Shown: in pieces, positions 1-64,000 of the stretch
How the letters are laid out: each line of letters begins with the position of its first letter
How positions within the stretch are numbered: the stretch's first letter is position 1
Origin: Vogesella sp. LIG4
GTDB taxonomy: Bacteria; Pseudomonadota; Gammaproteobacteria; Burkholderiales; Chromobacteriaceae
DNA length: 64,000 nt
Direction: 5' to 3'
NCBI RefSeq assembly: GCF_900090205.1
Contig: NZ_LT607802.1
Span: 2,792,928-2,856,927 of the forward strand
Position numbers and translations under genes: made by a program
The notes under the pieces: generated by a model
Told to the model about the DNA's origin: nothing
The model's database searches: none
Seen by the model: only the letters and a program-made list of their open reading frames with translations

Positions 1-2
1 AT

Positions 3-125
3 CAGGTAACCGTGAAGATGGAATACCGTCACGACTGGGCCAACCAGGGTGTGTTCCAGAAGGCCGATGGCAGTGCCAGCAAGAACAACGACATCTTTGG
101 CATGCAGATGATCTACGCGTTCTAA
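3..125 (+). CDS. C-terminal end of an outer-membrane beta-barrel protein (partial)
   Basis: This is an open frame entering from the left edge, 40 residues then TAA. The visible end alternates polar and hydrophobic residues (VKMEYRHDW ... FGMQMIYAF) and finishes in Phe. A terminal aromatic residue after an amphipathic strand is the usual C-terminal signature of beta-barrel outer-membrane proteins, read by the BAM machinery. The phrase EYRHDWANQGVF resembles porin-like DUF3138-type barrels of Betaproteobacteria, but too little is present to fix the family. An intrinsic terminator follows closely, so it is the last gene of its transcript. Confidence 0.6.
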   Translation, partial: QVTVKMEYRHDWANQGVFQKADGSASKNNDIFGMQMIYAF

Positions 126-148
126 GTTGGCCGCATGGCATCACCGCA

Positions 149-177
149 AAGGCAGCGAGCAATCGCTGCCTTTTTCT
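149..177 (+). terminator. Intrinsic terminator after the barrel gene
   Basis: A perfect 10-bp stem (AAGGCAGCGA / TCGCTGCCTT) with loop GCAA is followed by a T-rich run. It lies 23 bp beyond the barrel stop codon, just past a copy of the dispersed 10-mer. Confidence 0.85.
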
Positions 178-370
178 TTGCGCGCTTTGCCAGATGGATA
201 TTTTTACAGCGATAAATATGTAATTAGGTTTGCTTTTTGCATAAAAACCCATGCCGATGTGCTGGCAATAAATCCTTGTCGCTTTTGTGTATCGACATTT
301 GCCGCAGATGTCGCCAAGGTGACGCACCCCGCGACAAGGGGGGTGATAGAGCACACACATGGAGAAAAAA

Positions 371-1840
371 ATGCAAACACAGCACAGCGAAACCGGGCTG
401 CGGCGGGAGCTGAAAGCCCGCCACCTGTCGATGATCGCCATTGGCGGTTCCATCGGCACCGGCCTGTTCCTGGCCTCCGGCGCCACGGTGGCCACGGCTG
501 GCCCCGGTTCGGCCCTGCTGGCCTACGGTGTCATCGGCATCATGGTGTATTTCCTGATGACCAGCCTGGGTGAAATGGCTGCCTACCTGCCGGTATCCGG
601 CTCGTTCCAGGTTTACGGCTCGCGTTTCGTCGATCCGGCATTCGGTTTTGCCCTGGGCTGGAACTACTGGTTCAGCTGGGCGGTAACCGTGGCGGTGGAG
701 TTGGCCGCAGCATCCATCGTGATGGGCTACTGGTTTCCGGGCGTGCCCGGCCTGGTGTGGAGCGCGGCCTTCCTCGGCATCGTGTTCCTGTTCAACTATA
801 TCTCGGTGAAGGGTTTCGGCGAGTCGGAGTACTGGTTCTCGCTGCTGAAGGTCATCACCATCATCGCCTTCATCGGCACCGGCACGCTGATGATCTTCGG
901 CATCATGCATGGTGACCATGCGGCCAACTTTGCCCCTGGCCTGCACATGTTCGAAATCGGCGATGCGCCGTTTGTCGGCGGCATGCCGGCCTTCATTTCC
1001 GCCGCCATGGTGGTGGGCTTCTCTTTCATGGGCACCGAGCTGATCGGTGTGGCTGCCGGCGAGTCCGCCGACCCGGCCACCACCATTCCGCGTGCGGTAA
1101 AGCAGGTGTTCTGGCGCATCCTGATGTTCTACGTGCTGGCCATCGTGGTGATCAGCCTGATCCTGCCGTACAACGACCCGTCGCTGCTGAAGAACGGCAT
1201 GGAAGACGTGGGCGCCAGCCCGTTCACCCTGGTATTCAAGCGCGCCGGCTTCGCGCTGGCCGCCGGCATGATGAACAGCGTGATCCTTACCGCCATTCTG
1301 TCGGCGGGCAACTCCGGCCTGTATGCCTCCACCCGCATGCTGCACAACATGGCGCAACACGGCATGGCACCGCGCGTACTGGCCAAGCTGTCGCCGGGCG
1401 GCGTGCCGCGCCGCGCGCTGATCGCTACCACGGTGGTGGCCGCGCTATGCTTCCTGACATCGCTGGTGGACGAGAAGGGCGTGTACCTGTGGCTGCTCAA
1501 CGCCTCGGGCATGACCGGCTTCATCGCCTGGCTGGGCATTGCGGTTTGCCATTACCGCTTCCGCCGCGCCTACCTGCACCAGGGCGGCGAACTGCATGAG
1601 CTGCCGTACCGTGCACGCTGGTTCCCGCTGGGCCCGGTGCTGGCTTTCGGCATCTGCATGCTGGTGATGCTGGGGCAGAACTACGCCGCCTTTACCGGCA
1701 GCCGTGTCGACTGGATGGGCGTGATTGCCACCTATATCGGCATTCCGCTGTTCCTGGTGCTGTGGCTGGGTTACAAGTGGCGTCATCGCACCAGCGTGGT
1801 GCCACTGGCAGATGTCGACCTGGTGAGCAGCCGGGCGTAA
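371..1840 (+). CDS. lysP: Lysine-specific permease, APC superfamily
   Basis: A 489-residue, 12-helix cytoplasmic-membrane amino-acid permease, the same length as E. coli LysP. From memory of that protein the match is close along its whole length: the RRELKARHLSMIAIGGSIGTGLF start, GEMAAYLPVSGSF, FGFALGWNYW, GFSFMGTELIG and NASGMTGFIAWLGIA. It is expected to import L-lysine with protons. I chose ATG 371 because GGAG lies 6 bases upstream; ATG 359 in the same frame would add four residues and lacks a Shine-Dalgarno sequence. The gene stands alone, bounded by terminators. No L-box (lysine riboswitch) was recognised in the roughly 180-bp leader. Arginine permease is possible within the family but less likely. 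Confidence 0.88.
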   Translation: MQTQHSETGLRRELKARHLSMIAIGGSIGTGLFLASGATVATAGPGSALLAYGVIGIMVYFLMTSLGEMAAYLPVSGSFQVYGSRFVDPAFGFALGWNYWFSWAVTVAVELAAASIVMGYWFPGVPGLVWSAAFLGIVFLFNYISVKGFGESEYWFSLLKVITIIAFIGTGTLMIFGIMHGDHAANFAPGLHMFEIGDAPFVGGMPAFISAAMVVGFSFMGTELIGVAAGESADPATTIPRAVKQVFWRILMFYVLAIVVISLILPYNDPSLLKNGMEDVGASPFTLVFKRAGFALAAGMMNSVILTAILSAGNSGLYASTRMLHNMAQHGMAPRVLAKLSPGGVPRRALIATTVVAALCFLTSLVDEKGVYLWLLNASGMTGFIAWLGIAVCHYRFRRAYLHQGGELHELPYRARWFPLGPVLAFGICMLVMLGQNYAAFTGSRVDWMGVIATYIGIPLFLVLWLGYKWRHRTSVVPLADVDLVSSRA

Positions 1841-1846
1841 CTCCCG

Positions 1847-1876
1847 AACGGCCAACCCTAGCGGTTGGCCGTTTTG
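1847..1876 (+). terminator. lysP terminator built from a near-copy of the dispersed motif
   Basis: The 11-bp perfect stem AACGGCCAACC / GGTTGGCCGTT has a 5-base loop and a TTTT tail, 6 bp after the lysP stop. Each arm carries GTTGGCCG, the first eight bases of the dispersed 10-mer, so the terminator is an inverted pair of near-motifs. Confidence 0.85.
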
Positions 1877-2052
1877 CTTTCAGCGGTATCAGCTGTGATA
1901 AGCAGCTGCCGAATTTGCAGATTCTGCTGGTGAATTTGACAGGCTGTCTTACAAAAAGAGAGTGGCCGGGCAAACATGGCGGATGCGTAAGCATCTGTCA
2001 CGATCTTTTGGCAGGTGTTGCCTGCGGACGTTATCCAGTTGGGGGCAAGCAG

Positions 2053-2529
2053 ATGAAGCGGAAAGAATATGGTGGTGTACGGGCCGGCTGGCTGTGCTGG
2101 CTCTGCCTGCTGCTGGTGCCGGCGGCGATGGCGGAGGAGGCGGGTATTGGTACCGTCAAGACGGTAAGCGGCAATGTGCAGATCAAGCGCGGCACGCAGG
2201 CGGTGCCGGCGGTGCCAGGGCAGACCCTGCAGGTGGCCGACCAGGTGCAGACCGGGGCCGCCAGCGCGGTGGGCATCATGCTGCGCGACAAGACGATGCT
2301 TTCCGCGGGGGCGATGTCGTTGCTGCAGCTCGATAAATTCAACTTCGACAACAAGACACAGCAGGGGGCGCTGCAGGCCACGCTGAAGAAAGGCCGGCTG
2401 GGCGTGATTTCCGGCGCCATTGCCAAGCACTCGCCAGAGTCCGTGCAGTTCCGCACTTCGACCATGACCCTGGGGGTGCGCGGCACCGAATTCATCATCG
2501 AAGCGCAGGACCGGGGGGATACGCCATGA
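2053..2529 (+). CDS. Secreted FecR-domain protein
   Basis: 158 residues with an N-terminal signal peptide (hydrophobic stretch about 12-25, likely cleavage after AMA at 27), so it is probably periplasmic. The rest is a FecR-type domain: a GTVKTVSGNVQIKRG start, a DQVQTGAASAVGIML middle and the conserved TLGVRGTEF near the end. FecR domains in this setting are thought to be extracytoplasmic sensor or anchoring modules. ATG 2053 was chosen because the longer frame upstream has no signal sequence. The stop overlaps the next ATG by four bases (ATGA at 2526), so it is translationally coupled to the OmpA-like gene and probably co-transcribed with the CHASE2 protein. The ligand is unknown. Confidence 0.8.
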   Translation: MKRKEYGGVRAGWLCWLCLLLVPAAMAEEAGIGTVKTVSGNVQIKRGTQAVPAVPGQTLQVADQVQTGAASAVGIMLRDKTMLSAGAMSLLQLDKFNFDNKTQQGALQATLKKGRLGVISGAIAKHSPESVQFRTSTMTLGVRGTEFIIEAQDRGDTP

Positions 2530-3116
2530 ACGGAGCAGTCCTGGTATTGCTGGCGGGCATAGTGGCTTTTCTGCAGCATCCGGCGCCGGATCGGGTAGTG
2601 CTGTTGCCGGCACCGGATGGAAGCGTGGGCAAGGTCATCGTCAGCACTGCCGGCGGCGAGAAGGAAATCGCGCAGGCCTATGCCACGGCGGCGGTCACGC
2701 CCGGTGGCGGCGTGCAGAGCGGTAGCGCGGCCGAGACCGAGGTGGCCACGCGTTACGCTGACGTGCTGCAGGCGCGGCCCAGACGGCCCGCCAGCTATCT
2801 GCTGTACTTCCAGAACGACAGCGACCAGCTGACCGATGCATCGCAGGCTACGCTGGAGGCGCTGAAGCAGGATGTGGCCAGCCGGCCGGTGCCGGAAATC
2901 CTGGTGATCGGCCACACTGACCTGGTGGGCAGCAGCGACTACAACGACAACCTGTCACTGCAGCGGGCGCAGGTGATTGCCGGCATGCTGCAGCAGCTGG
3001 GCGTACAACCCAAGTCGCTGGAGGTAACCGGCCGCGGCATGCGCGAGCCGCTGGTGCCGACCGCCAACGGCGTGGAGGAACCACGCAATCGCCGGGTGGA
3101 AGTCTCGGTGCGCTGA
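2526..3116 (+). CDS. OmpA-like peptidoglycan-binding domain protein
   Basis: 196 residues. A short hydrophobic N-terminus (about 3-16) could be an uncleaved anchor or weak signal. The C-terminal 110 residues are an OmpA/MotB-type domain: YLLYFQNDSDQLT starts it, GHTDLVGSSDYNDNLSLQRAQ carries the family's Asp and Arg contact positions, and RNRRVEVSVR ends it. Such domains bind meso-diaminopimelate in peptidoglycan. The gene starts inside the FecR gene's stop and is followed 18 bp later by the CHASE2/HD-GYP gene, so the three probably form one envelope-sensing unit. No outer-membrane barrel or lipobox is present. Confidence 0.8.
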   Translation: MNGAVLVLLAGIVAFLQHPAPDRVVLLPAPDGSVGKVIVSTAGGEKEIAQAYATAAVTPGGGVQSGSAAETEVATRYADVLQARPRRPASYLLYFQNDSDQLTDASQATLEALKQDVASRPVPEILVIGHTDLVGSSDYNDNLSLQRAQVIAGMLQQLGVQPKSLEVTGRGMREPLVPTANGVEEPRNRRVEVSVR

Positions 3117-3134
3117 GCTGACAAGTGGGGTGCC

Positions 3135-6100
3135 ATGTCCTTTCCGCTGCGTTCACAAAACATGTTGCGCCGCCTGCTGACAGGGGGCCGTGGCCGGCCG
3201 GTGGCTGCCTTGCTGCTGGCGATCCTGCTGTTGCTGCAGCTCGCCACCCAGCTGCCGCCCACCTGGCCCCAGCTGTCGCCGCCGCTACCGGCAGTGCTGG
3301 CCGTGGCGGGCGCACCGCTGGATGCCGCCCGCACCTGGCTGTTCGACAGCTTCCAGAAATTGATGCCGCGCAAGGTGCACAATCAGCCGGTGACCATTGT
3401 GGCCATCGACGAGAAAAGCCTGCGGCAAGTGGGGCAGTGGCCATGGCCGCGCGACAGGTTGGCCGCATTGATCGACAGCATCCACCGCCGCCAGCCAGCG
3501 GCACTGGGGCTGGATATCTACATGCCGGAGGCGGATCAGAGCTCGCCCGACCTGCTGGCGGCGCGCCTGCCCGCCAGCCAGCATGCGCTGGCCGACCAGC
3601 TGCGCGCCTTGCCCGGCAATGACCGCGTGCTGTCCCAGGCACTGGCTGCCGCGCCGACGGTGCTGGGCGCTGCGGGTTTCGACTTTCGTGCCTACACCAC
3701 CAGCACCGGCATGCGCAGCGTGCCGATGCGCGTGATGGGGGCCGACCCGCGGCCCTTCGTGCGTCACTATCCGCAAGTGCTGGCCAGCCTGCCGCAGCTG
3801 CAGGCCGCCGCCAGCGGCCAGGCGCTGTTGAGCGTGGATGCGCAGAGCGGCGGCGTGCGGCGCGTTGCCATGCTGGCCACGGTGGGCGAGCAGCTGGTGC
3901 CGGGGCTGGCACTGGAAATGTTCCGCGTCGGCACCGGCGATGATGCGATCCGGGTGAGCAGCAACGCGCATGGCGTGACATCGGTGCGGGTGGCCGAGCT
4001 GGAGGTACCCACCCAGGGCAATGGCGACATCTACCTGCACTTTGCCCGCCAGGCCGACGGCATGGCGCGCTATGTCTCGGCGGTGGATGTGATGCAGGGC
4101 CGGGTGGATGCCTCGATGCTGGCCGGCAAGCTGGTACTGGTGGGGCTGACCGGCTCCGGGCTCAACGATATGCGCTACACCGCGCTGCAGGAGCTGGTGC
4201 CGGGTATCGAGATCCAGGCCCAGGTGATGGAGACGCTGTACGACGGCACCTTCCTGCAGCGGCCCTGGTGGTTCCTGTGGGCGGAGTTGGGCACGGGGCT
4301 GCTGCTGGGCATGACCCTGCTGTGGCACATTCCGCGTGGCGACAGCGGCCCGGCGCGCTGGCTCAAGCAGCAGCCGCAGCGCGCGGTGTGGCTGAGTGTG
4401 GGCTTGGCATTGCTGGCCTATGCGCTGGGGCTGGCACTGTTCCAGTATCGCGGCCTGCTGCTGGATGTCAGTGCCATCGTGATCGAGCTGGTGCTGCTGC
4501 TGGCGGTGCTCTTGGGTAGCGGCATGCTGGCCAGCCTGGCCGATGCCCGCGTCAAGCTGGCTGGCCTGGTGGAAAGCGGCCTGGCGCTGGGGCGGCTGCA
4601 GCAGCGCGACAGCCTGTTGCGCACCACGCTGAATGTGGCCTGCGAGATGAGCTACTGCGAAGGCGCGGCGGTGCTGCTGCGCGGGGAGGACAATAGCCTG
4701 CGCTACGTGCTGCACACCTATCCGGGCGAGGTGCCGGCTAACGCACGATGGCGGCACAGCCTGCCGGGGCAGGTGCTGGCCAGTGGCGAATCGTGCCAGC
4801 TTGTCGGGCTGGCCGAAAGCGACGACAAGCTGGCGGCCAATACTTACGAGCTGCTGCGGCAGGTCGGCATTGAGGCGGACTCACTGCTGGCACTGCCGAT
4901 GAAGGCGCACGCGGACGAGGTGGTCGGGGTGATCCTGCTGTGCAATGCCCGCGATGACTACAGCAAGGAGCTGATTCCCTTCGACCCCAAGCTGCTGCCG
5001 TTCATGGAAGCGTTGGCCGCACAGGCGGCAGTGGCGATGGAAAACCTGGAGCTGGTGGAATCGCAGAAAGCGCTGATGGACGCGATGATCCGCATCATCG
5101 CCGGCGCCATCGATGCCAAGAGTCCGTACACCGGCGGCCATTGCGAGCGGGTGCCGGAGCTGGCCTTCATGTTGGCCGAGGCTGCCTGTGCTGTGGAGCA
5201 GGGGCCGCTGGCCGATTTTGCCTTCCGCAACGAGGACGAGTGGCGCGAGTTCCGCATCGGCGCCTGGCTGCACGACTGCGGCAAGGTCACCACCCCGGAA
5301 TACGTGGTGGACAAGGCCACCAAGCTGGAGACCATCTACAACCGCCTGCACGAGGTGCGCACCCGCTTCGAAGTGCTGTTGCGTGACGCGCGCATTGCCC
5401 GGCTGGAGGCCATCCATCTGCATGGCGCGGACCCGGAGCAGGAAGATGCAAGGTTGGCCGCACGCGAGGCCGAACTGCATGACGACTTCGCCTTCGTGGC
5501 AAGCTGCAACCAGGGTGGCGAATTCATGGCGCCGGAACGCATCGCACGGCTGCAGCGCATTGCCGCGCAAAGCTGGTGGCGCCATTTTGACGACCGGCTG
5601 GGGCTGTCGCAGGAGGAGGAACTGCGCTGCGCCGGCATGGCGCCGCAGGCCTTGCCGGCCGAGGAAAAACTGCTGGCCGACAAGGCGCAGCATCTGTTCG
5701 AGCGCCCGCCCAGCAAGGCGCTGGACCCGAAATACGGCTTCCGGCTGCAGGTGCCGCACTATCTTTACAACCAGGGCGAGCTGTACAACCTCAGCGTCGG
5801 CCGCGGTACGCTGACCGAGGAGGAACGCTTCAAGATCAACGAGCACATCATCCAGACCATCGTGATGCTGGATCAGATGCCGCTGCCCAAGTCACTGCGA
5901 CGGGTGCCGGAATACGCAGGCACCCACCACGAAACGCTGATCGGCAGCGGCTACCCGCGCAAGCTGGCCGCAGACGAGCTGTCGATACCGGCGCGCATCA
6001 TGGCCATTGCCGACATCTTCGAGGCGCTTACCGCGTCGGACCGGCCGTACAAGCGCGGCAAGACGCTGTCCGAGTCGGTGGCCATCCTGTACCGCTTCAA

Positions 6101-6257
6101 GCAGGACAAGCACATCGACCCGGTGCTGTTCGACCTGTTTCTCACTTCCGGCATCTACCGCCGCTATGGCGAGCGCTACCTGCGGCCGGCGCAGCTGGAC
6201 GAGGTGGATATTGCCCGCTACCTGGGGCCGCTTGACACCGTACCGCAGCCGGGCTGA
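3135..6257 (+). CDS. CHASE2 - GAF - HD-GYP membrane signalling protein
   Basis: 1040 residues. N-terminal membrane segment (about 22-42), a periplasmic CHASE2 sensor (about 60-370, with FQKLMPRKVHNQPVTIVAIDEKSL and LVLVGLTGSGLNDM), three transmembrane helices (about 376-470), a cytoplasmic GAF domain (about 485-640) and an HD-GYP phosphodiesterase domain (about 655-1020). HD catalytic motif HDCGK begins at residue 713 and GSGYP at 937, preceded by HHE, so metal-binding residues are kept. About 220 residues separate the two motifs against roughly 65 in standard HD-GYP domains, so an insertion is present. Predicted activity is cyclic-di-GMP hydrolysis controlled by an envelope signal, perhaps from the FecR and OmpA-like partners. 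Confidence 0.82.
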   Translation: MSFPLRSQNMLRRLLTGGRGRPVAALLLAILLLLQLATQLPPTWPQLSPPLPAVLAVAGAPLDAARTWLFDSFQKLMPRKVHNQPVTIVAIDEKSLRQVGQWPWPRDRLAALIDSIHRRQPAALGLDIYMPEADQSSPDLLAARLPASQHALADQLRALPGNDRVLSQALAAAPTVLGAAGFDFRAYTTSTGMRSVPMRVMGADPRPFVRHYPQVLASLPQLQAAASGQALLSVDAQSGGVRRVAMLATVGEQLVPGLALEMFRVGTGDDAIRVSSNAHGVTSVRVAELEVPTQGNGDIYLHFARQADGMARYVSAVDVMQGRVDASMLAGKLVLVGLTGSGLNDMRYTALQELVPGIEIQAQVMETLYDGTFLQRPWWFLWAELGTGLLLGMTLLWHIPRGDSGPARWLKQQPQRAVWLSVGLALLAYALGLALFQYRGLLLDVSAIVIELVLLLAVLLGSGMLASLADARVKLAGLVESGLALGRLQQRDSLLRTTLNVACEMSYCEGAAVLLRGEDNSLRYVLHTYPGEVPANARWRHSLPGQVLASGESCQLVGLAESDDKLAANTYELLRQVGIEADSLLALPMKAHADEVVGVILLCNARDDYSKELIPFDPKLLPFMEALAAQAAVAMENLELVESQKALMDAMIRIIAGAIDAKSPYTGGHCERVPELAFMLAEAACAVEQGPLADFAFRNEDEWREFRIGAWLHDCGKVTTPEYVVDKATKLETIYNRLHEVRTRFEVLLRDARIARLEAIHLHGADPEQEDARLAAREAELHDDFAFVASCNQGGEFMAPERIARLQRIAAQSWWRHFDDRLGLSQEEELRCAGMAPQALPAEEKLLADKAQHLFERPPSKALDPKYGFRLQVPHYLYNQGELYNLSVGRGTLTEEERFKINEHIIQTIVMLDQMPLPKSLRRVPEYAGTHHETLIGSGYPRKLAADELSIPARIMAIADIFEALTASDRPYKRGKTLSESVAILYRFKQDKHIDPVLFDLFLTSGIYRRYGERYLRPAQLDEVDIARYLGPLDTVPQPG

Positions 6258-6260
6258 GCG

Positions 6261-7013
6261 TCAGCCGCCGTCACCATCGCCATCGCAGAACCACACCGCA
6301 TCCGGCAGCTGGCCGAACACCTGCTGCAGGCCCTCGCCCCAGCCCTGGCGCAGGGCCTGGAAGTAGGGGTCGTCCTCGGTAACGCGGTGGCGTGGTGCAA
6401 AGTCGAAGTTGTCCCGCTGCTGCCACAGCAGGTCGATGGGCAGGCCCACCGACAGGTTGGAGCGGATGGTGGAATCGAACGAGACCAGCGTGCACTTGAT
6501 CGCCTGCGCCAGTGAGGTGTCGTGGTGGATCACCCGGTCGATGATGGGCTTGCCGTACTTGGCTTCGCCTATCTGCAGATAGGGCGTGTCCGGTGTGGCT
6601 TCGATGAAATTGCCCTGCGGGTAGACCTGGAACAGCCGCGGCGCCTCGCCCTTGATCTGCCCGCCCAGCAGAAAGCTGCAGCTGTAGTCCACGCCCTGCG
6701 ACTGGGTCTGTCCGTCGCCGTCGCGGGCGATCACCTCGCGCACGGTGCGGCCCAGCAGCTCCGCCGCTTCGTACATGCTCTGCACGGTGTGCAGGTTGGC
6801 CGCATGGTGCTGCAGCCGGCTTTTCAGCAGGCTCACCACGCTCTGGGTGGTGGCGAGGTTGCCGGCGCTCAACAGCACGATCTGCCGCTCGCCCGGCACC
6901 GGGATCACGGTCATTTTGCGGAAGGTGGCCACGTGGTCCACCCCCGCGTTGGTGCGCGAATCGGAAGCGAAGATCAGCCCCTCGTTCAGCACCATGCCGA
7001 CACAGTAAGTCAT
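6261..7013 (-). CDS. Anbu, proteasome-like Ntn-hydrolase
   Basis: 250 residues beginning MTYCVG, so Met removal would expose the catalytic Thr expected of proteasome-fold peptidases. LIFASDSRTNAGVDHVATFRK is the hallmark start of the Anbu (ancestral beta subunit) family, and the QIVLLSAGNLATTQSVV segment follows the same fold. Anbu forms large open rings; its substrate is unsettled. The start overlaps the transglutaminase stop (ATGA), and it is the last gene of a five-gene minus-strand operon whose other members are the usual Anbu partners. The gene ends 3 bp from the convergent CHASE2 gene with no clear terminator between. ATG 7013 is chosen because upstream codons lie in the neighbour's frame. 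Confidence 0.9.
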   Translation of the reverse strand: MTYCVGMVLNEGLIFASDSRTNAGVDHVATFRKMTVIPVPGERQIVLLSAGNLATTQSVVSLLKSRLQHHAANLHTVQSMYEAAELLGRTVREVIARDGDGQTQSQGVDYSCSFLLGGQIKGEAPRLFQVYPQGNFIEATPDTPYLQIGEAKYGKPIIDRVIHHDTSLAQAIKCTLVSFDSTIRSNLSVGLPIDLLWQQRDNFDFAPRHRVTEDDPYFQALRQGWGEGLQQVFGQLPDAVWFCDGDGDGG

Positions 7014-7804
7014 TGCTGATCCGCCTCCGTTACCTGGGCGCGTGCCTGCAGCGCCTCGCTGCCGCCGCCGCGGCGCACACCGCGCACCGGGCTGGCGTCG
7101 GTGTAGTCCAGCCCCACCGCCAGCTTCAGGTGGTGGCGGTCCGGCAGCATGCGGTTGCTGATGTCGAAGCCCTGCCAGCGGCCGTCGGCATGTACCTCGG
7201 CCCAGGCGTGGCTGGCAACGTGGGTGTCGCGCTCGCTCAGCAGATAGCCGCTGACATAACGCGCCGGCAGGCCCAGGCTGCGGCAGGCGGCAATGAACAC
7301 GTGGCTGTGGTCCTGGCATACGCCGGCCCCCAGCGCGTAGGCGTCGCTGGCGGTGGTCGTGGCGCCGGTGACGCCGCCGGTGTAGGGCATGGCATCGGCT
7401 ACTGCCAGCATCAGCGCGGTGAGGCCGCTGCCGGCATCGGCGGCGATGGCCTCGGCATGGTTGGCCGCAAGCTGGCGGATGGCGGCGTCGGGCTCGGTGA
7501 GTGCGCTGTCGCGCAGGAATACCGACGGCAGCAGCACCTCGGCCTCGTCCGACCAGTCGTCACAGGTTTCCACCACGCCATGGGCGCGCAGGTGGATCTC
7601 GCTGTGCGGCGTGTCCAGGGTGAGCACGTGCAGGATGTTGCCATAGGCATCGGTGCTCTGGCTGGCGGCCACCGGCAGCTCCAGCTGCCAGCTGATGATG
7701 CGCTGGTGGCTGTTTTCCGGCGGTGTCAGCCGCAGGTACTGGGTGCTGTGGCTGACGGTGCCGTCGTAGCGGTACACGGTTTCGTGGTCGATGGTCAGTT
7801 GCAT
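7010..7804 (-). CDS. Transglutaminase-like cysteine peptidase of the Anbu operon
   Basis: 264 residues: an N-terminal beta domain (MQLTIDHETVYRYDGTVSHS) followed by a transglutaminase core. The catalytic triad is visible: Cys163 in GAGVCQDHSH, His199 in ASHAWAEV and Asp214 in FDISN. Cytoplasmic, with no signal peptide. Such proteins are presumed amidases or peptidases, or protein cross-linkers. Proteins of this type are commonly encoded beside alpha-E, circularly permuted ATP-grasp and Anbu, a set proposed to make and break a peptide-like tag or product. It overlaps Anbu by four bases and lies 9 bp from the GNAT gene. Confidence 0.88.
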   Translation of the reverse strand: MQLTIDHETVYRYDGTVSHSTQYLRLTPPENSHQRIISWQLELPVAASQSTDAYGNILHVLTLDTPHSEIHLRAHGVVETCDDWSDEAEVLLPSVFLRDSALTEPDAAIRQLAANHAEAIAADAGSGLTALMLAVADAMPYTGGVTGATTTASDAYALGAGVCQDHSHVFIAACRSLGLPARYVSGYLLSERDTHVASHAWAEVHADGRWQGFDISNRMLPDRHHLKLAVGLDYTDASPVRGVRRGGGSEALQARAQVTEADQQ

Positions 7805-7813
7805 GATGCCTCC

Positions 7814-8326
7814 TTAAGTGGGTGAGGACAGTGATCGTTGCCAGTAGGCCACGTCCAGCCAGCGGCCGAACTTGCGGCCAACCTGTTCGAACTGCGCCAC
7901 CTGCTTGAAGCCCAGTGCGCGGTGCAGCGCATCGCTGGCCGGGTTGGGTTGCGCCACGCCGCCGATCACCGTGCGCAGGCCGAGGTCGGTGAGCCGCTGC
8001 AGCAGCTCGCGGTACAGCAGCTTGCCCAGGCCCTGGCCCACGGTGGCCTGGCGCAGGTAGATGCTGGCTTCCACGCTGTGGCGGTAGGCCGGGCGCACGC
8101 GCCAGCGGCTGGCATAGGCATAGCCGAACAGCTCGCCGTCCTCGGCTTCGGCCACCAGCCAGGGCAGCCCCTGCGCCTGGGTGCCGGCGATGCGCTCGGC
8201 CATCTCGGCCACGCTTACCGGCTGTTCCTCGAAGGAGATGGTGGTGTACTCGATGTAGGGGTTGTAGATGGCGCAGACGGCGGCGGCGTCGTTCGGGCTC
8301 GCCTCGCGGATGATCAATTGACTCAT
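7814..8326 (-). CDS. GNAT-family N-acetyltransferase (phosphinothricin/methionine sulfoximine type)
   Basis: 170 residues with the GNAT fold. MSQLIIREASPNDAAAVCAIYNPYI and the acetyl-CoA loop around GQGLGKLLY (residues 97-105), followed by GLRTVIGGVAQPNPASDALH, are typical of the PAT/MddA subfamily that acetylates phosphinothricin, methionine sulfoximine or related small amines. Its start overlaps the alpha-E stop by four bases and its stop lies just before the transglutaminase, so it is locked into the Anbu operon. A GNAT is not part of the minimal Anbu set as I know it; it may modify the product of that pathway or simply ride along. Confidence 0.85.
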   Translation of the reverse strand: MSQLIIREASPNDAAAVCAIYNPYIEYTTISFEEQPVSVAEMAERIAGTQAQGLPWLVAEAEDGELFGYAYASRWRVRPAYRHSVEASIYLRQATVGQGLGKLLYRELLQRLTDLGLRTVIGGVAQPNPASDALHRALGFKQVAQFEQVGRKFGRWLDVAYWQRSLSSPT

Positions 8327-9246
8327 GCGGCCTCCAGGTAGGCGCCGTGCACCGCCGCGCCCAGCGCGTGGATCTGGTTGAGAAACTGCGCCAGGTAGGC
8401 GTGCAGCCCGCCGGCGAGGATGTTGTCGATCTGGTCGTAGCTCAGCTCGGCATGCAGGGTTGCGGCCAACCTTTTGGCGCGGTGGTCGGTATCGCCCTGG
8501 ATGCGTGGCAGCAGGTAGGCGATCTCGTCCACGCAGGCGCGCAGCGAGCGCGGCACGTCCGGGCGCAGGATCAGCAGCTCGGCCACCCGCCGCGCGCTCA
8601 GGCTGTCGCGGTACAGTTCGTGATAGGCCTCGAAGGCGCCCAGCGAGCGCAGCAGCGCACCCCACAGGTAGAAGTCGGCGGCGCTGTCGTCCAGTTCGTG
8701 GCCGATCAGGTGCGACTTCATGTCGATCAGCCGCGCCGTGCTGTCGGCGCGCTCCAGGAAGGAGCCCAGGCGGATGAAGGAATAGGCGTCGTTGCGCTGG
8801 ATGGTGCCGTAGGTGGTGCCGCGGAACTGGTTGACCCGCTCCTTCACCCAATCGAAGAAACCGGCCAGCGGGCGGCCCTCGGCCGCCATCTGCCGTGCTT
8901 CCAGCCAGCTGGCGTTGATGCTTTCCCATACCTCGCCGGAAATCTTGCCGCGCACGGCGTGGGCATTTTCGCGGGCGCGCTTCAGGCAGTTGATGATGCT
9001 GCTGGGGTTGGCCGCATCGAAGGCCATGAAGTGCAGTGCATCGCCGGCCGCCAGCTGGGGGTGGCGGGCGCGGCAGGCGTCCAGCGCGCCGGTGGTGGTC
9101 AGCGCGGCGACAATGTCCGCGCCGCCGCGGGACTGCGGCAGCAGCGACAGGCTGAGGGTTACGTCCAGCAGCCGTGCCAGGTTTTCGGCGCGCTCCATGT
9201 AGCGGCTCATCCAGTACAGCTGGGAAGCGGTGCGCGAGAGCATCAT
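8323..9246 (-). CDS. Alpha-E domain protein of the Anbu operon
   Basis: 307 mostly helical residues. The start MMLSRTASQLYWMSRYMERAENLARLLD is the conserved opening of the alpha-E family (DUF403), and GTTYGTIQRNDAYSFIRLGSFLERADSTARLID is its central conserved block. The biochemical role is not established. It is almost always coupled to a circularly permuted ATP-grasp and a transglutaminase, sometimes fused to the former. The start codon at 9246 is 2 bp from the ATP-grasp stop, and the stop overlaps the GNAT start. Cytoplasmic. Confidence 0.9.
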   Translation of the reverse strand: MMLSRTASQLYWMSRYMERAENLARLLDVTLSLSLLPQSRGGADIVAALTTTGALDACRARHPQLAAGDALHFMAFDAANPSSIINCLKRARENAHAVRGKISGEVWESINASWLEARQMAAEGRPLAGFFDWVKERVNQFRGTTYGTIQRNDAYSFIRLGSFLERADSTARLIDMKSHLIGHELDDSAADFYLWGALLRSLGAFEAYHELYRDSLSARRVAELLILRPDVPRSLRACVDEIAYLLPRIQGDTDHRAKRLAATLHAELSYDQIDNILAGGLHAYLAQFLNQIHALGAAVHGAYLEAA

Positions 9247-9248
9247 GA

Positions 9249-10676
9249 TCAGTCCTCCAGTATCCAGGTGTCCTTGGTGCCGCCACCCTGCGACGAATTC
9301 ACCACCAGCGAGCCCTGCTTGAGCGCCACCCGTGTCAGCCCGCCGGCCACCATATTGATTTCGCGGCCGGACAGTACGAAGGGGCGCAGGTCGATGTGGC
9401 GCGGCGCGATGCCGGCTTCCACAAAGGTGGGGCAGGACGACAGGCACAGCGTGGGCTGGGCGATGTAGTTGGCCGGGTCGGCGAGGATGCGCTGGCGGAA
9501 GTCTTCGATCTCGGCGCTGCTGGCCGCCGGGCCGATCAGCATGCCGTAGCCGCCGGCGCCGTGGACTTCCTTCACCACCAGGCTGGCCAGGTTGCTCAGC
9601 ACGTGCTCCAGCTCGGCCGGGCGGCGGCACATCCAGGTGGGCACGTTCTGCAGCAGCGGCTCCTCGCTCAGGTAGAAGCGGATCATGTCCGGCACATAGG
9701 GGTAGATGGATTTGTCATCCGCCACGCCGGTACCGATGGCATTGGCCAGGATCACCCCGCCGCTGCGGTATACCGACAGCAGCCCCGGCACGCCCAGCAT
9801 GCTGTCGGCGCGGAAGGCCAGCGGGTCGAGGAAGGCGTCGTCGATGCGGCGGTAGATCACGTCCACCTGCTTGTGGCCGGCGGTGGTGCGCATGTACACG
9901 CGGTTGTGCTTCACGAACAGGTCCTGGCCTTCCACCAGTTCCACCCCCATCTGCTGCGCCAGGAAGGCGTGCTCGAAGTAGGCGCTGTTGTGGTGGCCGG
10001 GGGTGAGCACCACCACGGTGGGGTTTTCCGCCAGGCTGGCGTGGCGCAGGGTGTGCAGCAGCAGGGTGGGGTAGTGCTGCACCGGCGCCACCGCGTGGCT
10101 GGCGAACAGCCCCGGGAACAGCCGCATCATCATCTTGCGGTTTTCCAGCATGTAGGACACGCCGGAGGGCACGCGCAGATTGTCTTCCAGCACGTAGAAG
10201 TTGCCGTCGCTGTGGCGGATCACGTCCACGCCGGTGATGTGCGCATAGATGCGGTGCGGCAGGTCCAGCCCCTGCATTGCCGGCTGGTACTGGCTGTTGG
10301 AGAACACCTGCTCGGCGGGAATGATGCCGGCCTTCACGATGTGCTGCTCGTGGTAGATGTCGTGCAGGAAGGCGTTCAGCGCGGTGACGCGCTGACGCAT
10401 GCCGGCTTCCAGCGTGTGCCAGTCGCTGGCCGGGATGATGCGCGGCACGATGTCGAAGGGAATCAGCCGCTCGGCGCCGGAATCGTCGCCGTATACGGCG
10501 AAGGTGATGCCGACGCGGTGGAACATCAGGTCGGCTTCGGCGCGCTTGCGTGCCAGGGTCTGTGGCGTCAGCGAGTGCAGCCAGTGGGCAAAGTCGCGGT
10601 AGTGCGGGCGGATCCCCCCGCTGGCGAGCAGCATTTCGTCGTAGTGGTGCGCTTCGGGCAAGGTCAGGGCATGCAT
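9249..10676 (-). CDS. Circularly permuted ATP-grasp protein (predicted peptide-forming ligase)
   Basis: 475 residues of the DUF404/DUF407 (CP_ATPgrasp) type. Conserved blocks are HRVGITFAVYGD, IPFDIVPRIIPASDW, RIYAHITGVDVIR, YVLEDNLRVPSGVSYMLENR, GGVILANAIGTGVADDKSIY, VKEVHGAGGYGMLIGP and the C-terminal QGGGTKDTWIL. ATP-grasp enzymes join a carboxylate to an amine with ATP through an acyl phosphate, so this is the expected synthetic enzyme of the Anbu cluster; the substrates are unknown. It is the first gene of the operon, with a purine-rich AAAAGGAAAAGGA stretch upstream as ribosome site and promoter sequence presumably in the 250-bp gap shared with the divergent diguanylate cyclase. Confidence 0.9.
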   Translation of the reverse strand: MHALTLPEAHHYDEMLLASGGIRPHYRDFAHWLHSLTPQTLARKRAEADLMFHRVGITFAVYGDDSGAERLIPFDIVPRIIPASDWHTLEAGMRQRVTALNAFLHDIYHEQHIVKAGIIPAEQVFSNSQYQPAMQGLDLPHRIYAHITGVDVIRHSDGNFYVLEDNLRVPSGVSYMLENRKMMMRLFPGLFASHAVAPVQHYPTLLLHTLRHASLAENPTVVVLTPGHHNSAYFEHAFLAQQMGVELVEGQDLFVKHNRVYMRTTAGHKQVDVIYRRIDDAFLDPLAFRADSMLGVPGLLSVYRSGGVILANAIGTGVADDKSIYPYVPDMIRFYLSEEPLLQNVPTWMCRRPAELEHVLSNLASLVVKEVHGAGGYGMLIGPAASSAEIEDFRQRILADPANYIAQPTLCLSSCPTFVEAGIAPRHIDLRPFVLSGREINMVAGGLTRVALKQGSLVVNSSQGGGTKDTWILED

Positions 10677-10896
10677 GTCGCGTCCTTTTCCTTTTAAGGG
10701 TGGGTAGTCACCCTAAACCCAACAGCAATAGCTGTACCAGCGACCTATTTATTGAAATATGGGGTGTGTAACAATGGTTTTATAGAAATGATGCAGCAGG
10801 GGGTGGATATGCCGTCTCAATATGGTGCAGCGTGCCCCATCTTGGCACCCGGAACGTGCGGCTGCTACAGCTTGCCGCCACGCTTTACCTGCCCGT

Positions 10897-10910
10897 ATAT
10901 TGCGCAATAT
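10897..10910. promoter_or_regulatory. 14-bp perfect palindrome upstream of the diguanylate cyclase
   Basis: ATATTGCGCAATAT is a perfect dyad 20 bp before the chosen start codon, in the 254-bp gap between the divergent Anbu operon and cyclase gene. A short direct repeat TTATTGAAATA also occurs twice in the gap (about 10749 and 10914). It could be an operator; no regulator is identified. Confidence 0.35.
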
Positions 10911-10930
10911 CAATTATTGAAATAACCGCT

Positions 10931-12529
10931 ATGCCGCCAATCTTTACCGAACAATCCCGCAGCCCGGGCAGCACGGTCGTCGGTGTATACCGGCCGTTGT
11001 CGCTGGCGGTGCTGTGGCAGGGCGGTAATGTGGCGGCACGCTGCTATCTGCTGCTGGCCTGGCTGTTGTCGCTGGGGCTGTGCCTGTGGCTGGGCGTGGT
11101 GCAGCTGTATGGCGGCTGGTACGGTTTTCAGGCGAATGTGGGCGAGCTGTCCTTCGTCATCAGCATCTACCCGCCGCTGACCATCGCCACGCTGTGGGTG
11201 CTGTGGTTCGGCTATGCCTGGGGCGCGCTGCTGGCCTATCTCACCACGCTGATGATCGGCGTTCTCTCCGGCTTGTCACCGGGCTGGTGCGTGCTGTTTG
11301 CCTTTGCCAACCCGCTTGGCCTGCTGGTGATGGCGCAGGTCTATCACCATGTCAATGTGCGCTATGTGCCGTCGTCGCTGGCATCGCTGCTGTTTTTCGT
11401 GACGGTCTGCTTCATTTCCGGCGTGTCCAGCGCCACCGGTTCCTTCATCTGGAGTTACAGCAACAAGCTGTCGGCACTGGGCGCGTTCCAGGCCTGGCAG
11501 GGCTGGTGGACCGGCAACTTCCTGCAGACGGTGCTGACCTGCGGCCCCTTGCTGCTGCTGACGCCGTGGTTGCAGCGCTGGCGCGACTACCGTTGGCCGC
11601 AAGTCGGGGACAGGCCGATGCTGCAATCGCACTGGGTGCGGCTGCTGGCACTGTTGTCGCTGGCGGGGGTGCTGGCTTTCCTGTGGCTATCCTTCCTGCT
11701 GGCGGATCGCAGCGTGATGACGCTGGGCGGTGACAGCTCCGGCGCCTGGCAGCAGCGCGCCATGCTGTACCGCGATTCGGCAATGGCGGTGTACTGGGTG
11801 CTGTCGGTGCTGCTGTTTGCCGTGGTGTTCCTTGGCTACCGCCTGTTCCGCCAGCGCACCTTGCAACTGAAACTGGCCGCGGAGCGGGTAGCCTATGAGC
11901 GCGACCTGGCGCTGCGGCGGCAGAGCGAATCGGAAGTGGCGCGCCAGGCCTTGCACCAGCTCAACCTGGAGTTGGCCGCACGCATGAACGAGGTGGAGCA
12001 GTTGCAGGCGCAACTGCACGAACAGGCCAGCCGCGACCCGCTCACCGCCCTGTACAACCGCCGCTATCTGCACCAGCGCCTGCCGCAGCTGCTGCAGCGC
12101 GCCGAGCGCAACGGCAAGCCGCTGTGCCTGGTGCTGATCGACCTGGATCATTTCAAGGTGGTGAACGACCAGCACGGCCACGCCATTGGCGATGCCGCGC
12201 TGAAACAGTTTGCCGCGCTGTTCTGTGGTCTGCTGCAGCCGGAAGACATTGCCGCGCGCTACGGCGGCGAGGAGTTCTGCCTGGTGCTGCCGCAGCGCAG
12301 CGTCGAGCAGGTTGAGGTGCTGCTGCACAATCTGCAGGCCGCCTATGGCGGGCTGCGCATCGCCTGCAAGCAGGGGGAGCTCAGTGGCTTGAGTTTTTCC
12401 GCCGGCATTGCCTTCATGGATGGAACGCAGAGCGAAGACGCGCTGCTGCAGCAGGCGGATGCCGCGCTGTACCAGGCCAAGGCGCAGGGCCGCCATACCT
12501 GGCGCCTGTACGAGCCCTGGCTGGAATAA
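10931..12529 (+). CDS. Membrane-bound diguanylate cyclase (MASE-like sensor + GGDEF)
   Basis: 532 residues from ATG 10931; an in-frame GTG at 10832 would add 33 residues that look like leader sequence. The N-terminal 300 residues hold roughly eight hydrophobic helices, resembling a MASE1-type integral membrane sensor, then a coiled-coil linker (about 330-375) and a GGDEF domain. The active motif is GGEEF at residues 445-449, which is catalytically competent. The RxxD inhibitory site five residues upstream is absent (QPED), so product inhibition through that site is not expected. It makes cyclic-di-GMP from two GTP. Monocistronic, divergent from the Anbu operon. Confidence 0.82.
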   Translation: MPPIFTEQSRSPGSTVVGVYRPLSLAVLWQGGNVAARCYLLLAWLLSLGLCLWLGVVQLYGGWYGFQANVGELSFVISIYPPLTIATLWVLWFGYAWGALLAYLTTLMIGVLSGLSPGWCVLFAFANPLGLLVMAQVYHHVNVRYVPSSLASLLFFVTVCFISGVSSATGSFIWSYSNKLSALGAFQAWQGWWTGNFLQTVLTCGPLLLLTPWLQRWRDYRWPQVGDRPMLQSHWVRLLALLSLAGVLAFLWLSFLLADRSVMTLGGDSSGAWQQRAMLYRDSAMAVYWVLSVLLFAVVFLGYRLFRQRTLQLKLAAERVAYERDLALRRQSESEVARQALHQLNLELAARMNEVEQLQAQLHEQASRDPLTALYNRRYLHQRLPQLLQRAERNGKPLCLVLIDLDHFKVVNDQHGHAIGDAALKQFAALFCGLLQPEDIAARYGGEEFCLVLPQRSVEQVEVLLHNLQAAYGGLRIACKQGELSGLSFSAGIAFMDGTQSEDALLQQADAALYQAKAQGRHTWRLYEPWLE

Positions 12530-12588
12530 GGGCAGCGCGCACCGCTGGCCGCGGCATGCGGCCAACCATGGCGGGCGACAAAACAAAA

Positions 12589-12610
12589 GTGCCCCGCACG
12601 GGCGGGGCAC
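12589..12610 (-). terminator. Terminator-like hairpin, minus strand
   Basis: The 9-bp stem GTGCCCCGC / GCGGGGCAC with a 4-base loop has on the minus strand a downstream TTTTGTTTTG run. It would end transcription from azoR after the repeat element, and may also help end the convergent cyclase transcript. Confidence 0.65.
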
Positions 12611-12658
12611 AACAGGAGCAGGAGGAGGGCGGCTGGTGTTAGCTAGCCAGAGAGTGCC

Positions 12659-12766
12659 GACAAAGTCCTTTCGCACCGCGAAAGGACTTTGTTTTATAAA
12701 CAGGAAGGCTGCCGATTCAGCAACTTGGCTGGAGCGGCCCGGCTGTGCCGGGTCCGGTAGAGCCAG
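12659..12766 (+). repeat. Interspersed element of about 110 bp, copy A
   Basis: It starts with a strong hairpin (AAAGTCCTTTCG / CGAAAGGACTTT, then GTTTT), continues with AAACAGGAAGGCTG, and has a second hairpin around GCGGCCCGGC...GCCGGGT. A clearly related copy lies at 48488-48597. The differences are compensated in the stem (TCCTTTCG versus CCCTTGCG with matching partners), which suggests the structure is conserved. Copy A lies between the convergent cyclase and azoR genes and its first hairpin can serve as a terminator. Confidence 0.75.
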
Positions 12767-12796
12767 CGCGAAGTAGCTGGCCAGCAGCCTGCTGCA

Positions 12797-13399
12797 TCAG
12801 GCTGCGGCGATGGCGGCCTTGGCAGCGGTGAGTGCCGCTTCACGGGCGTCGCCACCCATGGCCACACCTTCGGCGCGGATGAACTGCACGTCGGTAATGC
12901 CGAGGAAGCCGAGCACGGTCTTCAGGTAGTCTTCCTGAAAGTCCATCAGCTTGCCCTGCTCATTGCTGTAGACACCACCACGCGACGACACCACGTATAC
13001 CTTCTTGCCACCGGCCAGGCCTACCGGGCCGTTTTCGGTGTACTTGAAGGTGCGGCCGGCTACGGCTACGCGGTCGATCCATGCCTTCAGCTGCGACGGG
13101 ATGGAGAAGTTGTACATCGGTGCGCCGATCACCAGAATCTCGGCAGCCATGAATTCGCCGATCAGCTGCTCGCTGCGGGCGGCTTCCTTGCGCTGCAGCT
13201 CGTTCCAGTCGGTCTGTTCGGTAAAGGCGGCGCCGAGGATTTCGCCGGACAGGTGCGGAATCTCGCTCTGAGCCAGGTCGTGGTACACCACGTCGGTTTT
13301 GCCGTGGCGGTCGAGCAGGGTGTCCACCAGTGCCTGGGTCAGGCCACGGGAAACGGAATTGGCGGCGAGGATGCTGGAATCGAGGTGCAGGATTTTCAT
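12797..13399 (-). CDS. azoR: FMN-dependent NADH-azoreductase
   Basis: 200 residues of the flavodoxin-like AzoR family. MKILHLDSSILAANSVSRGLT is the FMN phosphate-binding start, GAPMYNFSIPSQLKAWIDRV the conserved core, and SSRGGVYS the second FMN contact. It reduces quinones and azo compounds in the cytoplasm using NADH. ATG 13399 is chosen because GGAG lies upstream; an in-frame extension to 13432 has no family similarity. It is transcribed away from the adjacent LysR-type gene, the classic arrangement for a LysR-controlled reductase. Confidence 0.92.
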   Translation of the reverse strand: MKILHLDSSILAANSVSRGLTQALVDTLLDRHGKTDVVYHDLAQSEIPHLSGEILGAAFTEQTDWNELQRKEAARSEQLIGEFMAAEILVIGAPMYNFSIPSQLKAWIDRVAVAGRTFKYTENGPVGLAGGKKVYVVSSRGGVYSNEQGKLMDFQEDYLKTVLGFLGITDVQFIRAEGVAMGGDAREAALTAAKAAIAAA

Positions 13400-13521
13400 G
13401 TTGCGGCTCCGGGGTGGTTGATTGCCGCGCACTGCGGCGATGGGTGTACTGTAGAACCGTTACCAATTCGCCACTAGACGGCTAAAATCGGATTCATTGT
13501 TCCATCGGTGGGATAATCGCC

Positions 13522-14460
13522 ATGCAAGACCTGAATGACCTGCTGTTCTTCGCCAAGGTGGTGGAGCATGGCGGCTTCAATGCCGCCAGCCGCCAGCTGG
13601 GCATCCCCAAATCGCGGCTGTCGCGGCGGGTGGCGGAGCTGGAAACGCGGCTGGGGGTGCGCCTGCTGCAGCGGACCACGCGGCGGCTGGCGCTCACCGA
13701 AGTGGGCGCCCAGTACTACCAGCACTGCCAGGCCATGCTGGCCGAAGCCGAGGCGGCGGCGGATACTATCGCCCGTCACACCGCCGAGCCGCGCGGCCTG
13801 GTGCGCGTCAGCTGCCCGGAGTTGCTGGCCAAGTCGCTGTTGTCCGGCCTGCTGCCGGAATTCATGGCGCGCTACCCGCAGGTGCGCATCGTGCTGGAAG
13901 TGACCGGCCGCCGCGTCGACCTGATCAACGACGGCATCGACGTGGCACTGCGCGTGCGGTTGAAGCTGGACGACAGCGCCAGCGTGGTGGCCCGGCCGTT
14001 GTCACAGAGCGAGAGTGCGCTGGTGGCCAGCCCGGCGCTGATTGCCGAGCTGGGGGAGCCGCAGCAGCCGGCGGCGCTGGCCGGCTGGCCAGCACTGGTG
14101 ATGAGCCGCCCCGACGGCCGCGCCGAATGGCCGCTGCTGGATGAAGTTGGGCAGCTGTACAAGGTGGACATCGCCGCACCACGGCTGATGACCGACGACC
14201 TGCTGGTGCTGCGCGAGGCGGCCATTGCCGGCAGCGGCGTGGCACTGCTGCCGCTGATGGTGTGCCACGACGCGCTGGCCGACGGCCGCCTGCAGCGGCT
14301 GCTGCCGGGCTACAGCACGCCGGACGGCATCCTGCACCTGGCCTTCACCGGCCGCCGTCACCTGATTCCGGCAGTGCGCGCCTTCATCGACTTCCTGGTG
14401 GACACCGTACCGACGCGCCTGGAAAGCAGCATGGTGCAGGTGATGGCCTGCCCGCAGTAG
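13522..14460 (+). CDS. LysR-family transcriptional regulator
   Basis: 312 residues: a winged-helix N-terminus (DLLFFAKVVEHGGFNAASRQLGIPKSRLSRRVAELE, about 6-42) and a periplasmic-binding-protein-like effector domain (about 90-300). It diverges from azoR across a gap of about 120 bp and most likely regulates it and itself, perhaps in response to quinones or electrophiles. The effector is not predictable from the sequence. The accessory cassette island begins right after its stop codon. Confidence 0.9.
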   Translation: MQDLNDLLFFAKVVEHGGFNAASRQLGIPKSRLSRRVAELETRLGVRLLQRTTRRLALTEVGAQYYQHCQAMLAEAEAAADTIARHTAEPRGLVRVSCPELLAKSLLSGLLPEFMARYPQVRIVLEVTGRRVDLINDGIDVALRVRLKLDDSASVVARPLSQSESALVASPALIAELGEPQQPAALAGWPALVMSRPDGRAEWPLLDEVGQLYKVDIAAPRLMTDDLLVLREAAIAGSGVALLPLMVCHDALADGRLQRLLPGYSTPDGILHLAFTGRRHLIPAVRAFIDFLVDTVPTRLESSMVQVMACPQ

Positions 14461-14824
14461 GAGGAGGTTGGCCGGGGTGGACAGTCTGTCCAGTGGTGGC
14501 AATGTTCGCTACCGGCCAGGAGCGGACGTCGGGGAAATTGCTCCAAAGCAGCCATAGGCAAGAGATGCTCACAGGATGACAACTGAGAGTGCGGCTGGCA
14601 CAATCCCTACGTCATTGGCTGCGCCACGTATGACTGCCATATATTCTCGTAGATATTGCCTGGAATCTTCAGGTTGCCTGTATCGGCAAGGCTTCCTAGC
14701 TGCCGTGCTATCCAGGATATACAGCACTCTGCCAGTATTATGCGGCTGAAATGCCATCTATTTTACGTTAGGCATCACATCACTTAGCAAGTTACGTATC
14801 ACAATCAATAAGGGAGAATTGCAT
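14461..14824. other. Non-coding left edge of the cassette island
   Basis: 364 bp with no convincing gene. It starts with a degraded motif (GGTTGGCCGGGG at 14466) and then becomes AT-richer, ending in the attC-type core GTTAGGC at 14767-14773. A matching left arm is not clear. No integrase gene and no recognisable attI site were seen. Confidence 0.5.
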
Positions 14825-15145
14825 ATGATTATTTGGGGGTCGGGTGGTGGAGGTGCTGACCTTGGCCAAGTTGAACTTCGCCAGTGTCTCACCTGTGAGA
14901 AAGAGCGACCGTTCAAGCTCATTCTTCAATACCGGTATGCGCACCTCTACTACTTGCGTTGGGTCACAGAAAAGAAATACCACTTGGCGTGCGATGTCTG
15001 TCGACGAGGGTGGGAACTCAACACCGAAGAAGTCGAGGCGAAACTCGAAAAAAGTCCAATTCCTTTCATGACTCGTTACGGCTGGACGTTTCTTGTCGGG
15101 TTTGTCGCGTTGGTAATAATTGCGGTAAATCTAGGTAGTCACTGA
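14825..15145 (+). CDS. Small zinc-ribbon membrane protein (cassette gene)
   Basis: 106 residues. Two Cys-X2-Cys pairs (Cys21/Cys24 and Cys56/Cys59) suggest a zinc ribbon; a single transmembrane helix follows at about 86-102, so the ribbon is probably cytoplasmic with a C-terminal tail anchor. The MIIWGSGG opening and CEKERPF phrase resemble small zinc-ribbon proteins seen in integron cassettes of other proteobacteria, from memory. ATG 14825 was chosen with GGGAG about 9 bases upstream; a TTG six bases earlier is less likely. Function unknown. It is the first recognisable cassette gene and its stop codon lies at the left arm of the next attC-like site. Confidence 0.65.
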   Translation: MIIWGSGGGGADLGQVELRQCLTCEKERPFKLILQYRYAHLYYLRWVTEKKYHLACDVCRRGWELNTEEVEAKLEKSPIPFMTRYGWTFLVGFVALVIIAVNLGSH

Positions 15146-15213
15146 TCTTCAATTAATCATTCCGTCGGACCTGCGCGAAAAATCGCGCAGTCCGGTGAAT
15201 TAAGACGTTAGAT
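15144..15213 (+). repeat. attC-like recombination site after the zinc-ribbon cassette
   Basis: The right core is GTTAGAT (15207-15213). The arms CGGACCTGCGCG (15166-15177) and CGCGCAGTCCG (15184-15194) pair except for one extra C on the left, like the extrahelical base typical of attC folding. The outer arm TAATCATTCCG pairs loosely with CGGTGAATTA. The left core is degenerate. Confidence 0.6.
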
Positions 15214-15233
15214 AACCGAGTAAGGGGAAATCT

Positions 15234-15893
15234 ATGCAAAGAGGGTTGTGTTTAAAAAAATGCAGCTGGTTCGTTGGCATAGTGTTATTGCTATTACTGG
15301 CCTCTGGCTGTGCAACGTTAGACCCGTCTGCTAAAAAATATACGCTCAAAGATATTGATTCGTCGAAAGGGGTTGTTGTCGGTACTGTATTTGAGCGCTC
15401 GGTATTTACACCTTATGGTGCCTATTTCTATATTCAATCTCCCAATGGCGAAAAAGTGGTTCTTTCCAGTGGAGCAGGCTCCGGGTGTTGCGCGATCATC
15501 AATACTCCCCCTAAAATACCTAAAGGTGTGGGTAGCCCATTTGCGCTTCAACTTCCTCCCGGAAAATATCAAGTTGTCGGTTGGGCTCTTGACTATGGTA
15601 GTTTTAACAAGTCGTCCCTTTCCCCAGAAACCCCTGTTGAATTCGAGGTGATTGCCGGTGAGGTTGGCTATCTAGGGCGATTTGATGCCAATAGGTTCTT
15701 AGAAATTGCCTCGATTCACGACAACTTTGAAGAGGATATTGTCTACATCAATAAGAGCTTTCCCCCTCTAAACAGCGCTCCGATTACGAATCACGCAATC
15801 GGCATAAAGGGATGGTGGTTGCCGAATCCTGCAGGCAAAGAAGTTCTTGAAAGAATGGGCACGCAAAGCAACTCTTGTGAACAGTGCAAGTGA
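15234..15893 (+). CDS. Predicted lipoprotein of unknown function (cassette gene)
   Basis: 219 residues. N-terminal signal with lipobox LASGC (Cys26), so it is predicted to be lipidated in the envelope. The remainder is beta-rich with no domain I recognise; notable segments are FTPYGAYFYIQSPNGEKVV, LQLPPGKYQVVGW (resembling a carboxypeptidase-regulatory-like beta fold) and a Cys-rich end (CEQCK). ATG 15234 has AAGGGGA about 7 bases upstream. It fills its own cassette between two attC-like sites. AT-richer codon use than chromosomal neighbours. Confidence 0.65.
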   Translation: MQRGLCLKKCSWFVGIVLLLLLASGCATLDPSAKKYTLKDIDSSKGVVVGTVFERSVFTPYGAYFYIQSPNGEKVVLSSGAGSGCCAIINTPPKIPKGVGSPFALQLPPGKYQVVGWALDYGSFNKSSLSPETPVEFEVIAGEVGYLGRFDANRFLEIASIHDNFEEDIVYINKSFPPLNSAPITNHAIGIKGWWLPNPAGKEVLERMGTQSNSCEQCK

Positions 15894-15957
15894 TCAACCC
15901 ATTCACTCCTCCAGGCTGCACGAAAAGCCGGGCGGTCCGGTTATTTTCACGTTAGCC
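15889..15957 (+). repeat. attC-like site after the lipoprotein cassette
   Basis: It ends in GTTAGCC (15951-15957), which departs from GTTRRRY at one position. The inner arms CCTCCAGGCT and AGCCGGGCGG pair at 8 of 10 positions around an 8-base loop. The left core is poorly conserved (GATCAAC). Confidence 0.5.
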
Positions 15958-16120
15958 CCTGGGCTAGGTTGGCCGCAAGCTTAGCACTCAGCACCGCACA
16001 GTGGCAGCACATGACCGTCTGCTTTTTAGGGGCCGGTCTTACTTGGCCTTCGCAGCAAGAGGGCCACATCAGGGGCTGGGTTGCCGCGGTGGCTCCGCAT
16101 GGGTGCGCTCATAACGCAAT
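15958..16120. other. Gene-less cassette
   Basis: Between two attC-like sites there is no frame with a convincing start, ribosome site or protein character; the best open frame would begin with TTG inside the dispersed 10-mer. This piece holds the only exact copy of that 10-mer in the array (15968-15977). Non-coding cassettes are known from chromosomal integrons and may carry promoters or RNAs; none is evident here. Confidence 0.5.
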
Positions 16121-16192
16121 ACCTAACACTTCATTCCAGCGGACCGCCAAAAAGTTGTGCTTTTTGTCGCCCGATGAATTCAAACGTTAATC
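16121..16192 (+). repeat. attC-like site of the gene-less cassette
   Basis: The left core ACCTAAC (16121-16127) fits RYYYAAC; the right core is GTTAATC (16186-16192). The central arms CAAAAAG / CTTTTTG form a 7-bp stem over TTGTG. TTCAT in the left arm can pair with ATGAA in the right arm. The length of 72 bp is normal for attC. Confidence 0.65.
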
Positions 16193-16356
16193 GTCCGCTT
16201 TCCGACGTGCCGACCGTCGCCTTTGGGTTGACAATTGCCGCATAGCTGGAAGTATTTGTTCGAATGGAAAGACATATCCAATGTGAGCATGCCTGCTAAC
16301 ACTGCATTCAACCCTGACGCGCCAAAGCACTTCGGTTAATTTGAAAATTAGAAACT
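16193..16356. other. Cassette leader with recurrent non-coding sequence
   Basis: No gene. It begins with GTCCGCTTTCC and then TTTGGGTTGACAATTGCC; related strings follow the attC cores near 17758 and 19700. A weak, very short attC-like element (about 16294-16341, CTAAC...GGTTAAT) lies before the next gene. Confidence 0.4.
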
Positions 16357-16647
16357 ATGGCAGTTTACGCATATGACTTGGAAGTCATTCTTCCCCGAAT
16401 TGTCGGCCCCTTGCGAGAAATTTTGGAAGCGGAACTGAAGGCTGGGAATTCTGTTCAAGAGGTTACTGCACCGTGGCCGATGAAACAGGCCAATGTGTGG
16501 TTGGCTCAGCGATTTCACAAGGATTATGCTACCGACTACCCTTCGCTTCGCTACACCTACTTGGGCGACCCAAGGAACTGGATTGAAGAATATGCGGATA
16601 TTGAAAATCAAATCATGGTGGCTGTAAGTGGTTCTGCTCGCTTCTAA
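16357..16647 (+). CDS. Small protein of unknown function (cassette gene)
   Basis: 96 residues, no signal peptide or membrane helix, acidic overall, with a helical N-terminal half (LEVILPRIVGPLREILEAEL) and an aromatic-rich C-terminal half (YTYLGDPRNWIEEYADI). No family recognised. The ribosome site is weak. A second gene begins 19 bp after its stop, across a short GTTAGCA that is not a full attC, so the two may share one cassette. In that place a toxin-antitoxin-like or paired function is possible but unsupported. Confidence 0.55.
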   Translation: MAVYAYDLEVILPRIVGPLREILEAELKAGNSVQEVTAPWPMKQANVWLAQRFHKDYATDYPSLRYTYLGDPRNWIEEYADIENQIMVAVSGSARF

Positions 16648-16666
16648 ACACTGTTAGCAGGTAAAA

Positions 16667-17137
16667 ATGAGCACTGTTTCTTTCAGCAAGGGGTGGTTCC
16701 GGGCCAAGAAGCTATCTTTGGAGGCTTATACCTATGAACAGGCCCAAGCCCTTCATCAAAAAGGCGAGTTCTATTGCGCTCTCATTGGGTCGGTCGCTAG
16801 CCCCTTATGCTTCCTCGAAATAAAGCACGGCTTTGTCGGAGTAGGCTTCCTAGATGAAGCACTTAGAGAGAGTCTGACTTACGCTTTTCAAGAAAAACAG
16901 CCTGGCAAGCTGTTCCTCTCAATGGCGACGTGGAGAGAATTTGAAGGCAACAGCGACAAGGTCAGTAAAGGAACAACGTATTTGTTCCAGCCGGACGGAA
17001 CGCTCACGATTCGTAGAGAATGCTTCATTCCTGTGCATAGCCTAGAAACCTCAAGCAGTTCCGCTGACGTGAGTGGCAATTGGGAACAGCTCCCCGATTT
17101 TGGCCGCTATGAACGCTTTACGAGAACGGAGCGCTAA
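16667..17137 (+). CDS. Protein of unknown function (cassette gene)
   Basis: 156 residues, soluble, mixed alpha/beta, with phrases YEQAQALHQKGEFYCALIG, KHGFVGVGFLDEALRESLTYAFQE and FQPDGTLTIRREC. I do not recognise a domain. It is preceded by AGGT about 8 bases before ATG. Its stop codon lies inside the left core region of the following attC-like site (GCGCTAA), as is usual for cassette genes. Confidence 0.6.
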   Translation: MSTVSFSKGWFRAKKLSLEAYTYEQAQALHQKGEFYCALIGSVASPLCFLEIKHGFVGVGFLDEALRESLTYAFQEKQPGKLFLSMATWREFEGNSDKVSKGTTYLFQPDGTLTIRRECFIPVHSLETSSSSADVSGNWEQLPDFGRYERFTRTER

Positions 17138-17212
17138 TACCTGCCACCAGGGCATCACGCGGACGCCCCCGCCTCGCTCAGGTGCTGCCGCGGCTTATGC
17201 TTGGCGTTGACG
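17131..17212 (+). repeat. attC-like site with imperfect long arms
   Basis: The arms around GCCACCAGGGCATCACGCGG and CCGCGGCTTATGCTTGGC pair imperfectly, with the left core GCGCTAA and right core GTTGACG (17206-17212). The core departs from consensus, so this is a moderate-confidence site. Confidence 0.5.
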
Positions 17213-17314
17213 TCAGGTTTCAGGCTGAAACAGGACATTCATCTTGCGTATAACTGTTCATTCATGCCGACATTGCATGGTGGCTCGGAATAATTCACAC
17301 ATCAGCCAGACCCT

Positions 17315-17708
17315 ATGAAGCCTGACAAAATGAAGGAAGCGCTGAAGTTGATCTTTGTCCAGAGGCTCCGAGATTTGGGATTTTCAGGCCTGTTGCCACA
17401 CTTTCGCAGGAGAAGGGAGGCAGGCATCGATCTCCTGACCTTGCAATTCGATCGAAATGGAGGAGGTTTCGTAGTCGAGATCTCACGATGTTCTCCGGAC
17501 GGAGTAATGACACACTGGGGTAAACATATTCCACCCACAAAGGTCACGGCCCATGATCTGCCCCCAGACCGTCGACACCGGCTTGGCTCGCCTCGACCGG
17601 GTTCCGACGGATACTGTTCGGTTTGATAATGACTCCACAGCACTCCAAGTTGCCGAGTCCCTGTGTACGTATCTCGATGAAGCTGAACTTTGGTGGTCCG
17701 CTGGCTAA
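17315..17708 (+). pseudogene. DUF4304-family gene with a frameshift (cassette gene)
   Basis: The first frame gives 103 residues (17315-17626): MKPDKMKEALKLIF, LGFSGLLPHFRR and LQFDRNGGGFVVEI are the recognisable start of DUF4304 proteins. It then derails to GYCSV and stop. In the +1 frame the family's C-terminus continues directly as VRFDNDSTALQVAESL and ends ELWWSAG with TAA at 17706-17708, exactly at the next attC. The shift lies at about 17601-17620. Either a recent inactivating indel or a sequencing error; programmed shifting is not suggested by any slippery heptamer I can see. Confidence 0.75.
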
Positions 17709-17757
17709 CAAACAGTTGAAGCTGACGGTGCCGCCGCTTCAAGTCAAATCGTTAAAC
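17703..17757 (+). repeat. attC site, best-preserved of the array
   Basis: The left core GGCTAAC (17703-17709) and right core GTTAAAC (17751-17757, full GTTRRRY match) bracket arms TTGAAGC / GCTTCAA, giving a 55-bp site with the spacing of classic 59-base elements. The upstream gene's stop codon lies inside the left core. Confidence 0.8.
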
Positions 17758-17940
17758 GTCTGCTTTCCCCGAAACCTACCTTCTGGTTTGGGTCGATACC
17801 TGGCGCAAGACCAACGCATTCCACTCAGCCGAAGCACGTTGTTATGCTATTGTGCTAGCATGGCAGCTGACGGCCAGAAGCAGCCGCTACACTGGTATGT
17901 CACAAAGCAGTCGGCCACAGCAATAAAAAGGTTAACTCAT
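17758..17940. other. Cassette leader with recurrent non-coding sequence
   Basis: 183 bp without a gene. It contains GTCTGCTTTCC and TTTGGGTCGAT, like the leaders at 16193 and 19700, and the block ATTGTG-TAGCA-GGC...CGGCCA (17849-17880), which reappears at about 18802-18835. ACAAAGCAGTC also occurs in both places (17906 and 18783). Confidence 0.45.
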
Positions 17941-18717
17941 ATGAAGATGTATCTGCTTGCGATACTGCTTGCAACCCTGGCGCTGGTTGGATGCGACCAA
18001 CAAGCAATTTTCGACAAATTTATTCCCCAAGGCGAGGCTGAGTTTTCGAAAAATTACTTGGCTCTGTTTCCTGCACAAGATTTCAATGCTATTGAAGCCA
18101 AGATAGACCCAGCGCTCAAGGATGTCTCGCTTCGGGAAAAATTAAAAGCCATTGCAGATTCCTTCCCTGCAGGAAAACCGAAAGATATAAAAGTGGTTGG
18201 TGTTCATACTTTTACACACAACAACTCGTCTCAGCTCAACCTTTCGTTTCAATATGAATACCCAACCAAATGGCTTCTCGCCAATGTTACCCTGGAAAAA
18301 ACCGGCGACGTTATAGTTGTAAAGGGGGTGAATGTTGAGCCGCTAGTAGATTCTCTTGAAAACATAAACCGATTTTCATTTGATGGAAAAGGCATTGCAC
18401 ACTACATTATATTGATTTCTGCAATGGCTATACCAATCTTTATACTTATTTCTCTTGTGCTTTGCATCCGTACACCAATTCCAAAGCGAAAGTGGTTATG
18501 GGTGATTTTTGTCCTTTGCGGTTTTTTTCAGTTCTCTCTTAACTGGACCACTGGTGTTCTGAATATTAACCCCTTGTTCTTTCAGCTGTTAGGGGCTGGT
18601 TTCTTTAAGCCGTACCCATTTGGCGCTGTTGTTATCTCTGTCTCGCTGCCTATAGGGGCGCTTATCTTCCTTTGGCGACGCAAGCAATGGCTGTTGGCAC
18701 CCGTCTCGGAAGGCTAA
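17941..18717 (+). CDS. Predicted membrane lipoprotein of unknown function (cassette gene)
   Basis: 258 residues from ATG 17941. Lipobox LALVGC puts the acylated Cys at residue 18. Residues 25-150 form a soluble domain (AEFSKNYLALFPAQDFNAIEAKIDP ... VTLEKTGDVIVVKGVNVEPL), followed by three hydrophobic helices in the C-terminal third (AHYIILISAMAIPIFILISLV, KWLWVIFVLCGFFQFSL, FGAVVISVSLPIGALIF). No family recognised. The open frame extends far upstream through the preceding attC, but the signal peptide fixes the start. The stop lies in GGCTAAG, a left-core-like string. Confidence 0.65.
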   Translation: MKMYLLAILLATLALVGCDQQAIFDKFIPQGEAEFSKNYLALFPAQDFNAIEAKIDPALKDVSLREKLKAIADSFPAGKPKDIKVVGVHTFTHNNSSQLNLSFQYEYPTKWLLANVTLEKTGDVIVVKGVNVEPLVDSLENINRFSFDGKGIAHYIILISAMAIPIFILISLVLCIRTPIPKRKWLWVIFVLCGFFQFSLNWTTGVLNINPLFFQLLGAGFFKPYPFGAVVISVSLPIGALIFLWRRKQWLLAPVSEG

Positions 18718-18862
18718 GTAGCGTTATCGCCGACCGACTGAAGCGGTGTGCATCTGGCAACAATGGGTCGATTGCTGGCGGCACAAAGCAGTCTGCCATG
18801 CCATTGTGATAGCACGGCTGTTGTCGGCCAAGAGTTGTTGCTTGACCATCTTGCCGTTAAGC
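18712..18862 (+). repeat. Possible long attC-like site
   Basis: Bounded by GGCTAAG (18712) and GTTAAGC (18856-18862, full core match); at 151 bp it is longer than most attC sites, and the arms are hard to pair by eye. Part of its interior resembles the leader at 17790-17910, so it may be a composite of a leader and a short site. Confidence 0.4.
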
Positions 18863-18925
18863 AGTCACTCGAACGTACTGCTATGTAAAGGTAGTCATCA
18901 CTTCCCCATTAGTGACTTTACTCCC

Positions 18926-19264
18926 ATGACGACTTGCACTCGGAAATACTTATTGCTTGGGCTAGGAGTATTGTTCTCGGCGGAGGTCATATTGACACTC
19001 TTCGTCATGTTCAAGGCCGGTTGTACTGGTGACCCAAAGGGTGGGTCACTTGGTAATCCGCTCCGTGCAGCAGAGCTTGAGGAGGCCGGTCTTCTTCCTT
19101 TGTTTCTTAGCGCAGTCTCGGGCGCCGCTGCATTCTGCTTGGCATCACGGTCGATTCATCGAGTTGTGCATGGAGGTGTCTTTGGTATTCTCGTACTTAT
19201 TGGCTTGTGGCTTGCTGGCATGCAATTCGAGGTTTTAGGCATTCAATGGTGTTTCATACGCTAG
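18926..19264 (+). CDS. Small integral membrane protein (cassette gene)
   Basis: 112 residues from ATG 18926 with three hydrophobic helices (about 8-29, 55-73, 79-100). The loop after helix 1 contains CTGDPKGGSLGNPL. No family recognised; similar small membrane proteins are common cassette cargo. It is followed 20 bp later by a bare right core (GTTAGGT at 19285), so the site behind it looks truncated. Confidence 0.55.
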   Translation: MTTCTRKYLLLGLGVLFSAEVILTLFVMFKAGCTGDPKGGSLGNPLRAAELEEAGLLPLFLSAVSGAAAFCLASRSIHRVVHGGVFGILVLIGLWLAGMQFEVLGIQWCFIR

Positions 19265-19296
19265 CATGACACTCACAGGAATACGTTAGGTATCTA

Positions 19297-19691
19297 ATGG
19301 CAAAGCGACCGAAGCAACGTGCCACGCTGGCAGTAATCTTGGCTTCCACATCCGATGTCCTATTTCCAGAACACCTCGGCAATGCTCCAGTAATGCTCGA
19401 TAGCGCAGGATGCGATGGTGACACGCCGCTGCATGTCGTGGTGCGGCGAAATGATCTCTATGCAGTCCAAACCCTCCTTCAAGCCGGAGCAAAGGTCAAC
19501 GCAATTGGCGACATGGCGAAACCCCGCTGCACGTTGCCGTCGGGCAGGAGAACACTGCCATCATCGAAGCTCTTCTTAGGGCCGGGGCGCATTCTGATGT
19601 TCGTTCCGAGTTCGGTGAAACCGCGGCCGAGCGCGCAGCCAGAATGGGAGGTGAAGTTGCCAAGATTCTTGCTCGCAAGCGTGACACCTAA
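19297..19691 (+). pseudogene. Ankyrin-repeat protein gene with a one-base frameshift (cassette gene)
   Basis: The first frame encodes one ankyrin repeat, GDTPLHVVVRRNDLYAVQTLLQAGAKVNAIGDM, then leaves frame at about 19515. Adding one G in the GG of ATGGCG restores GETPLHVAVGQENTAIIEALLRAGA, then GETAAERAARMGG and a stop TAA at 19689-19691. The restored product would be about 131 residues with three repeats. The lesion is a single-base loss in a G run, so sequencing or assembly error is a real alternative. The stop sits in ACCTAAC, the left core of an attC whose centre is missing. Confidence 0.75.
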
Positions 19692-19699
19692 CGTTAGTG
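19686..19699 (+). repeat. Collapsed attC (left core joined directly to right core)
   Basis: ACCTAAC is followed immediately by GTTAGTG with no intervening arms. This looks like an attC whose central hairpin has been deleted, leaving a 10-bp palindrome CTAACGTTAG. Confidence 0.45.
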
Positions 19700-20226
19700 T
19701 CCGCTTTTCCATGAAAGCATCGACTGTTTGGGGTCGGTAACTGCCATGCACAAACAAAGACTTGGCTGCCCGCTCCGACCGGGCCTTTGCCATTCCCTCT
19801 GGTTTCCTTACTCCGGATAGCCATGCGACCAACCTCGCCAAGCGTCAGCCGAAGCGATTGAGCGATTGCTTTATTCGCCATGGATTGCACTTCACTTCAT
19901 TCAATTTGCTATCCAGATGCCGGCGGTGCGGTGCAATGCTTCAACAGCGTCTTGCTGGGCGCGGTGTCATTGCCGCCGGGCTTGCTGTATGGCACAGGTG
20001 AAGACACGCCCGTCGCCGCTGTTTGCAGGCCGTCAGCAGGGTGCCCCCTCATGCAGGTCGGGCGGCATCCCCATTTATGCCAGCATGCAGTGCGGTTCCT
20101 GCCCTATCATGTCCATGACAATTCTTGATTCAACCCTTTGCAAATAGCGATGCGTGATAGCCGGCGGCAACGTTGGCCGCAAGCACGCATGCTTGCCACG
20201 TGCACCTTTACAAGCTGTTGCCCGCC
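19700..20226. other. Non-coding right edge of the cassette island
   Basis: About 530 bp without a convincing gene. It opens with TCCGCTTTTCC and TTTGGGGTCGGTAACTGCC, again like the other cassette leaders. A modest GCCCG / CGGGC hairpin followed by CTTTG lies at about 19768-19787. Composition returns to GC-rich toward the right, and a motif copy at 20172 marks the return to ordinary chromosome. Confidence 0.45.
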
Positions 20227-20976
20227 ATGAACATGATTTCCTTACAACACCTTGCCGACTACTGGTCGCTGCAGGAGATCACCACCAACCTGGTGGTATT
20301 TTTCAACCTGCTGGGAGCGCTGCTGCTGGGCATGGTGGTTGGCTACGAGCGCACCTACCATGGCCGTGCCGCGGGGATGCGCACCTACGGGCTGGTGGGC
20401 ATGACTGCCGCCGCGCTGACCTCCATCGCCGGCTTTCCCGAGCTGTGGTTCGGCGGCCACGCCCCCAATATCGCCCTGGCGGACCCGACCCGCGTCATCC
20501 AGGGCATCGTCACCGGTATCGGTTTCCTGGGCGCCGGCATGATCATGAAGGACGGCCTCAACATCAGCGGCCTCACCACCGCCGCCTCGATCTGGGCATC
20601 ATCCGCCATCGGCGTGCTGGTGGGGGTGGGCTTCTATGCCTCGGCGATACTGCTGACCGCTTTGTCGGTGGTGTGCATGATGTGGATGTCGCGGCTGGAG
20701 CAGTGGCTGCCCACCCGCCAGGCGGTAGCGGTGGACATCGTGTTTCACGGTGATGTCATCCCGCGGCGGGATGTGCTGGAAGAGGCCGTGCAGCGGCTGG
20801 GCTACTACATTGCCTGGGGTTCGCTGACCATCAAGCACCAGGAACACGCCATCGAATGGCACTTTGTTGCCGTGGCACACAGCAAGGAGCATTGCAGTTC
20901 CCTGCCGGAAATCTCCCAGATGCTGGCCGACCACCAGGCGGTGGCGAGTTTCTCCCTGGCCTACGCGCGTAACTGA
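20227..20976 (+). CDS. MgtC/SapB-family membrane protein
   Basis: 249 residues: four to five N-terminal helices with the family signature (LLGALLLGMVVGYERTYHGRAAGMRTYGLVGM, VIQGIVTGIGFLGAGMI, GLTTAASIWASSAIGVLVGVGFY), then an ACT-like cytoplasmic tail (about 170-249). MgtC-type proteins are linked to survival at low Mg2+ and to control of the ATP synthase in pathogens; housekeeping homologues are widespread and their role is less clear. ATG 20227 is preferred over an in-frame start at 20173 within the dispersed motif. No magnesium riboswitch recognised upstream. Confidence 0.85.
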   Translation: MNMISLQHLADYWSLQEITTNLVVFFNLLGALLLGMVVGYERTYHGRAAGMRTYGLVGMTAAALTSIAGFPELWFGGHAPNIALADPTRVIQGIVTGIGFLGAGMIMKDGLNISGLTTAASIWASSAIGVLVGVGFYASAILLTALSVVCMMWMSRLEQWLPTRQAVAVDIVFHGDVIPRRDVLEEAVQRLGYYIAWGSLTIKHQEHAIEWHFVAVAHSKEHCSSLPEISQMLADHQAVASFSLAYARN

Positions 20977-21066
20977 GCGCCAGGTGGCCGCAGCCATGAA
21001 CGACTGCCTTGCCAAACCCGGTATGCACGGGTAGAACAGGCAATCTTTTCAATCCGGATAATTACC

Positions 21067-21828
21067 ATGCTTGCCGATGCCATCCGTTCTGCCGCCGTCA
21101 TTCTTGCTGCCCGCCGCCTGAGCGGCCAGCCTGGGCCCCTGCTGGCCGGCGGGCTGGAGCCGCTGACGGTGGAGGATGCGCTGGACATCCAGCGCGATGT
21201 CAGCGAGATGCTGGGCAACAGCGTGGCAGGCTGGAAGTGCGGCATGCCGGGCGATGGCCGGGTGTCGGTGGCGCCGATTTATGCCAGCACGGTGTTCGAC
21301 GCATCGCCGTGCCCGGTGTGGGTGCGCGAGGGCCAGGTGCGGGCCGAGCCGGAGCTGGCGTTCGTGTTTGCCGAGGGCCTGCCGCCGCGTGAGCGGCCGT
21401 ACAGCCGTGACGAAGTGCTGCTGGCGGTCAGCAAGGTGCACCTGGCGCTGGAGCTGATCGACAGCCGCTTCTACGCCGACGCCAAACCACCGTTCCTGCA
21501 ATCGCTGGCCGACGGCCTGGTGAACCAGGGGCTGCTGCTGGGGCCGGCCGTCAACATCACCCATGCGCTGACCGCCGGCAAACTTGCCATTCGCGTGCAG
21601 CAGGGCACGCGTGACGAGGAGCTGGCTGGTGTACACCCGGCCGGCGACCCGCTGGCGCCGCTGCTGTGGCTGGTGGAGTTCCTGCGTCAGCGTGGCCAGG
21701 GCTTGCTGCCAGGGCAGGCGGTGATTACCGGCTCCTATGCCGGCGTGGTGAACTTGCAGCCGGACGTGCCGGCCAGCCTGCAGTTTGGCGCGCTGGGCGA
21801 GCTGCGGGCGCTGTTCCACAACCGCTGA
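21067..21828 (+). CDS. 2-keto-4-pentenoate hydratase (MhpD)-family protein
   Basis: 253 residues of the fumarylacetoacetate hydrolase / hydratase superfamily. Visible features: DALDIQRDVSEMLG, AGWKCGMP, APIYASTVFDAS, the acidic metal-site region AEPELAFVFAEGLPP and LALELIDSRF. Members add water to 2-oxo-4-pentenoates or decarboxylate related 2-oxo acids in aromatic catabolism, with a divalent metal. No other catabolic gene is nearby, so the substrate is open. Stands alone with a terminator after it. Confidence 0.75.
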   Translation: MLADAIRSAAVILAARRLSGQPGPLLAGGLEPLTVEDALDIQRDVSEMLGNSVAGWKCGMPGDGRVSVAPIYASTVFDASPCPVWVREGQVRAEPELAFVFAEGLPPRERPYSRDEVLLAVSKVHLALELIDSRFYADAKPPFLQSLADGLVNQGLLLGPAVNITHALTAGKLAIRVQQGTRDEELAGVHPAGDPLAPLLWLVEFLRQRGQGLLPGQAVITGSYAGVVNLQPDVPASLQFGALGELRALFHNR

Positions 21829-21857
21829 ACGGTGGTCGCCAGAGTAGGGCGGCAATG

Positions 21858-21882
21858 GCCGGGCGTGATGCCCGGCTTTTTT
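21858..21882 (+). terminator. Intrinsic terminator after the hydratase gene
   Basis: Stem GCCGGGC / GCCCGGC, loop GTGAT, then TTTTTT. It lies 30 bp past the stop codon. Confidence 0.85.
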
Positions 21883-22399
21883 ATTGGCTGAAGGTTGGCC
21901 GCAAGCGCTGCGGACGTCCCTCGGGTCATGGCCTGGCGAGCTGGCGCTGGGCGGGCGAACAGCGGGGGGCGTGGAGCTTGCAGGCGGTCAATATGCCCTC
22001 CGTAGCCAAACCCGTGGAGCAGCATTTCACCACGCCGCAGTTGTAAGCAGGTGCTGACAAAACGGCTGGGCCTGCGCGGCACCTGCCCGCCGTAGCCGTT
22101 GTCCGGCCTGTTTTGGTGCGCCCTGGCGCCGTAGTGCAGCCTGGTCTGGCCGCTGCTTATTCTGTATGCAGTATGTAAATAGCAGGAAATTCTATAAAGA
22201 TATGGCTTTACGTGTGGCCGCTATATGGCTACTATTTGTGCATTGCAGCGACTGAACGCAAGCGAACAAACAATGTTCGAATGTGATTGGTTGCTAGATT
22301 CAACGCCGATTTGAACACAGCTTGCGGGCGTAAAACAGCTAAAGCGTGGGGTTTGTCACCATGACATTCCTCCAATTTTCGAATTCGAAGATTCCATGC
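21883..22399. other. Intergenic region upstream of metNIQ
   Basis: About 515 bp. It contains a motif copy at 21894 and an AT-rich stretch from about 22150 that probably holds the metN promoter. No SAM riboswitch or clear MetJ/MetR site was recognised. Confidence 0.4.
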
Positions 22400-22401
22400 T
22401 T

Positions 22402-22436
22402 AAAGCCCGCCAGCTCTGCCCGGCGGGCTTTATTGC
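22402..22436 (+). terminator. Terminator-like hairpin in the metN leader
   Basis: AAAGCCCGCC pairs with GGCGGGCTTT around a loop of about 10 bases, followed by ATTGCTTT; it ends just before the metN ribosome site (GGAG at 22440). No plus-strand gene lies close upstream, so it may be a leader attenuator rather than a gene-end terminator. Confidence 0.55.
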
Positions 22437-22449
22437 TTTGGAGTCCAGG

Positions 22450-23190
22450 ATGATTCAGCTCAACAACGTGCACAAACGTTTCCAGCGCCCGGAAGGCGGC
22501 TGGTTCGACGCGGTGCGCGATACCACCCTCCACGTCAAGGAAGGGGAGATTTTCGGCCTGATCGGCTTTTCCGGTGCCGGCAAATCCACCCTGCTGCGCC
22601 TGATCAATCTGCTGGAACGCCCGGATAGCGGCGAGGTGGTCGTGGACGGCCAGAAGCTGACCGCACTGTCCGCCCGCGAACTGCGCCGTGCACGCCAGAA
22701 CATCGGCATGGTGTTCCAGCAGTTCAACTTGATGGCCAACCGCACCGTGGCCGACAACGTGGCCTTTCCGCTGGAGATTGCCGGCTGGAGCGCAGCCCAG
22801 ATCGAGCAGCGCGTGGCGGAGTGCCTGGACATCGTCGGCCTTACCGACCGCGCCGGCCACTACCCGGCGCAGCTGTCCGGCGGCCAGAAGCAGCGCGTCG
22901 GCATTGCCCGGGCGCTGGCGCCGCGCCCGCACGTGATCCTGGCCGACGAGCCGACCTCGGCGCTGGACCCCAAGACCACGCAATCCATTCTCGACTGCCT
23001 GCAGGACATCAACAGCCGCTTCGGCGTTACCGTGGTGATCGTTACCCACGAGATGCACGTGGTGCGCTCCATCTGCCATCGCGCCGCGCTGCTGGACGCC
23101 GGCCAGGTGGTGGAAACCCTGCTGGTGGACCAGCAGCACGGGGTGCAGGCGCAATCGGATCTGGCCAAATCCCTGCTGGAGGCCGCGTAA
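22450..23190 (+). CDS. metN: Methionine ABC transporter ATP-binding protein, short form
   Basis: 246 residues. Walker A GFSGAGKST (39-47), signature LSGGQKQRVGIARAL, Walker B VILADEPTSALD and the switch His in VTHEMHV are intact. It energises D/L-methionine uptake with MetI. E. coli MetN is about 343 residues because of a C-terminal NIL/ACT domain that binds methionine and inhibits transport; here the protein ends right after the ABC domain, so that feedback control is missing. ATG 22450 (GGAG 7 bases upstream) is chosen over an in-frame ATG at 22396, which lies within the leader hairpin region. metI begins at the next base after the stop. Confidence 0.88.
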   Translation: MIQLNNVHKRFQRPEGGWFDAVRDTTLHVKEGEIFGLIGFSGAGKSTLLRLINLLERPDSGEVVVDGQKLTALSARELRRARQNIGMVFQQFNLMANRTVADNVAFPLEIAGWSAAQIEQRVAECLDIVGLTDRAGHYPAQLSGGQKQRVGIARALAPRPHVILADEPTSALDPKTTQSILDCLQDINSRFGVTVVIVTHEMHVVRSICHRAALLDAGQVVETLLVDQQHGVQAQSDLAKSLLEAA

Positions 23191-23877
23191 ATGGAACAAC
23201 TGACTTTTGCCCAGGGGCTGGCCAATGTGCTGGCCATGTCGCCGGAGATCTGGCAGGCCTGCCTGGAAACCGGGCTGATGCTGGCAGTAGGCCTGAGTGC
23301 CGCCATCCTGCTGGGCGGCCCGCTGGGCGTGCTGCTGTACCTGACACAGCCTGGCCAGCTGTTCGCCCACCGTGCGGTGAACGGCGTGCTGGGCTGGCTG
23401 GTGAACCTGGTGCGTTCCTTCCCCTTCATCATCCTGATGGTGTCGCTGGTGCCGCTTACCCGTGTGCTGGTGGGCTCCACCATCGGCCCGGTGGCCGCCG
23501 CGGTGCCGCTGTCGTTTGCCGCCATCCCGTACTTTGCCCGCCTGGTGGAGCAGACCCTGCGCGAGATACCGCGCGGCGTGGTGGAGGCGGCAGAGGCCAT
23601 GGGTGCCAGCCCGGCGCAGATCATTTTCAAGGTGCTGATCAATGAGGCCCGTGCCGGCCTGATTTCCAGCCTCACCATCCTCACCATCAGCTTTCTGAGC
23701 TACTCGGCGGTGGCCGGCGTAGTGGGCGGCGGCGGCATTGGCGACCTGGCCATCCGCTACGGCTACTACCGCTTCCAGACCGAGGTGATGGTGGCCATGG
23801 TGCTGCTGCTGGTGGTGATCGTGCAGATCATCCAGTTGGTAGGCAACCGCCTGGCCGCGCGCCTGGATAAACGTTAA
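23191..23877 (+). CDS. metI: Methionine ABC transporter permease
   Basis: 228 residues with about five membrane helices and the EAA loop EAAEAMGASPAQIIFKVLINEARAGL that docks onto the ATPase. SFPFIILMVSLVPLTR and SYSAVAGVVGGGGIGDLA are standard MetI blocks. The ATG immediately follows the metN stop, so expression is coupled. Forms the inner-membrane pore for methionine with MetN, supplied by MetQ. Confidence 0.93.
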   Translation: MEQLTFAQGLANVLAMSPEIWQACLETGLMLAVGLSAAILLGGPLGVLLYLTQPGQLFAHRAVNGVLGWLVNLVRSFPFIILMVSLVPLTRVLVGSTIGPVAAAVPLSFAAIPYFARLVEQTLREIPRGVVEAAEAMGASPAQIIFKVLINEARAGLISSLTILTISFLSYSAVAGVVGGGGIGDLAIRYGYYRFQTEVMVAMVLLLVVIVQIIQLVGNRLAARLDKR

Positions 23878-23919
23878 CCCCCCGTAAAACAAAGAGATCA
23901 CTCTCACAAGGAGCTAATA

Positions 23920-24729
23920 ATGCGTCGTTTTGTACTGAAATCGCTGGCAGTTGCTGCCCTGGGCCTGACTTTTGCGGCCAACGTTCAGGCCGCCGATCCG
24001 GCCAAGAAGGAAATCGTCATCGGCACCACCGTGGGTGACTTTGGCGACATGGTGAAGCAGTCGATCAAGCCGATTCTGGAAAAGCAGGGCTACAGCGTGA
24101 AGCTGGTGGAATTCACCGACTACGTGCGCCCGAACCTGGCGCTGCAGGAAGGCTCGCTGGACGTGAACGTATTCCAGCACAAGCCTTACCTGGACAACTT
24201 TGCCAAAGAACACAAGCTGAGCCTGAAAGAGGCGTTCCAGGTGCCGACCGCACCGCTGGGCATCTACCCGGGCAAGCTCAAGTCGCTGAAGGACGTGAAG
24301 CCGGGCAGCACCGTATCCGCGCCGAACGATCCGTCCAACTTCGCCCGCGCGCTGGTGATGTTTAGCGACCTGGGCTGGATCAAGCTGAAGAAGGGTGTCA
24401 ACCCGCTGACCGCCTCCGAGCACGATATCGACGTGAACGTGAAGCAGATCAAGATCGTATCGCTGGAAGCCGCTCAGCTGCCGCGTTCGCGTAACGACGT
24501 GGACTTCGCGGTGATCAACGGCAACTACGCCACCAGCTCCGGCATCAAGCTGACCGAAGCCGTGTTCCAGGAAAAGAGCTACGCCTACGTGAACTGGGGC
24601 GTGCTGCGCGCCGGTGACGTGAGCAAGCCGTGGGCCAAGGACGTGGTAGCGGCTTACAACTCCAAGGATTTCCGTGGCTGGGCTACCCAGAAGTACCCGG
24701 GCTACAAGCTGCCGGCCAGCTGGAAGTAA
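23920..24729 (+). CDS. metQ: Methionine-binding protein
   Basis: 269 residues of the NlpA/MetQ family. The signal peptide MRRFVLKSLAVAALGLTFAANVQA is cleaved before ADPA and has no lipobox Cys, so unlike E. coli MetQ this appears to be a free periplasmic protein. IVIGTTVGDFGDM, EFTDYVRPNLALQEGSLDVNVFQHKPYL and VNGNYATSSG-like blocks (here VINGNYATSSG) line the ligand cleft. It delivers methionine to MetNI. An AAGGAG site lies 9 bases upstream of ATG. A motif copy (23973) is built into the signal peptide coding region as FAANV. Confidence 0.92.
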   Translation: MRRFVLKSLAVAALGLTFAANVQAADPAKKEIVIGTTVGDFGDMVKQSIKPILEKQGYSVKLVEFTDYVRPNLALQEGSLDVNVFQHKPYLDNFAKEHKLSLKEAFQVPTAPLGIYPGKLKSLKDVKPGSTVSAPNDPSNFARALVMFSDLGWIKLKKGVNPLTASEHDIDVNVKQIKIVSLEAAQLPRSRNDVDFAVINGNYATSSGIKLTEAVFQEKSYAYVNWGVLRAGDVSKPWAKDVVAAYNSKDFRGWATQKYPGYKLPASWK

Positions 24730-24853
24730 ATCGCTGTATGGCGCGGCGGGTGGTGGCGGGTACGCAAGTACAACAGGGGTGCCTCCACCGGCCGTGCCGG
24801 CCGCTTGCGGCCAACCTTTTCCTTGAAACACTCCTGGCATTCAAGGCTTCTCC

Positions 24854-24878
24854 GCGGACTTCGGTCCGCTTTTTTTTT
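24854..24878 (+). terminator. metNIQ operon terminator
   Basis: Stem GCGGAC / GTCCGC with tetraloop TTCG followed by a run of nine T. A textbook intrinsic terminator about 125 bp after metQ, with a motif copy at 24806 between. Confidence 0.9.
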
Positions 24879-24900
24879 GCGTGCTCGGGCTGGCGGCTGT

Positions 24901-25377
24901 TCAGGGCGCGGGGGCTGATGGCTTTGCCAGGGCCTTCAGTTCCTGTACGTAGTTGCCGAACTGCAGCGGGCCGGTACTGGCGAATACCTGTGGTAGCCGC
25001 CTGGTGCAGAAAGTGTCGTCCTTGAGGCTGCTGACATTCTGCGGGAAGGACAGTGGTGCCAGCACCGTGGCAGCGGTTTCCCGGAGCGAGGCAATGGCAT
25101 TGTCGGCCTCGTCGGCCTTGCCGGGTTGCTCTTGCAGCAGCATTCGGCGAATCAGTTGCTGCAGTTCCTGCTGGTGTACGCCGTGCTCGCGCTGCCATTG
25201 CGCATACTGTTGCTGCAGAGGTGCCACGCTGGCGGGGGCTGCCCTGGCGCAGGCGGCCAGGGTCTTGGGGAACAGTCCCGCTACATCCAGGTAGGCGGTA
25301 ATGAAGATTTGCAGCCCGCCTATCTCATGCGCCATGGCCATCTGGCAGAGCAGCGGTGTCAGTAGTAAGGCGCGCAT
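24901..25377 (-). CDS. Secreted protein of unknown function, paralogue 2 of a tandem pair
   Basis: 158 residues with a signal peptide (MRALLLTPLLCQMAMA, cleavage before HE), so periplasmic or secreted. The mature part is helical and Gln-rich (VAPLQQQYAQWQREHGVHQQELQQLIRRML) with two Cys (in AACARAA and FCTRRLP) that could form a disulfide. It is about three-quarters identical by eye to the gene immediately upstream (25397-25873). No known family recognised. ATG at 25377, 19 bp after the stop of its paralogue, so the two are co-transcribed. Confidence 0.7.
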   Translation of the reverse strand: MRALLLTPLLCQMAMAHEIGGLQIFITAYLDVAGLFPKTLAACARAAPASVAPLQQQYAQWQREHGVHQQELQQLIRRMLLQEQPGKADEADNAIASLRETAATVLAPLSFPQNVSSLKDDTFCTRRLPQVFASTGPLQFGNYVQELKALAKPSAPAP

Positions 25378-25396
25378 ATCGGTTCCGGATCGATGT

Positions 25397-25873
25397 TCAG
25401 GGGGCGGGTGCTGATTGCTTGGCCAGGTCGGCTTTCATTTCCTGCACATACTTGCCGAATTGCAGGTCCAGTCCACCTTCCGTGCCTTTGAAATCCAGTG
25501 GCAGTAGCCTGGTGCAGAAATAGTCATCCTTGAAGCTGTAGTTCTGCGGGAAGTGCAGTGGCGCCAGCTCCTTGGCGGCGCTCTCCCTGAGTGAGGCAAT
25601 GGCCTCGTCGGCCTTGTCGGGCTGGGCTTGCTGCAGCAGCTGGCGAATCAGCTGCTGCAGCTCCTGCTGATGTACGCCATGTTCGCGCTGCCACTGCGCA
25701 TACTGTTGCTGCAGCGGTGCCACGCTGGCGGGGGCGGCCCTGGCGCAGGCGGCCAGGGTATTGGGGAACAGGCCCTGTACATCCAGATAGGCGGTATAGA
25801 GGATCTGCAGCTTGCCTGTATCGCCGGCCATGGCCATGGGGCAGAGCAGCAGTGTCGGCAGTAAGGCGCGCAT
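25397..25873 (-). CDS. Secreted protein of unknown function, paralogue 1 of a tandem pair
   Basis: 158 residues, the same length as its neighbour. Signal peptide MRALLPTLLLCPMAMA, then GDTGKLQILYTAYLDVQGLFPNTLAACARAAPASV, shared nearly verbatim with the paralogue up to about residue 80; the C-terminal third diverges most (LPLDFKGTEGGLDLQFGKYV against LPQVFASTGPLQFGNYV). Both keep the two Cys. The chosen start 25873 places the signal peptide at the N-terminus; the frame could extend to 25936 but without a signal. Function unknown. Confidence 0.7.
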   Translation of the reverse strand: MRALLPTLLLCPMAMAGDTGKLQILYTAYLDVQGLFPNTLAACARAAPASVAPLQQQYAQWQREHGVHQQELQQLIRQLLQQAQPDKADEAIASLRESAAKELAPLHFPQNYSFKDDYFCTRLLPLDFKGTEGGLDLQFGKYVQEMKADLAKQSAPAP

Positions 25874-25984
25874 CTTGGCTCCAGATCGGTGTTCCGGGGG
25901 AGTCACGACTGTCTGCTGCCAGGTCGCAGGAAGCAAGCCGGTTTAGAAAGCTTTGAATTGCCGTGCCGGCCGGCGCAAAAGCAA

Positions 25985-26016
25985 ACCGCCCCGCCGGCTT
26001 GCGCAGGCGGGGCGGT
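25985..26016 (-). terminator. fadD terminator
   Basis: The 11-bp stem ACCGCCCCGCC / GGCGGGGCGGT is followed on the minus strand by TTTGCTTTT. A copy of the dispersed motif (26023-26032) lies between the fadD stop and this hairpin. Confidence 0.85.
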
Positions 26017-26040
26017 CTGGCTTGCGGCCAACCTTTACGC

Positions 26041-27714
26041 TCAGGCTTTCACCTCGGCATCGCGCAAGGCGCGGCGCAGGATCTTGCCGACGTTGGTCTT
26101 GGGTAGTTCGCTGCGGAACTCCACGTACTTGGGCACCTTGTAGCCGGTGAGGTTTTCGCGGCAGTGGTGCAGGATGTCCTGCTCGGTCAGCTTCGGGTCC
26201 TTCTTCACCACGAATATCTTCACCACCTCGCCGGAGCGCTCGTCCGGAATGCCGATGCAGGCCACTTCCAGTACGCCGGGGTGCAGTGCCACCACGTCTT
26301 CGATTTCGTTCGGGTACACGTTGAAGCCGGACACCAGGATCATGTCCTTCTTGCGGTCCACCAGCTTCACGTAGCCTTCCGGTGTCAGCATCGCCATGTC
26401 GCCGGTGGCGAGGAAGCCCTGCGCGTCGATCACCTTGGCGGTTTCGTCCGGGCGCTGCCAGTAGCCCTTCATCACCTGTGGGCCGCGGATGCACAGCTCG
26501 CCGGATTCGCCCACGCCCAGCGCATGGCCGGTACTGTCGCGGATTTCGATCTCGGTGGAGGGAATCGGCAGGCCGATGGTGCCGTTGTATGCCTGCATGT
26601 CCAGCGGGTTGATGCAGGCGGCAGGGCTGGTCTCGGTCAGGCCGTAGGCTTCCACCAGCGTGGTGCTGGTGAGTTGCTTCCACTTGTCCGCCACCGCCTT
26701 CTGCACCGCCATGCCGCCGCCCAGCACCAGGCGCCAGGTGGAGAAGTCCACGCTGTGGAAGTCCGCGTTGTTCAGCAGCGCGTTGAACAGGGTGTTGACG
26801 CCGGTGATGGCGGTAACCTTGTACTTCTTCAGCTCCTTGACGAAGCCGGGGATGTCGCGCGGGTTGGTGATCAGCACGCTCATGGCGCCGATTTCGGTAA
26901 ACACCATCAGGTTCGCGGTGAGGCAGAAGATATGGTACAGCGGCAGGGCGGTGACAATCACTTCCTCGCCCTCGCGCACCGCCGGTTTTATCCACTCGCC
27001 GGCCTGCAGCATGTTGGCCACGATGTTCTTGTGGGTGAGCATGGCGCCTTTGGAGACGCCGGTGGTGCCGCCGGTGTACTGCAGGAAGGCGATGTCGTCA
27101 TGACCGACCGCCACCGGGGTGTACGGTTTGGCCGCGCCCAGCGACAGGGTGGTATTGAAGTCGATGTGGCCGGCGATGCGCCACGGCGGCACCATCTTCT
27201 TCACCTTGCGCACCACGAAGTTGACGATCAACCGCTTGGGGAAGCCCAGCAGGTCGCCGATGCTGGCAACGATCACGTTCTTCACCGGGGTGTGCGGCAG
27301 TACCTGCTCCAGCACATTGGCGAAGTTTTCCAGGATCAGGATGGTTTCGGCGCCGGCGTCCTTCAGCTGGTGTTCCAGTTCGCGCGGCGTATACAGCGGG
27401 TTCACGTTCACCACGGTGCAGCCGGCGCGCAGGATGCCGAACACGGCAATCGGGTACTGCAGCAGGTTGGGCATCATGATGGCGACGCGGGCACCCTTCT
27501 GCAGCTTGAGTTCGTGCTGCAGGTAGGAGGCAAAGCGGGCGGACAGGGTGTCGAGTTCCTCGTAGCTCAGCACCTTGTCCATGCAGGCCAGCGCCGGGCG
27601 GTCGCGAAACTTGTCGGCGCTGCGGGCGAATACCTCGTTGATCGACTGGAATGCATTGATGTCGATCTCGTGGGCAACCCCCGCCTGGTAATTTTTCAGC
27701 CAGATCTTTTCCAT
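26041..27714 (-). CDS. fadD: Long-chain fatty acid-CoA ligase
   Basis: 557 residues of the ANL adenylating superfamily, near the usual FadD length. P-loop-like YTGGTTGVSKGA, the A5 block EAYGLTETSP, hinge DRKKDMILVSGFNVYPNEIE and C-terminal catalytic Lys region PKTNVGKILRR are all present. It activates fatty acids with ATP and CoA at the inner face of the membrane for beta-oxidation or lipid synthesis. I chose MEKIWLKNYQAGV (27714), the usual family start; the frame continues 89 codons upstream without similarity. Single gene, divergent from rimP. Confidence 0.9.
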   Translation of the reverse strand: MEKIWLKNYQAGVAHEIDINAFQSINEVFARSADKFRDRPALACMDKVLSYEELDTLSARFASYLQHELKLQKGARVAIMMPNLLQYPIAVFGILRAGCTVVNVNPLYTPRELEHQLKDAGAETILILENFANVLEQVLPHTPVKNVIVASIGDLLGFPKRLIVNFVVRKVKKMVPPWRIAGHIDFNTTLSLGAAKPYTPVAVGHDDIAFLQYTGGTTGVSKGAMLTHKNIVANMLQAGEWIKPAVREGEEVIVTALPLYHIFCLTANLMVFTEIGAMSVLITNPRDIPGFVKELKKYKVTAITGVNTLFNALLNNADFHSVDFSTWRLVLGGGMAVQKAVADKWKQLTSTTLVEAYGLTETSPAACINPLDMQAYNGTIGLPIPSTEIEIRDSTGHALGVGESGELCIRGPQVMKGYWQRPDETAKVIDAQGFLATGDMAMLTPEGYVKLVDRKKDMILVSGFNVYPNEIEDVVALHPGVLEVACIGIPDERSGEVVKIFVVKKDPKLTEQDILHHCRENLTGYKVPKYVEFRSELPKTNVGKILRRALRDAEVKA

Positions 27715-27941
27715 GGCGTATGGCTTCTCCGTCGTGTTGGAATTTTGTGCCGCCTTCTTTGTGTTATGGCTTGCTGCGTGGCGAAGGCGTGCGCGTCTGT
27801 CAGGCAGACTTGAACTATAGGTAATTATGATAAAACGCCCGTTTGGCAGGCGCGGGTCAACTCTACCCGATGTCGCCGCCGGTGCAAAGCTGGCCCCGTC
27901 CACAGGGCGGGGTCTTGGTTTTCTTTTGCCGCAGAATGGTT

Positions 27942-27987
27942 TATAATCGCGGCATTTTAGGGATGGGCGGGTTTCGCCCATTTTTTA
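27942..27987 (+). promoter_or_regulatory. rimP-nusA operon promoter with leader hairpin
   Basis: A perfect -10 TATAAT (27942-27947) has only a poor -35 upstream. About 15 bp further on, ATGGGCG / CGCCCAT (27963-27981) forms a stem followed by TTTTTT, i.e. an intrinsic-terminator shape inside the first 40 nt of the transcript, some 15 bp before the rimP start. Early attenuation of the nusA operon is a reasonable reading; NusA itself acts at such hairpins. Confidence 0.5.
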
Positions 27988-28000
27988 TTTCTGGAATCTG

Positions 28001-28432
28001 ATGCCCATGGATGTACGTTTGCTGCTCGAGAACACGCTGCCGGGTCTTGGCTATGAGCTTGTGGATTTTGAAATGACCCCTGGAGGCGGTTTCCGTGTGT
28101 TCATGGATAAACCGGGTGGCATTACCGTTGAGGACTGCGTGTCGGTGAGTAATCACCTGACCCGTCTGTTCATGGTGGAAAACGTCGATTACGAGCGCCT
28201 GGAAGTGTCTTCTCCGGGCCTGGATCGCCCGCTGAAGAAAGAGGCGGACTACGTGCGCTTCACCGGCAGCCTGGCCAAGATCCGCACCCGTCTGCCCATC
28301 GATAACCAGAAACGCTTCCAGGGTCGCATCACCGGCATCGCCGACGGTGTGGTGTCGCTGGAAGTGGACGGCCGTACTGTTGCCATTCCCCTGTCGAATA
28401 TCGACAAGGCCCGGCTGGAGCCGGAGTTCTGA
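28001..28432 (+). CDS. rimP: Ribosome maturation factor RimP
   Basis: 143 residues. [35 protein letters not shown] and [24 protein letters not shown] are diagnostic blocks; the C-terminal half is the SH3-like domain. It binds the 30S subunit during assembly. ATG 28001 and ATG 28007 are both possible starts. First gene of the rimP-nusA-infB-rbfA-truB cluster, the standard order. Confidence 0.95.
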
Positions 28433-28480
28433 TCGTCAGGACGTTGGCCGCATAAAAGAATACGAAATTCGGAGGATTGA

Positions 28481-29956
28481 ATGAGTCGCGAGATTTTGTT
28501 GTTGGTTGATGCGCTGGCAAGCGAAAAGAACGTCAACCGCGAGGTGGTGTTCTCGGCGCTGGAAATGGCGCTGGCATCCGCTACCAAGAAGAAATTCAAC
28601 GATGAGGAAATCGACGTTCGCGTAGAGATCGACCGTCACAACGGCCAGTACCAGAGCTTCCGCCGCTGGACGGTGGTGGATGCCGAGGCGCTGGAGTACG
28701 AAGACCGCGAACTGAGCCTGGAAGATGCCCGCGAGCGTGACCCGCGTGCCGAAATCGGCGGCGTGGTTGAAGAGCCGATGGAAGCGGTGGAGTTCGGCCG
28801 TATCGGTGCACAGGCCGCCAAGCAGGTGATCCTGCAGAAAATCCGCGACGCCGAACGTGAGCAGGTGCTGAACGACTTCCTGCAGCGTCGCGAAAGCCTG
28901 ATCAACGGCACCATCAAGCGCATCGAACGCGGCAATGCCATTGTCGAGTGCGGCAAGCTGGAAGCCGTGCTGCCACGTGACCAGATGATCCCGAAGGAAA
29001 ACCTGCGCGTGGGCGACCGCGTCAAGGCTTGCCTGCTGCGCATCGATCGCCTGGGCCGCGGCCCGCAGCTGATCCTGTCGCGCACCTCGCGCGACTTCCT
29101 GGTGAAGCTGTTCGAACAGGAAGTGCCGGAAATCGACGACGGCATGCTGGAAATCAAGGAAGCCGCTCGTGACCCGGGCATGCGCTCCAAGATGGCGGTG
29201 AAGTCCAACGACCCGCGCCTGGATCCGCAAGGCACCTGCATCGGCATGCGCGGCTCCCGCGTACAGACCGTGACCCAGGAGCTGGCTGGTGAGCGCATCG
29301 ACATCGTGCTGTGGTCGCCGGATCCGGCGCAGTTCGTGATCAACGCACTGTCCCCGGCAGAAGTGAACCGCATCATGGTGGACGAAGACAGCCACACCAT
29401 GGACGTGGTGGTGGAAGAGGAGCAGCTGGCGCTGGCCATCGGCCGTGGCGGCCAGAACGTGAAGCTCGCTGCCGAGCTGACCGGCTGGAACCTGAACATC
29501 CTCACCGTCACCGAGGCGGAAGAGAAGCACCTGGAAGAAGACGCCAAGCTGCGCGATCACTTCATGCAGCACCTGGGTGTGGACGAAGACATCGCCACCA
29601 CCCTGGTACAGGAAGGTTTTGCCACCCTGGAAGAAGTGGCTTATGTGCCGATTTCCGAAATGCTGGAAATCGACGGTTTTGACGAGGCTCTGGTGAATGA
29701 GCTGCGCAGCCGAGCCCGCGACGCCATCCTGACCCTGGCCATTGCCTCGGAAGAGAAGGTCGAGGATGTCGCCGAAGACCTGAAGAGTATGGAAGGTCTG
29801 GACAGCGAGCTGGTACGCAAACTGGCCGAAAACGGCGTGACCACCCGTGACGACCTGGCGGACCTCGCCGTTGACGATCTGGTCGACATGACCGGCATGG
29901 AAGCCGATGCGGCCCGCGCCCTGATCATGAAAGCGCGCGAGCACTGGTTCAACTGA
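28481..29956 (+). CDS. nusA: Transcription termination/antitermination factor NusA
   Basis: 491 residues: N-terminal RNA-polymerase-binding domain (1 to about 125), S1 domain (about 135-200), two KH domains (about 200-345, including [16 protein letters not shown]), and two C-terminal acidic repeats (about 360-490), the longer form typical of Proteobacteria. GGAGG lies about 8 bases upstream of ATG. It controls pausing, termination and antitermination. A copy of the dispersed motif (28443) lies in the short rimP-nusA gap. Confidence 0.97.
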
Positions 29957-30003
29957 CGAACCGGCCGCATACGGAAGATTGCTAGAAGGAATTAGGAATA
30001 CGC

Positions 30004-32916
30004 ATGGTTTTGACGAACGTAAAACAGTTTGCGAGCGAGTTGAGCTTGCCCCCGGAACGGCTGCTGGAGCAGCTGAAAAACGCCGGTGTGCACAAGCGCA
30101 GCCTCGATGACGCGCTCACCGAGCAGGACAAGAAACAGCTACTGGACTTCCTGAAGTCCTCCCACGGCGCACGCGATGAAGGCAAGATCACCCTGACTCG
30201 CAAGCAGACCAGCGAAATCCATACCGCCGGTGGCAGCACCGTGACCGTGGAAACCCGCAAGAAGCGCGTGTTCGTGCGTCCGGAAGACGAGGCACCGAAG
30301 CCTGCTGCCGCTGCAGCACCGGCCCCGGTAGCCGAGCCGGCCCCTGCGCCGGTGGTGGAAGAGAAGCCTGTTGCCGCACCGGCCCCGGTTGCCGAGCCGG
30401 TAGTGGTTGCCGAAGCCCCGAAAGTGGAAGCCGCCAAGCCGGTAGCCGCCAAGGTGGAAAAGCCGGTCGACAGCAAGCCGGTAGAAACCAAGGTCGAGGC
30501 CAAGGTGGCCAGCAAGCCGGAAGCCAAGCCGGCCGCTGATGCCCCGGTTGCCCCGGTGAAACAGCCGACGCTGAGCCGTCCGGCCTCCATCCTGTCGGAT
30601 GAGGAAATGGCCTCCCGCGCGGCAGAAGAAGCCCGCCAGGCCGAGTTCCGCGCCCGTCAGCAGGCACTGCTGCGCGAAAAGCAGGAGCGTGAAGCCCGCC
30701 GTCTGGCCGCGCGTGCCGAAGCTGCCGCGCCGAAGCCGGTAGCCGCGCCGGCCGCCAAGGCTGAAGACCTGCCGCGTTCCGCCAAGCCGACCCAGCCGCG
30801 CATGCAGCCGGCTGAAAGCGCTCCGCGTGAGGCGGGTGCCCGCGACGGCGCTCGCGATGGCAACCGTTCCGCACGTCCGGGCAGCCCGTCCGCTCGTCCG
30901 GCAGCAGGTGCCGGTGCTCGTCCGGCGCCTGGTGCTGGCGCCGCGCCGGCCCAGGCTGCAGCCCCGGCTGGCGATGCCCGCCGTGGTGCTGGCCCTGGCA
31001 AGAAAGGCCCGGGCGGCCGTGACAGCTGGAGCGATGGCAAGAAGGGCAAGGGCCTGAAGACCCGTGGCGGCGATGCCAGCAATGACTGGAAATCGCGCAA
31101 GGGTGGCAAGCACAAGGGCGGCAACAACGCCCACGCTTTCCAGGCACCGACCGAGCCTATCGTGCATGAAGTGCTGGTACCGGAAACCATTACCGTTGGC
31201 GATCTGGCTCACCGCATGGCCGTGAAGGCCGCCGAGGTGATCAAGACCCTGATGAAGATGGGCATGATGGTGACCATCAACCAGGTACTGGACCAGGAAA
31301 CCGCGCTGATCGTGGTGGAAGAAATGGGCCACGTCGGCAAGGCCGCTCAGGCGGACGATCCGGAAGCCTACCTGGGTGGCGATGCCGAGGTGAGCACTGG
31401 CGAGGCGCTGCCGCGTCCGCCGGTGGTAACCGTGATGGGTCACGTCGACCACGGCAAGACCTCGCTGCTGGACTACATCCGTCGCGCCAAGGTTGCGGCG
31501 GGCGAAGCCGGCGGCATTACCCAGCACATCGGTGCCTACCACGTGGAAACCCCGCGCGGCATGATCACCTTCCTGGATACCCCGGGTCACGAGGCGTTTA
31601 CCGCCATGCGTGCCCGCGGTGCCAAGGCCACCGACATCGTGGTGCTGGTAGTGGCTGCCGACGACGGCGTAATGCCGCAGACCATTGAAGCGGTACACCA
31701 TGCCAAGGCTGCTGGCGTGCCGATCGTGGTGGCAGTGAACAAGATCGACAAGCAGGGTGCCAACCCGGAACGTATCCGCCAGGAACTGGTTGCCCACGAA
31801 GTGGTGCCGGAAGACTGGGGTGGCGATACCCAGTTCATCGAAGTGTCGGCCAAGATGGGCCAGAACATCGATGCGCTGCTGGAAGCGATCCTGCTGCAGG
31901 CCGAAGTGCTGGAACTGACCGCACCGGTGGAAGCGCCGGCCAAGGGCATTATCGTGGAAGCGCGCCTGGACAAGGGCCGCGGCCCGGTGGCCACGCTGCT
32001 GGTACAGAGCGGTACCCTGAAGAAGGGCGACATCGTACTGGCCGGCACTGCCTTCGGTCGCGTACGTGCCATGATCGACGAGAACGGCAAGCCGATCGAC
32101 GAAGCCGGCCCGGCCATCCCGGTGGAAATCCTGGGTCTGTCCGACGTGCCGTCCGCTGGTGAAGACGCCATGGTTCTGGCCGACGAGAAGAAGGCGCGTG
32201 AAATCGCCCTGTTCCGTGCCGGCAAGTTCCGCGACGTGCGTCTGGCCAAGCAGCAGGCCGCCAAGCTGGAAAACATGTTTGCACAGATGTCGGAAGGCGA
32301 AGTGCAGAGCATGTCCGTCATCATCAAGGCCGACGTACAGGGTTCCTACGAAGCGCTGGCTGGCAGCCTGCAAAAGCTGTCCACCGACGAAGTTCGCGTC
32401 AACATCCTGCACTCCGGTGTGGGTGGCATTACCGAATCCGACATCAACCTGGCGATTGCCTCCAAGGCCATCGTGGTTGGCTTCAACGTACGTGCCGATG
32501 CCGCCGCCCGCAAGCTGGCGGAAGGCGAGGGCGTGGAAATCCGCTACTACAACATCATCTACGACGTGGTGGATGACGTGAAGGCGGCCATGTCCGGCAT
32601 GCTGGCGCCGGAGAAGAAGGAACAGATCATCGGTACTGTCGAGATCCGTCAGGTGATCACCGTGTCCAAGGTGGGCAACATCGCCGGTTGTATGGTGACC
32701 GACGGTATGGTGAAACGCAGCGCCTCGGTACGCCTGATCCGCCACAACGTGGTGGTGCACACCGGCGAACTGGACTCGCTGAAGCGCTTCAAGGATGACG
32801 TGAAGGAAGTGAAGCAGGGCTACGAATGTGGCCTGATGCTGAAGAACTACAACGACATCCAGGAAGGCGACCAGCTGGAAGTATTCGAAATCGTCGAAGT
32901 GGCTCGTACACTGTAA
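30004..32916 (+). CDS. infB: Translation initiation factor IF-2
   Basis: 970 residues. An IF2-N domain (1 to about 50) precedes a long Ala/Pro/Lys-rich flexible region (about 95-370) of low complexity, a second IF2-N module (about 385-440) and the GTPase core: G1 GHVDHGKTS from residue 479, DTPGHEAF (G3) and NKIDK (G4), then domains II-IV. Brings initiator tRNA to the 30S subunit. No copy of the dispersed 10-mer lies anywhere in this gene. Confidence 0.97.
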
Positions 32917-32994
32917 GGCGATGGATAAGGGCGGGTGCAAGGTTGGCCGCAAGGCCGGCCTTGCCCCGCCTTTTTGAATTTGAGGTTTGTCATC

Positions 32995-33420
32995 ATGGCC
33001 AAAGCCAAAAAAGGTTTTTCCCGCTCGGACCGCGTGGCCGAGCAGATCCAGCGCGAGCTGGCCGAGCTGATCCGCAAGGGCCTGAAAGACCCGCGCGTGG
33101 GTTGGGTCACGCTGACCGCGGTGGAAGTCACCCGTGACTACTCGCACGCCAAGGTGTTCTACACCGTGATGGACGAGAACAAGCGCGAGATTACCCAGGA
33201 GGCGCTGGACAGTGCCGCCGGCTTCCTGCGCAACGAGCTGGGCCGCCAGATCCGCCTGTTCAGCATGCCGCAGCTGCATTTTGTCTACGACGACTCCATC
33301 GCCCGCGGCGTATACATGAGCCGCCTGATCGACGACGTGGTGGGCAATGCGGCCAACCCGGCCGAGGCGGAAGACGAAGCCGGCGACGACGAGCAGCAAG
33401 AGGACGCGGATAAGGCATGA
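32995..33420 (+). CDS. rbfA: Ribosome-binding factor A
   Basis: 141 residues with the KH-like fold: RSDRVAEQIQRELAELI, GWVTLTAVEVTRDYSHAKVF and IRLFSMPQLHFVYDDSIARG are classic. It matures the 5' end of 16S rRNA. The acidic C-terminal tail (EAEDEAGDDEQQED) is of variable type. ATG 32995 fits the family start. The last four bases overlap the truB start (ATGA). A motif copy (33348, minus orientation) is built in near the 3' end as NAANPA. Confidence 0.96.
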   Translation: MAKAKKGFSRSDRVAEQIQRELAELIRKGLKDPRVGWVTLTAVEVTRDYSHAKVFYTVMDENKREITQEALDSAAGFLRNELGRQIRLFSMPQLHFVYDDSIARGVYMSRLIDDVVGNAANPAEAEDEAGDDEQQEDADKA

Positions 33421-34337
33421 GCGCGCCGCGTCGCATCAAGTTGAACATCAATGGCGTGCTGCTGCTGGACAAGCCCTACGGCATCAGCAGCAACGGCGCG
33501 CTGCAGAAGGCGCGCTGGCTGTACAGCGCCGCCAAGGCCGGTCACACCGGCGTGCTCGACCCGCTGGCCACCGGCCTGTTGCCGGTGTGCTTCGGCGAAG
33601 CCACCAAGTTTTCCTCCTACCTGCTGGATGCCGACAAGGGCTATCGCGCCACGGTGCAGTTCGGCGCGGTGACCACCACCGGCGACGTGGAAGGCGAAGT
33701 GGTGCTGCAGCGCCCGGTGGCGTTCGATCGCGCCGCGCTGGAAGCGGCCATCGCCGCACACACCGGCCCCATCAGCCAGGTGCCGCCGATGTATTCGGCG
33801 CTCAAGCATCAGGGCAAGGCGCTGTATGAATACGCACGTGAGGGTATCGAGATCGAGCGCGAGGCGCGCAACGTCACCATTCACCGCATCGAGCTGCTCG
33901 AATTCAACGGCGACAGCGCGGTGATCGACGTGCTGTGCAGCAAGGGCACCTATATCCGCACCCTGGCGCAGGACATCGGCGAGATGCTGGGCTGCGGTGC
34001 GCACCTGACTGCACTGCGCCGCACCACCACCGGCGGTTTCCGCCTGGACGATGCGCACACGCTGGATGCCATCGAGGCCTTGCCGGCGACCGAGCGCGGC
34101 GGTCTGCTGCTGCCGGTGGACGTGCTGGTGTCGCATTTTCCCGCCGCAACGTTGGTCGCAGGCGAAGCCGCGCGTTTTTGTCATGGCCAGGCCGTGCGTG
34201 CGCAGGAAAAGTGTGAGACAATGCTGCGCTTTCGCGTATACCACGCGGATACACAAGAATTCCTCGGGTTGGCCGACGCGACGCCGCAAGGCCTGCTGCA
34301 GCCGGTCCGGGTAATGGCAGCGCAAGCTGCCCAGTAG
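33417..34337 (+). CDS. truB: tRNA pseudouridine-55 synthase
   Basis: 306 residues. LLLDKPYGISSN and GHTGVLDPLATG carry the catalytic Asp (Asp48); GATTTTGD-like block FGAVTTTGDVEG and RTLAQDIGEMLGCGAHLTALRR follow. It isomerises U55 in the T-loop of tRNAs. Its start overlaps the end of rbfA. Ends about 93 bp before rpsO. Confidence 0.96.
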   Translation: MSAPRRIKLNINGVLLLDKPYGISSNGALQKARWLYSAAKAGHTGVLDPLATGLLPVCFGEATKFSSYLLDADKGYRATVQFGAVTTTGDVEGEVVLQRPVAFDRAALEAAIAAHTGPISQVPPMYSALKHQGKALYEYAREGIEIEREARNVTIHRIELLEFNGDSAVIDVLCSKGTYIRTLAQDIGEMLGCGAHLTALRRTTTGGFRLDDAHTLDAIEALPATERGGLLLPVDVLVSHFPAATLVAGEAARFCHGQAVRAQEKCETMLRFRVYHADTQEFLGLADATPQGLLQPVRVMAAQAAQ

Positions 34338-34430
34338 CGAAGTGCGGATGGGTTGGCGATGGCGACATCGCAGGCTCGCTGCACTTGTCGGGTGGCAACA
34401 CCCTAAACCGAATATTTGGAGTAATTCCAC

Positions 34431-34700
34431 ATGGCAATGACCGCAGAACAGAAAGCCCTGATCGTTAAAGACTTCCAGCGTAAGGAAGGCGATACCGGTT
34501 CCACCGAAGTTCAGGTTGCTCTGCTGACCGCTCGCATCAACGACCTCACCCCGCACTTCAAAGCCAACACCAAGGACCACCACAGCCGTCGTGGCCTGCT
34601 GAAGCTGGTGAGCCGTCGTCGTCGCCTGCTCGACTACCTCAAAGGTACCGATGCAGAAGGTTACCGCGCCCTGATCACTCGTCTGGGCCTGCGCAAGTAA
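34431..34700 (+). CDS. rpsO: 30S ribosomal protein S15
   Basis: 89 residues, the standard length. [37 protein letters not shown] and [23 protein letters not shown] are invariant blocks. Binds 16S rRNA early in 30S assembly. A GGAG site lies upstream. Followed by a strong terminator and then pnp, the usual neighbour. Confidence 0.98.
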
Positions 34701-34715
34701 TCGGTTAGAATACGG

Positions 34716-34744
34716 AAAAGTCGCAGCCAGTCTGCGACTTTTTC
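34716..34744 (+). terminator. rpsO terminator
   Basis: Stem AAGTCGCAG / CTGCGACTT, loop CCAGT, then TTTTT. In E. coli, readthrough of the equivalent rpsO terminator also feeds pnp. Confidence 0.88.
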
Positions 34745-34862
34745 GTTTCTGTCGTTCTTTATTGTCACAACGGGGGGAGCCTCTACGAGCCGGCGTTGGC
34801 CGCAGCGTCTGCTACGTAGGGGTTCCCGTTGTAATCCTTCGATCCTGATACAAAGGACCTCC

Positions 34863-37010
34863 ATGTTTAACAAAGTTACCAAGTCGTTCCAGTACGGCCG
34901 TCATACCGTCACCCTGGAAACCGGCGAAGTTGCCCGCCAGGCCTCCGGTGCCGTGCTGGTATCCGTAGAAGACACCGTGGTACTGGTGAGCGTAGTTGGC
35001 TCCAAGAACGTAAAACCGGGCCAGGACTTCTTCCCGCTGACCGTGGACTACCTGGAGCGTACCTACGCTGCCGGCAAGATCCCGGGTGGCTTCTTCAAGC
35101 GCGAAGGCAAGCAGTCCGAGAAAGAAATCCTGACCAGCCGCCTGATCGATCGCCCGATCCGCCCGCTGTTCCCGGAAGGCTTCTACCACGACGTACAGAT
35201 CGTGGCCACCGTGATGTCGCTGAACCCGGAAGTGGATTCCGACATCCCGGCCATGATTGGTGCCTCCGCGGCCCTGGCCATCTCCGGCCTGCCGTTCAAC
35301 GGCCCGATCGGTGCTGCCCGCGTGGGTTACGCCAACGGCGAATACATCCTGAACCCGACCAAGACCGAGCTGGAAACCTCGGAAATGGACCTGGTGGTTG
35401 CCGGTACCGAACGCGCCGTGCTGATGGTTGAATCCGAAGCCAAGGAACTGTCCGAAGCCGTGATGCTGGGCGGTGTGGTATACGGTCACGACCAGATGCA
35501 GGCTGCCATCAAGGCCATCAACGAGCTCGCCGACGAAGTGAACCCGGTAATGTGGGACTGGGAAGCGCCGGCCAAGAACGAAGAGCTGATCGCCAAGATC
35601 CGCGACATCTCCGGCGAAGCCATCGCCAACGCCTTCCGCATCCGCCAGAAGGGCGCCCGCTCCGAAGCGCTGAACGCTGCCTGGGCCGCCGTGAAGGCCG
35701 CACTGATCACCGAAGACACCGACACCCTGGTGGCCAACGAGATCAAGGGCATCTTCAAATCGCTGGAAGCCGAGATCGTTCGCGGTCAGATCCTGAACGG
35801 CGAGCCGCGCATCGACGGCCGCGACACCCGCACCGTACGCCCGATCGCCATCCGCACCGGCGTACTGCCGCGCGTACACGGCTCCGCGCTGTTCACCCGT
35901 GGCGAAACCCAGGCCATCGTGACCGCCACCCTGGGCACCAAGCGTGACGAGCAGATCATCGACGCGCTGGCCGGTGAATACACCGACCGCTTCATGCTGC
36001 ACTACAACTTCCCGCCGTACTCCACCGGTGAAGCTGGCCGCATGGGCCCGCCGAAGCGTCGTGAAATCGGCCACGGCCGTCTGGCCAAGCGTGCGCTGGC
36101 ACAAGTGCTGCCGTCGGAAACCGAGTTCGGCTACACCATGCGCGTGGTTTCCGAGATCACCGAATCCAACGGCTCCTCGTCGATGGCTTCCGTGTGTGGC
36201 GGCTGCCTGTCGCTGCTGTCCGCCGGCGTACCGCTGAAAGCCCACGTGGCCGGTATCGCCATGGGCCTGATCCTGGAAGGCAACCGCTTCGCCGTGCTGA
36301 CCGATATCCTGGGTGACGAAGATCACCTGGGCGACATGGACTTCAAGGTAGCCGGTACTGCCGCTGGCGTGACCGCCCTGCAGATGGACATCAAGATCCA
36401 GGGCATCACCAAGGAAATCATGCAGATCGCGCTGGAGCAGGCCAAGGACGGCCGTATCCACATCCTCGGTCACATGAAGGAAGCCATCGAAGGCCCGCAG
36501 GAGCTGTCCACCCACGCACCGCGCCTGTACGTGATGAAGATCAACCCGGAGAAAATCCGTGAAGTGATCGGTAAGGGTGGCGAAACCATCCGTGGCATCA
36601 CCAAGGACACCGGTTGCGAGATCAACATCGAGGAAGATGGCACCATCACCATCGCTTCGGTTTCCACCGAGAGCGCAGAAGCAGCGAAGAAGCGCATCGA
36701 GGAAATCACTGCCGAAGTGGAAGTGGGCAAGGTGTACGAAGGCCCGGTAGTGAAGATCCTGGACAACAACGTGGGCGCCATCGTGTCCATCATGCCGGGT
36801 AAAGACGGCCTGGTGCACATCTCCCAGATCGCCCATGAGCGCATCAAGAACGTGAGCGACTACCTGCAGGAAGGCCAGATCGTCAAAGTGAAGGCCATCG
36901 AGATGGACGACCGCGGCCGCGTTCGCCTGTCCATCAAGGCCCTGCTGGACAACCCGGCTGCCGCTCCGGCTGCTGCCCAGGGTGAATCCTCCTTCGGTCT
37001 GAAGAACTAA
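34863..37010 (+). CDS. pnp: Polyribonucleotide nucleotidyltransferase (PNPase)
   Basis: 715 residues: two RNase PH cores (about 10-220 and 310-540, the second with SDTSGSSxxA-like [12 protein letters not shown]), a KH domain ([29 protein letters not shown]) and an S1 domain ([36 protein letters not shown]). Phosphorolytic 3' to 5' RNA decay in the degradosome. The roughly 160-bp leader after rpsO holds a motif copy (34795) and may form the autoregulatory RNase III hairpin known in E. coli; I could not confirm the fold. Confidence 0.97.
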
Positions 37011-37042
37011 GTTGTTGCCGGCGCAAGCCGGTAGCCACTGAC

Positions 37043-37073
37043 AACGCCCGTCGCGCAAGCGGCGGGCGTTTTG
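37043..37073 (+). terminator. pnp terminator
   Basis: A 12-bp stem AACGCCCGTCGC / GCGGCGGGCGTT (with one mismatch), loop GCAA, then TTGCTTT, 33 bp after the stop. Confidence 0.8.
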
Positions 37074-37121
37074 CTTTGTGGCGCAGGGCTTGCGGCCAAC
37101 CTTGCGGGTCATGGCAGCATG

Positions 37122-37145
37122 AAAAAGCCCGGCACAAGGCCGGGC
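37122..37145 (-). terminator. prp cluster terminator after prpF
   Basis: On the minus strand, GCCCGGC / GCCGGGC with a 5-base loop is followed by TTTTTC. It lies 26 bp beyond the prpF stop. A motif copy (37091) sits between this and the pnp terminator. Confidence 0.8.
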
Positions 37146-37170
37146 GCTCTGGGCTGGCGTGGCTGGCGCA

Positions 37171-38370
37171 TCAGAACGCGTCGGATGGCAGCCGTACCCA
37201 GCCTTCCATCAGGATGCGGGCGCTGCGGCTCATGATCGCCTTGGTGACAACCCACTGGCCGTCGATCTGCCGGGCTTCGGCGCCCACGCGCAGCGTGCCG
37301 GACGGGTGGCCGAAGCGCACTGCCTGCCGCTCGCCACCACCGGCCGCCAGGTTCACCAGCGTGCCGGGAATGGCGGCGGCGGTGCCGATGGCCACCGCGG
37401 CGGTGCCCATCATGGCGTGGTGCAGCTTGCCCATGGACAGCGCGCGTACCAGCAGGTCGATCTCGCCAGCCTTGATCTGCTTGCCGCTGGAGGCGGTGTA
37501 GTCGGCCGGCGGCGCCACGAAGGCGATCTTCGGCGTGTGCTGACGGGTGGCGGCTTCCTCCGGCGTTTTGATCAGCCCCATGCGCAGCGCGCCGGCCACG
37601 CGGATGGCCTCGAATTTCGCCAGCGCCGCCGGGTCGCTGTTGATGGCCTCACGCAGCTCGGTGCCGCTGTAGCCGATGTCGGCCGCATTGACGAACACCG
37701 TGGGGATGCCGGCGCTGATCATGGTGGCCTGGAAACTGCCGACACCGGGCACCTCCAGCGTGTCGACCAGATTGCCGGTGGGGAACATGCTGCCGCCTTC
37801 GTCGCCGTCATCCGCCCCCTTGTCGGATGGGTCGATGAATTCCAGCACGATCTCGGCCGCCGGGAAGGTCACACCGTCCAGCTCGAAATCGCCGGTTTCC
37901 TGCACCTGGCCGTTGGTTACCGGTACATGGGCGATGATGGTCTTGTGGATATTGGCCTGCCAGATGCGCACCACGCACACGCCGTTGTCCGGAATGCGCG
38001 CCGGGTCCACCAGGCCGGCATGGATAGCAAAGGCGCCGGCGGCGGTGGACAGGTTGCCGCAGTTGCCGCTCCAGTCCACGAAGGCCTTGTCGATGGCGAC
38101 CTGGCCGTACAGGTAGTCCACGTCGTGCTCGGGCTGCGTGCTTTTCGACAGGATCACGCACTTGCTGGTGCTGGAGGTGGCGCCGCCCATGCCGTCGATG
38201 TGGGCGGAGTAGGGGTCCGGGCTGCCGATGACACGCATGAACAGTTTGTCGCGCGCCGCGCCAGGCTGCTGGCAACGTTCCGGCAAATCCTGCAGCCGGA
38301 AGAACACGCCCTTGCTGGTGCCGCCACGGATGTAGGTGGCGGGGATGCGGGTCTGGGGAGAGTGAGCCAT
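37171..38370 (-). CDS. prpF: 2-methylaconitate cis-trans isomerase
   Basis: 399 residues of the PrpF family (diaminopimelate-epimerase fold). IPATYIRGGTSKGVFF, GGATSSTSKCVIL, DWSGNCGNLSTAAGAFAI (catalytic Cys) and AAIPGTLVNLAAGG are present. With AcnD it replaces PrpD: AcnD makes a 4-methylaconitate isomer that PrpF converts to the form hydrated to 2-methylisocitrate. Last gene of the methylcitrate cluster, separated from acnD by a 159-bp gap that holds two repeat elements. Confidence 0.93.
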   Translation of the reverse strand: MAHSPQTRIPATYIRGGTSKGVFFRLQDLPERCQQPGAARDKLFMRVIGSPDPYSAHIDGMGGATSSTSKCVILSKSTQPEHDVDYLYGQVAIDKAFVDWSGNCGNLSTAAGAFAIHAGLVDPARIPDNGVCVVRIWQANIHKTIIAHVPVTNGQVQETGDFELDGVTFPAAEIVLEFIDPSDKGADDGDEGGSMFPTGNLVDTLEVPGVGSFQATMISAGIPTVFVNAADIGYSGTELREAINSDPAALAKFEAIRVAGALRMGLIKTPEEAATRQHTPKIAFVAPPADYTASSGKQIKAGEIDLLVRALSMGKLHHAMMGTAAVAIGTAAAIPGTLVNLAAGGGERQAVRFGHPSGTLRVGAEARQIDGQWVVTKAIMSRSARILMEGWVRLPSDAF

Positions 38371-38405
38371 GGTCGCTCCTGAGTGTATGGGGTGAAGGCT
38401 TCAAT

Positions 38406-38487
38406 GCGTAGGGTGGGCAAAGCGCAGCGTGCCCACCAATAACATTTTGCCGGTGGGCACGGCCTATGGCCTTTGCCTACCCTACGC
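38406..38487. repeat. Nested inverted-repeat element (REP/MITE-like), single copy
   Basis: Outer arms GCGTAGGGTGGGCAAAG (38406-38422) and CTTTGCCTACCCTACGC (38471-38487) match at 16 of 17 positions; inner arms GTGCCCACC (38429) and GGTGGGCAC (38452) are perfect. The whole 82-bp unit could fold as a branched hairpin. GTAGGGTGGGCA-type intergenic palindromes are common in many bacteria. It lies in the prpF-acnD gap. Confidence 0.7.
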
Positions 38488-38493
38488 GCCGCT

Positions 38494-38521
38494 TGCGGCC
38501 AACCTTTGCAGGTTGGCCGCA
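38494..38521. terminator. Inverted pair of the dispersed 10-mer after acnD
   Basis: TGCGGCCAACCT and AGGTTGGCCGCA form a perfect 12-bp stem with loop TTGC. It starts 9 bp past the acnD stop on the minus strand. Lacking a strong T run it may be a weak terminator, but two complete 10-mers facing each other at a gene end is the arrangement seen with Neisseria uptake sequences. Confidence 0.7.
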
Positions 38522-38529
38522 GCGCACGA

Positions 38530-41127
38530 TCAGGCGTGGGCCTGCAGGAAGTCCTTGGCAAAGCGTTGCAGCACGCCGCCGGCTTCGTACACCGACACCT
38601 CTTCATCCGAATCCAGGCGGCAGGTCACCGGCACCTGCACACTTTCGCCGTTACGGCGATGGATCACCAGTGTCAGCTCGGTGCGCGGCGTCAGCTTGCC
38701 GGTCACGTCATAGGTTTCGGTGCCGTCGAGGCCCAGCGTCTTGCGCGTGGTGCCGGGCTTGAACTCCAGCGGCAGCACGCCCATGCCGATCAGGTTGGTG
38801 CGGTGGATGCGCTCGAAGCCTTCGGCCACGATGGCTTCCACGCCGGCCAGGCGCACGCCCTTGGCGGCCCAGTCACGCGAGCTGCCCTGGCCGTAGTCGG
38901 CGCCTGCCACGATGATCAGCGGCTGCTTGCGGTTCATATAGGTTTCAATGGCTTCCCACATGCGCATCACCTTGCCTTCCGGTTCCACGCGCGCCAGCGA
39001 GCCTTTCTTCACTTCGCCGTCCACCACGGCCATTTCGTTCACCAGCTGCGGGTTGGCGAAGGTGGCGCGCTGCGCGGTGAGGTGGTCGCCGCGGTGGGTG
39101 GCGTAGGAGTTGAAGTCCTCCTCCGGCAAGCCCATCTTGTGCAGGTATTCGCCGGCCGCCGAGTTCATCAGAATGGCGTTGGACGGCGACAGGTGGTCGG
39201 TGGTGATGTTGTCCGGCAGCAGTGCCAGCGGGCGCATGCCGCGCAAGGTGCGCTCGCCGGCCAGCGCGCCTTCCCAGTACGGCGGGCGGCGGATGTAGGT
39301 GGACATCTCGCGCCAGTCGTACAGCGGCGAGGCGGCCTTCTCGGTGGCGTGCTTCTCGAACATAGGGATGTAGATCTGGTTGAACTGTTCCGGCTTCACC
39401 GCGCGTGCCACGATGGCGTCAATCTCCTCGTCGCTCGGCCAGATATCCTTGAGGCGGACTTCCTTGCCGTCCACCACGGTCAGCACGTCCTGCTCGATAT
39501 CGAAGCGCACGGTACCGGCGATGGCGTAGGCCACCACCAGCGGCGGCGAGGCCAGGAAGGCCTGCTTGGCATACGGGTGGATGCGGCCGTCGAAGTTGCG
39601 GTTGCCGGACAGCACCGCGGTGGCGTACAGGTCGCGGTCTATGATTTCCTGCTGGATTTTCGGGTCCAGTGCGCCGGACATGCCGTTACAGGAGGTGCAG
39701 GCGTAGGCGACGATGCCGAAGCCCAGCGCCTCCAGATCCTCCAGCAGGCCGGCTTCTTCCAGGTACAGCTTCACTACCTTGGAGCCAGGGGCCAGCGAGG
39801 TTTTTACCCACGGCTTGCGTACCAGGCCGAGTTTGCGGGCGTTACGCGCCAGCAGGCCGGCGGCGATCACGTTGCGCGGGTTGCTGGTGTTGGTGCAGCT
39901 GGTGATGGCGGCGATGATCACTGCGCCGTCCGGCATCTGGCCGTGGGCTTCCTGCTCGCGGGCGGCCGCAAGGTTGGCCGCAATACCGCGTTCGGCCAGC
40001 GCAGAGGTCGGCAGGCGCTTGTGCGGGTTGGACGGGCCGGCCATGTTGCGGGTGACGCTAGACAGGTCGAAGCGCAGCACGCGTTCGTACTGCACCTGGC
40101 GCAGGCTGTCGGCCCACAGGCCGGCCTGTCTGGCATAGGTTTCCACCAGCTTGACCTGCTCGTCGCTGCGGCCGGTGAGGCGCAGGTAGTCCAGGGTCTG
40201 GCTGTCGATGGCGAACATGGCGGCGGTGGCGCCGTATTCCGGGGCCATATTGGAAATCGTGGCGCGGTCACCAATAGTCAGGCTGGCGGCGCCTGCGCCG
40301 TAGAACTCCAGGTAGGCGCCGACTACTTTTTCCTTGCGCAGGAATTCGGTGAGCGCCAGCACCACGTCGGTGGCAGTGATGCCGGGCTGGCGGCGGCCAG
40401 CAAGCTCAACACCGACGATGTCCGGCAGCCGCATCCACGAGGCGCGGCCCAGCATCACGTTCTCGGCCTCCAGCCCACCCACGCCCACCGCGATCACGCC
40501 CAGCGCGTCTACGTGCGGGGTGTGGCTGTCGGTGCCGACGCAGGTATCCGGGTAGGCCACGCCGTTGTCGGCGTGGATCACCGGCGACATCTTCTCCAGG
40601 TTGATCTGGTGCATGATGCCGTTGCCGGCCGGGATCACGTCCACGTTGTCGAACGCGGTCTTGGTCCAGTTGATGAAGTGGAAGCGGTCTTCGTTGCGGC
40701 GGTCTTCGATGTCGCGGTTCTTCTGGACGGCGTCCGGGTCGAAGCCGCCGCATTCCACCGCCAGCGAATGGTCGACGATCAGCTGTACCGGCACCACCGG
40801 GTTGACCTTGGCCGGGTCGCCGCCCTGGTCGGCAATGGCGTCACGCAGGCCGGCCAGATCCACCAGCGCGGTCTGGCCGAGGATGTCGTGGCACACCACA
40901 CGCGCCGGGAACCAGGGAAAGTCGCGCTCGCGCTTGCGTTCGATCAGCTGCAGCAGGCAGTCGTTGATGATGGCCGGGTCCGCACGGCGGACGATGTTTT
41001 CGGCGTGCACGCGGGCGGTGTAGGGCAGGCCGGCCCAGGCACCGGGCTTGAGGGCTTCGACGGCGGCTTGCGCGTCGAAGTAGTCGAGGGCGGTGCCGGG
41101 CAGGGGTTTGCGGTATTGGGTGTTCAT
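38530..41127 (-). CDS. acnD: Fe/S-dependent 2-methylisocitrate dehydratase AcnD
   Basis: 865 residues of the aconitase superfamily, the AcnD length (AcnA is about 890). Fe-S cluster Cys in SCTNTSNPRNVIAAG and ACTSCNGMSGALDP; substrate loops VDHSLAVE, GTDSHTPHVDALG and GADYGQGSSRDWAA. Paired with PrpF it dehydrates 2-methylcitrate in propionate catabolism. Context (prpB, prpC, prpF) makes AcnD rather than housekeeping aconitase the right name. A motif copy with the full AAGG prefix (39973) is embedded in the coding region. Confidence 0.93.
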   Translation of the reverse strand: MNTQYRKPLPGTALDYFDAQAAVEALKPGAWAGLPYTARVHAENIVRRADPAIINDCLLQLIERKRERDFPWFPARVVCHDILGQTALVDLAGLRDAIADQGGDPAKVNPVVPVQLIVDHSLAVECGGFDPDAVQKNRDIEDRRNEDRFHFINWTKTAFDNVDVIPAGNGIMHQINLEKMSPVIHADNGVAYPDTCVGTDSHTPHVDALGVIAVGVGGLEAENVMLGRASWMRLPDIVGVELAGRRQPGITATDVVLALTEFLRKEKVVGAYLEFYGAGAASLTIGDRATISNMAPEYGATAAMFAIDSQTLDYLRLTGRSDEQVKLVETYARQAGLWADSLRQVQYERVLRFDLSSVTRNMAGPSNPHKRLPTSALAERGIAANLAAAREQEAHGQMPDGAVIIAAITSCTNTSNPRNVIAAGLLARNARKLGLVRKPWVKTSLAPGSKVVKLYLEEAGLLEDLEALGFGIVAYACTSCNGMSGALDPKIQQEIIDRDLYATAVLSGNRNFDGRIHPYAKQAFLASPPLVVAYAIAGTVRFDIEQDVLTVVDGKEVRLKDIWPSDEEIDAIVARAVKPEQFNQIYIPMFEKHATEKAASPLYDWREMSTYIRRPPYWEGALAGERTLRGMRPLALLPDNITTDHLSPSNAILMNSAAGEYLHKMGLPEEDFNSYATHRGDHLTAQRATFANPQLVNEMAVVDGEVKKGSLARVEPEGKVMRMWEAIETYMNRKQPLIIVAGADYGQGSSRDWAAKGVRLAGVEAIVAEGFERIHRTNLIGMGVLPLEFKPGTTRKTLGLDGTETYDVTGKLTPRTELTLVIHRRNGESVQVPVTCRLDSDEEVSVYEAGGVLQRFAKDFLQAHA

Positions 41128-41154
41128 GATGATCTCTCGACCGGTGCCTGATGT

Positions 41155-41742
41155 TCAGGCGTGTTGTTCTGGCTTGCTGTCAGCGGCCAGCCGCTGCAGA
41201 AAGTCGCTGTAGCAAAGGGTAAGACCGTGGCAATCCACCGAGATTTCGGCGCTGAAACCGGGTGACTGATAGCGGTAGCGCGCGTGCCCTTGTGCGTCGT
41301 CCGCCAGCCGGGTGTACCGCTGCGGGCAGATTTCCAGCGTCAGCTGCGGCAGGCGCACGAACAGCACCTGCAGCTGCGCGCTGTCGCCGGGCGCCAGTTG
41401 CAGGCGGCGGATCGGCAGTGCGTTGGTCAGGCCGCCGCACTGCAGGTCCAGCTCGCTGCAGCTGTCGAACGCCGGCATTGCCACGCCGTCGGCGTGCCAG
41501 CGGCCCGCCACGTTGCGCAGCAGGTTCAGCGTGCGCGGCCCGGGGGCGTGCAGGGTGAACTCGGCATTGTCCACCAGGCCGGTGCGGCCAACCTGCAGCC
41601 GGTAGCTCAGGCAAACCGGCTGCGCTGCCGGGTGCAGCAGGTGGCCGCTGGCGCTGAAGGCCAGTTGCTCGCCTGCTGTCAGGCTGACGGTTTCCAGCCC
41701 CGGCGCGTCGGTGCGCTGCCAGCTGGCGACGGGCGGCAGCAT
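41155..41742 (-). CDS. Putative glycolipid-binding family protein (DUF1089-type)
   Basis: 195 residues, beta-rich. WQRTDAPGLETVSLTAGE, LSYRLQVG near the start and the C-terminal YRYQSPGFSAEISVDCHGLTLCY match, from memory, the family annotated as putative glycolipid-binding; function is essentially unknown. ATG 41742 lies 5 bp after the prpC stop and the gene ends 27 bp before acnD starts, so it is an integral member of the propionate operon. No signal peptide. Confidence 0.7.
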   Translation of the reverse strand: MLPPVASWQRTDAPGLETVSLTAGEQLAFSASGHLLHPAAQPVCLSYRLQVGRTGLVDNAEFTLHAPGPRTLNLLRNVAGRWHADGVAMPAFDSCSELDLQCGGLTNALPIRRLQLAPGDSAQLQVLFVRLPQLTLEICPQRYTRLADDAQGHARYRYQSPGFSAEISVDCHGLTLCYSDFLQRLAADSKPEQHA

Positions 41743-41747
41743 GCGGC

Positions 41748-42899
41748 TCAGCGCTGCGCCAGCGGTACGAAGGCCTGGTCTTCCGGCCCGGTGTAGTTGG
41801 CCGACGGGCGGATGATCTTGCCGTCGATGCGTTGCTCGATCACGTGCGCGCTCCAGCCGCTGGTACGGGCAATCACGAACAGCGGGGTGAACATGGCGGT
41901 GGGCACGCCCATCATGTGGTAGCTCACGGCGCTGAACCAGTCCAGGTTGGGGAACATCTTCTTGATGTCCCACATCACGCTTTCCAGACGCGCGGCGATG
42001 TCGAACATCTTGCTGTCGCCGGCAGTCTGTGACAGCTCGCGCGCCACTTCCTTGATGACCTTGTTGCGCGGGTCGCTGATGGTGTACACCGGGTGGCCGA
42101 AACCGATCACGACTTCCTTGCGCTCCACGCGGGCCTTGATGTCGGCCTCGGCCTCGTCCGGCGTTTCGTAGCGCTTCTGTACTTCGAACGCCACCTCGTT
42201 GGCGCCGCCGTGTTTCGGGCCGCGCAGCGCGCCGATGGCGCCGGTGATGGCGCTGTACATGTCGGAGCCGGTGCCGGCGATGACGCGGGCGGCGAAGGTG
42301 GAAGCGTTGAATTCGTGCTCGGCGTACAGGTTGAGCGAGGTGTGCATGGCGCGCACCCACTGCTCGGACGGCCTCTGGCCATGCAGCAGGTGCAGGAAGT
42401 GGCCGCCGATGGAGTCGTCATCGGTTTCCACTTCGATACGCTTGCCGTTGTGGCTGAAGTGGTACCAGTACAGCAGCATCGAACCCAGGCTGGCCATCAG
42501 GCGGTCGGCGATGTCGCGGGCACCGGCCATATTGTGGTCGTCCTTCTCCGGCAGCGCGCAGCCCAGCGCGGATACGCCGCTGCGCATTACGTCCATCGGG
42601 TGGGCAGCAGCCGGCAGCGCTTCCAGTACCGCTTTCACCGATGCCGGCAGGCCGCGCAGGCTCTTCAGTTTTTTCTTGTAGCCGGTGAGTTCGGCCTGGT
42701 TTGGCAGCTTGCCGTGCACCAGCAGGTAGGCCACTTCCTCGAATTCGCAGTGCGCGGCCAGATCCAGGATGTCGTAGCCGCGGTAGTGCAGGTCGTTGCC
42801 GCTGCGGCCAACGGTACACAGGGCGGTGTTGCCGGCGGCAACGCCGGACAGGGCGACGGATTTCTTGGCTTTGGGAAGCACTTGGAGGGTCTCGCTCAT
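41748..42899 (-). CDS. prpC: 2-methylcitrate synthase
   Basis: 383 residues of the citrate synthase family. [47 protein letters not shown] and [17 protein letters not shown] carry the active-site His and Asp. It condenses propionyl-CoA with oxaloacetate. The [25 protein letters not shown] start is typical of PrpC, and the prp setting separates it from housekeeping GltA. Confidence 0.94.
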
Positions 42900-42901
42900 C
42901 T

Positions 42902-43279
42902 TTACTTCTCCTGCTGCTGGTGTTGATTGGGGTTGTGTTCGGCTGGCTCGGCGTCATGGAAGATCGCCAGCCATACGGTATCGGTGTCGGCCGCGGTGGC
43001 GGCCACGCGGTGACGGCGATGCGCCGGAATCAGCACCGCGTCGCCGACTTGCAGCGTTTGCCGCGCCGCCGGTGCGTCGTATTCCAGCTCGGCATGGCCG
43101 GACAGCAGCAGCACCCATTCGTGCTGCGGCTGCTCGTACCAGAAGCCGGGCGGCGATACGTGGCCGCGCGACACGATGCGCTCGACGCGAAAGCCGCGCG
43201 TGCCGGCCAGCAGGGTGTCGAACTGCTCCTGCGGCAGTGTGGCCGGAATGTCGGCCAACAGGTTGCGCGGCGGGGTCAT
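42902..43279 (-). CDS. Small cupin-domain protein in the prp operon
   Basis: 125 residues with a single cupin barrel: [35 protein letters not shown] (metal-site His and Glu residues) and [17 protein letters not shown]. Small cupins bind metals or small ligands; some are isomerases or sensors. It is squeezed between prpB (3 bp) and prpC (2 bp), so it is surely co-expressed with them, but I know of no established step for it in the methylcitrate cycle. Confidence 0.8.
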
Positions 43280-43282
43280 CGC

Positions 43283-44155
43283 TTATTTTTCCTGACGGAA
43301 CAGCGCGTCCAGCTTCTGTTCGTAATCGTGATAGCCCAGGTGGTCGTACAACTCCATGCGGGTCTGCATCTTGTCGATCACGTTCTGCTGGGTGCCGTCC
43401 TGGCGGATGGCGCCATAGACTTCCAGCGCCGCCTTGCTCATGGCGCGGAAGGCGGACAGCGGGTACAGCACCAGGCTCACGCCGTTGTCGCCCAGCTCCC
43501 GGGTGGTGTACAGCGGGGTGGCGCCGAATTCGGTGATATTGGCCAGCACCGGCACCTTCACCGCGGCGGCGAACTGCTTGTACATCGCCAGGTCGGTCAT
43601 GGCTTCCGGGAAGATCATGTCGGCGCCGGCGTCCACGCAGGCCACCGCGCGTTCGAGGGCGGCATCCAGGCCTTCCACCGCCAGCGCATCGGTGCGCGCC
43701 ATGATCACCATGTCGTGCTTGCGGGCGTCTACCGCAGCCTTGACGCGGTCCACCATCTCGTCCTGACCGACGATGGCCTTGTTCGGGCGGTGGCCACAGC
43801 GCTTCTGCTGCACCTGGTCTTCGATATGCACGGCGGCTGCGCCGGCTTTTTCCAGGCTGCGTATGGCGCGGGCGATGTTGAAGGCGCCGCCCCAGCCGGT
43901 ATCGATGTCCACCAGCAGCGGCAGCTCGGTCACGTCGGTAATGCGGCGCACGTCGATCAGCACGTCTTCCAGCGTGGTGATGCCCAGGTCGGGAATGCCG
44001 CAGGAGCAGGCCGCCACGCCGCCACCGGACAGGTACAGCGCCTTGAAGCCGCTGTGTTCGGCCAGGCGCGCGGCGTAGGCATTGACAGTGCCTACCACCT
44101 GCAGGGGTTTTTCATTGGCGACTGCGTCGCGGAAACGTTGGCCGGCGGTGGTCAT
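43283..44155 (-). CDS. prpB: 2-methylisocitrate lyase
   Basis: 290 residues of the isocitrate lyase/PEP mutase family. [47 protein letters not shown] (catalytic Cys in KRCGH) and [21 protein letters not shown] are diagnostic. It cleaves 2-methylisocitrate to pyruvate and succinate. First gene of the prp cluster. PrpR, the usual sigma-54 activator, is not next to it in this window, so regulation is from elsewhere or different. Confidence 0.95.
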
Positions 44156-44588
44156 TGGAGTCTCCTAACCTTTGAGTGGAACGTTATGGGTGAAATTCTA
44201 GCAAGTGCTTGGTTATTTGGAAAACAACTTTTTGTCGCGGTGGCTGTGAGGTCAGGTAACAGGCTGGCGGCGTGCCGGCCGGCGTGATTCAATGGCGCAC
44301 CTGCGTGGGTATAACTCAAGCGCCCGTTCAATGCCTGCCATGGCGGCAACCGGGGTGGCTTGCCCCGCAACTGGCCGGCGGTGACGTTGGCCGGCCTGGT
44401 TTTGGCGCGCCCGGTGGCGGTTTTCTGCCTGGCATCCGGTGGTTTGCCGGGCCGGCGCAGTGGCCAGAAAACATTGAACAGGCTCTAACAATAGCGGTGA
44501 ACTAAGCGAATGGCCCTGGGTCATACGTGTGCCCTGTGCTGCCGCAAGGTGGCAACAAACAAGAACAGCGGGGCGAATCAGGGAGCTA
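44156..44588. other. Divergent promoter region prpB / rpoE
   Basis: 433 bp with no gene. The left side must hold the prpB promoter (AT-rich stretch at about 44180-44245). The middle has a partial motif, GTTGGCCG followed by GCC (44385). The right side holds the sigma-E-like site described separately. Confidence 0.5.
44499..44525 (+). promoter_or_regulatory. Candidate autoregulated sigma-E promoter of rpoE
   Basis: GAACTA (44499-44504), a 16-bp spacer and TCATA (44521-44525) resemble the sigma-E consensus GAACTT-N16-TCTGA. It lies about 65 bp before the rpoE start, as expected for autoregulation in E. coli and Pseudomonas. By-eye match only. Confidence 0.5.
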
Positions 44589-45197
44589 ATGACAACGATG
44601 AGTGATCGAGAACTCGATCAGCAATTGGTGGAGCGTGCCCAGCGCGGCGAAAAGCGTGCGTTCGACTTGCTGGTCAGCAAGTATCAGCGCCGCCTGTCGC
44701 GGCTGTTGTCCCGCTTTTTGCGGGATTCGGCCGATATCGAGGACGTGACGCAGGAGGCCTTTGTAAAGGCCTACCGCGCCTTGCCATCGTTCCGCGGCGA
44801 AAGTGCGTTCTATACCTGGCTGTACCGGATCGGTATCAATACGGCCAAGAACTTTCTGACCTCTGCCGGGCGGCGTCCGGTGGTCAGTGCCGAGGTGGAA
44901 GACGAGGACGGCGAAAGCCTGGACCTCTCCGCCCAGGTGCCGGACTACCACACGCCGGAAGCGGAGATGATGAACCAGCAGATATTGGCCGCGGTCAATG
45001 CAGCCGTGGACCGTCTGCCGGAAGAATTGCGTACTGCGATCACCCTGCGCGAAATGGAGGGCCTCAGTTACGAGGAGATCGCGGTGGCAATGAATTGCCC
45101 GATCGGTACCGTGCGTTCGCGCATCTTCCGCGCACGCGAAGCGATTGCGGCAGAGTTGCGTCCGTTGCTGGATACGGCAAAAAACAAAAGATGGTGA
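44589..45197 (+). CDS. rpoE: RNA polymerase sigma factor RpoE (ECF, envelope stress)
   Basis: 202 residues. Region 2 (FDLLVSKYQRRLSRLLSRFLRD ... VTQEAFVKAYRALPSFRGESAFYTWLYRIGINTAKN) and region 4 (LPEELRTAITLREMEGLSYEEIAVAMNCPIGTVRSRIFRARE) match the RpoE/AlgU type closely. Directs transcription of periplasmic-stress genes. ATG 44589 or ATG 44598 (MSDREL) are both possible; GGGAG at 44581 suits either poorly. The downstream genes rseA, rseB and mucD confirm the identity. Confidence 0.95.
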   Translation: MTTMSDRELDQQLVERAQRGEKRAFDLLVSKYQRRLSRLLSRFLRDSADIEDVTQEAFVKAYRALPSFRGESAFYTWLYRIGINTAKNFLTSAGRRPVVSAEVEDEDGESLDLSAQVPDYHTPEAEMMNQQILAAVNAAVDRLPEELRTAITLREMEGLSYEEIAVAMNCPIGTVRSRIFRAREAIAAELRPLLDTAKNKRW

Positions 45198-45201
45198 GCA
45201 G

Positions 45202-45684
45202 ATGATGAATGAAAAACTATCCGCCCTGATGGACGGTGAGTTGGCCGACAGGGACGCCGCGCCACTCATCAGGCAACTGGCCAGCGAGAGCGAACTGCAG
45301 CAGCTGTGGCAGGAGTACCACGTGATCGGTGACGCCATGCGCAACAGTTCGCTGTTGTCGGTGGATGTGCGTCAGGCGGTCAGCCAGCGACTGGCGGACG
45401 AGCCGACGGTGTTCGCACCGCGGCCGCGCGCCAGGCTAGCGACCAGACCGGCGGCGCGCTTTGCCGTGGCCGCCTCGGTAGCGCTGGCCGGCGTGGTGGG
45501 CTGGTACAGCTGGCAGAGCCATTCGGTGGATGCCGGCCTGGTGGCGCAGGCGGTGCCTGCTGGCCAGGTGCAGGTGGCGGCCGATGGTAGCCAGCAATAC
45601 CTCGACGCCCATCAGGATGGCGCGCTGGGGGATGGCCTGACCCGTGTCGGCCTGGTTCAGCCGGCGGCAGGGGGTGGGCATTGA
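45202..45684 (+). CDS. rseA: Anti-sigma-E factor RseA (MucA-like)
   Basis: 160 residues. The N-terminal domain MMNEKLSALMDGEL ... LQQLWQEYHVIGDAMR binds sigma-E in the cytoplasm; one membrane helix (about 88-105, FAVAASVALAGVVGWYSW) and a short periplasmic tail follow. Released by DegS/RseP-type proteolysis on envelope stress. Starts 4 bp after rpoE and its stop overlaps the rseB start. Confidence 0.9.
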   Translation: MMNEKLSALMDGELADRDAAPLIRQLASESELQQLWQEYHVIGDAMRNSSLLSVDVRQAVSQRLADEPTVFAPRPRARLATRPAARFAVAASVALAGVVGWYSWQSHSVDAGLVAQAVPAGQVQVAADGSQQYLDAHQDGALGDGLTRVGLVQPAAGGGH

Positions 45685-46628
45685 TGCGTCGGTTTGTTGT
45701 CTGTGTGTTGTTCACCGTGCCGCTGCTGGCACAGGCCGAGGATGACTGGTCGCTGCTGCGCCGTGCGGCGGTAGCCGGTCAGTCCCTGACTTTCACCGCT
45801 GCCTATTCCCACCAGCTGGGCGGGGAGCTCGAAACCTTCCGCATCTACCGCGCCAACGATGATGGCCTGCTGCGCGAGCGGCGCGAGTCGCTCGATGGCT
45901 TGCCGCGGGAAATCGTGCGCCATGGCGGCGAGCTTACCTGCTACGCGCCGGATACCAAGTCCCTGAGCGCTGCCAAGCTCAGCGCGGTCAAGCTGTTCCC
46001 GGCCATCCTGCCGGATGCGCAGACCGACCTGGCTGCGGCCTACAGCATCAGCCGTGGCGGCAGCGACCGGGTGGCGCAGCGCGACTGCCAGTGGCTGCAG
46101 CTCAAGCCGCGCGAGAGCAATACCCGCTACACCCAGAAGCTGTGCGTCGATACCGTATCCGGCTTGCCGCTGAAAGCAGTGACCATGGGCGTGCGTGGCG
46201 AGGTGATCGAGCAGTTTGCGTTTACCGAGCTGGATCTCACCGGCGAGCGCGACAAGACCCTGCTCAAGCCTCGCTACAAGCAGGCGCTGCCGCTGGGCAG
46301 AGGTATTGCTACCCAGCCTTCGGCGGTGCCGCCGCTGGAGGTGAAGGGCATGCCGGCGGGCTTTCACCTGCTGCGCTACATGAGCCGGCCGCTGCCGGGG
46401 CATGAACAGGCAGTGCAGCACTATGTGTATACCGACGGGTTCGCCAAGCTGTCGCTGTTCGTGGAAGAAGCGGGCAACGATACCGCGACCCATCCGGTGG
46501 TGATCGCGCCCAACGGCATCGGCGTTGCCTCGCGCCGGCTGGGTGAGCAACTGGTGACGGTGGTGGGCGATCTGCCCGAGGCCGGCCTGCAGTCCGTGCT
46601 CAAGAACATCCGCCTGGTTCCAAAATAA
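45684..46628 (+). CDS. rseB: Sigma-E regulatory protein RseB (MucB-like)
   Basis: 314 residues with signal peptide (MRRFVVCVLFTVPLLAQA, cleavage before ED). The LolA-like N-terminal domain (WSLLRRAAVAGQSLTFTAAYSHQ ... ETFRIYRANDDGLLRERRESLDG) and the smaller C-terminal domain (GFHLLRYMSRPL ... VQHYVYTDGFAKLSLFVEE) are typical. It guards the RseA periplasmic tail and senses mislocalised lipids. The start overlaps the rseA stop (TGATG). Confidence 0.93.
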   Translation: MRRFVVCVLFTVPLLAQAEDDWSLLRRAAVAGQSLTFTAAYSHQLGGELETFRIYRANDDGLLRERRESLDGLPREIVRHGGELTCYAPDTKSLSAAKLSAVKLFPAILPDAQTDLAAAYSISRGGSDRVAQRDCQWLQLKPRESNTRYTQKLCVDTVSGLPLKAVTMGVRGEVIEQFAFTELDLTGERDKTLLKPRYKQALPLGRGIATQPSAVPPLEVKGMPAGFHLLRYMSRPLPGHEQAVQHYVYTDGFAKLSLFVEEAGNDTATHPVVIAPNGIGVASRRLGEQLVTVVGDLPEAGLQSVLKNIRLVPK

Positions 46629-46745
46629 ACAGCGAAGCCAAAGCCGGTACGCCACAGTTGGCGCCCGGCTTTGCCGGCTGGTGCCAGGGTCGCATGTCGC
46701 CAGTCGCACCGCCTACCCACCATTTTCCATGGAGATTGTCACAAC

Positions 46746-48164
46746 ATGCCGATCAAGAAGCTGATTGCCGCCGCCATGCTGACGGCCGGATTGTTGACCA
46801 GCCCGGTTGTCCTGTCTGCGCCCTTGTCCTCGCTGCCCGATTTCACCCAGCTGGTGGAAGAGCAGGGCAAGGCCGTGGTGAATATCCGTACCGTGGGTAC
46901 GGTGCGCCAGATGGTGCGCGAGTTGCCGCCGGGAATGGAAAACGACCCGTTTTCCGAGTTCTTCCGCCAGTTTGCGCCGCCGCAGCTGCGTGAGTACCGC
47001 ACTGGCGGTCTGGGCTCCGGTTTCATTCTGTCCGCCGACGGTTACGTGCTGACCAATGCGCACGTGATTGCCGATGCCGACGAGATGATCGTTACCCTGG
47101 GCGACCGCCGCGAGTTCAAGGCCAAGGTAATCGGCTCGGATGCGCGTACCGATGTGGCCTTGCTGAAGATCGACGCCAAGGGGCTGCCGTTCGTGCAGCT
47201 TGGTAAATCGGATGCGCTGAAGGTGGGCGAGTGGGTGCTGGCTATCGGTTCGCCGTTCGGTTTTGAAAACACCGTCACTTCCGGCATTGTCTCCGCCAAG
47301 GGGCGCCACCTGCCGGATGAAAGCTATGTGCCGTTCATCCAGACCGATGCGGCAGTGAACCCGGGCAACTCCGGCGGCCCGCTGTTCAATATGAAGGGTG
47401 AAGTAGTCGGCATCAATTCGCAGATCTACAGCCGCTCGGGCGGCTTCATGGGCATCTCCTTTGCCATTCCCATCGATGTGGCGATGACGGTGGTGGATCA
47501 GCTCAAGCAGGGCGGTAAAGTCAGCCGTAGCCGCATCGGCGTTGGCATCCAGCCGCTGAACAAGGAACTGGCTTCCTCCTTCGGCCTGCAGGATGCCAAG
47601 GGCACGCTGATCAGCAACGTGGAAAAAGGCGGCCCGGCCGACAAGGCGGGCATCAAGTCCGGTGATGTGGTGCTGCGCCTGAACGGCGAGCTGCTGGACA
47701 GCAGCGACGATCTGCCGCGCATGCTGGGCAGCATCCGCCCCGGCAGCAAGGTGGACATGGAGCTGTGGCGCAACCGCAAGCTGCTCAAGCTGTCGGTGGT
47801 GACCGCCGAGCTGCAGGACGAAGACCCGCGCACCGCCGAACGTGCCTACCGCGGCAAACCGCAGGGCGAGGAGAGCGTGGGCAACCGCAGCGGCCTGTCG
47901 GTGCAGGCGCTGCCTGCAGCGCAGCTGCAGAAGCTGGGCGTGAAGTTCGGCCTGCTGGTGCGTGGCGTGCAGGGGCCGGCTGCCGATGCCGGGATGCAGG
48001 CGGGCGATGTGATCGTGGGTGTGTCCGGCGAGGATCTCGCCAGTGTGGGGCAGCTGCAGCAGGCGATCAATGCGGTGCCGGCTGGTGGCAGCGTGGCGCT
48101 GCGCGTGTTACGCCAGGGCGAGCCGCTGTTCATTGCCCTGAAACCGGAAAAGGCCAAGCCCTGA
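46746..48164 (+). CDS. mucD: Periplasmic serine protease DegP/MucD
   Basis: 472 residues: signal peptide (1 to about 25), trypsin-like domain with triad His106 (TNAHV), Asp136 (ARTDVAL) and Ser209 (GNSGG), then two PDZ domains (about 275-365 and 385-470). Degrades or refolds misfolded envelope proteins. Placed after rpoE-rseA-rseB, the arrangement of the algU-mucABCD cluster of Pseudomonas, minus rseC/mucC. GGAG lies upstream of ATG 46746. Stop overlaps the next start. Confidence 0.93.
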   Translation: MPIKKLIAAAMLTAGLLTSPVVLSAPLSSLPDFTQLVEEQGKAVVNIRTVGTVRQMVRELPPGMENDPFSEFFRQFAPPQLREYRTGGLGSGFILSADGYVLTNAHVIADADEMIVTLGDRREFKAKVIGSDARTDVALLKIDAKGLPFVQLGKSDALKVGEWVLAIGSPFGFENTVTSGIVSAKGRHLPDESYVPFIQTDAAVNPGNSGGPLFNMKGEVVGINSQIYSRSGGFMGISFAIPIDVAMTVVDQLKQGGKVSRSRIGVGIQPLNKELASSFGLQDAKGTLISNVEKGGPADKAGIKSGDVVLRLNGELLDSSDDLPRMLGSIRPGSKVDMELWRNRKLLKLSVVTAELQDEDPRTAERAYRGKPQGEESVGNRSGLSVQALPAAQLQKLGVKFGLLVRGVQGPAADAGMQAGDVIVGVSGEDLASVGQLQQAINAVPAGGSVALRVLRQGEPLFIALKPEKAKP

Positions 48165-48439
48165 TGCAACTGACCCTGTATTTTCGCGAGTATTGCAGCC
48201 TGTGCCACGACATGCTGGCACGACTGCGCCCCTGGCAGCAGCAGTACGGCTTTGCCATCGACGTGGTGGACGTGGATGCCGACCCGGTGCTGGAGGAACG
48301 CTTCAACGAACTGGTGCCGGTGCTGATGCACGGCGAGCAGGAAATCTGCCACTGGCACCTGGACGAAGCAAGGTTGGCCGCATACCTGACAACACCGCAG
48401 CCGGAACACTTGGCTGCACAGGGCGGCGAAATCGGCTAG
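48164..48439 (+). CDS. Glutaredoxin-like thiol protein (DUF836 type)
   Basis: 91 residues, thioredoxin fold. [21 protein letters not shown] places a CxxC redox pair at Cys11/Cys14; [28 protein letters not shown] is the conserved remainder with cis-Pro. Common between mucD and lepA in Betaproteobacteria. The start overlaps the mucD stop (TGATG). The dispersed motif at 48373 encodes RLAAY near its end. Confidence 0.85.
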
Positions 48440-48487
48440 AATCCGCGCCAGTGTTTATAAAGGGCATTTGTGTGCCCGGCGATTGTT

Positions 48488-48597
48488 GACAAAGCCCTTG
48501 CGCACTGCGGAAGGGCTTTGTGATGCAAACAGGAAGGCTGCGGGGGCAATAACCTGGCAGAAGCGGCCCGGCTTGCCGGGTTCGATAGAACTTGAAC
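48488..48597 (+). repeat. Interspersed element of about 110 bp, copy B
   Basis: Related to copy A at 12659-12766: a leading hairpin AAAGCCCTTGCG / CGGAAGGGCTTT (near-perfect), then AAACAGGAAGGCTG, then a GCGGCCCGGC/GCCGGGT hairpin. Here it lies in the roughly 215-bp leader between the glutaredoxin-like gene and lepA, flanked by two short hairpins of similar sequence (GGGCA...TGCCC at 48462 and GGGCAC...GTGCCC at 48618). Confidence 0.75.
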
Positions 48598-48653
48598 CAG
48601 GCACTTTGCAGCCTGAGGGCACTTTGTGTGCCCTTAATTTTTGCTGGATTCCG

Positions 48654-50447
48654 ATGAAACATATCCGAAATTTCTCGATTATTGCCCATATCGACCATGG
48701 CAAATCGACGCTGGCCGACCGCTTCATCCAGTTTTGCGGTGGCCTGGAACAACGTGAAATGAGTGCTCAGGTGCTCGACTCGATGGATATCGAGAAAGAG
48801 CGCGGCATCACCATCAAGGCGCAGACCGCGGCGCTGCAATACAAGGCGCGCGACGGCCAGGTGTACAACCTGAACCTGATCGACACCCCGGGTCACGTGG
48901 ACTTCTCCTACGAAGTGTCGCGTTCGCTGTCCGCCTGCGAAGGCGCGCTCTTGGTGGTGGATGCCTCGCAGGGCGTGGAAGCGCAGACCGTAGCCAACTG
49001 CTACACCGCCATCGAGCTGGGTGTGGAAGTGGTGCCGGTACTGAACAAGATCGACCTGCCGGCGGCCGACCCGGAGCGCGTGAGCCAGGAGATCGAGGAC
49101 ATCATCGGCATCGAGGCCATCGATGCGGTGCGTGCTTCCGCCAAGTCCGGCATCGGCATCGAGGACATCCTCGAAACCGTGGTCAGCAAGATTCCGCCGC
49201 CGGAAGGCAACCCGGATGGCCCGCTGAAGGCGCTGATCATCGACTCCTGGTTCGACAACTACGTCGGCGTGGTGATGCTGGTGCGCGTGATCGATGGCCA
49301 GCTCAAGCCCAAGGACAAGATCAAGTTCATGGCCACCCAGGCCGAGCACCTGTGCGAACAGGTGGGCGTGTTCACGCCGAAATCGGAACAGCGCGAGGCG
49401 CTGAGTGCCGGTGAAGTGGGCTTCGTGATCGCCGGTATCAAGGAACTGAAATCTGCCAAGGTGGGCGACACCATCACCCTGATGAACAACCCGGCCGCCG
49501 AGCCGCTGCCTGGCTTCAAGGAAGTGCAGTCGCAGGTGTTCGCCGGCCTGTACCCGGTGGAAAGCCACGATTACGAATCGCTGCGTGACGCGCTGGAAAA
49601 ACTGCAGCTGAACGATGCTTCGCTGAAATACGAGCCGGAAGTGTCGCAGGCGCTGGGTTTTGGCTTCCGTTGCGGCTTCCTCGGTCTGTTGCATCTGGAA
49701 ATCGTGCAGGAACGTCTCGAGCGCGAGTTCGACATGGACCTCATTACCACCGCGCCAACCGTGATCTACGAAGTGGTGATGAAGGACGGTACGATCAGTG
49801 AAGTGTCCAACCCGTCCAAGATGCCGGAAGCGGGTAAGTACGATGAGCTGCGCGAGCCCATCATTACCGCCACCATCCTGGTGCCGCAGGACTACGTCGG
49901 CTCGGTGATGACCCTGTGCAACCAGAAGCGTGGCGTACAGCGCAATATGCAGTACATGGGCCGCCAAGTAATGCTGAAGTACGACCTGCCGATGAACGAA
50001 GTGGTGATGGACTTCTTTGACAAGCTCAAGTCCACCAGCCGTGGTTATGCCTCGCTGGACTACGAGTTCAAGGAGTTCCAGGCGGCTGATCTGGTGAAGC
50101 TGGATGTGCTGGTCAATGGCGAAAAGGTGGATGCCCTGAGCCTGATCGTGCATCGTGCCACCAGCGTGTATCGTGGCCGCGAGCTGGTAGCCAAGATGCG
50201 TGAGCTGATTCCGCGCCAGATGTTCGATATCGCGGTGCAGGCAGCCATCGGCAGCCATATTATTTCGCGCGAAACGGTCAAGGCGCTGCGCAAGAACGTA
50301 CTGGCCAAGTGTTACGGCGGTGACATCACCCGTAAGAAAAAACTGCTGGAAAAGCAGAAGGCCGGTAAGAAGCGCATGAAGCAGGTGGGCAACGTGGAAA
50401 TCCCGCAGGAGGCTTTCCTGGCAATTCTGCAGGTAGGGGACAAGTAA
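48654..50447 (+). CDS. lepA: Elongation factor 4 (LepA)
   Basis: 597 residues, the standard length. The GTPase motifs [17 protein letters not shown] and NKIDL and the C-terminal LepA-specific domain ([33 protein letters not shown]) are intact. Ribosome-associated GTPase acting in initiation or back-translocation. ATG 48654 fits the [17 protein letters not shown] start. First gene of a long operon; lepB starts at the next base after its stop. Confidence 0.98.
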
Positions 50448-51410
50448 ATGGGTACGAACCTGGTGTGGGTATGGCTGGTGCTGGCCGTTGTCGGCGTACT
50501 GCTGATCGTGTTTGCGGCCAAGAACGAAGACGGCTCGCCGGCTGCCTCGGTGGAGTGGGGCTATCTGGCCCTGCTGGGTGGCGTGTTCGGCCTGCTGTCG
50601 GATTACATGAGCTTTGGCGCGGTGATGCTGATCATCGTGCTGGTGACCGGTGTGATCTGGGCGCTGGACAAGTGGCTGCTGGCCAGAAAACGTGCACCGG
50701 GCGAGCGTGCTCCGCACTACATCGACTTCCCGCGCGGGTTCTTCCCCATCATCGCCGTGGTGTTCCTGCTGCGCTCCTTCGTGGCCGAGCCGTTCCAGAT
50801 TCCGTCCAGCTCCATGCGGCCGGGCCTGGTGGTGGGCGATTTCATCCTGGTGAACAAGTTCAACTACGGTCTGCGCGTGCCGGTGGGTAACCAGGTGATG
50901 CTGCCGATGGGCAAGGTGCAAAGCGGCGACGTGGTGGTGTTCAACTACCCGGAGAACGAGCGCATCAACTTCATCAAGCGCGTCATCGGCACGCCGGGTG
51001 ACGTGGTGGTGTACCGCGACAAGCAGCTGAGCCTTAACGGCAAACCGGTAGCCCACGTGGCCGCCGGTGAAGTGGAATATCTGGAAAAAGGGCTGGCGAT
51101 GATTCGCGCCCAGCAGTTTACCGAGCAGATCAGCGGTAAATCCTTCCACACCCTGGTGGAGCCGGACAAGCCGGTGTATTTCCCCAATGGTGTGCGCCCG
51201 TTCCCGGGGCATGAAAACTGCGAGTACCGCGATGACGGTTTTACTTGCAAAGTACCGCAAGGTCAGTATTTCATGATGGGTGACAATCGTGACAACAGCG
51301 AGGACAGCCGTTACTGGGGCTTTGTCGAAGACCGTCTGCTGGTAGGCAAGGCCTTCCTGATCTGGATGAACTTCGGCGACCTGTCGCGTATTGGCACCCG
51401 TATTCACTGA
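50448..51410 (+). CDS. lepB: Signal peptidase I
   Basis: 320 residues. Two N-terminal membrane helices (about 4-23, 55-75) and a third hydrophobic stretch before the catalytic domain (about 97-112). Catalytic Ser122 in IPSSSMRPGL, Lys177 in NFIKRVIG, and GDNRDNSEDSRYWG are conserved. Cleaves Sec and Tat signal peptides on the periplasmic face. Directly abuts lepA. Confidence 0.97.
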   Translation: MGTNLVWVWLVLAVVGVLLIVFAAKNEDGSPAASVEWGYLALLGGVFGLLSDYMSFGAVMLIIVLVTGVIWALDKWLLARKRAPGERAPHYIDFPRGFFPIIAVVFLLRSFVAEPFQIPSSSMRPGLVVGDFILVNKFNYGLRVPVGNQVMLPMGKVQSGDVVVFNYPENERINFIKRVIGTPGDVVVYRDKQLSLNGKPVAHVAAGEVEYLEKGLAMIRAQQFTEQISGKSFHTLVEPDKPVYFPNGVRPFPGHENCEYRDDGFTCKVPQGQYFMMGDNRDNSEDSRYWGFVEDRLLVGKAFLIWMNFGDLSRIGTRIH

Positions 51411-51430
51411 GTAATCGGAAAGGGCTGGAG

Positions 51431-51805
51431 ATGAAGCGTTCGCAGGGCGGTTTTTCCTTCCTGGTGGTGCTGGCATTCGCCATGGTGGCAGCAGTGGTGC
51501 TGTTCGGTGTGTTGAAGGTGCTGCCGGTATACACCGAGTACGGCACCATCAAGCGTACGGTTGACGAAATTTCTGTCGACCAGGAGCAGACGGAACCCGA
51601 CGTGCGTCGCGCATTCGAGAACCATGCCACTGTGCAGGATATCAAGGCGGTGAAGACGCGTGATCTGCTGGTAACCAGCTCCGGCGGCAAGCTGGGGGTT
51701 GGGGTACGTTACGATACCGACGTGCCTATCGTGAAAGACATCAAGCTGGTATTCCACTTCGAGTATCAGGCAGGCTCTGTACCGGTACTGGACCAAACCA
51801 AATAA
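51431..51805 (+). CDS. DUF4845 membrane protein
   Basis: 124 residues with one N-terminal helix (about 8-30, GGFSFLVVLAFAMVAAVVLFGVLKVLPVY), type-IV-pilin-like in look, and a small periplasmic domain. This DUF4845 protein sits between lepB and rnc in many Beta- and Gammaproteobacteria. Function unknown. GGAG at about 51427 precedes ATG. Confidence 0.88.
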   Translation: MKRSQGGFSFLVVLAFAMVAAVVLFGVLKVLPVYTEYGTIKRTVDEISVDQEQTEPDVRRAFENHATVQDIKAVKTRDLLVTSSGGKLGVGVRYDTDVPIVKDIKLVFHFEYQAGSVPVLDQTK

Positions 51806-51808
51806 ACC

Positions 51809-52522
51809 GTGAATCAACAAGACAACCGCTTCCGGCGCCTGAGTACGGCGCTGGATTATTTTTTTGAGAAGCAGGAGCTGCTGAAGCAGGCGCTGACCCA
51901 TCGCAGTTTCGGCATGCCCAACAATGAACGCTTCGAGTTCATTGGTGACAGCATTCTCAACTACACCGTGGCGCGCATGCTGTTCGATCAGTTTCCCAAG
52001 CTGAGCGAAGGCGAGCTGTCGCGCTTGCGTGCCAACCTGGTCAACCAGAACACCCTGGCCGAGATCGCGCAGGAGCTGAAGCTGGGCGACTACCTGTACC
52101 TGGGCGAGGGCGAGCTGAAAAGCGGCGGCTACAACCGGCCGTCCATCCTGGCCGATGCAGTGGAGGCCACCTTTGCCGCCATCAGCTTCGACCGCGATTT
52201 CCAGGCCGCCGAGCAGGTGGTGCGCCGGCTGTATGCTGGCCGCGTTGCCGGCATCGACCCCACCCGTCATGCCAAGGACGCCAAGACCCGGCTGCAGGAG
52301 GCATTGCAGGCGCGGCGTCTGCCGCTGCCGCGCTACACCATCCTGGCGCAGAACGGCGAAGCGCACGAGCAGTCGTTCCGCGTGCAGTGCGACCTGGGCG
52401 AACTGGCCATCATCACCACCGGCGAGGGCAGCAGCCGTCGCGGTGCCGAGCAGCAGGCCGCCGATGTGGCGCTGCAGCTGCTGGAGCAACATTTTGCCGC
52501 AGGCAAGAAAAAGACATCATGA
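51809..52522 (+). CDS. rnc: Ribonuclease III
   Basis: 237 residues: RNase III domain with signature NERFEFIGDSILNY and catalytic acidic residues in DAVEATFAA, then a C-terminal double-stranded RNA-binding domain (DAKTRLQEALQARRLPLPRYTI ... GAEQQAA). Starts with GTG 51809, three bp after the previous stop. Matures rRNA and cuts structured mRNAs. Its stop overlaps era (ATGA). Confidence 0.97.
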   Translation: MNQQDNRFRRLSTALDYFFEKQELLKQALTHRSFGMPNNERFEFIGDSILNYTVARMLFDQFPKLSEGELSRLRANLVNQNTLAEIAQELKLGDYLYLGEGELKSGGYNRPSILADAVEATFAAISFDRDFQAAEQVVRRLYAGRVAGIDPTRHAKDAKTRLQEALQARRLPLPRYTILAQNGEAHEQSFRVQCDLGELAIITTGEGSSRRGAEQQAADVALQLLEQHFAAGKKKTS

Positions 52523-53409
52523 GTGACATCCCGTACCGTTGTGGCTTCGTCGCCATCGTTGGCCGCCCCAACGTCGGCAAATCCACGCTGATGAACCATC
52601 TCATCGGCCAGAAGATCAGCATCACCTCCAAGAAGGCGCAAACCACGCGCCACCGCGTCAACGGCATCTACACCGAGCCTGCTGCGCAGTTCGTGTTTGT
52701 CGATACCCCCGGCTTCCAGACCTACCACAAGGGCGCGCTGAACGAGACGCTGAACAACAGCGTCAAGGATTCGCTGGCCAACGTGGACTGCGTGCTGTTC
52801 GTGCTGGAAGCGATGCGCCTGTCCGCGGCCGACCGCGAAGTGATCGCACTGCTGCCGAAGAAAACCCCGGTGATCCTGGTGCTGAACAAGCTGGACAAGG
52901 CCAAGGATCGCCTGGCGCTGTCCGCCTTCATCGAGGAGGCCCAGGCCGAGTTCCCGTTCGCCGATGTCGAGGTAGTCAGCGCCAAGCACGGCCAGCGCCT
53001 GGGCGAACTGCTGGAAAAGGTGCGCCCGCACCTGCCGGAATCGGTGCCGCTGTACCCGGAAGACATGGTCACCGACAAAACCCAGCGCTTCCTCGCCGGC
53101 GAGATCGTGCGCGAGAAGCTGTTCCGCTACCTGGGCGAGGAACTGCCGTACGAGATGAACGTGGAAGTGGAGTCGTTCGAAGTTGACGGCAGCATGTTCC
53201 GCATCTACGTGGCGGTGCTGGTGGACAAGGAAGGGCAGAAGCCCATCGTCATCGGCCGCGGCGGCGAGAAGCTGAAGAAAATCTCCACCGAGGCACGCCT
53301 GGACATGGAGCAGCTGTTCGACTGCAAGGTGTTCCTGGAAGTGTGGGTGAAGGTGAAATCCGGTTGGGCCGACGACGTGCGCTTCCTGCGCGATTTCGGC
53401 ATCAACTGA
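52519..53409 (+). CDS. era: GTPase Era
   Basis: 296 residues: G1 GRPNVGKST, G2/G3 region ending DTPGFQ, G4 NKLDK, and a C-terminal KH domain with GRGGEKLKKI. Binds the 3' end of 16S rRNA in 30S maturation. ATG 52519 overlaps the rnc stop, the conserved rnc-era coupling. Confidence 0.97.
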   Translation: MSDIPYRCGFVAIVGRPNVGKSTLMNHLIGQKISITSKKAQTTRHRVNGIYTEPAAQFVFVDTPGFQTYHKGALNETLNNSVKDSLANVDCVLFVLEAMRLSAADREVIALLPKKTPVILVLNKLDKAKDRLALSAFIEEAQAEFPFADVEVVSAKHGQRLGELLEKVRPHLPESVPLYPEDMVTDKTQRFLAGEIVREKLFRYLGEELPYEMNVEVESFEVDGSMFRIYVAVLVDKEGQKPIVIGRGGEKLKKISTEARLDMEQLFDCKVFLEVWVKVKSGWADDVRFLRDFGIN

Positions 53410-53436
53410 GCCACAAGCCACAGCAAGGTTGGCCGC

Positions 53437-53802
53437 ATGTTTGCGAATACTCCCGAACCGCCGTACTGGGCGGTGATCTTCAGCAGCCAGCGCACTACCG
53501 GTGATGGTGGTGGCGACGACGGCTATGGCGACATGGCCGCGCGCATGGTGCAGCTGGCCGGCGAGCAGCCGGGCTTTCTCGGTGCCGAGAGCGCGCGCGA
53601 TGCCGACGGCTTCGGCATCACCGTCTCCTACTGGGCCAGCGAACAGGCGATTGCCGCCTGGAAGGCCGATGCCGAGCACCGCCTGGCGCAGCAGCAGGGC
53701 TTTGCCCGCTGGTATGCCGGCCTGGCGCTGCGGGTAGCGCAGGTGGCGCGCGCCAAAGTCTGGCAGCGGCCGGAGCGGGGCGATGCAGCCGGGCAAGGTT
53801 GA
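53437..53802 (+). CDS. Antibiotic biosynthesis monooxygenase-like protein
   Basis: 121 residues, ferredoxin-like ABM fold: YWAVIFSSQRT, MAARMVQLAGEQPGFLGAESARDADGFGITVSYWASEQAIAAWKADAEHRLAQQQG and WYAGLALRVAQV. Members are cofactor-free oxygenases or heme-degrading enzymes, often just small dimeric proteins of unknown role. It lies between era and recO, and its end overlaps recO by 20 bp. Its ATG (53437) is formed from the last base of the motif copy at 53428-53437. Confidence 0.8.
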   Translation: MFANTPEPPYWAVIFSSQRTTGDGGGDDGYGDMAARMVQLAGEQPGFLGAESARDADGFGITVSYWASEQAIAAWKADAEHRLAQQQGFARWYAGLALRVAQVARAKVWQRPERGDAAGQG

Positions 53803-54514
53803 CCGCCAGCCGGCCTACGTACTGCACACCCAGCCCTACAAGGAAACCAGCCTGCTGGTGGAGGTGCTGAGCCGCGATCACGGCCGTTTCACCCTGGTGG
53901 CACGCGGCGCACGTCGCCCGCGCTCCGACCTGCGCGGCCTGCTGTTGCCATTCCAGCCGCTGCAGCTGTCCTGGTTCGGCAAGGGCGAATTGCGCACCCT
54001 GCACGTGGCCGACTGGCGCGGCGGTGTGCCGCAGTTCGCCGGCGAGCGCCTGGTGTGTGGCTACTACCTGAACGAACTGGTGCTGCGCCTGGCGCCGCGC
54101 GACGACCCGGCGCCGGAACTGTTCAAACTGTACGATCGCAGCGTGCGCACCCTGGCTGGCGACGAAACATTCAGCAATGTACTGCGCCGCTTCGAGCTGG
54201 CGCTGCTGGCCTTGCTGGGCTATGCGCCGGAGTTGGCCGCAGACACCGCCGGTCAGGCGCTGCAGCCGGAAGCCAGCTATCTGTGCCGCTTCGGCGAGGC
54301 GCCGCAGCGGGTGGCGCCGATCGAACGTCCGCCGGCCCGCAGCTGCGTCCTGAGCGGTGCCAGCCTGCTGGCACTGGCGGCGGGAGACCTCACCCTGGCG
54401 CAGACCCGGCGCGATGCCCGCCTGCTCACCCGCGTGCTGCTGGACGAGCTGCTGGGGCAGCAGCCGCTGGCCACCCGCGAATTACTGACCACTTTATACG
54501 CGCTGGCCGAGTAG
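53783..54514 (+). CDS. recO: DNA repair protein RecO
   Basis: 243 residues. N-terminal OB fold ([36 protein letters not shown]) and a helical C-terminal domain. The zinc-finger-like Cys pattern (CRFG, SCVLSG) is reduced. Loads RecA onto SSB-coated DNA with RecR. Overlaps the preceding gene by 20 bp. A motif copy (54232) encodes ELAAD. Confidence 0.93.
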
Positions 54515-54542
54515 CCGGCGCAGTCACGGAGAGAGACAAATC

Positions 54543-55277
54543 ATGATCCTGCTCGGTGTCAACATCGACCACGTCGCCACCCTGCGCCAGGCGCGCGGCA
54601 CCCGTTTCCCCAGCCCGATCGAGGCTGCACTGGTAGCCGAATCCAGCGGCGCCGACCTGATTACCCTGCACCTGCGCGAGGACCGCCGCCACATCCAGGA
54701 TCACGACGTGGACGCCATGCGCGCCACCATCAAGACACGCATGAACCTGGAAATGGCCCTGACCGACGAGATGCTGGCCAATGCGCTGCGCGTGAAGCCT
54801 GAAGACGTATGCCTGGTGCCGGAAAAGCGCGAGGAAGTCACCACCGAAGGCGGGCTGGACGTGATCCGCTACTTCGATCTGGTGCGCGACTTTACCCGCC
54901 AGATGACCGAGGCCGGCATCCGCGTGTCCATCTTCATCGACCCGGACCAGGAGCAGATCCAGGCCGCCTGGGATGCCGGCGCACGGGTGATCGAGCTGCA
55001 CACCGGCGCCTACGCCCATGCCGACTTCAAGCACGAGGAGCAGGCAGCCGAGCTGGCGCGCATCCGCGACGCCGCGGTGTTCGGTGCGCATCTGGGCATG
55101 GTGGTGAACGCCGGCCACGGCCTGAACTACCATAACGTGAAGCCGATCGCCGCCATCGCGGAAATCGCCGAGCTGAACATCGGCCATGCGCTGGTGAGCC
55201 ACGCGCTGATGGTGGGCTTTGCCAACGCGGTGCGCGAAATGAAGGCGCTGATGATCGAAGGCCGCCAGGGCCAGTAA
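54543..55277 (+). CDS. pdxJ: Pyridoxine 5'-phosphate synthase
   Basis: 244 residues, TIM barrel. [58 protein letters not shown] and [11 protein letters not shown] are the classic PdxJ blocks with catalytic Glu and His. Last step of the de novo vitamin B6 route. GGAG about 14 bases upstream. Confidence 0.97.
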
Positions 55278-55287
55278 GGCGGTAGCG

Positions 55288-55683
55288 ATGATCTACGGCA
55301 TCGGTACCGATATCGCCCGCATCGAACGCTTCGAGGCGATGTATGCGCGCTGGGGGCAGGAAATCGGCCGCCGGCTATTGGCCGCGCCGGAGCGCGAAGA
55401 GCTGGCGCAGGCGGCAAAGCCGGCGCGCTTCCTGGCCAAGCGCTTTGCCGCCAAGGAGGCGCTGGGCAAGGCGCTGGGCACCGGCATCCGCGAGCCGGTG
55501 CTGCTCACCGCCATCGCCGTGACCCACGACACGCTGGGCAAGCCGATGTTCGCCTTCGACGAGCCGCTGAAGGCGTATATCGAGGCACGCGGCATTGTCA
55601 GCGTGCACCTGTCGATTTCCGACGAACAACAACATGCACTGGCGTTCGTGGTTTGCGAAACCGCCGGTGCGGCCAACCTGTGA
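55288..55683 (+). CDS. acpS: Holo-[acyl-carrier-protein] synthase
   Basis: 131 residues. [22 protein letters not shown] (metal-binding Asp) and [21 protein letters not shown] (Glu) are diagnostic. Transfers 4'-phosphopantetheine from CoA to ACP. Follows pdxJ by 10 bp, the usual pair. The motif copy at 55668 (minus orientation) encodes the final GAANL residues at the C-terminus. Confidence 0.96.
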
Positions 55684-55690
55684 GCCAGAC

Positions 55691-56776
55691 ATGACGACAA
55701 AGCAACTGCCCTGCGGCCCGGTAATGGCGGACGTGGCCGGCTTCAGCCTGAGCGACGAAGAACGCCAGCGCCTGTGCCACCCGCTGGTGGGTGGCGTGAT
55801 CCTGTTCCGCCGCAATTTCCAGGATATCGAGCAGCTCAAGGCGCTCACCGCCGAGATTCGCGCCTTGCGCAGCCCGGCGCTGCTGATCGCCGTCGACCAC
55901 GAAGGCGGCCGTGTGCAACGCTTCATCGACGGCTTCACCCGTCTGCCGCCGATGCAGCTGCTGGGCCAGTTGTGGGACAGCGCCGGCGCGACAGCGGCGG
56001 AAGCCGCCGCCGACAACGTCGGCTACGTGCTGGCCGCCGAACTGCGCGCCTGCGGTGTGGACCTGTCGTTCACCCCGGTGCTGGACCTGGACTGGGGCCA
56101 ATGCGCGGTCATCGGCAACCGCAGCTTCCACCGCGACCCGGCGGTGGTATCGGCACTGGCCGTGGCGCTGCAGCGTGGCCTGCAGCGCGGCGGCATGGGC
56201 AGCTGCGGCAAGCACTTCCCCGGCCACGGCTTTGTCGAGGGCGACAGCCACCACGTGATTCCGGTGGATGCGCGCAGCCTGGACGCGCTGCGTACCGACG
56301 ACCTCAAGCCGTTCGCCGCGCTGGCCGCCGCCGGCATGGCCTCGGTGATGCCGGCGCACGTGGTGTATCCGGCGGTGGACAGCCAGCCGGCCGGTTTTTC
56401 GCGCGTGTGGCTGCAGGACATCCTGCGCGCCGAGCTGGGCTTTGACGGCGCCATCTTCTCCGACGACCTGACCATGGAAGGCGCCGCCGGTGTCGGCGAC
56501 ATCGTGGCGCGCGCCGAAGCGGCATTTGCCGCCGGCTGTGACATGGCGCTGGTGTGCAACCGCCCGGAGCTGGCCGACGAGCTGCTGGCGCGGCTGGTGC
56601 CGCCGCAACTGCCCAAGCTGGCCGAGCGTCTGGCGCGCATGGCCGGGCAGGGCGAGGTGGCCGACTGGCAGGCGCTGCTGGGCAGCGAGGCATTCCGCGC
56701 CGCGCAGCAGGCGGTGCTGCAACTGGGGCTGCCGCGCGAAACGCTGCAGGGGCCTATCGTCGGTGAGGCCTACTGA
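55691..56776 (+). CDS. nagZ: Beta-N-acetylhexosaminidase
   Basis: 361 residues of glycoside hydrolase family 3. AVDHEGGRVQR, LSFTPVLDLDWG, GKHFPGHGFVEGDSHHVIP (catalytic His loop) and IFSDDLTMEGA (nucleophile Asp region) are present. Removes N-acetylglucosamine from anhydro-muropeptides in the cytoplasm during cell-wall recycling. Last gene of the lepA-nagZ operon; a strong terminator follows. Confidence 0.95.
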   Translation: MTTKQLPCGPVMADVAGFSLSDEERQRLCHPLVGGVILFRRNFQDIEQLKALTAEIRALRSPALLIAVDHEGGRVQRFIDGFTRLPPMQLLGQLWDSAGATAAEAAADNVGYVLAAELRACGVDLSFTPVLDLDWGQCAVIGNRSFHRDPAVVSALAVALQRGLQRGGMGSCGKHFPGHGFVEGDSHHVIPVDARSLDALRTDDLKPFAALAAAGMASVMPAHVVYPAVDSQPAGFSRVWLQDILRAELGFDGAIFSDDLTMEGAAGVGDIVARAEAAFAAGCDMALVCNRPELADELLARLVPPQLPKLAERLARMAGQGEVADWQALLGSEAFRAAQQAVLQLGLPRETLQGPIVGEAY

Positions 56777-56799
56777 GCCGCATCCGGCTGTCGTCATGC

Positions 56800-56827
56800 A
56801 AAAGCCCAACCGTATGGTTGGGCTTTT
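56800..56827. terminator. Bidirectional terminator between nagZ and the solute-binding gene
   Basis: AAAAGCCCAACC / GGTTGGGCTTTT, 12-bp perfect stem with GTAT loop; T run on the plus strand and, by symmetry, on the minus strand. Serves both convergent genes. Confidence 0.9.
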
Positions 56828-56863
56828 TGCTTGTCGGGCCATGGCAAGGTTGGCCGCAAGGCG

Positions 56864-57676
56864 CTAGTTGCCTTCCTCGCGCCAGCGCTGCTGGTTCTTT
56901 TCGATCAGCTGCTCCATCACCTTGCTGTCCACCAGCTTTTTCATCGCCTTGTTCAGGCGCTGGTACAGCTCGTCGCTGAAGCAGGACGACTGGTGGCCCA
57001 GCGTCAGGTACAGCGGCTCGCGGGTGATGGTGCCGCTGGCGGTTTTCAGGTTCTGCAGCCCCAGGCGGTTGGCGTAGGCCTGGGCCGGTGCGTCCTCGTA
57101 GATCAGGTAATCGGCGCGGCCCATGCTCAGCATGCGCAGCGCATTTTCCACACTGCCCACGGTTTCGATGTTCAGGCTGTGCTCGGCAAAGCGGTCGAAT
57201 TCTTCGCCGAAGCTGTTGTTCACCACGGTAACGCCGCGGTAGCCCACCAGGTCCAGCCAGCGGGTGTAGTTGAACGGCTTGCTGTCGCGCATCCAGATCG
57301 CGGTGCGGGTGATGGTGAGCGGCGTCTGGATGTAGCTCATGTACTGGCGGCGCGGCTGGGTGAAGAAGGCGCCGGCAATCAGGTCGATGCGGCCATCGCG
57401 TACCGATTTCTGCACCCGCGCCCATGGCCCGCCGTAGTTGATGCTGATCGGAATGCCGACTTCACGCGACAGCATCTGCATCATGTCGGCGGCGGCGCCG
57501 ATCAGGCGCTTGTCGTCATTCGGGTCCACCCACAGGTATGGCGGGTACTCCGGGTTGCCGGAAGCAACCAGGCGCGCACAGGGGACCGAGGCAATGGCTT
57601 GCTGACACGCCAGCAGGCCTGCAACGGCGAGCAGTGCATGCAGGTGGTAAGGCAGCAAACGCTTGAAAATTCGCAT
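56864..57676 (-). CDS. Periplasmic solute-binding protein, family 3 (amino-acid type)
   Basis: 270 residues with a signal peptide (about 1-29, ending AIAS). PEYPPYLWVDPNDDKRLIGAAADMMQMLSREVGI and DGRIDLIAGAFFTQPRRQYMSYIQTPL are the SBP_bac_3 hallmarks, with the second lobe RVSxxNALRMLSMGRADYLIYEDAPAQAY-like. No permease or ATPase is adjacent, so it is an orphan; such proteins can act as sensors or serve a distant transporter. Two Cys (in PCARLV and SSCFSD) may form a disulfide. Confidence 0.82.
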   Translation of the reverse strand: MRIFKRLLPYHLHALLAVAGLLACQQAIASVPCARLVASGNPEYPPYLWVDPNDDKRLIGAAADMMQMLSREVGIPISINYGGPWARVQKSVRDGRIDLIAGAFFTQPRRQYMSYIQTPLTITRTAIWMRDSKPFNYTRWLDLVGYRGVTVVNNSFGEEFDRFAEHSLNIETVGSVENALRMLSMGRADYLIYEDAPAQAYANRLGLQNLKTASGTITREPLYLTLGHQSSCFSDELYQRLNKAMKKLVDSKVMEQLIEKNQQRWREEGN

Positions 57677-58174
57677 ATTGGGTGGGCTGTACTTCGATTA
57701 CAGCTCGTCAGTCTAGGTAAGCGGCAGGGGGAGGGCAAGCGCGCAGGCTTTGATTATTTGATCCAATTAAAAGAATTTTTGCATTGTGCGCCGGCGGCAA
57801 CTGCCATGGCGCCGTGCCGTACTGACAAGCTGCTGTTTAGGCTGGCGCATATCCATAATGGGTTATCGATAGGTATTAATTGTATCGGTTGTCATTTTGC
57901 AACTGTTTGAACTTTGTCTGACAATATTCTGCTGGGGCGCCGACAGGGGTGGATGGTGCTGCATGCCCTGCTGGCTCGCGCGCAGTCCGTTGCCGCCATG
58001 CCGGCCGCTAGCGTGCCGTTTCGCAGCGGCCGGCGCCGGCATTTGCCGCTGGAAGTGCGGCGGTGGCCAGCAGGGCTGATGCCGATCATTCGATGGCTAC
58101 ATTTAATGCTACGTTCGTTTTCGATATGTCTGATACTGATGGTATTGCCTTTTTGACCGTTTTTCACATTTAGG
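57677..58174. other. Intergenic region between divergent solute-binding genes
   Basis: About 500 bp. The left third is AT-rich (57750-57900) and suits promoters; the middle has GC-rich dyads around 58005-58045 (GCGGCCGGCGCCGGC). No gene, RNA or repeat recognised. Confidence 0.4.
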
Positions 58175-59158
58175 ATGCCGCCTCCTCCATCCCCTTACCT
58201 GTCACGCCGCGACTGCCTGCATGCGGTACTGCTGGCCGTGTTGTCCGGCGCCGTGGCGGCTTGCCGGCCGCCGGTGCCGCTGCTGCGGGTCGGCAGCAAC
58301 GGCTGGCCTGGTTACCTGATGCTGGAGTTGGCCGCACAAAGCGGGCTGTATGCGCCCGAGCAGATTCGCGTCATCCGCTTTCCTTCCTCCACCCTGGTCA
58401 TGCAGGGCCTGTCTTCCGGTGCGCTGGAAGCGGCCTGCCTGACGCTGGACGAAGTGCTGAGCATGCGGGCGGAAGGGGTGCCGCTGCAGGTGGCGGCAGT
58501 ACTGGATATTTCCGCCGGTGCTGACATGCTGCTGGTGCGGGATGGCATTGCCACATTGGCGCAGCTGGCCGGCAAGCGCATCGGCGTGGAGCAGAGCGCG
58601 GTGGGCGCGGTGATGCTGGACGCGGTGTTGCAGCAGGCGCATCTGCAGCCGGCGGACATCACGCTGGTGCCGTTGCTGGCGAACCGGCATGAGCAGGCGT
58701 TCCTGTCCGGCGAGTTGGACGCGGTGGTGACGTTCGAACCGCATGCCAGCCGACTGATGGCCGCCGGGGCAAAACTGCTGTTTTCCAGCATGGCGATTCC
58801 CGGTCGCATCCTCAATGTGCTGGCGGTACGCAGCGATGTGGTGGATGAACAGCACCGGCACCTGCAACTGCTGCTGGACGGCCACTTCCGCATGCTGACC
58901 GGTTTCATCCAGCAGGAGCGCGGCGTGCTGTCCGGCCTGGCCACGCTGCTGGCCACCGACGGGCAGGCGGTGAAGTCGCTGTACTGGGGGCTGCGCATGC
59001 CGGACCGGCAGGAGAACCAGGACTGGATCACCGGCCAGTCGCCGCTGCTGCTGCCGGCGGCCAGGCAGCTGCAGCAGGTGATGCAGGCAGCTGGGCTGCT
59101 GCGCAGCAACGCGTCGCTGGACCAATTGCTGCTGCCATTGTCGGGTGGCGCATCGTGA
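58175..59158 (+). CDS. Substrate-binding lipoprotein, NMT1/SsuA-like
   Basis: 327 residues. The N-terminal signal contains RR and ends in VAAC, a lipobox-like Cys at about 30. The rest is a periplasmic-binding fold of the nitrate/sulfonate/thiamine-precursor type: GSNGWPGYLMLELAAQSGLY, IRVIRFPSSTLVMQGLSSGALEAACLTLDEVL, LAGKRIGVEQSAVGAVMLDAVL and NRHEQAFLSGELDAVVTFEP. No transporter genes follow; instead its stop overlaps the start of a GGDEF-EAL protein, so it probably senses a ligand for that protein rather than feeding an importer. The motif (58327) encodes ELAAQ. Confidence 0.8.
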   Translation: MPPPPSPYLSRRDCLHAVLLAVLSGAVAACRPPVPLLRVGSNGWPGYLMLELAAQSGLYAPEQIRVIRFPSSTLVMQGLSSGALEAACLTLDEVLSMRAEGVPLQVAAVLDISAGADMLLVRDGIATLAQLAGKRIGVEQSAVGAVMLDAVLQQAHLQPADITLVPLLANRHEQAFLSGELDAVVTFEPHASRLMAAGAKLLFSSMAIPGRILNVLAVRSDVVDEQHRHLQLLLDGHFRMLTGFIQQERGVLSGLATLLATDGQAVKSLYWGLRMPDRQENQDWITGQSPLLLPAARQLQQVMQAAGLLRSNASLDQLLLPLSGGAS

Positions 59159-61992
59159 TGCGCGTCGGCTCCTTCAAGCTGCTGTCCAGCCTGGCGGTGA
59201 TAGGCGTGGTGCTGCTGACCCTGGGCGGCGCCTTTTTCATTGCGGTGGACAGCCGCACCCAGTCCGAATACATCGATGCCCAGCGCGACGGCCTGCAGGA
59301 CGTATTCCGCCTGAGCCAGCTCGCCCAGAGCGAGAGCAGCCACAGTGAAATCGACAGCGAGCTGGCGATGCTGGCCACCGATCCGCGCGTGCGCCAGGTG
59401 CTGCTGGCCGATCCGCAGCATGTCATCCGCTATGCGCTGGACCGCCAGCTGCTGGGGCAGGGCCTGGACAGCCAGGACGGCATCACGCCGGAGCTGCTGC
59501 AGGCGCTGCACGACAGCAGGCTGGGCACGGCGCTGGTGGACAAGTCGCAGCAGTCGGTGCTGGTGGGCATCGGCTATACCCCGCTGGAAAAGGACACCGT
59601 GCGCAGCAGTCAGCGTGGCCTGGTGCTGATCCGCTTCCAGCTGCACGACACGCTACGGCAGATGAGCTGGCAGGTGGCACAGGTGTTTGTCTGGCCGGCG
59701 GCGATGCTGTTGCTGCTCGTGCTGCTGCTGGGCTGGCTGGCGCAGCGTTACGTGCTGGGGCCGCTGGGGCGGCTACGCCTGGCCGTGCTCGACTATGCGG
59801 CCAACGGTAGTTTGCAGCCGCTGCCGCAACAGGGCGTGAGCGAGGTGCGCGGCTTGCTCAAGGCCTTCAACGCCATGCAGCAGCATCTGCAGGATACGCT
59901 GGACATGCTCAAGACCCAGCGCTTGGCCGCAGCGCAGCTGGCGCAGGAGCGCGAAGCCTTGCTGCAGGCGATTCCCGACCACCTGTTCGAAATGTCGCCG
60001 GAAGGGCGCTTCCTGCAGGTGTGGTCCAGCAGCCAGCGCGGGCTGGCCGAATCGCGCGAGCAGCTGCTGGGCAAGCTGGTGCACCAGGTAATGCCGCTGG
60101 ATGCGGCCGATACGGTGTGCCAGGCGATTGGCGAGGCCCTGGCCGAGGGCGTGTCGCGCGGGCGGCGCATCTGCCTGTTTGTCGATTGCCAGCCGCGCTG
60201 GTTCGAGCTGTCCGCCGCGCGCAAGGAAGCCGCCGGCAGCGAGGTCAGCTGCATCCTGCTGGCGCACGACAGCACGCTGCGCAAGCACGCCGAAGACGAG
60301 CTGCAGCTATGGGCGCAAGTGTTCGCCGCCGCGCATAACGGCATCCTGGTCACCGACAGCTTCCGCAACATCGTGCAGGTGAACGCCGCCTTTACCCGCA
60401 TTACCGGCTACGCGGCGGAGGACATCGTGGGCAAGACGCCGAGCATCCTGTCCTCCGGGCGGCACGACCAGGCGTTCTATCACCGCATGTGGCAGGAAAT
60501 CACCACCCGTGGCCACTGGCAGGGCGAAATCTGGAACCGCCGCAAGAGTGGCGAGATCTTTCCGGAGTGGCAGTCGATTTCCGCGGTACGTGGCGAGGAT
60601 GGCGAAATCAGCCACTACATCAGCGTGTTCAGCGACATCAGCAGCCAGAAGGAGGCCGAGCAGTACATCCGGCGGCTGGCCTATTTCGACAGCCTTACCG
60701 GGCTGCCCAACCGCGCGCTGCTGCAGGATCACGCCAGCCAGGCGCTATCGCTGTCGCGGCACGACGATACACCGCTGGCGCTGATGTTCATCGACCTGGA
60801 CCGCTTCAAGAACATCAACGACACCCTGGGTCACAGTATCGGCGACCAGTTGCTGGTAGAGGTTGGCCGCAGGCTGCTGGCGCTGCTGCAGGAAAAAGAC
60901 ACCCTGACGCGGCTGGGCGGTGACGAGTTCATCATCCTGCTGCCGGAAACCGATGAATCCGCCGCCGGCCACCTGGCCGAGCGGGTAGTGCGGGAGCTGT
61001 CCACGCCGTATCACCTGAGCGGCTACGAGCTGATCACTACACCGTCCATCGGCATCGCCATGGCGCCGGTGGATGGCAGCAACCTGGAGGAGCTGCTGCG
61101 TGCCGCCGACGCTGCCATGTACCGCGCCAAGGCCGAGGGGCGCAGCACCTTCCGCTTCTTTACCGCGCAGATGCAGCAGCGTTCCGCAGCGCGGCTGAAG
61201 CTGGAGGCCGAATTGCGCCGCGCGCTGGAAAAGCGCGAGCTGCAGCTGTACTACCAGCCGCAGAGCGATATGCACGGCCACTTGATCGGCATCGAGGCGC
61301 TGCTGCGCTGGCAGCATCCGGAACTGGGCATGGTGGCGCCGGTGGAATTCATTCCGCTGGCGGAAGAAAGCGGCCTGATCGTGCCCATCGGCATGTGGGT
61401 GCTGGAAGAAGCCATTGCGCAGATGCGCAACTGGCGCGAACGCGGCATCCACGTGCCGATAGTGGGCGTCAACCTGTCGGCGCTGCAATTCCGCCAGCCG
61501 ATGCTGGTAGAGCAGGTGGCACGCCTGCTGCACGAGGCGGCCTTGCCGGCGGAGTGCCTGGAGCTGGAGCTGACCGAAAGCCTGGTGCTGGATGATCCGG
61601 ACGATGCGCTGGGGCTGATGGAGCGCCTGCACCAGCAGGGTGTGCGGCTGGCCATCGACGACTTCGGTACCGGCTACTCCTCGCTCAACTACCTGCGGCG
61701 CTTCCCGGTGGACCGGCTGAAGATAGACCGCAGCTTCGTGCAGGATCTGGCGCAGGGGCGGGGTATCGCCATCGTGCGCGCCATCATCAGCCTGGCGCAT
61801 TCACTGGGCTTCGTCACCATTGCCGAGGGGGTGGAAACGCCGGAGCAGCTGGAGCAGCTGCGGCGGCTGCGCTGCGACCAGGTGCAGGGCTTCCTGTTCG
61901 CGCGGCCGATGTCGGTGCGCAACCTGGAGGACTGGCTGCTGCGCCACCGCAGCGTGGGGCCGGATGGCGAAAGCTGGACCTTCGACATCTGA
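59158..61992 (+). CDS. Membrane PAS-GGDEF-EAL dual cyclic-di-GMP enzyme
   Basis: 944 residues: N-terminal helix (about 8-30), periplasmic sensor domain (about 35-175), second helix (about 178-200), HAMP-like linker, two PAS domains (about 265-385 and 390-505), GGDEF and EAL domains. GGDEF is at 587-591 (active), with no RxxD inhibitory site (EKD precedes TLTRL). EAL begins at 713 in IEALLRWQHP and DDFGTGYSSLNYL is intact, so phosphodiesterase activity is also expected. ATG 59158 overlaps the stop of the binding-protein gene (TGATG), implying a ligand-sensing pair across the membrane. Confidence 0.88.
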   Translation: MRVGSFKLLSSLAVIGVVLLTLGGAFFIAVDSRTQSEYIDAQRDGLQDVFRLSQLAQSESSHSEIDSELAMLATDPRVRQVLLADPQHVIRYALDRQLLGQGLDSQDGITPELLQALHDSRLGTALVDKSQQSVLVGIGYTPLEKDTVRSSQRGLVLIRFQLHDTLRQMSWQVAQVFVWPAAMLLLLVLLLGWLAQRYVLGPLGRLRLAVLDYAANGSLQPLPQQGVSEVRGLLKAFNAMQQHLQDTLDMLKTQRLAAAQLAQEREALLQAIPDHLFEMSPEGRFLQVWSSSQRGLAESREQLLGKLVHQVMPLDAADTVCQAIGEALAEGVSRGRRICLFVDCQPRWFELSAARKEAAGSEVSCILLAHDSTLRKHAEDELQLWAQVFAAAHNGILVTDSFRNIVQVNAAFTRITGYAAEDIVGKTPSILSSGRHDQAFYHRMWQEITTRGHWQGEIWNRRKSGEIFPEWQSISAVRGEDGEISHYISVFSDISSQKEAEQYIRRLAYFDSLTGLPNRALLQDHASQALSLSRHDDTPLALMFIDLDRFKNINDTLGHSIGDQLLVEVGRRLLALLQEKDTLTRLGGDEFIILLPETDESAAGHLAERVVRELSTPYHLSGYELITTPSIGIAMAPVDGSNLEELLRAADAAMYRAKAEGRSTFRFFTAQMQQRSAARLKLEAELRRALEKRELQLYYQPQSDMHGHLIGIEALLRWQHPELGMVAPVEFIPLAEESGLIVPIGMWVLEEAIAQMRNWRERGIHVPIVGVNLSALQFRQPMLVEQVARLLHEAALPAECLELELTESLVLDDPDDALGLMERLHQQGVRLAIDDFGTGYSSLNYLRRFPVDRLKIDRSFVQDLAQGRGIAIVRAIISLAHSLGFVTIAEGVETPEQLEQLRRLRCDQVQGFLFARPMSVRNLEDWLLRHRSVGPDGESWTFDI

Positions 61993-62009
61993 GCCTGAGG
62001 TTGGCCGCA

Positions 62010-62036
62010 TGCAAAAGGCCCGCCGATGGCGGGCCT
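62010..62036 (-). terminator. trpE terminator
   Basis: Stem AGGCCCGCC / GGCGGGCCT with a 3-base loop; on the minus strand it is followed by TTTTGC. A motif copy (62000) lies right beside it, between the convergent genes. Confidence 0.8.
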
Positions 62037-62061
62037 GGTCATTGCAACACGGTAAGGGCGA

Positions 62062-63525
62062 TCAGGCGTCCAGACCCTGCTGCACCAGCGCGGCGGCGCG
62101 TACTACCGCGCGCGCCTTGTTCTGGGTTTCCTGCCATTCCGATTCCGGCACCGAGTCGGCGACGATGCCGGCGCCGGCCTGCACGTACAGGGTGTCGTTC
62201 TTGATCACCGCGGTGCGGATGGCAATCGCCATGTCCATGTCGCCGGTAAAGCCAAGGTAGCCGACGGCGCCGCCGTACACGCCGCGCTTGGTGGGCTCGA
62301 ACTGGTCGATGATTTCCATCGCCCGCACCTTGGGCGCGCCGGACAGCGTACCGGCCGGGAAGGTGGCCTTGAGGATGTCGATGTTGGACACCGCCGGCTT
62401 CACCGTGCCTTCCACGCTGGAGACAATGTGCATCACGTGCGAGTAGCGCTCGATCACCATATTGTCGGTGATGCGCACGCTGCCGGTGTCGGCCACGCGG
62501 CCAACGTCGTTGCGGCCCAGGTCCATCAGCATCACGTGCTCGGCGATTTCCTTCGGATCGGCCAGCAGCTCGTCGGCCAGTGCCTGGTCTTCCTCGCGGC
62601 TCTTGCCGCGCGGGCGGGTGCCGGCGATCGGGCGCACCGTCACGGTATCGTCCTCGCGACGCACCAGGATCTCCGGCGAGGCGCCCACCACGTGGAAGTC
62701 GTCGAAGTGGTAGTAGAACATGTACGGCGACGGGTTCAGGCTGCGCAGCGCGCGGTACAGCGACAGCGGTGCGTCGGTGTAGGGCATGCTCATGCGCTGC
62801 GACAGCACCACCTGCATGATGTCGCCGTCCAGGATGTATTGCTTGGCTTCGCCCACCGCCTGCTTGAACGGCTCCTGGCCGTATTCGGATACCGCCTCGG
62901 TGGCCGGTGACGGCAGCGACAGCGGAATGCTCACGTTCTCACGCAGCTTGCCGCGCAGCTGGTTCAGGCGCGTCTGTGCCTTCTGCAGCGCGTTGGGTAC
63001 CGCCGGGTCGGCGTAGACCACCAGGTAGAGCTTACCGGACAGGTTGTCCACCACGGCCAGTTCTTCCGACAGCATCAGCAGGATGTCCGGGGTGCCGATC
63101 GGGTCCGGCTTCTGCGTTGCGGCCAACCTTTTCTCGACGTAGCGCACGGTGTCGTAGCCGAAATAGCCCACCAGGCCACCGGTAAAGCGCGGCAGGCCGG
63201 TGATCGGCGGGGTGTTGAAGCGCGCCATGAAGCTGTCGATGAAACCCAGCGGGTCGCCTTCGTGGCGCTCGATCACCTTGTCGCCGTACTCCACCTGTAC
63301 GCTCTGCCCCTGCACGCGCAGGCGGGTGGTGGCCGGCAGGCCGATGAAGGAGTAGCGGCCGAAGCGCTCGCCGCCCACTACCGATTCCAGCAGGTAGGAG
63401 TAGGGCTGGTTGGCCAGCTTCAGGTAGACCGACAGCGGGGTGTCCAGGTCGGCGAACAGTTCCAGGGTGACGGGGATGCGGTTGTAGCCGGCAGCGGCCA
63501 GCTCGGCAAAGCGTTGTGGCGTCAT
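62062..63525 (-). CDS. trpE: Anthranilate synthase component I
   Basis: 487 residues of the chorismate-binding family. [39 protein letters not shown] (feedback-site region), [63 protein letters not shown] and [24 protein letters not shown] are standard. Converts chorismate and glutamine-derived ammonia to anthranilate. gph lies upstream, the usual neighbour in Betaproteobacteria. The motif copy (63118) encodes part of KRLAATQK. Confidence 0.96.
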
Positions 63526-63695
63526 GATGATGAATCCGGGAAACGTCAGATAGGCGAAAGGCGCGGCGCGCCAGGTACGGTCAGGGCGGAGGGGCGCTTA
63601 GTGTTGCCATCGCCAGCTGGCGCGGTTGGGCAGGAATTTCATCGCGGATCGGATAAGAGTCATCAACAGAATATGCCGGGGCATTGTGGCGGCGC

Positions 63696-63738
63696 GGGCG
63701 CTTGTTGGCAAGCCCGGCGGGCTTGCCAACAAGCGCCC
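63696..63738. repeat. 43-nt perfect palindrome between trpE and gph
   Basis: Two 20-nt arms (63696-63715 and 63719-63738) are perfectly complementary around the loop GGC. The arm contains CTTGTTGGCAAGCCC. There is no T run on either side, so it is either a non-canonical terminator for gph or a structured element. Confidence 0.7.
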
Positions 63739-63753
63739 GGCGCCTTGCCATAC

Positions 63754-64000
63754 TCAGTCGCGGCGGTGCACGTGCGGGTCGCGCGATTGCTTGAGCAGGC
63801 TGTACAGGTCCACCAGGCTGCCCACAATCAGGTCGGCGCCCAGCGTGGCGGCATCGCGGTAGCCGTAGCTTACCGCCGCTGCCACTGCGCCGGCCCTGCG
63901 TGCGCAGGCGATATCGTTTTCCGAATCGCCCACCAGCAGCATCTCCTGCGGTTTCACGTCCAGCACCGTGGCGGCGTGCAGCAGCGGCAGCGCGGAGGGT
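63754..64000 (-). CDS. gph: Phosphoglycolate phosphatase, C-terminal part (runs off the window)
   Basis: The last about 82 residues of a HAD-family phosphatase. KPQEMLLVGDSENDIACARRAGAVAAAVSYGYRD holds HAD motifs III/IV (Asp-Ser-x-x-Asp), and GADLIVGSLVDL is the usual Gph ending. Hydrolyses 2-phosphoglycolate. Its frame is open to the right edge, so the N-terminus lies outside. The position upstream of trpE supports gph. Confidence 0.88.
   Translation of the reverse strand, partial: PSALPLLHAATVLDVKPQEMLLVGDSENDIACARRAGAVAAAVSYGYRDAATLGADLIVGSLVDLYSLLKQSRDPHVHRRD

Follow-up and report, generated by a model that had tools for sequence, protein, structure and literature searches.

Why should a single 10-mer recur 40 times within 64 kb of a bacterial chromosome? 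In the window, by which we mean the whole stretch of 64,000 nucleotides analysed, GTTGGCCGCA has 40 exact matches, 25 on the plus strand and 15 on the minus, the first at 126-135 and the last at 63118-63127 (Table 1), against a mean of 0.56 and a maximum of 3 in 100 dinucleotide shuffles and 0.43 expected under a third-order Markov model, and each of its single-base variants occurs at most three times. An earlier note on this DNA had reported this count as far above chance, had placed copies in acnD, trpE, acpS and metQ-type genes, and had read the repeat as an uptake signal recognised by a ComP-like minor pilin; recount, shuffles and Markov model bear out the first point, ORF positions and Pfam confirm the second, and the third is supported in that its computable predictions held. 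We consider it very probable that GTTGGCCGCA, weakly preceded by AA(G) and followed by A, is the Vogesella DNA uptake sequence and is read by a ComP-like pilin, so that tagged DNA would be bound, taken up and spread by transformation.

Table 1. Copies of GTTGGCCGCA in the window, with strand and context
Feature	Position	Strand	Context
GTTGGCCGCA copy	126..135	+	intergenic
GTTGGCCGCA copy	700..709	+	inside amino-acid permease ORF 359-1840
GTTGGCCGCA copy	919..928	-	inside amino-acid permease ORF 359-1840
GTTGGCCGCA copy	3458..3467	+	inside CHASE2/GAF/HD ORF 3135-6257
GTTGGCCGCA copy	5012..5021	+	inside CHASE2/GAF/HD ORF 3135-6257
GTTGGCCGCA copy	5453..5462	+	inside CHASE2/GAF/HD ORF 3135-6257
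GTTGGCCGCA copy	6795..6804	+	motif match
GTTGGCCGCA copy	7460..7469	+	motif match
GTTGGCCGCA copy	7873..7882	-	motif match
GTTGGCCGCA copy	8461..8470	-	motif match
GTTGGCCGCA copy	9007..9016	+	motif match
GTTGGCCGCA copy	11592..11601	+	inside GGDEF ORF 10832-12529
GTTGGCCGCA copy	11971..11980	+	inside GGDEF ORF 10832-12529
GTTGGCCGCA copy	12557..12566	-	intergenic, directly past GGDEF ORF 10832-12529
GTTGGCCGCA copy	15968..15977	+	intergenic; sole copy between 12567 and 20171
GTTGGCCGCA copy	20172..20181	+	motif match
GTTGGCCGCA copy	21894..21903	+	intergenic
GTTGGCCGCA copy	23973..23982	-	inside NlpA/MetQ-type lipoprotein ORF 23920-24729
GTTGGCCGCA copy	24806..24815	-	intergenic
GTTGGCCGCA copy	26023..26032	-	intergenic
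GTTGGCCGCA copy	28443..28452	+	intergenic
GTTGGCCGCA copy	32942..32951	+	motif match
GTTGGCCGCA copy	33348..33357	-	motif match
GTTGGCCGCA copy	34795..34804	+	motif match
GTTGGCCGCA copy	37091..37100	-	intergenic
Inverted tail-to-tail GTTGGCCGCA pair, two copies	38494..38521	.	8-base spacer; prpF-acnD gap
GTTGGCCGCA copy	39973..39982	+	inside acnD-type aconitase ORF 38530-41127
GTTGGCCGCA copy	41583..41592	-	motif match
GTTGGCCGCA copy	42803..42812	-	inside citrate synthase-family ORF 41748-42899
GTTGGCCGCA copy	48373..48382	+	intergenic
GTTGGCCGCA copy	53428..53437	+	motif match
GTTGGCCGCA copy	54232..54241	+	inside recO ORF 53783-54514
GTTGGCCGCA copy	55668..55677	-	3' end of acpS ORF 55288-55683
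GTTGGCCGCA copy	56849..56858	+	intergenic
GTTGGCCGCA copy	58327..58336	+	motif match
GTTGGCCGCA copy	59796..59805	-	motif match
GTTGGCCGCA copy	60862..60871	+	motif match
GTTGGCCGCA copy	62000..62009	+	intergenic
GTTGGCCGCA copy	63118..63127	-	inside trpE ORF 62062-63525

The genome, a single contig of 4,147,242 bases, carries 2,895 copies (1,458 plus and 1,437 minus) against 8 of the reversed GTTGGCCGCA, and the excess is therefore not regional; the genome-wide count, a check that the earlier note had proposed, reveals that it had understated the excess. Across 484 kb sampled from the genome there are 325 copies where 3.7 are expected, and the core is sharp, since one-mismatch variants sum to 113 against 113.3 expected. 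Variants with G at +10 (22 versus 5.3 expected), C at +1 (12 versus 3.6) and T at +6 (5 versus 0.8) are raised, those at +2 to +4 are mostly depleted, and the C-to-T change at +7 stands at 3 copies versus 3.1 expected. The extended consensus claimed earlier is present in the flanks but weaker than described: A at -3 in 182/325 copies, A at -2 in 178/325, G at -1 in 175/325, A at +11 in 119/325 and G at +12 in 159/325, with little information at any of them (0.55 bit each for A at -3 and -2, 0.26 for A at +11 and 0.16 for G at -1).

Placement favours the ends of genes. On crude ORF calls, from which frames shorter than 90 codons or poor in third-position GC were dropped, the ORFs in 464 kb of the genome contain 217 copies and the DNA between them 90 (0.575 versus 1.037 per kb, p 7e-6), so that intergenic copies exist as the earlier note had said, but at a lower fraction (13/40 in the window and 90/307 in the 464 kb, on these calls) than its 40% or so. 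By the same calls, density is highest in convergent spacers (30 copies in 8.5 kb, 3.52 per kb), followed by tandem (45 in 28.5 kb, 1.58 per kb) and divergent spacers (9 in 14.4 kb, 0.62 per kb) and by spacers above 1.5 kb (4 in 24 kb, 0.17 per kb), an enrichment toward gene 3' ends. Genome-wide, tail-to-tail pairs at most 20 bases apart number 132 against 10.6 expected, and together with the gene-end enrichment they are in line with the gene-end and terminator association that had been proposed. Spacing among the 100 pairs listed of the 132 is 0 in 62, 1 and 2 once each, and 5-17 in 36, the commonest spacing of these last being 6-8, as for hairpins. Exactly abutted pairs form the perfect 20-base palindrome TGCGGCCAACGTTGGCCGCA, found 75 times where 0.5 is expected; 24 distinct examples among the 25 examined lie in convergent spacers (10), tandem spacers (7), ORFs (6) and one unclear context. 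In the 484 kb sample a copy is extended upstream into the palindrome either fully or hardly at all: 10 copies have the complete match and two match at 5-9 letters. Reading by a dimer would fit this pattern, and so would template switching that completes a small palindrome, AACGTT, at the centre.

Which organisms share the signal? The window's TrpE is 89% identical to those of Vogesella urethralis, V. margarita and a Neisseriaceae bin, followed by Chromobacterium (80 and 82%) and a Pseudogulbenkiania bin (79%). On this match we judge the genome to be a Vogesella, and NCBI taxonomy places Vogesella in Chromobacteriaceae, Neisseriales, as the earlier attribution to another Neisseriales lineage had it. 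The three nearest TrpE loci hold 10, 14 and 8 copies of GTTGGCCGCA in 21, 21 and 13 kb, and the remaining 77 named loci of that comparison at most one each. Among 61 family genomes counted, all 13 of the genus, which we infer to be Vogesella throughout, carry 1,871-2,895 copies, and each also has TGCGGCCAACGTTGGCCGCA palindromes (15-104 per genome); counts in the 48 from nine sister genera run from 8 to 58, and the maximum outside the genus is 52 among 399 genomes of the order.

Sister genomes, a comparison also proposed earlier, have dialects of their own. When 10-mers were counted without prior expectation in stretches of 11 of them, GTTGGCCGAA or GTTGGCCGAG ranked first in seven and the dialect 10-mer came second in G036 (4 in 20 kb); the stretches of G044, G030 and G017 gave no outstanding 10-mer. 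GTTGGCCGAA is carried by eight genomes at 183-2,168 copies (G010 1,368; G036 579; G037 2,168; G038 1,245; G045 1,851; G046 1,104; G047 183; G048 893); no other genome of the family exceeds 78, and outside the family the maximum in a 300-genome sample of the order is 47. GTTGGCCGAG reaches 1,940 copies in G034 and 1,590 in G035, with at most 165 elsewhere in the family; G036 is mixed, with 579 GAA (GTTGGCCGAA) and 165 GAG (GTTGGCCGAG) forms. Together the three dialects occur in 23/61 family genomes and 7/10 genera, beside 38/61 non-carriers, and G010 is the sole carrier among the 10 genomes of its genus (Aquitalea group). The pilin of G034 is identical to a Crenobacter cavernae record and that of G036 to one of Crenobacter sp. 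SG2303; NCBI files Crenobacter under Neisseriaceae, and the family boundary is therefore a taxonomic matter.

Of 14 sister copies aligned to Vogesella, three lie exactly on a Vogesella copy with the dialect base alone changed, two of them being one inverted pair in G045, and at the other 11 sites Vogesella has no copy; non-carriers aligned to eight Vogesella copies showed no dialect-base counterpart. A search for alternative tags in 12 of the 38 non-carriers (three Aquitalea genomes, 120 kb; four Chromobacterium, 180 kb; three of genus g8, 120 kb; two of genus g4, 100 kb) turned up no word as outstanding as in dense carriers. In the Chromobacterium sample GGTGCGCGAC occurs 12 times against 0.96 expected, a signal that equals the one given in the same word test by the tag of G048, a sparse carrier (7 versus 0.37 expected), so a sparse tag may exist there. 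Among 80 viral loci listed with AAGGTTGGCCGCAAG none is tag-dense (83 matches to the 10-mer over 764 kb, at most three per locus).

Copies also persist as wholes. Between Vogesella species at 21 loci, leaving out same-genome pairs and alignments under 500 bases, GTTGGCCGCA was intact at orthologous sites in 236/545 cases below 80% identity (92/2172 for neighbouring 10-mers), in 106/199 and 200/265 in the next two rising identity classes (160/792 and 295/1046), in 226/269 at 90-95% (494/1068) and in 14/17 above 95% (45/62), the rows being non-independent in that both directions and several species are counted per site. Selection or transformation drive that acts on each copy as a whole would leave such a surplus of intact ones. 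Lost copies have at least three mismatches in 246/309 cases and one in 21/309 below 80% identity, and at 85-95% one mismatch is commonest (37/65 and 24/43).

The search for pilin genes of comP or pilV type recommended in the earlier note succeeded: genes for ComEC, DprA and a minor pilin resembling ComP are all present in the genome with open frames, the pilin gene lying outside the window (G000:C1:1559002-1559418). The first three PDB matches of the pilin model in Foldseek are ComP entries, comparison of the soluble-part sequence likewise points to the candidate as ComP-like, and with VIA its first match is ComP while a second ComP entry ties with PilV. The candidate scores below the Pfam cut-off, and the ComP bit score separates carriers from non-carriers incompletely. 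Its C-terminal cysteine pair alone is invariant across 17 aligned relatives. The motif N(T/A/V)DxGx(Y/F), present in 12/14 aligned carriers and 0/3 non-carriers, would by its place in the sequence sit about at ComP's DNA-contacting beta1-beta2 loop.

Alongside the observed excess, genus and dialect pattern, placement, conservation and genes, we propose the following course of events. In a competent cell, the ComP-like minor pilin of a type IV pilus would bind tagged double-stranded DNA, which pilus retraction, ComEC and DprA would bring in for recombination. Since tagged fragments would enter and recombine more often, copies of GTTGGCCGCA born by mutation would spread and stay intact, and their number in the core genome would rise. 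In some sister genera GTTGGCCGAA or GTTGGCCGAG would serve the same purpose.

A genomic self-tag is a familiar principle. The Pasteurellaceae USS, as generally known, has the core AAGTGCGGT; GTTGGCCGCA resembles it in density and in that principle, but is unrelated in sequence and lacks a long informative flank. With the DUS of Neisseriaceae the kinship is closer, for the Vogesella tag is of the same kind in density, placement, dialect pattern and receptor type. By comparison with Frye 2013 (PMC3630211), both have a 10-mer core that two bases extend on its 5' side, copies numbering thousands, lineage dialects, inverted pairs at terminators and a ComP-type receptor, here a candidate, and King3DUS has the same A/C change at +9. 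GTTGGCCGCA also has the intergenic, gene-end and inverted-pair enrichment known from neisserial DUS. AGGTTGGCCGAA matches AG-mucDUS at 9/12 positions in register (shuffle p 0.01) and AGGTTGGCCGCA at 8/12 (p 0.08, non-significant), both in a comparison with seven dialects whose letters are in part those commonly given.

Frye 2013 (PMC3630211) describes eight DUS dialects that all keep CTG at +6 to +8, with the meningococcus requiring CTG, and reports Chromobacterium, Pseudogulbenkiania, Lutiella and Laribacter to lack an obvious DUS. All three dialects described here have CCG at +6 to +8 instead; A at +10, as in the neisserial DUS covered there, is kept by GTTGGCCGCA and GTTGGCCGAA but not by GTTGGCCGAG. 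The candidate has the type IV pilin fold and is closest in sequence and fold to Neisseria ComP, whose DD region has two disulfides according to Berry 2016 (PMC4906244); of these two cysteine pairs it keeps one. Because of the CCG core and the differing receptor disulfides, the system falls outside the described neisserial DUS set, and among the matches listed from the open-access PMC literature we found no report of the Vogesella tag or its sister dialects.

Could the signal be something else, or be read by something else? That GTTGGCCGCA is an uptake sequence read by another pilin (L001, L002 or the FimT-like neighbour) or at a later step is unlikely, yet it draws on several observations: L001 and L002 score above the ComP_DUS cut-off, a FimT-like pilin gene lies directly upstream of comP, the candidate lacks ComP's second cysteine pair, and the fold family is broad, given that 5,936 proteins match a profile of ComP-like pilins at E<=1e-5, the 120 matches listed including PilE-type proteins of Pseudomonas. 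Soluble-part sequence and Foldseek nevertheless favour the ComP-like candidate, and a pilin-like start within about 1.5 kb upstream of comP occurs in 7/13 Vogesella and 1/10 other carriers by a motif scan that may miss divergent starts. A relic of an ancestral uptake sequence whose system is now dead, a reading to which we give very little credence, would suit our finding no report of Vogesella competence among the open-access papers listed; the surplus of intact copies over controls at 90-95% identity and the open frames of ComEC, DprA and ComP speak against it.

High copy number and genus restriction would suit a polar signal in chromosome processing, for instance a Chi-like recombination hotspot or a guide sequence for FtsK. 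Unlike Chi/KOPS-type motifs, though, GTTGGCCGCA has no strong replication-linked orientation bias (176 leading versus 149 lagging in the 484 kb, p 0.15, with replichores taken from the GC skew of genome samples), lies along genes in ORFs about as often as against them (112 versus 105 in the 464 kb), and has a gene-end preference, inverted pairs and perfect palindromes unexpected of a polar signal, which makes this explanation highly improbable. We would rank no higher a REP- or MITE-like dispersed repeat, or a collection of terminator hairpins: the 132 inverted pairs and the enrichment where gene ends converge speak for it, but flank information is small past about four weak positions, 217/307 copies lie within ORFs on either strand, and the tail-to-tail pairs cover at most 264/2,895 copies.

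An uptake sequence read by a ComP-like pilin would extend such systems past the genera in which we found them described, and break the rule of an unchanging CTG core. Three dialects in seven genera, with carriers beside non-carriers, offer a natural series for co-change of pilin and tag, and Vogesella indigofera OSW_575 is a genetically workable environmental host within the genus, open to conjugation and allelic replacement and having the pigment gene igiD (PMC12826045). More speculatively, and on a reading that we think rather unlikely, Chromobacteriaceae and kin might form a separate branch of ComP and uptake sequences, with a CCG core and single-disulfide receptors, in which the Vogesella receptor reads abutted copies as a dyad; two pilins would then bind side by side on TGCGGCCAACGTTGGCCGCA.

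The genome samples also contain nine tag-free gaps above 5 kb, some ending at a stretch edge. Mobile DNA was considered for them but is not supported, as ten gap ORFs (three ABC-transport, one each porin, hydantoinase, acyltransferase, hydrolase and ImpA_N of type VI secretion, and two without a family) included no phage or transposase genes. Seven of the gaps have a GC content of 0.516-0.595 against a sample mean of 0.639, and the window's two have 0.599 and 0.640. Between 15 and 20 kb GC in the window is low (0.45-0.55), and GTTGGCCGCA occurs there a single time, at 15968.

The GAA and GAG words are the sister-genus dialects of the tag. Crenobacter sp. SG2303 has both dialects at thinner density (579 copies of GTTGGCCGAA and 165 of GTTGGCCGAG), a mixture that perhaps represents a dialect in transition or decay. 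Two genomes of genus g8 (G040 and G043) lie slightly above control for the GAA word (62 and 45 copies versus 13 and 11) and for the GAG word (92 and 85 versus 21 and 17), and this slight double excess is perhaps what is left of a faded tag. In G010, the sole carrier in the Aquitalea group, the tag is lengthened to GTTGGCCGAAG, with G at position +11 in 17 of the 19 copies in two sampled stretches (L045 and L046).

Several small genomes of family f18 in the order sample contain 15–34 copies of GTTGGCCGCA, where controls number 1–6; G123 has 34 against a control of 2. Here GTTGGCCGCA may be a piece of a different repeated word. Chromobacterium has 12 copies of GGTGCGCGAC in 180 kb versus 0.96 expected (stretches L055, L056, L185–L190 and L198); this word may represent a different type of signal, one that is sparsely distributed.

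Within the Vogesella sp. LIG4 genome, window positions 15000–20000 have a GC content of 0.45–0.55 versus 0.63 and hold a single tag copy; a family search of the ORFs there returned no Pfam family for two long ones. This low-GC stretch looks like recently acquired DNA. Three further stretches of the genome (L059, L073 and L074) include low-GC gaps of 7.8–12 kb without the tag, and one ORF in the L059 gap encodes an ImpA_N type VI secretion domain.

In this genome a FimT-like pilin gene (L003/L007) lies immediately upstream of comP, the candidate receptor gene, and a pilin-like start was detected upstream of comP in 7 of 13 Vogesella genomes.

Finally, two metagenome bins titled Bordetella parapertussis (L105 and L123) may be wrongly named: their TrpE is 67–69% to that of Vogesella, a level resembling that of other environmental betaproteobacteria.
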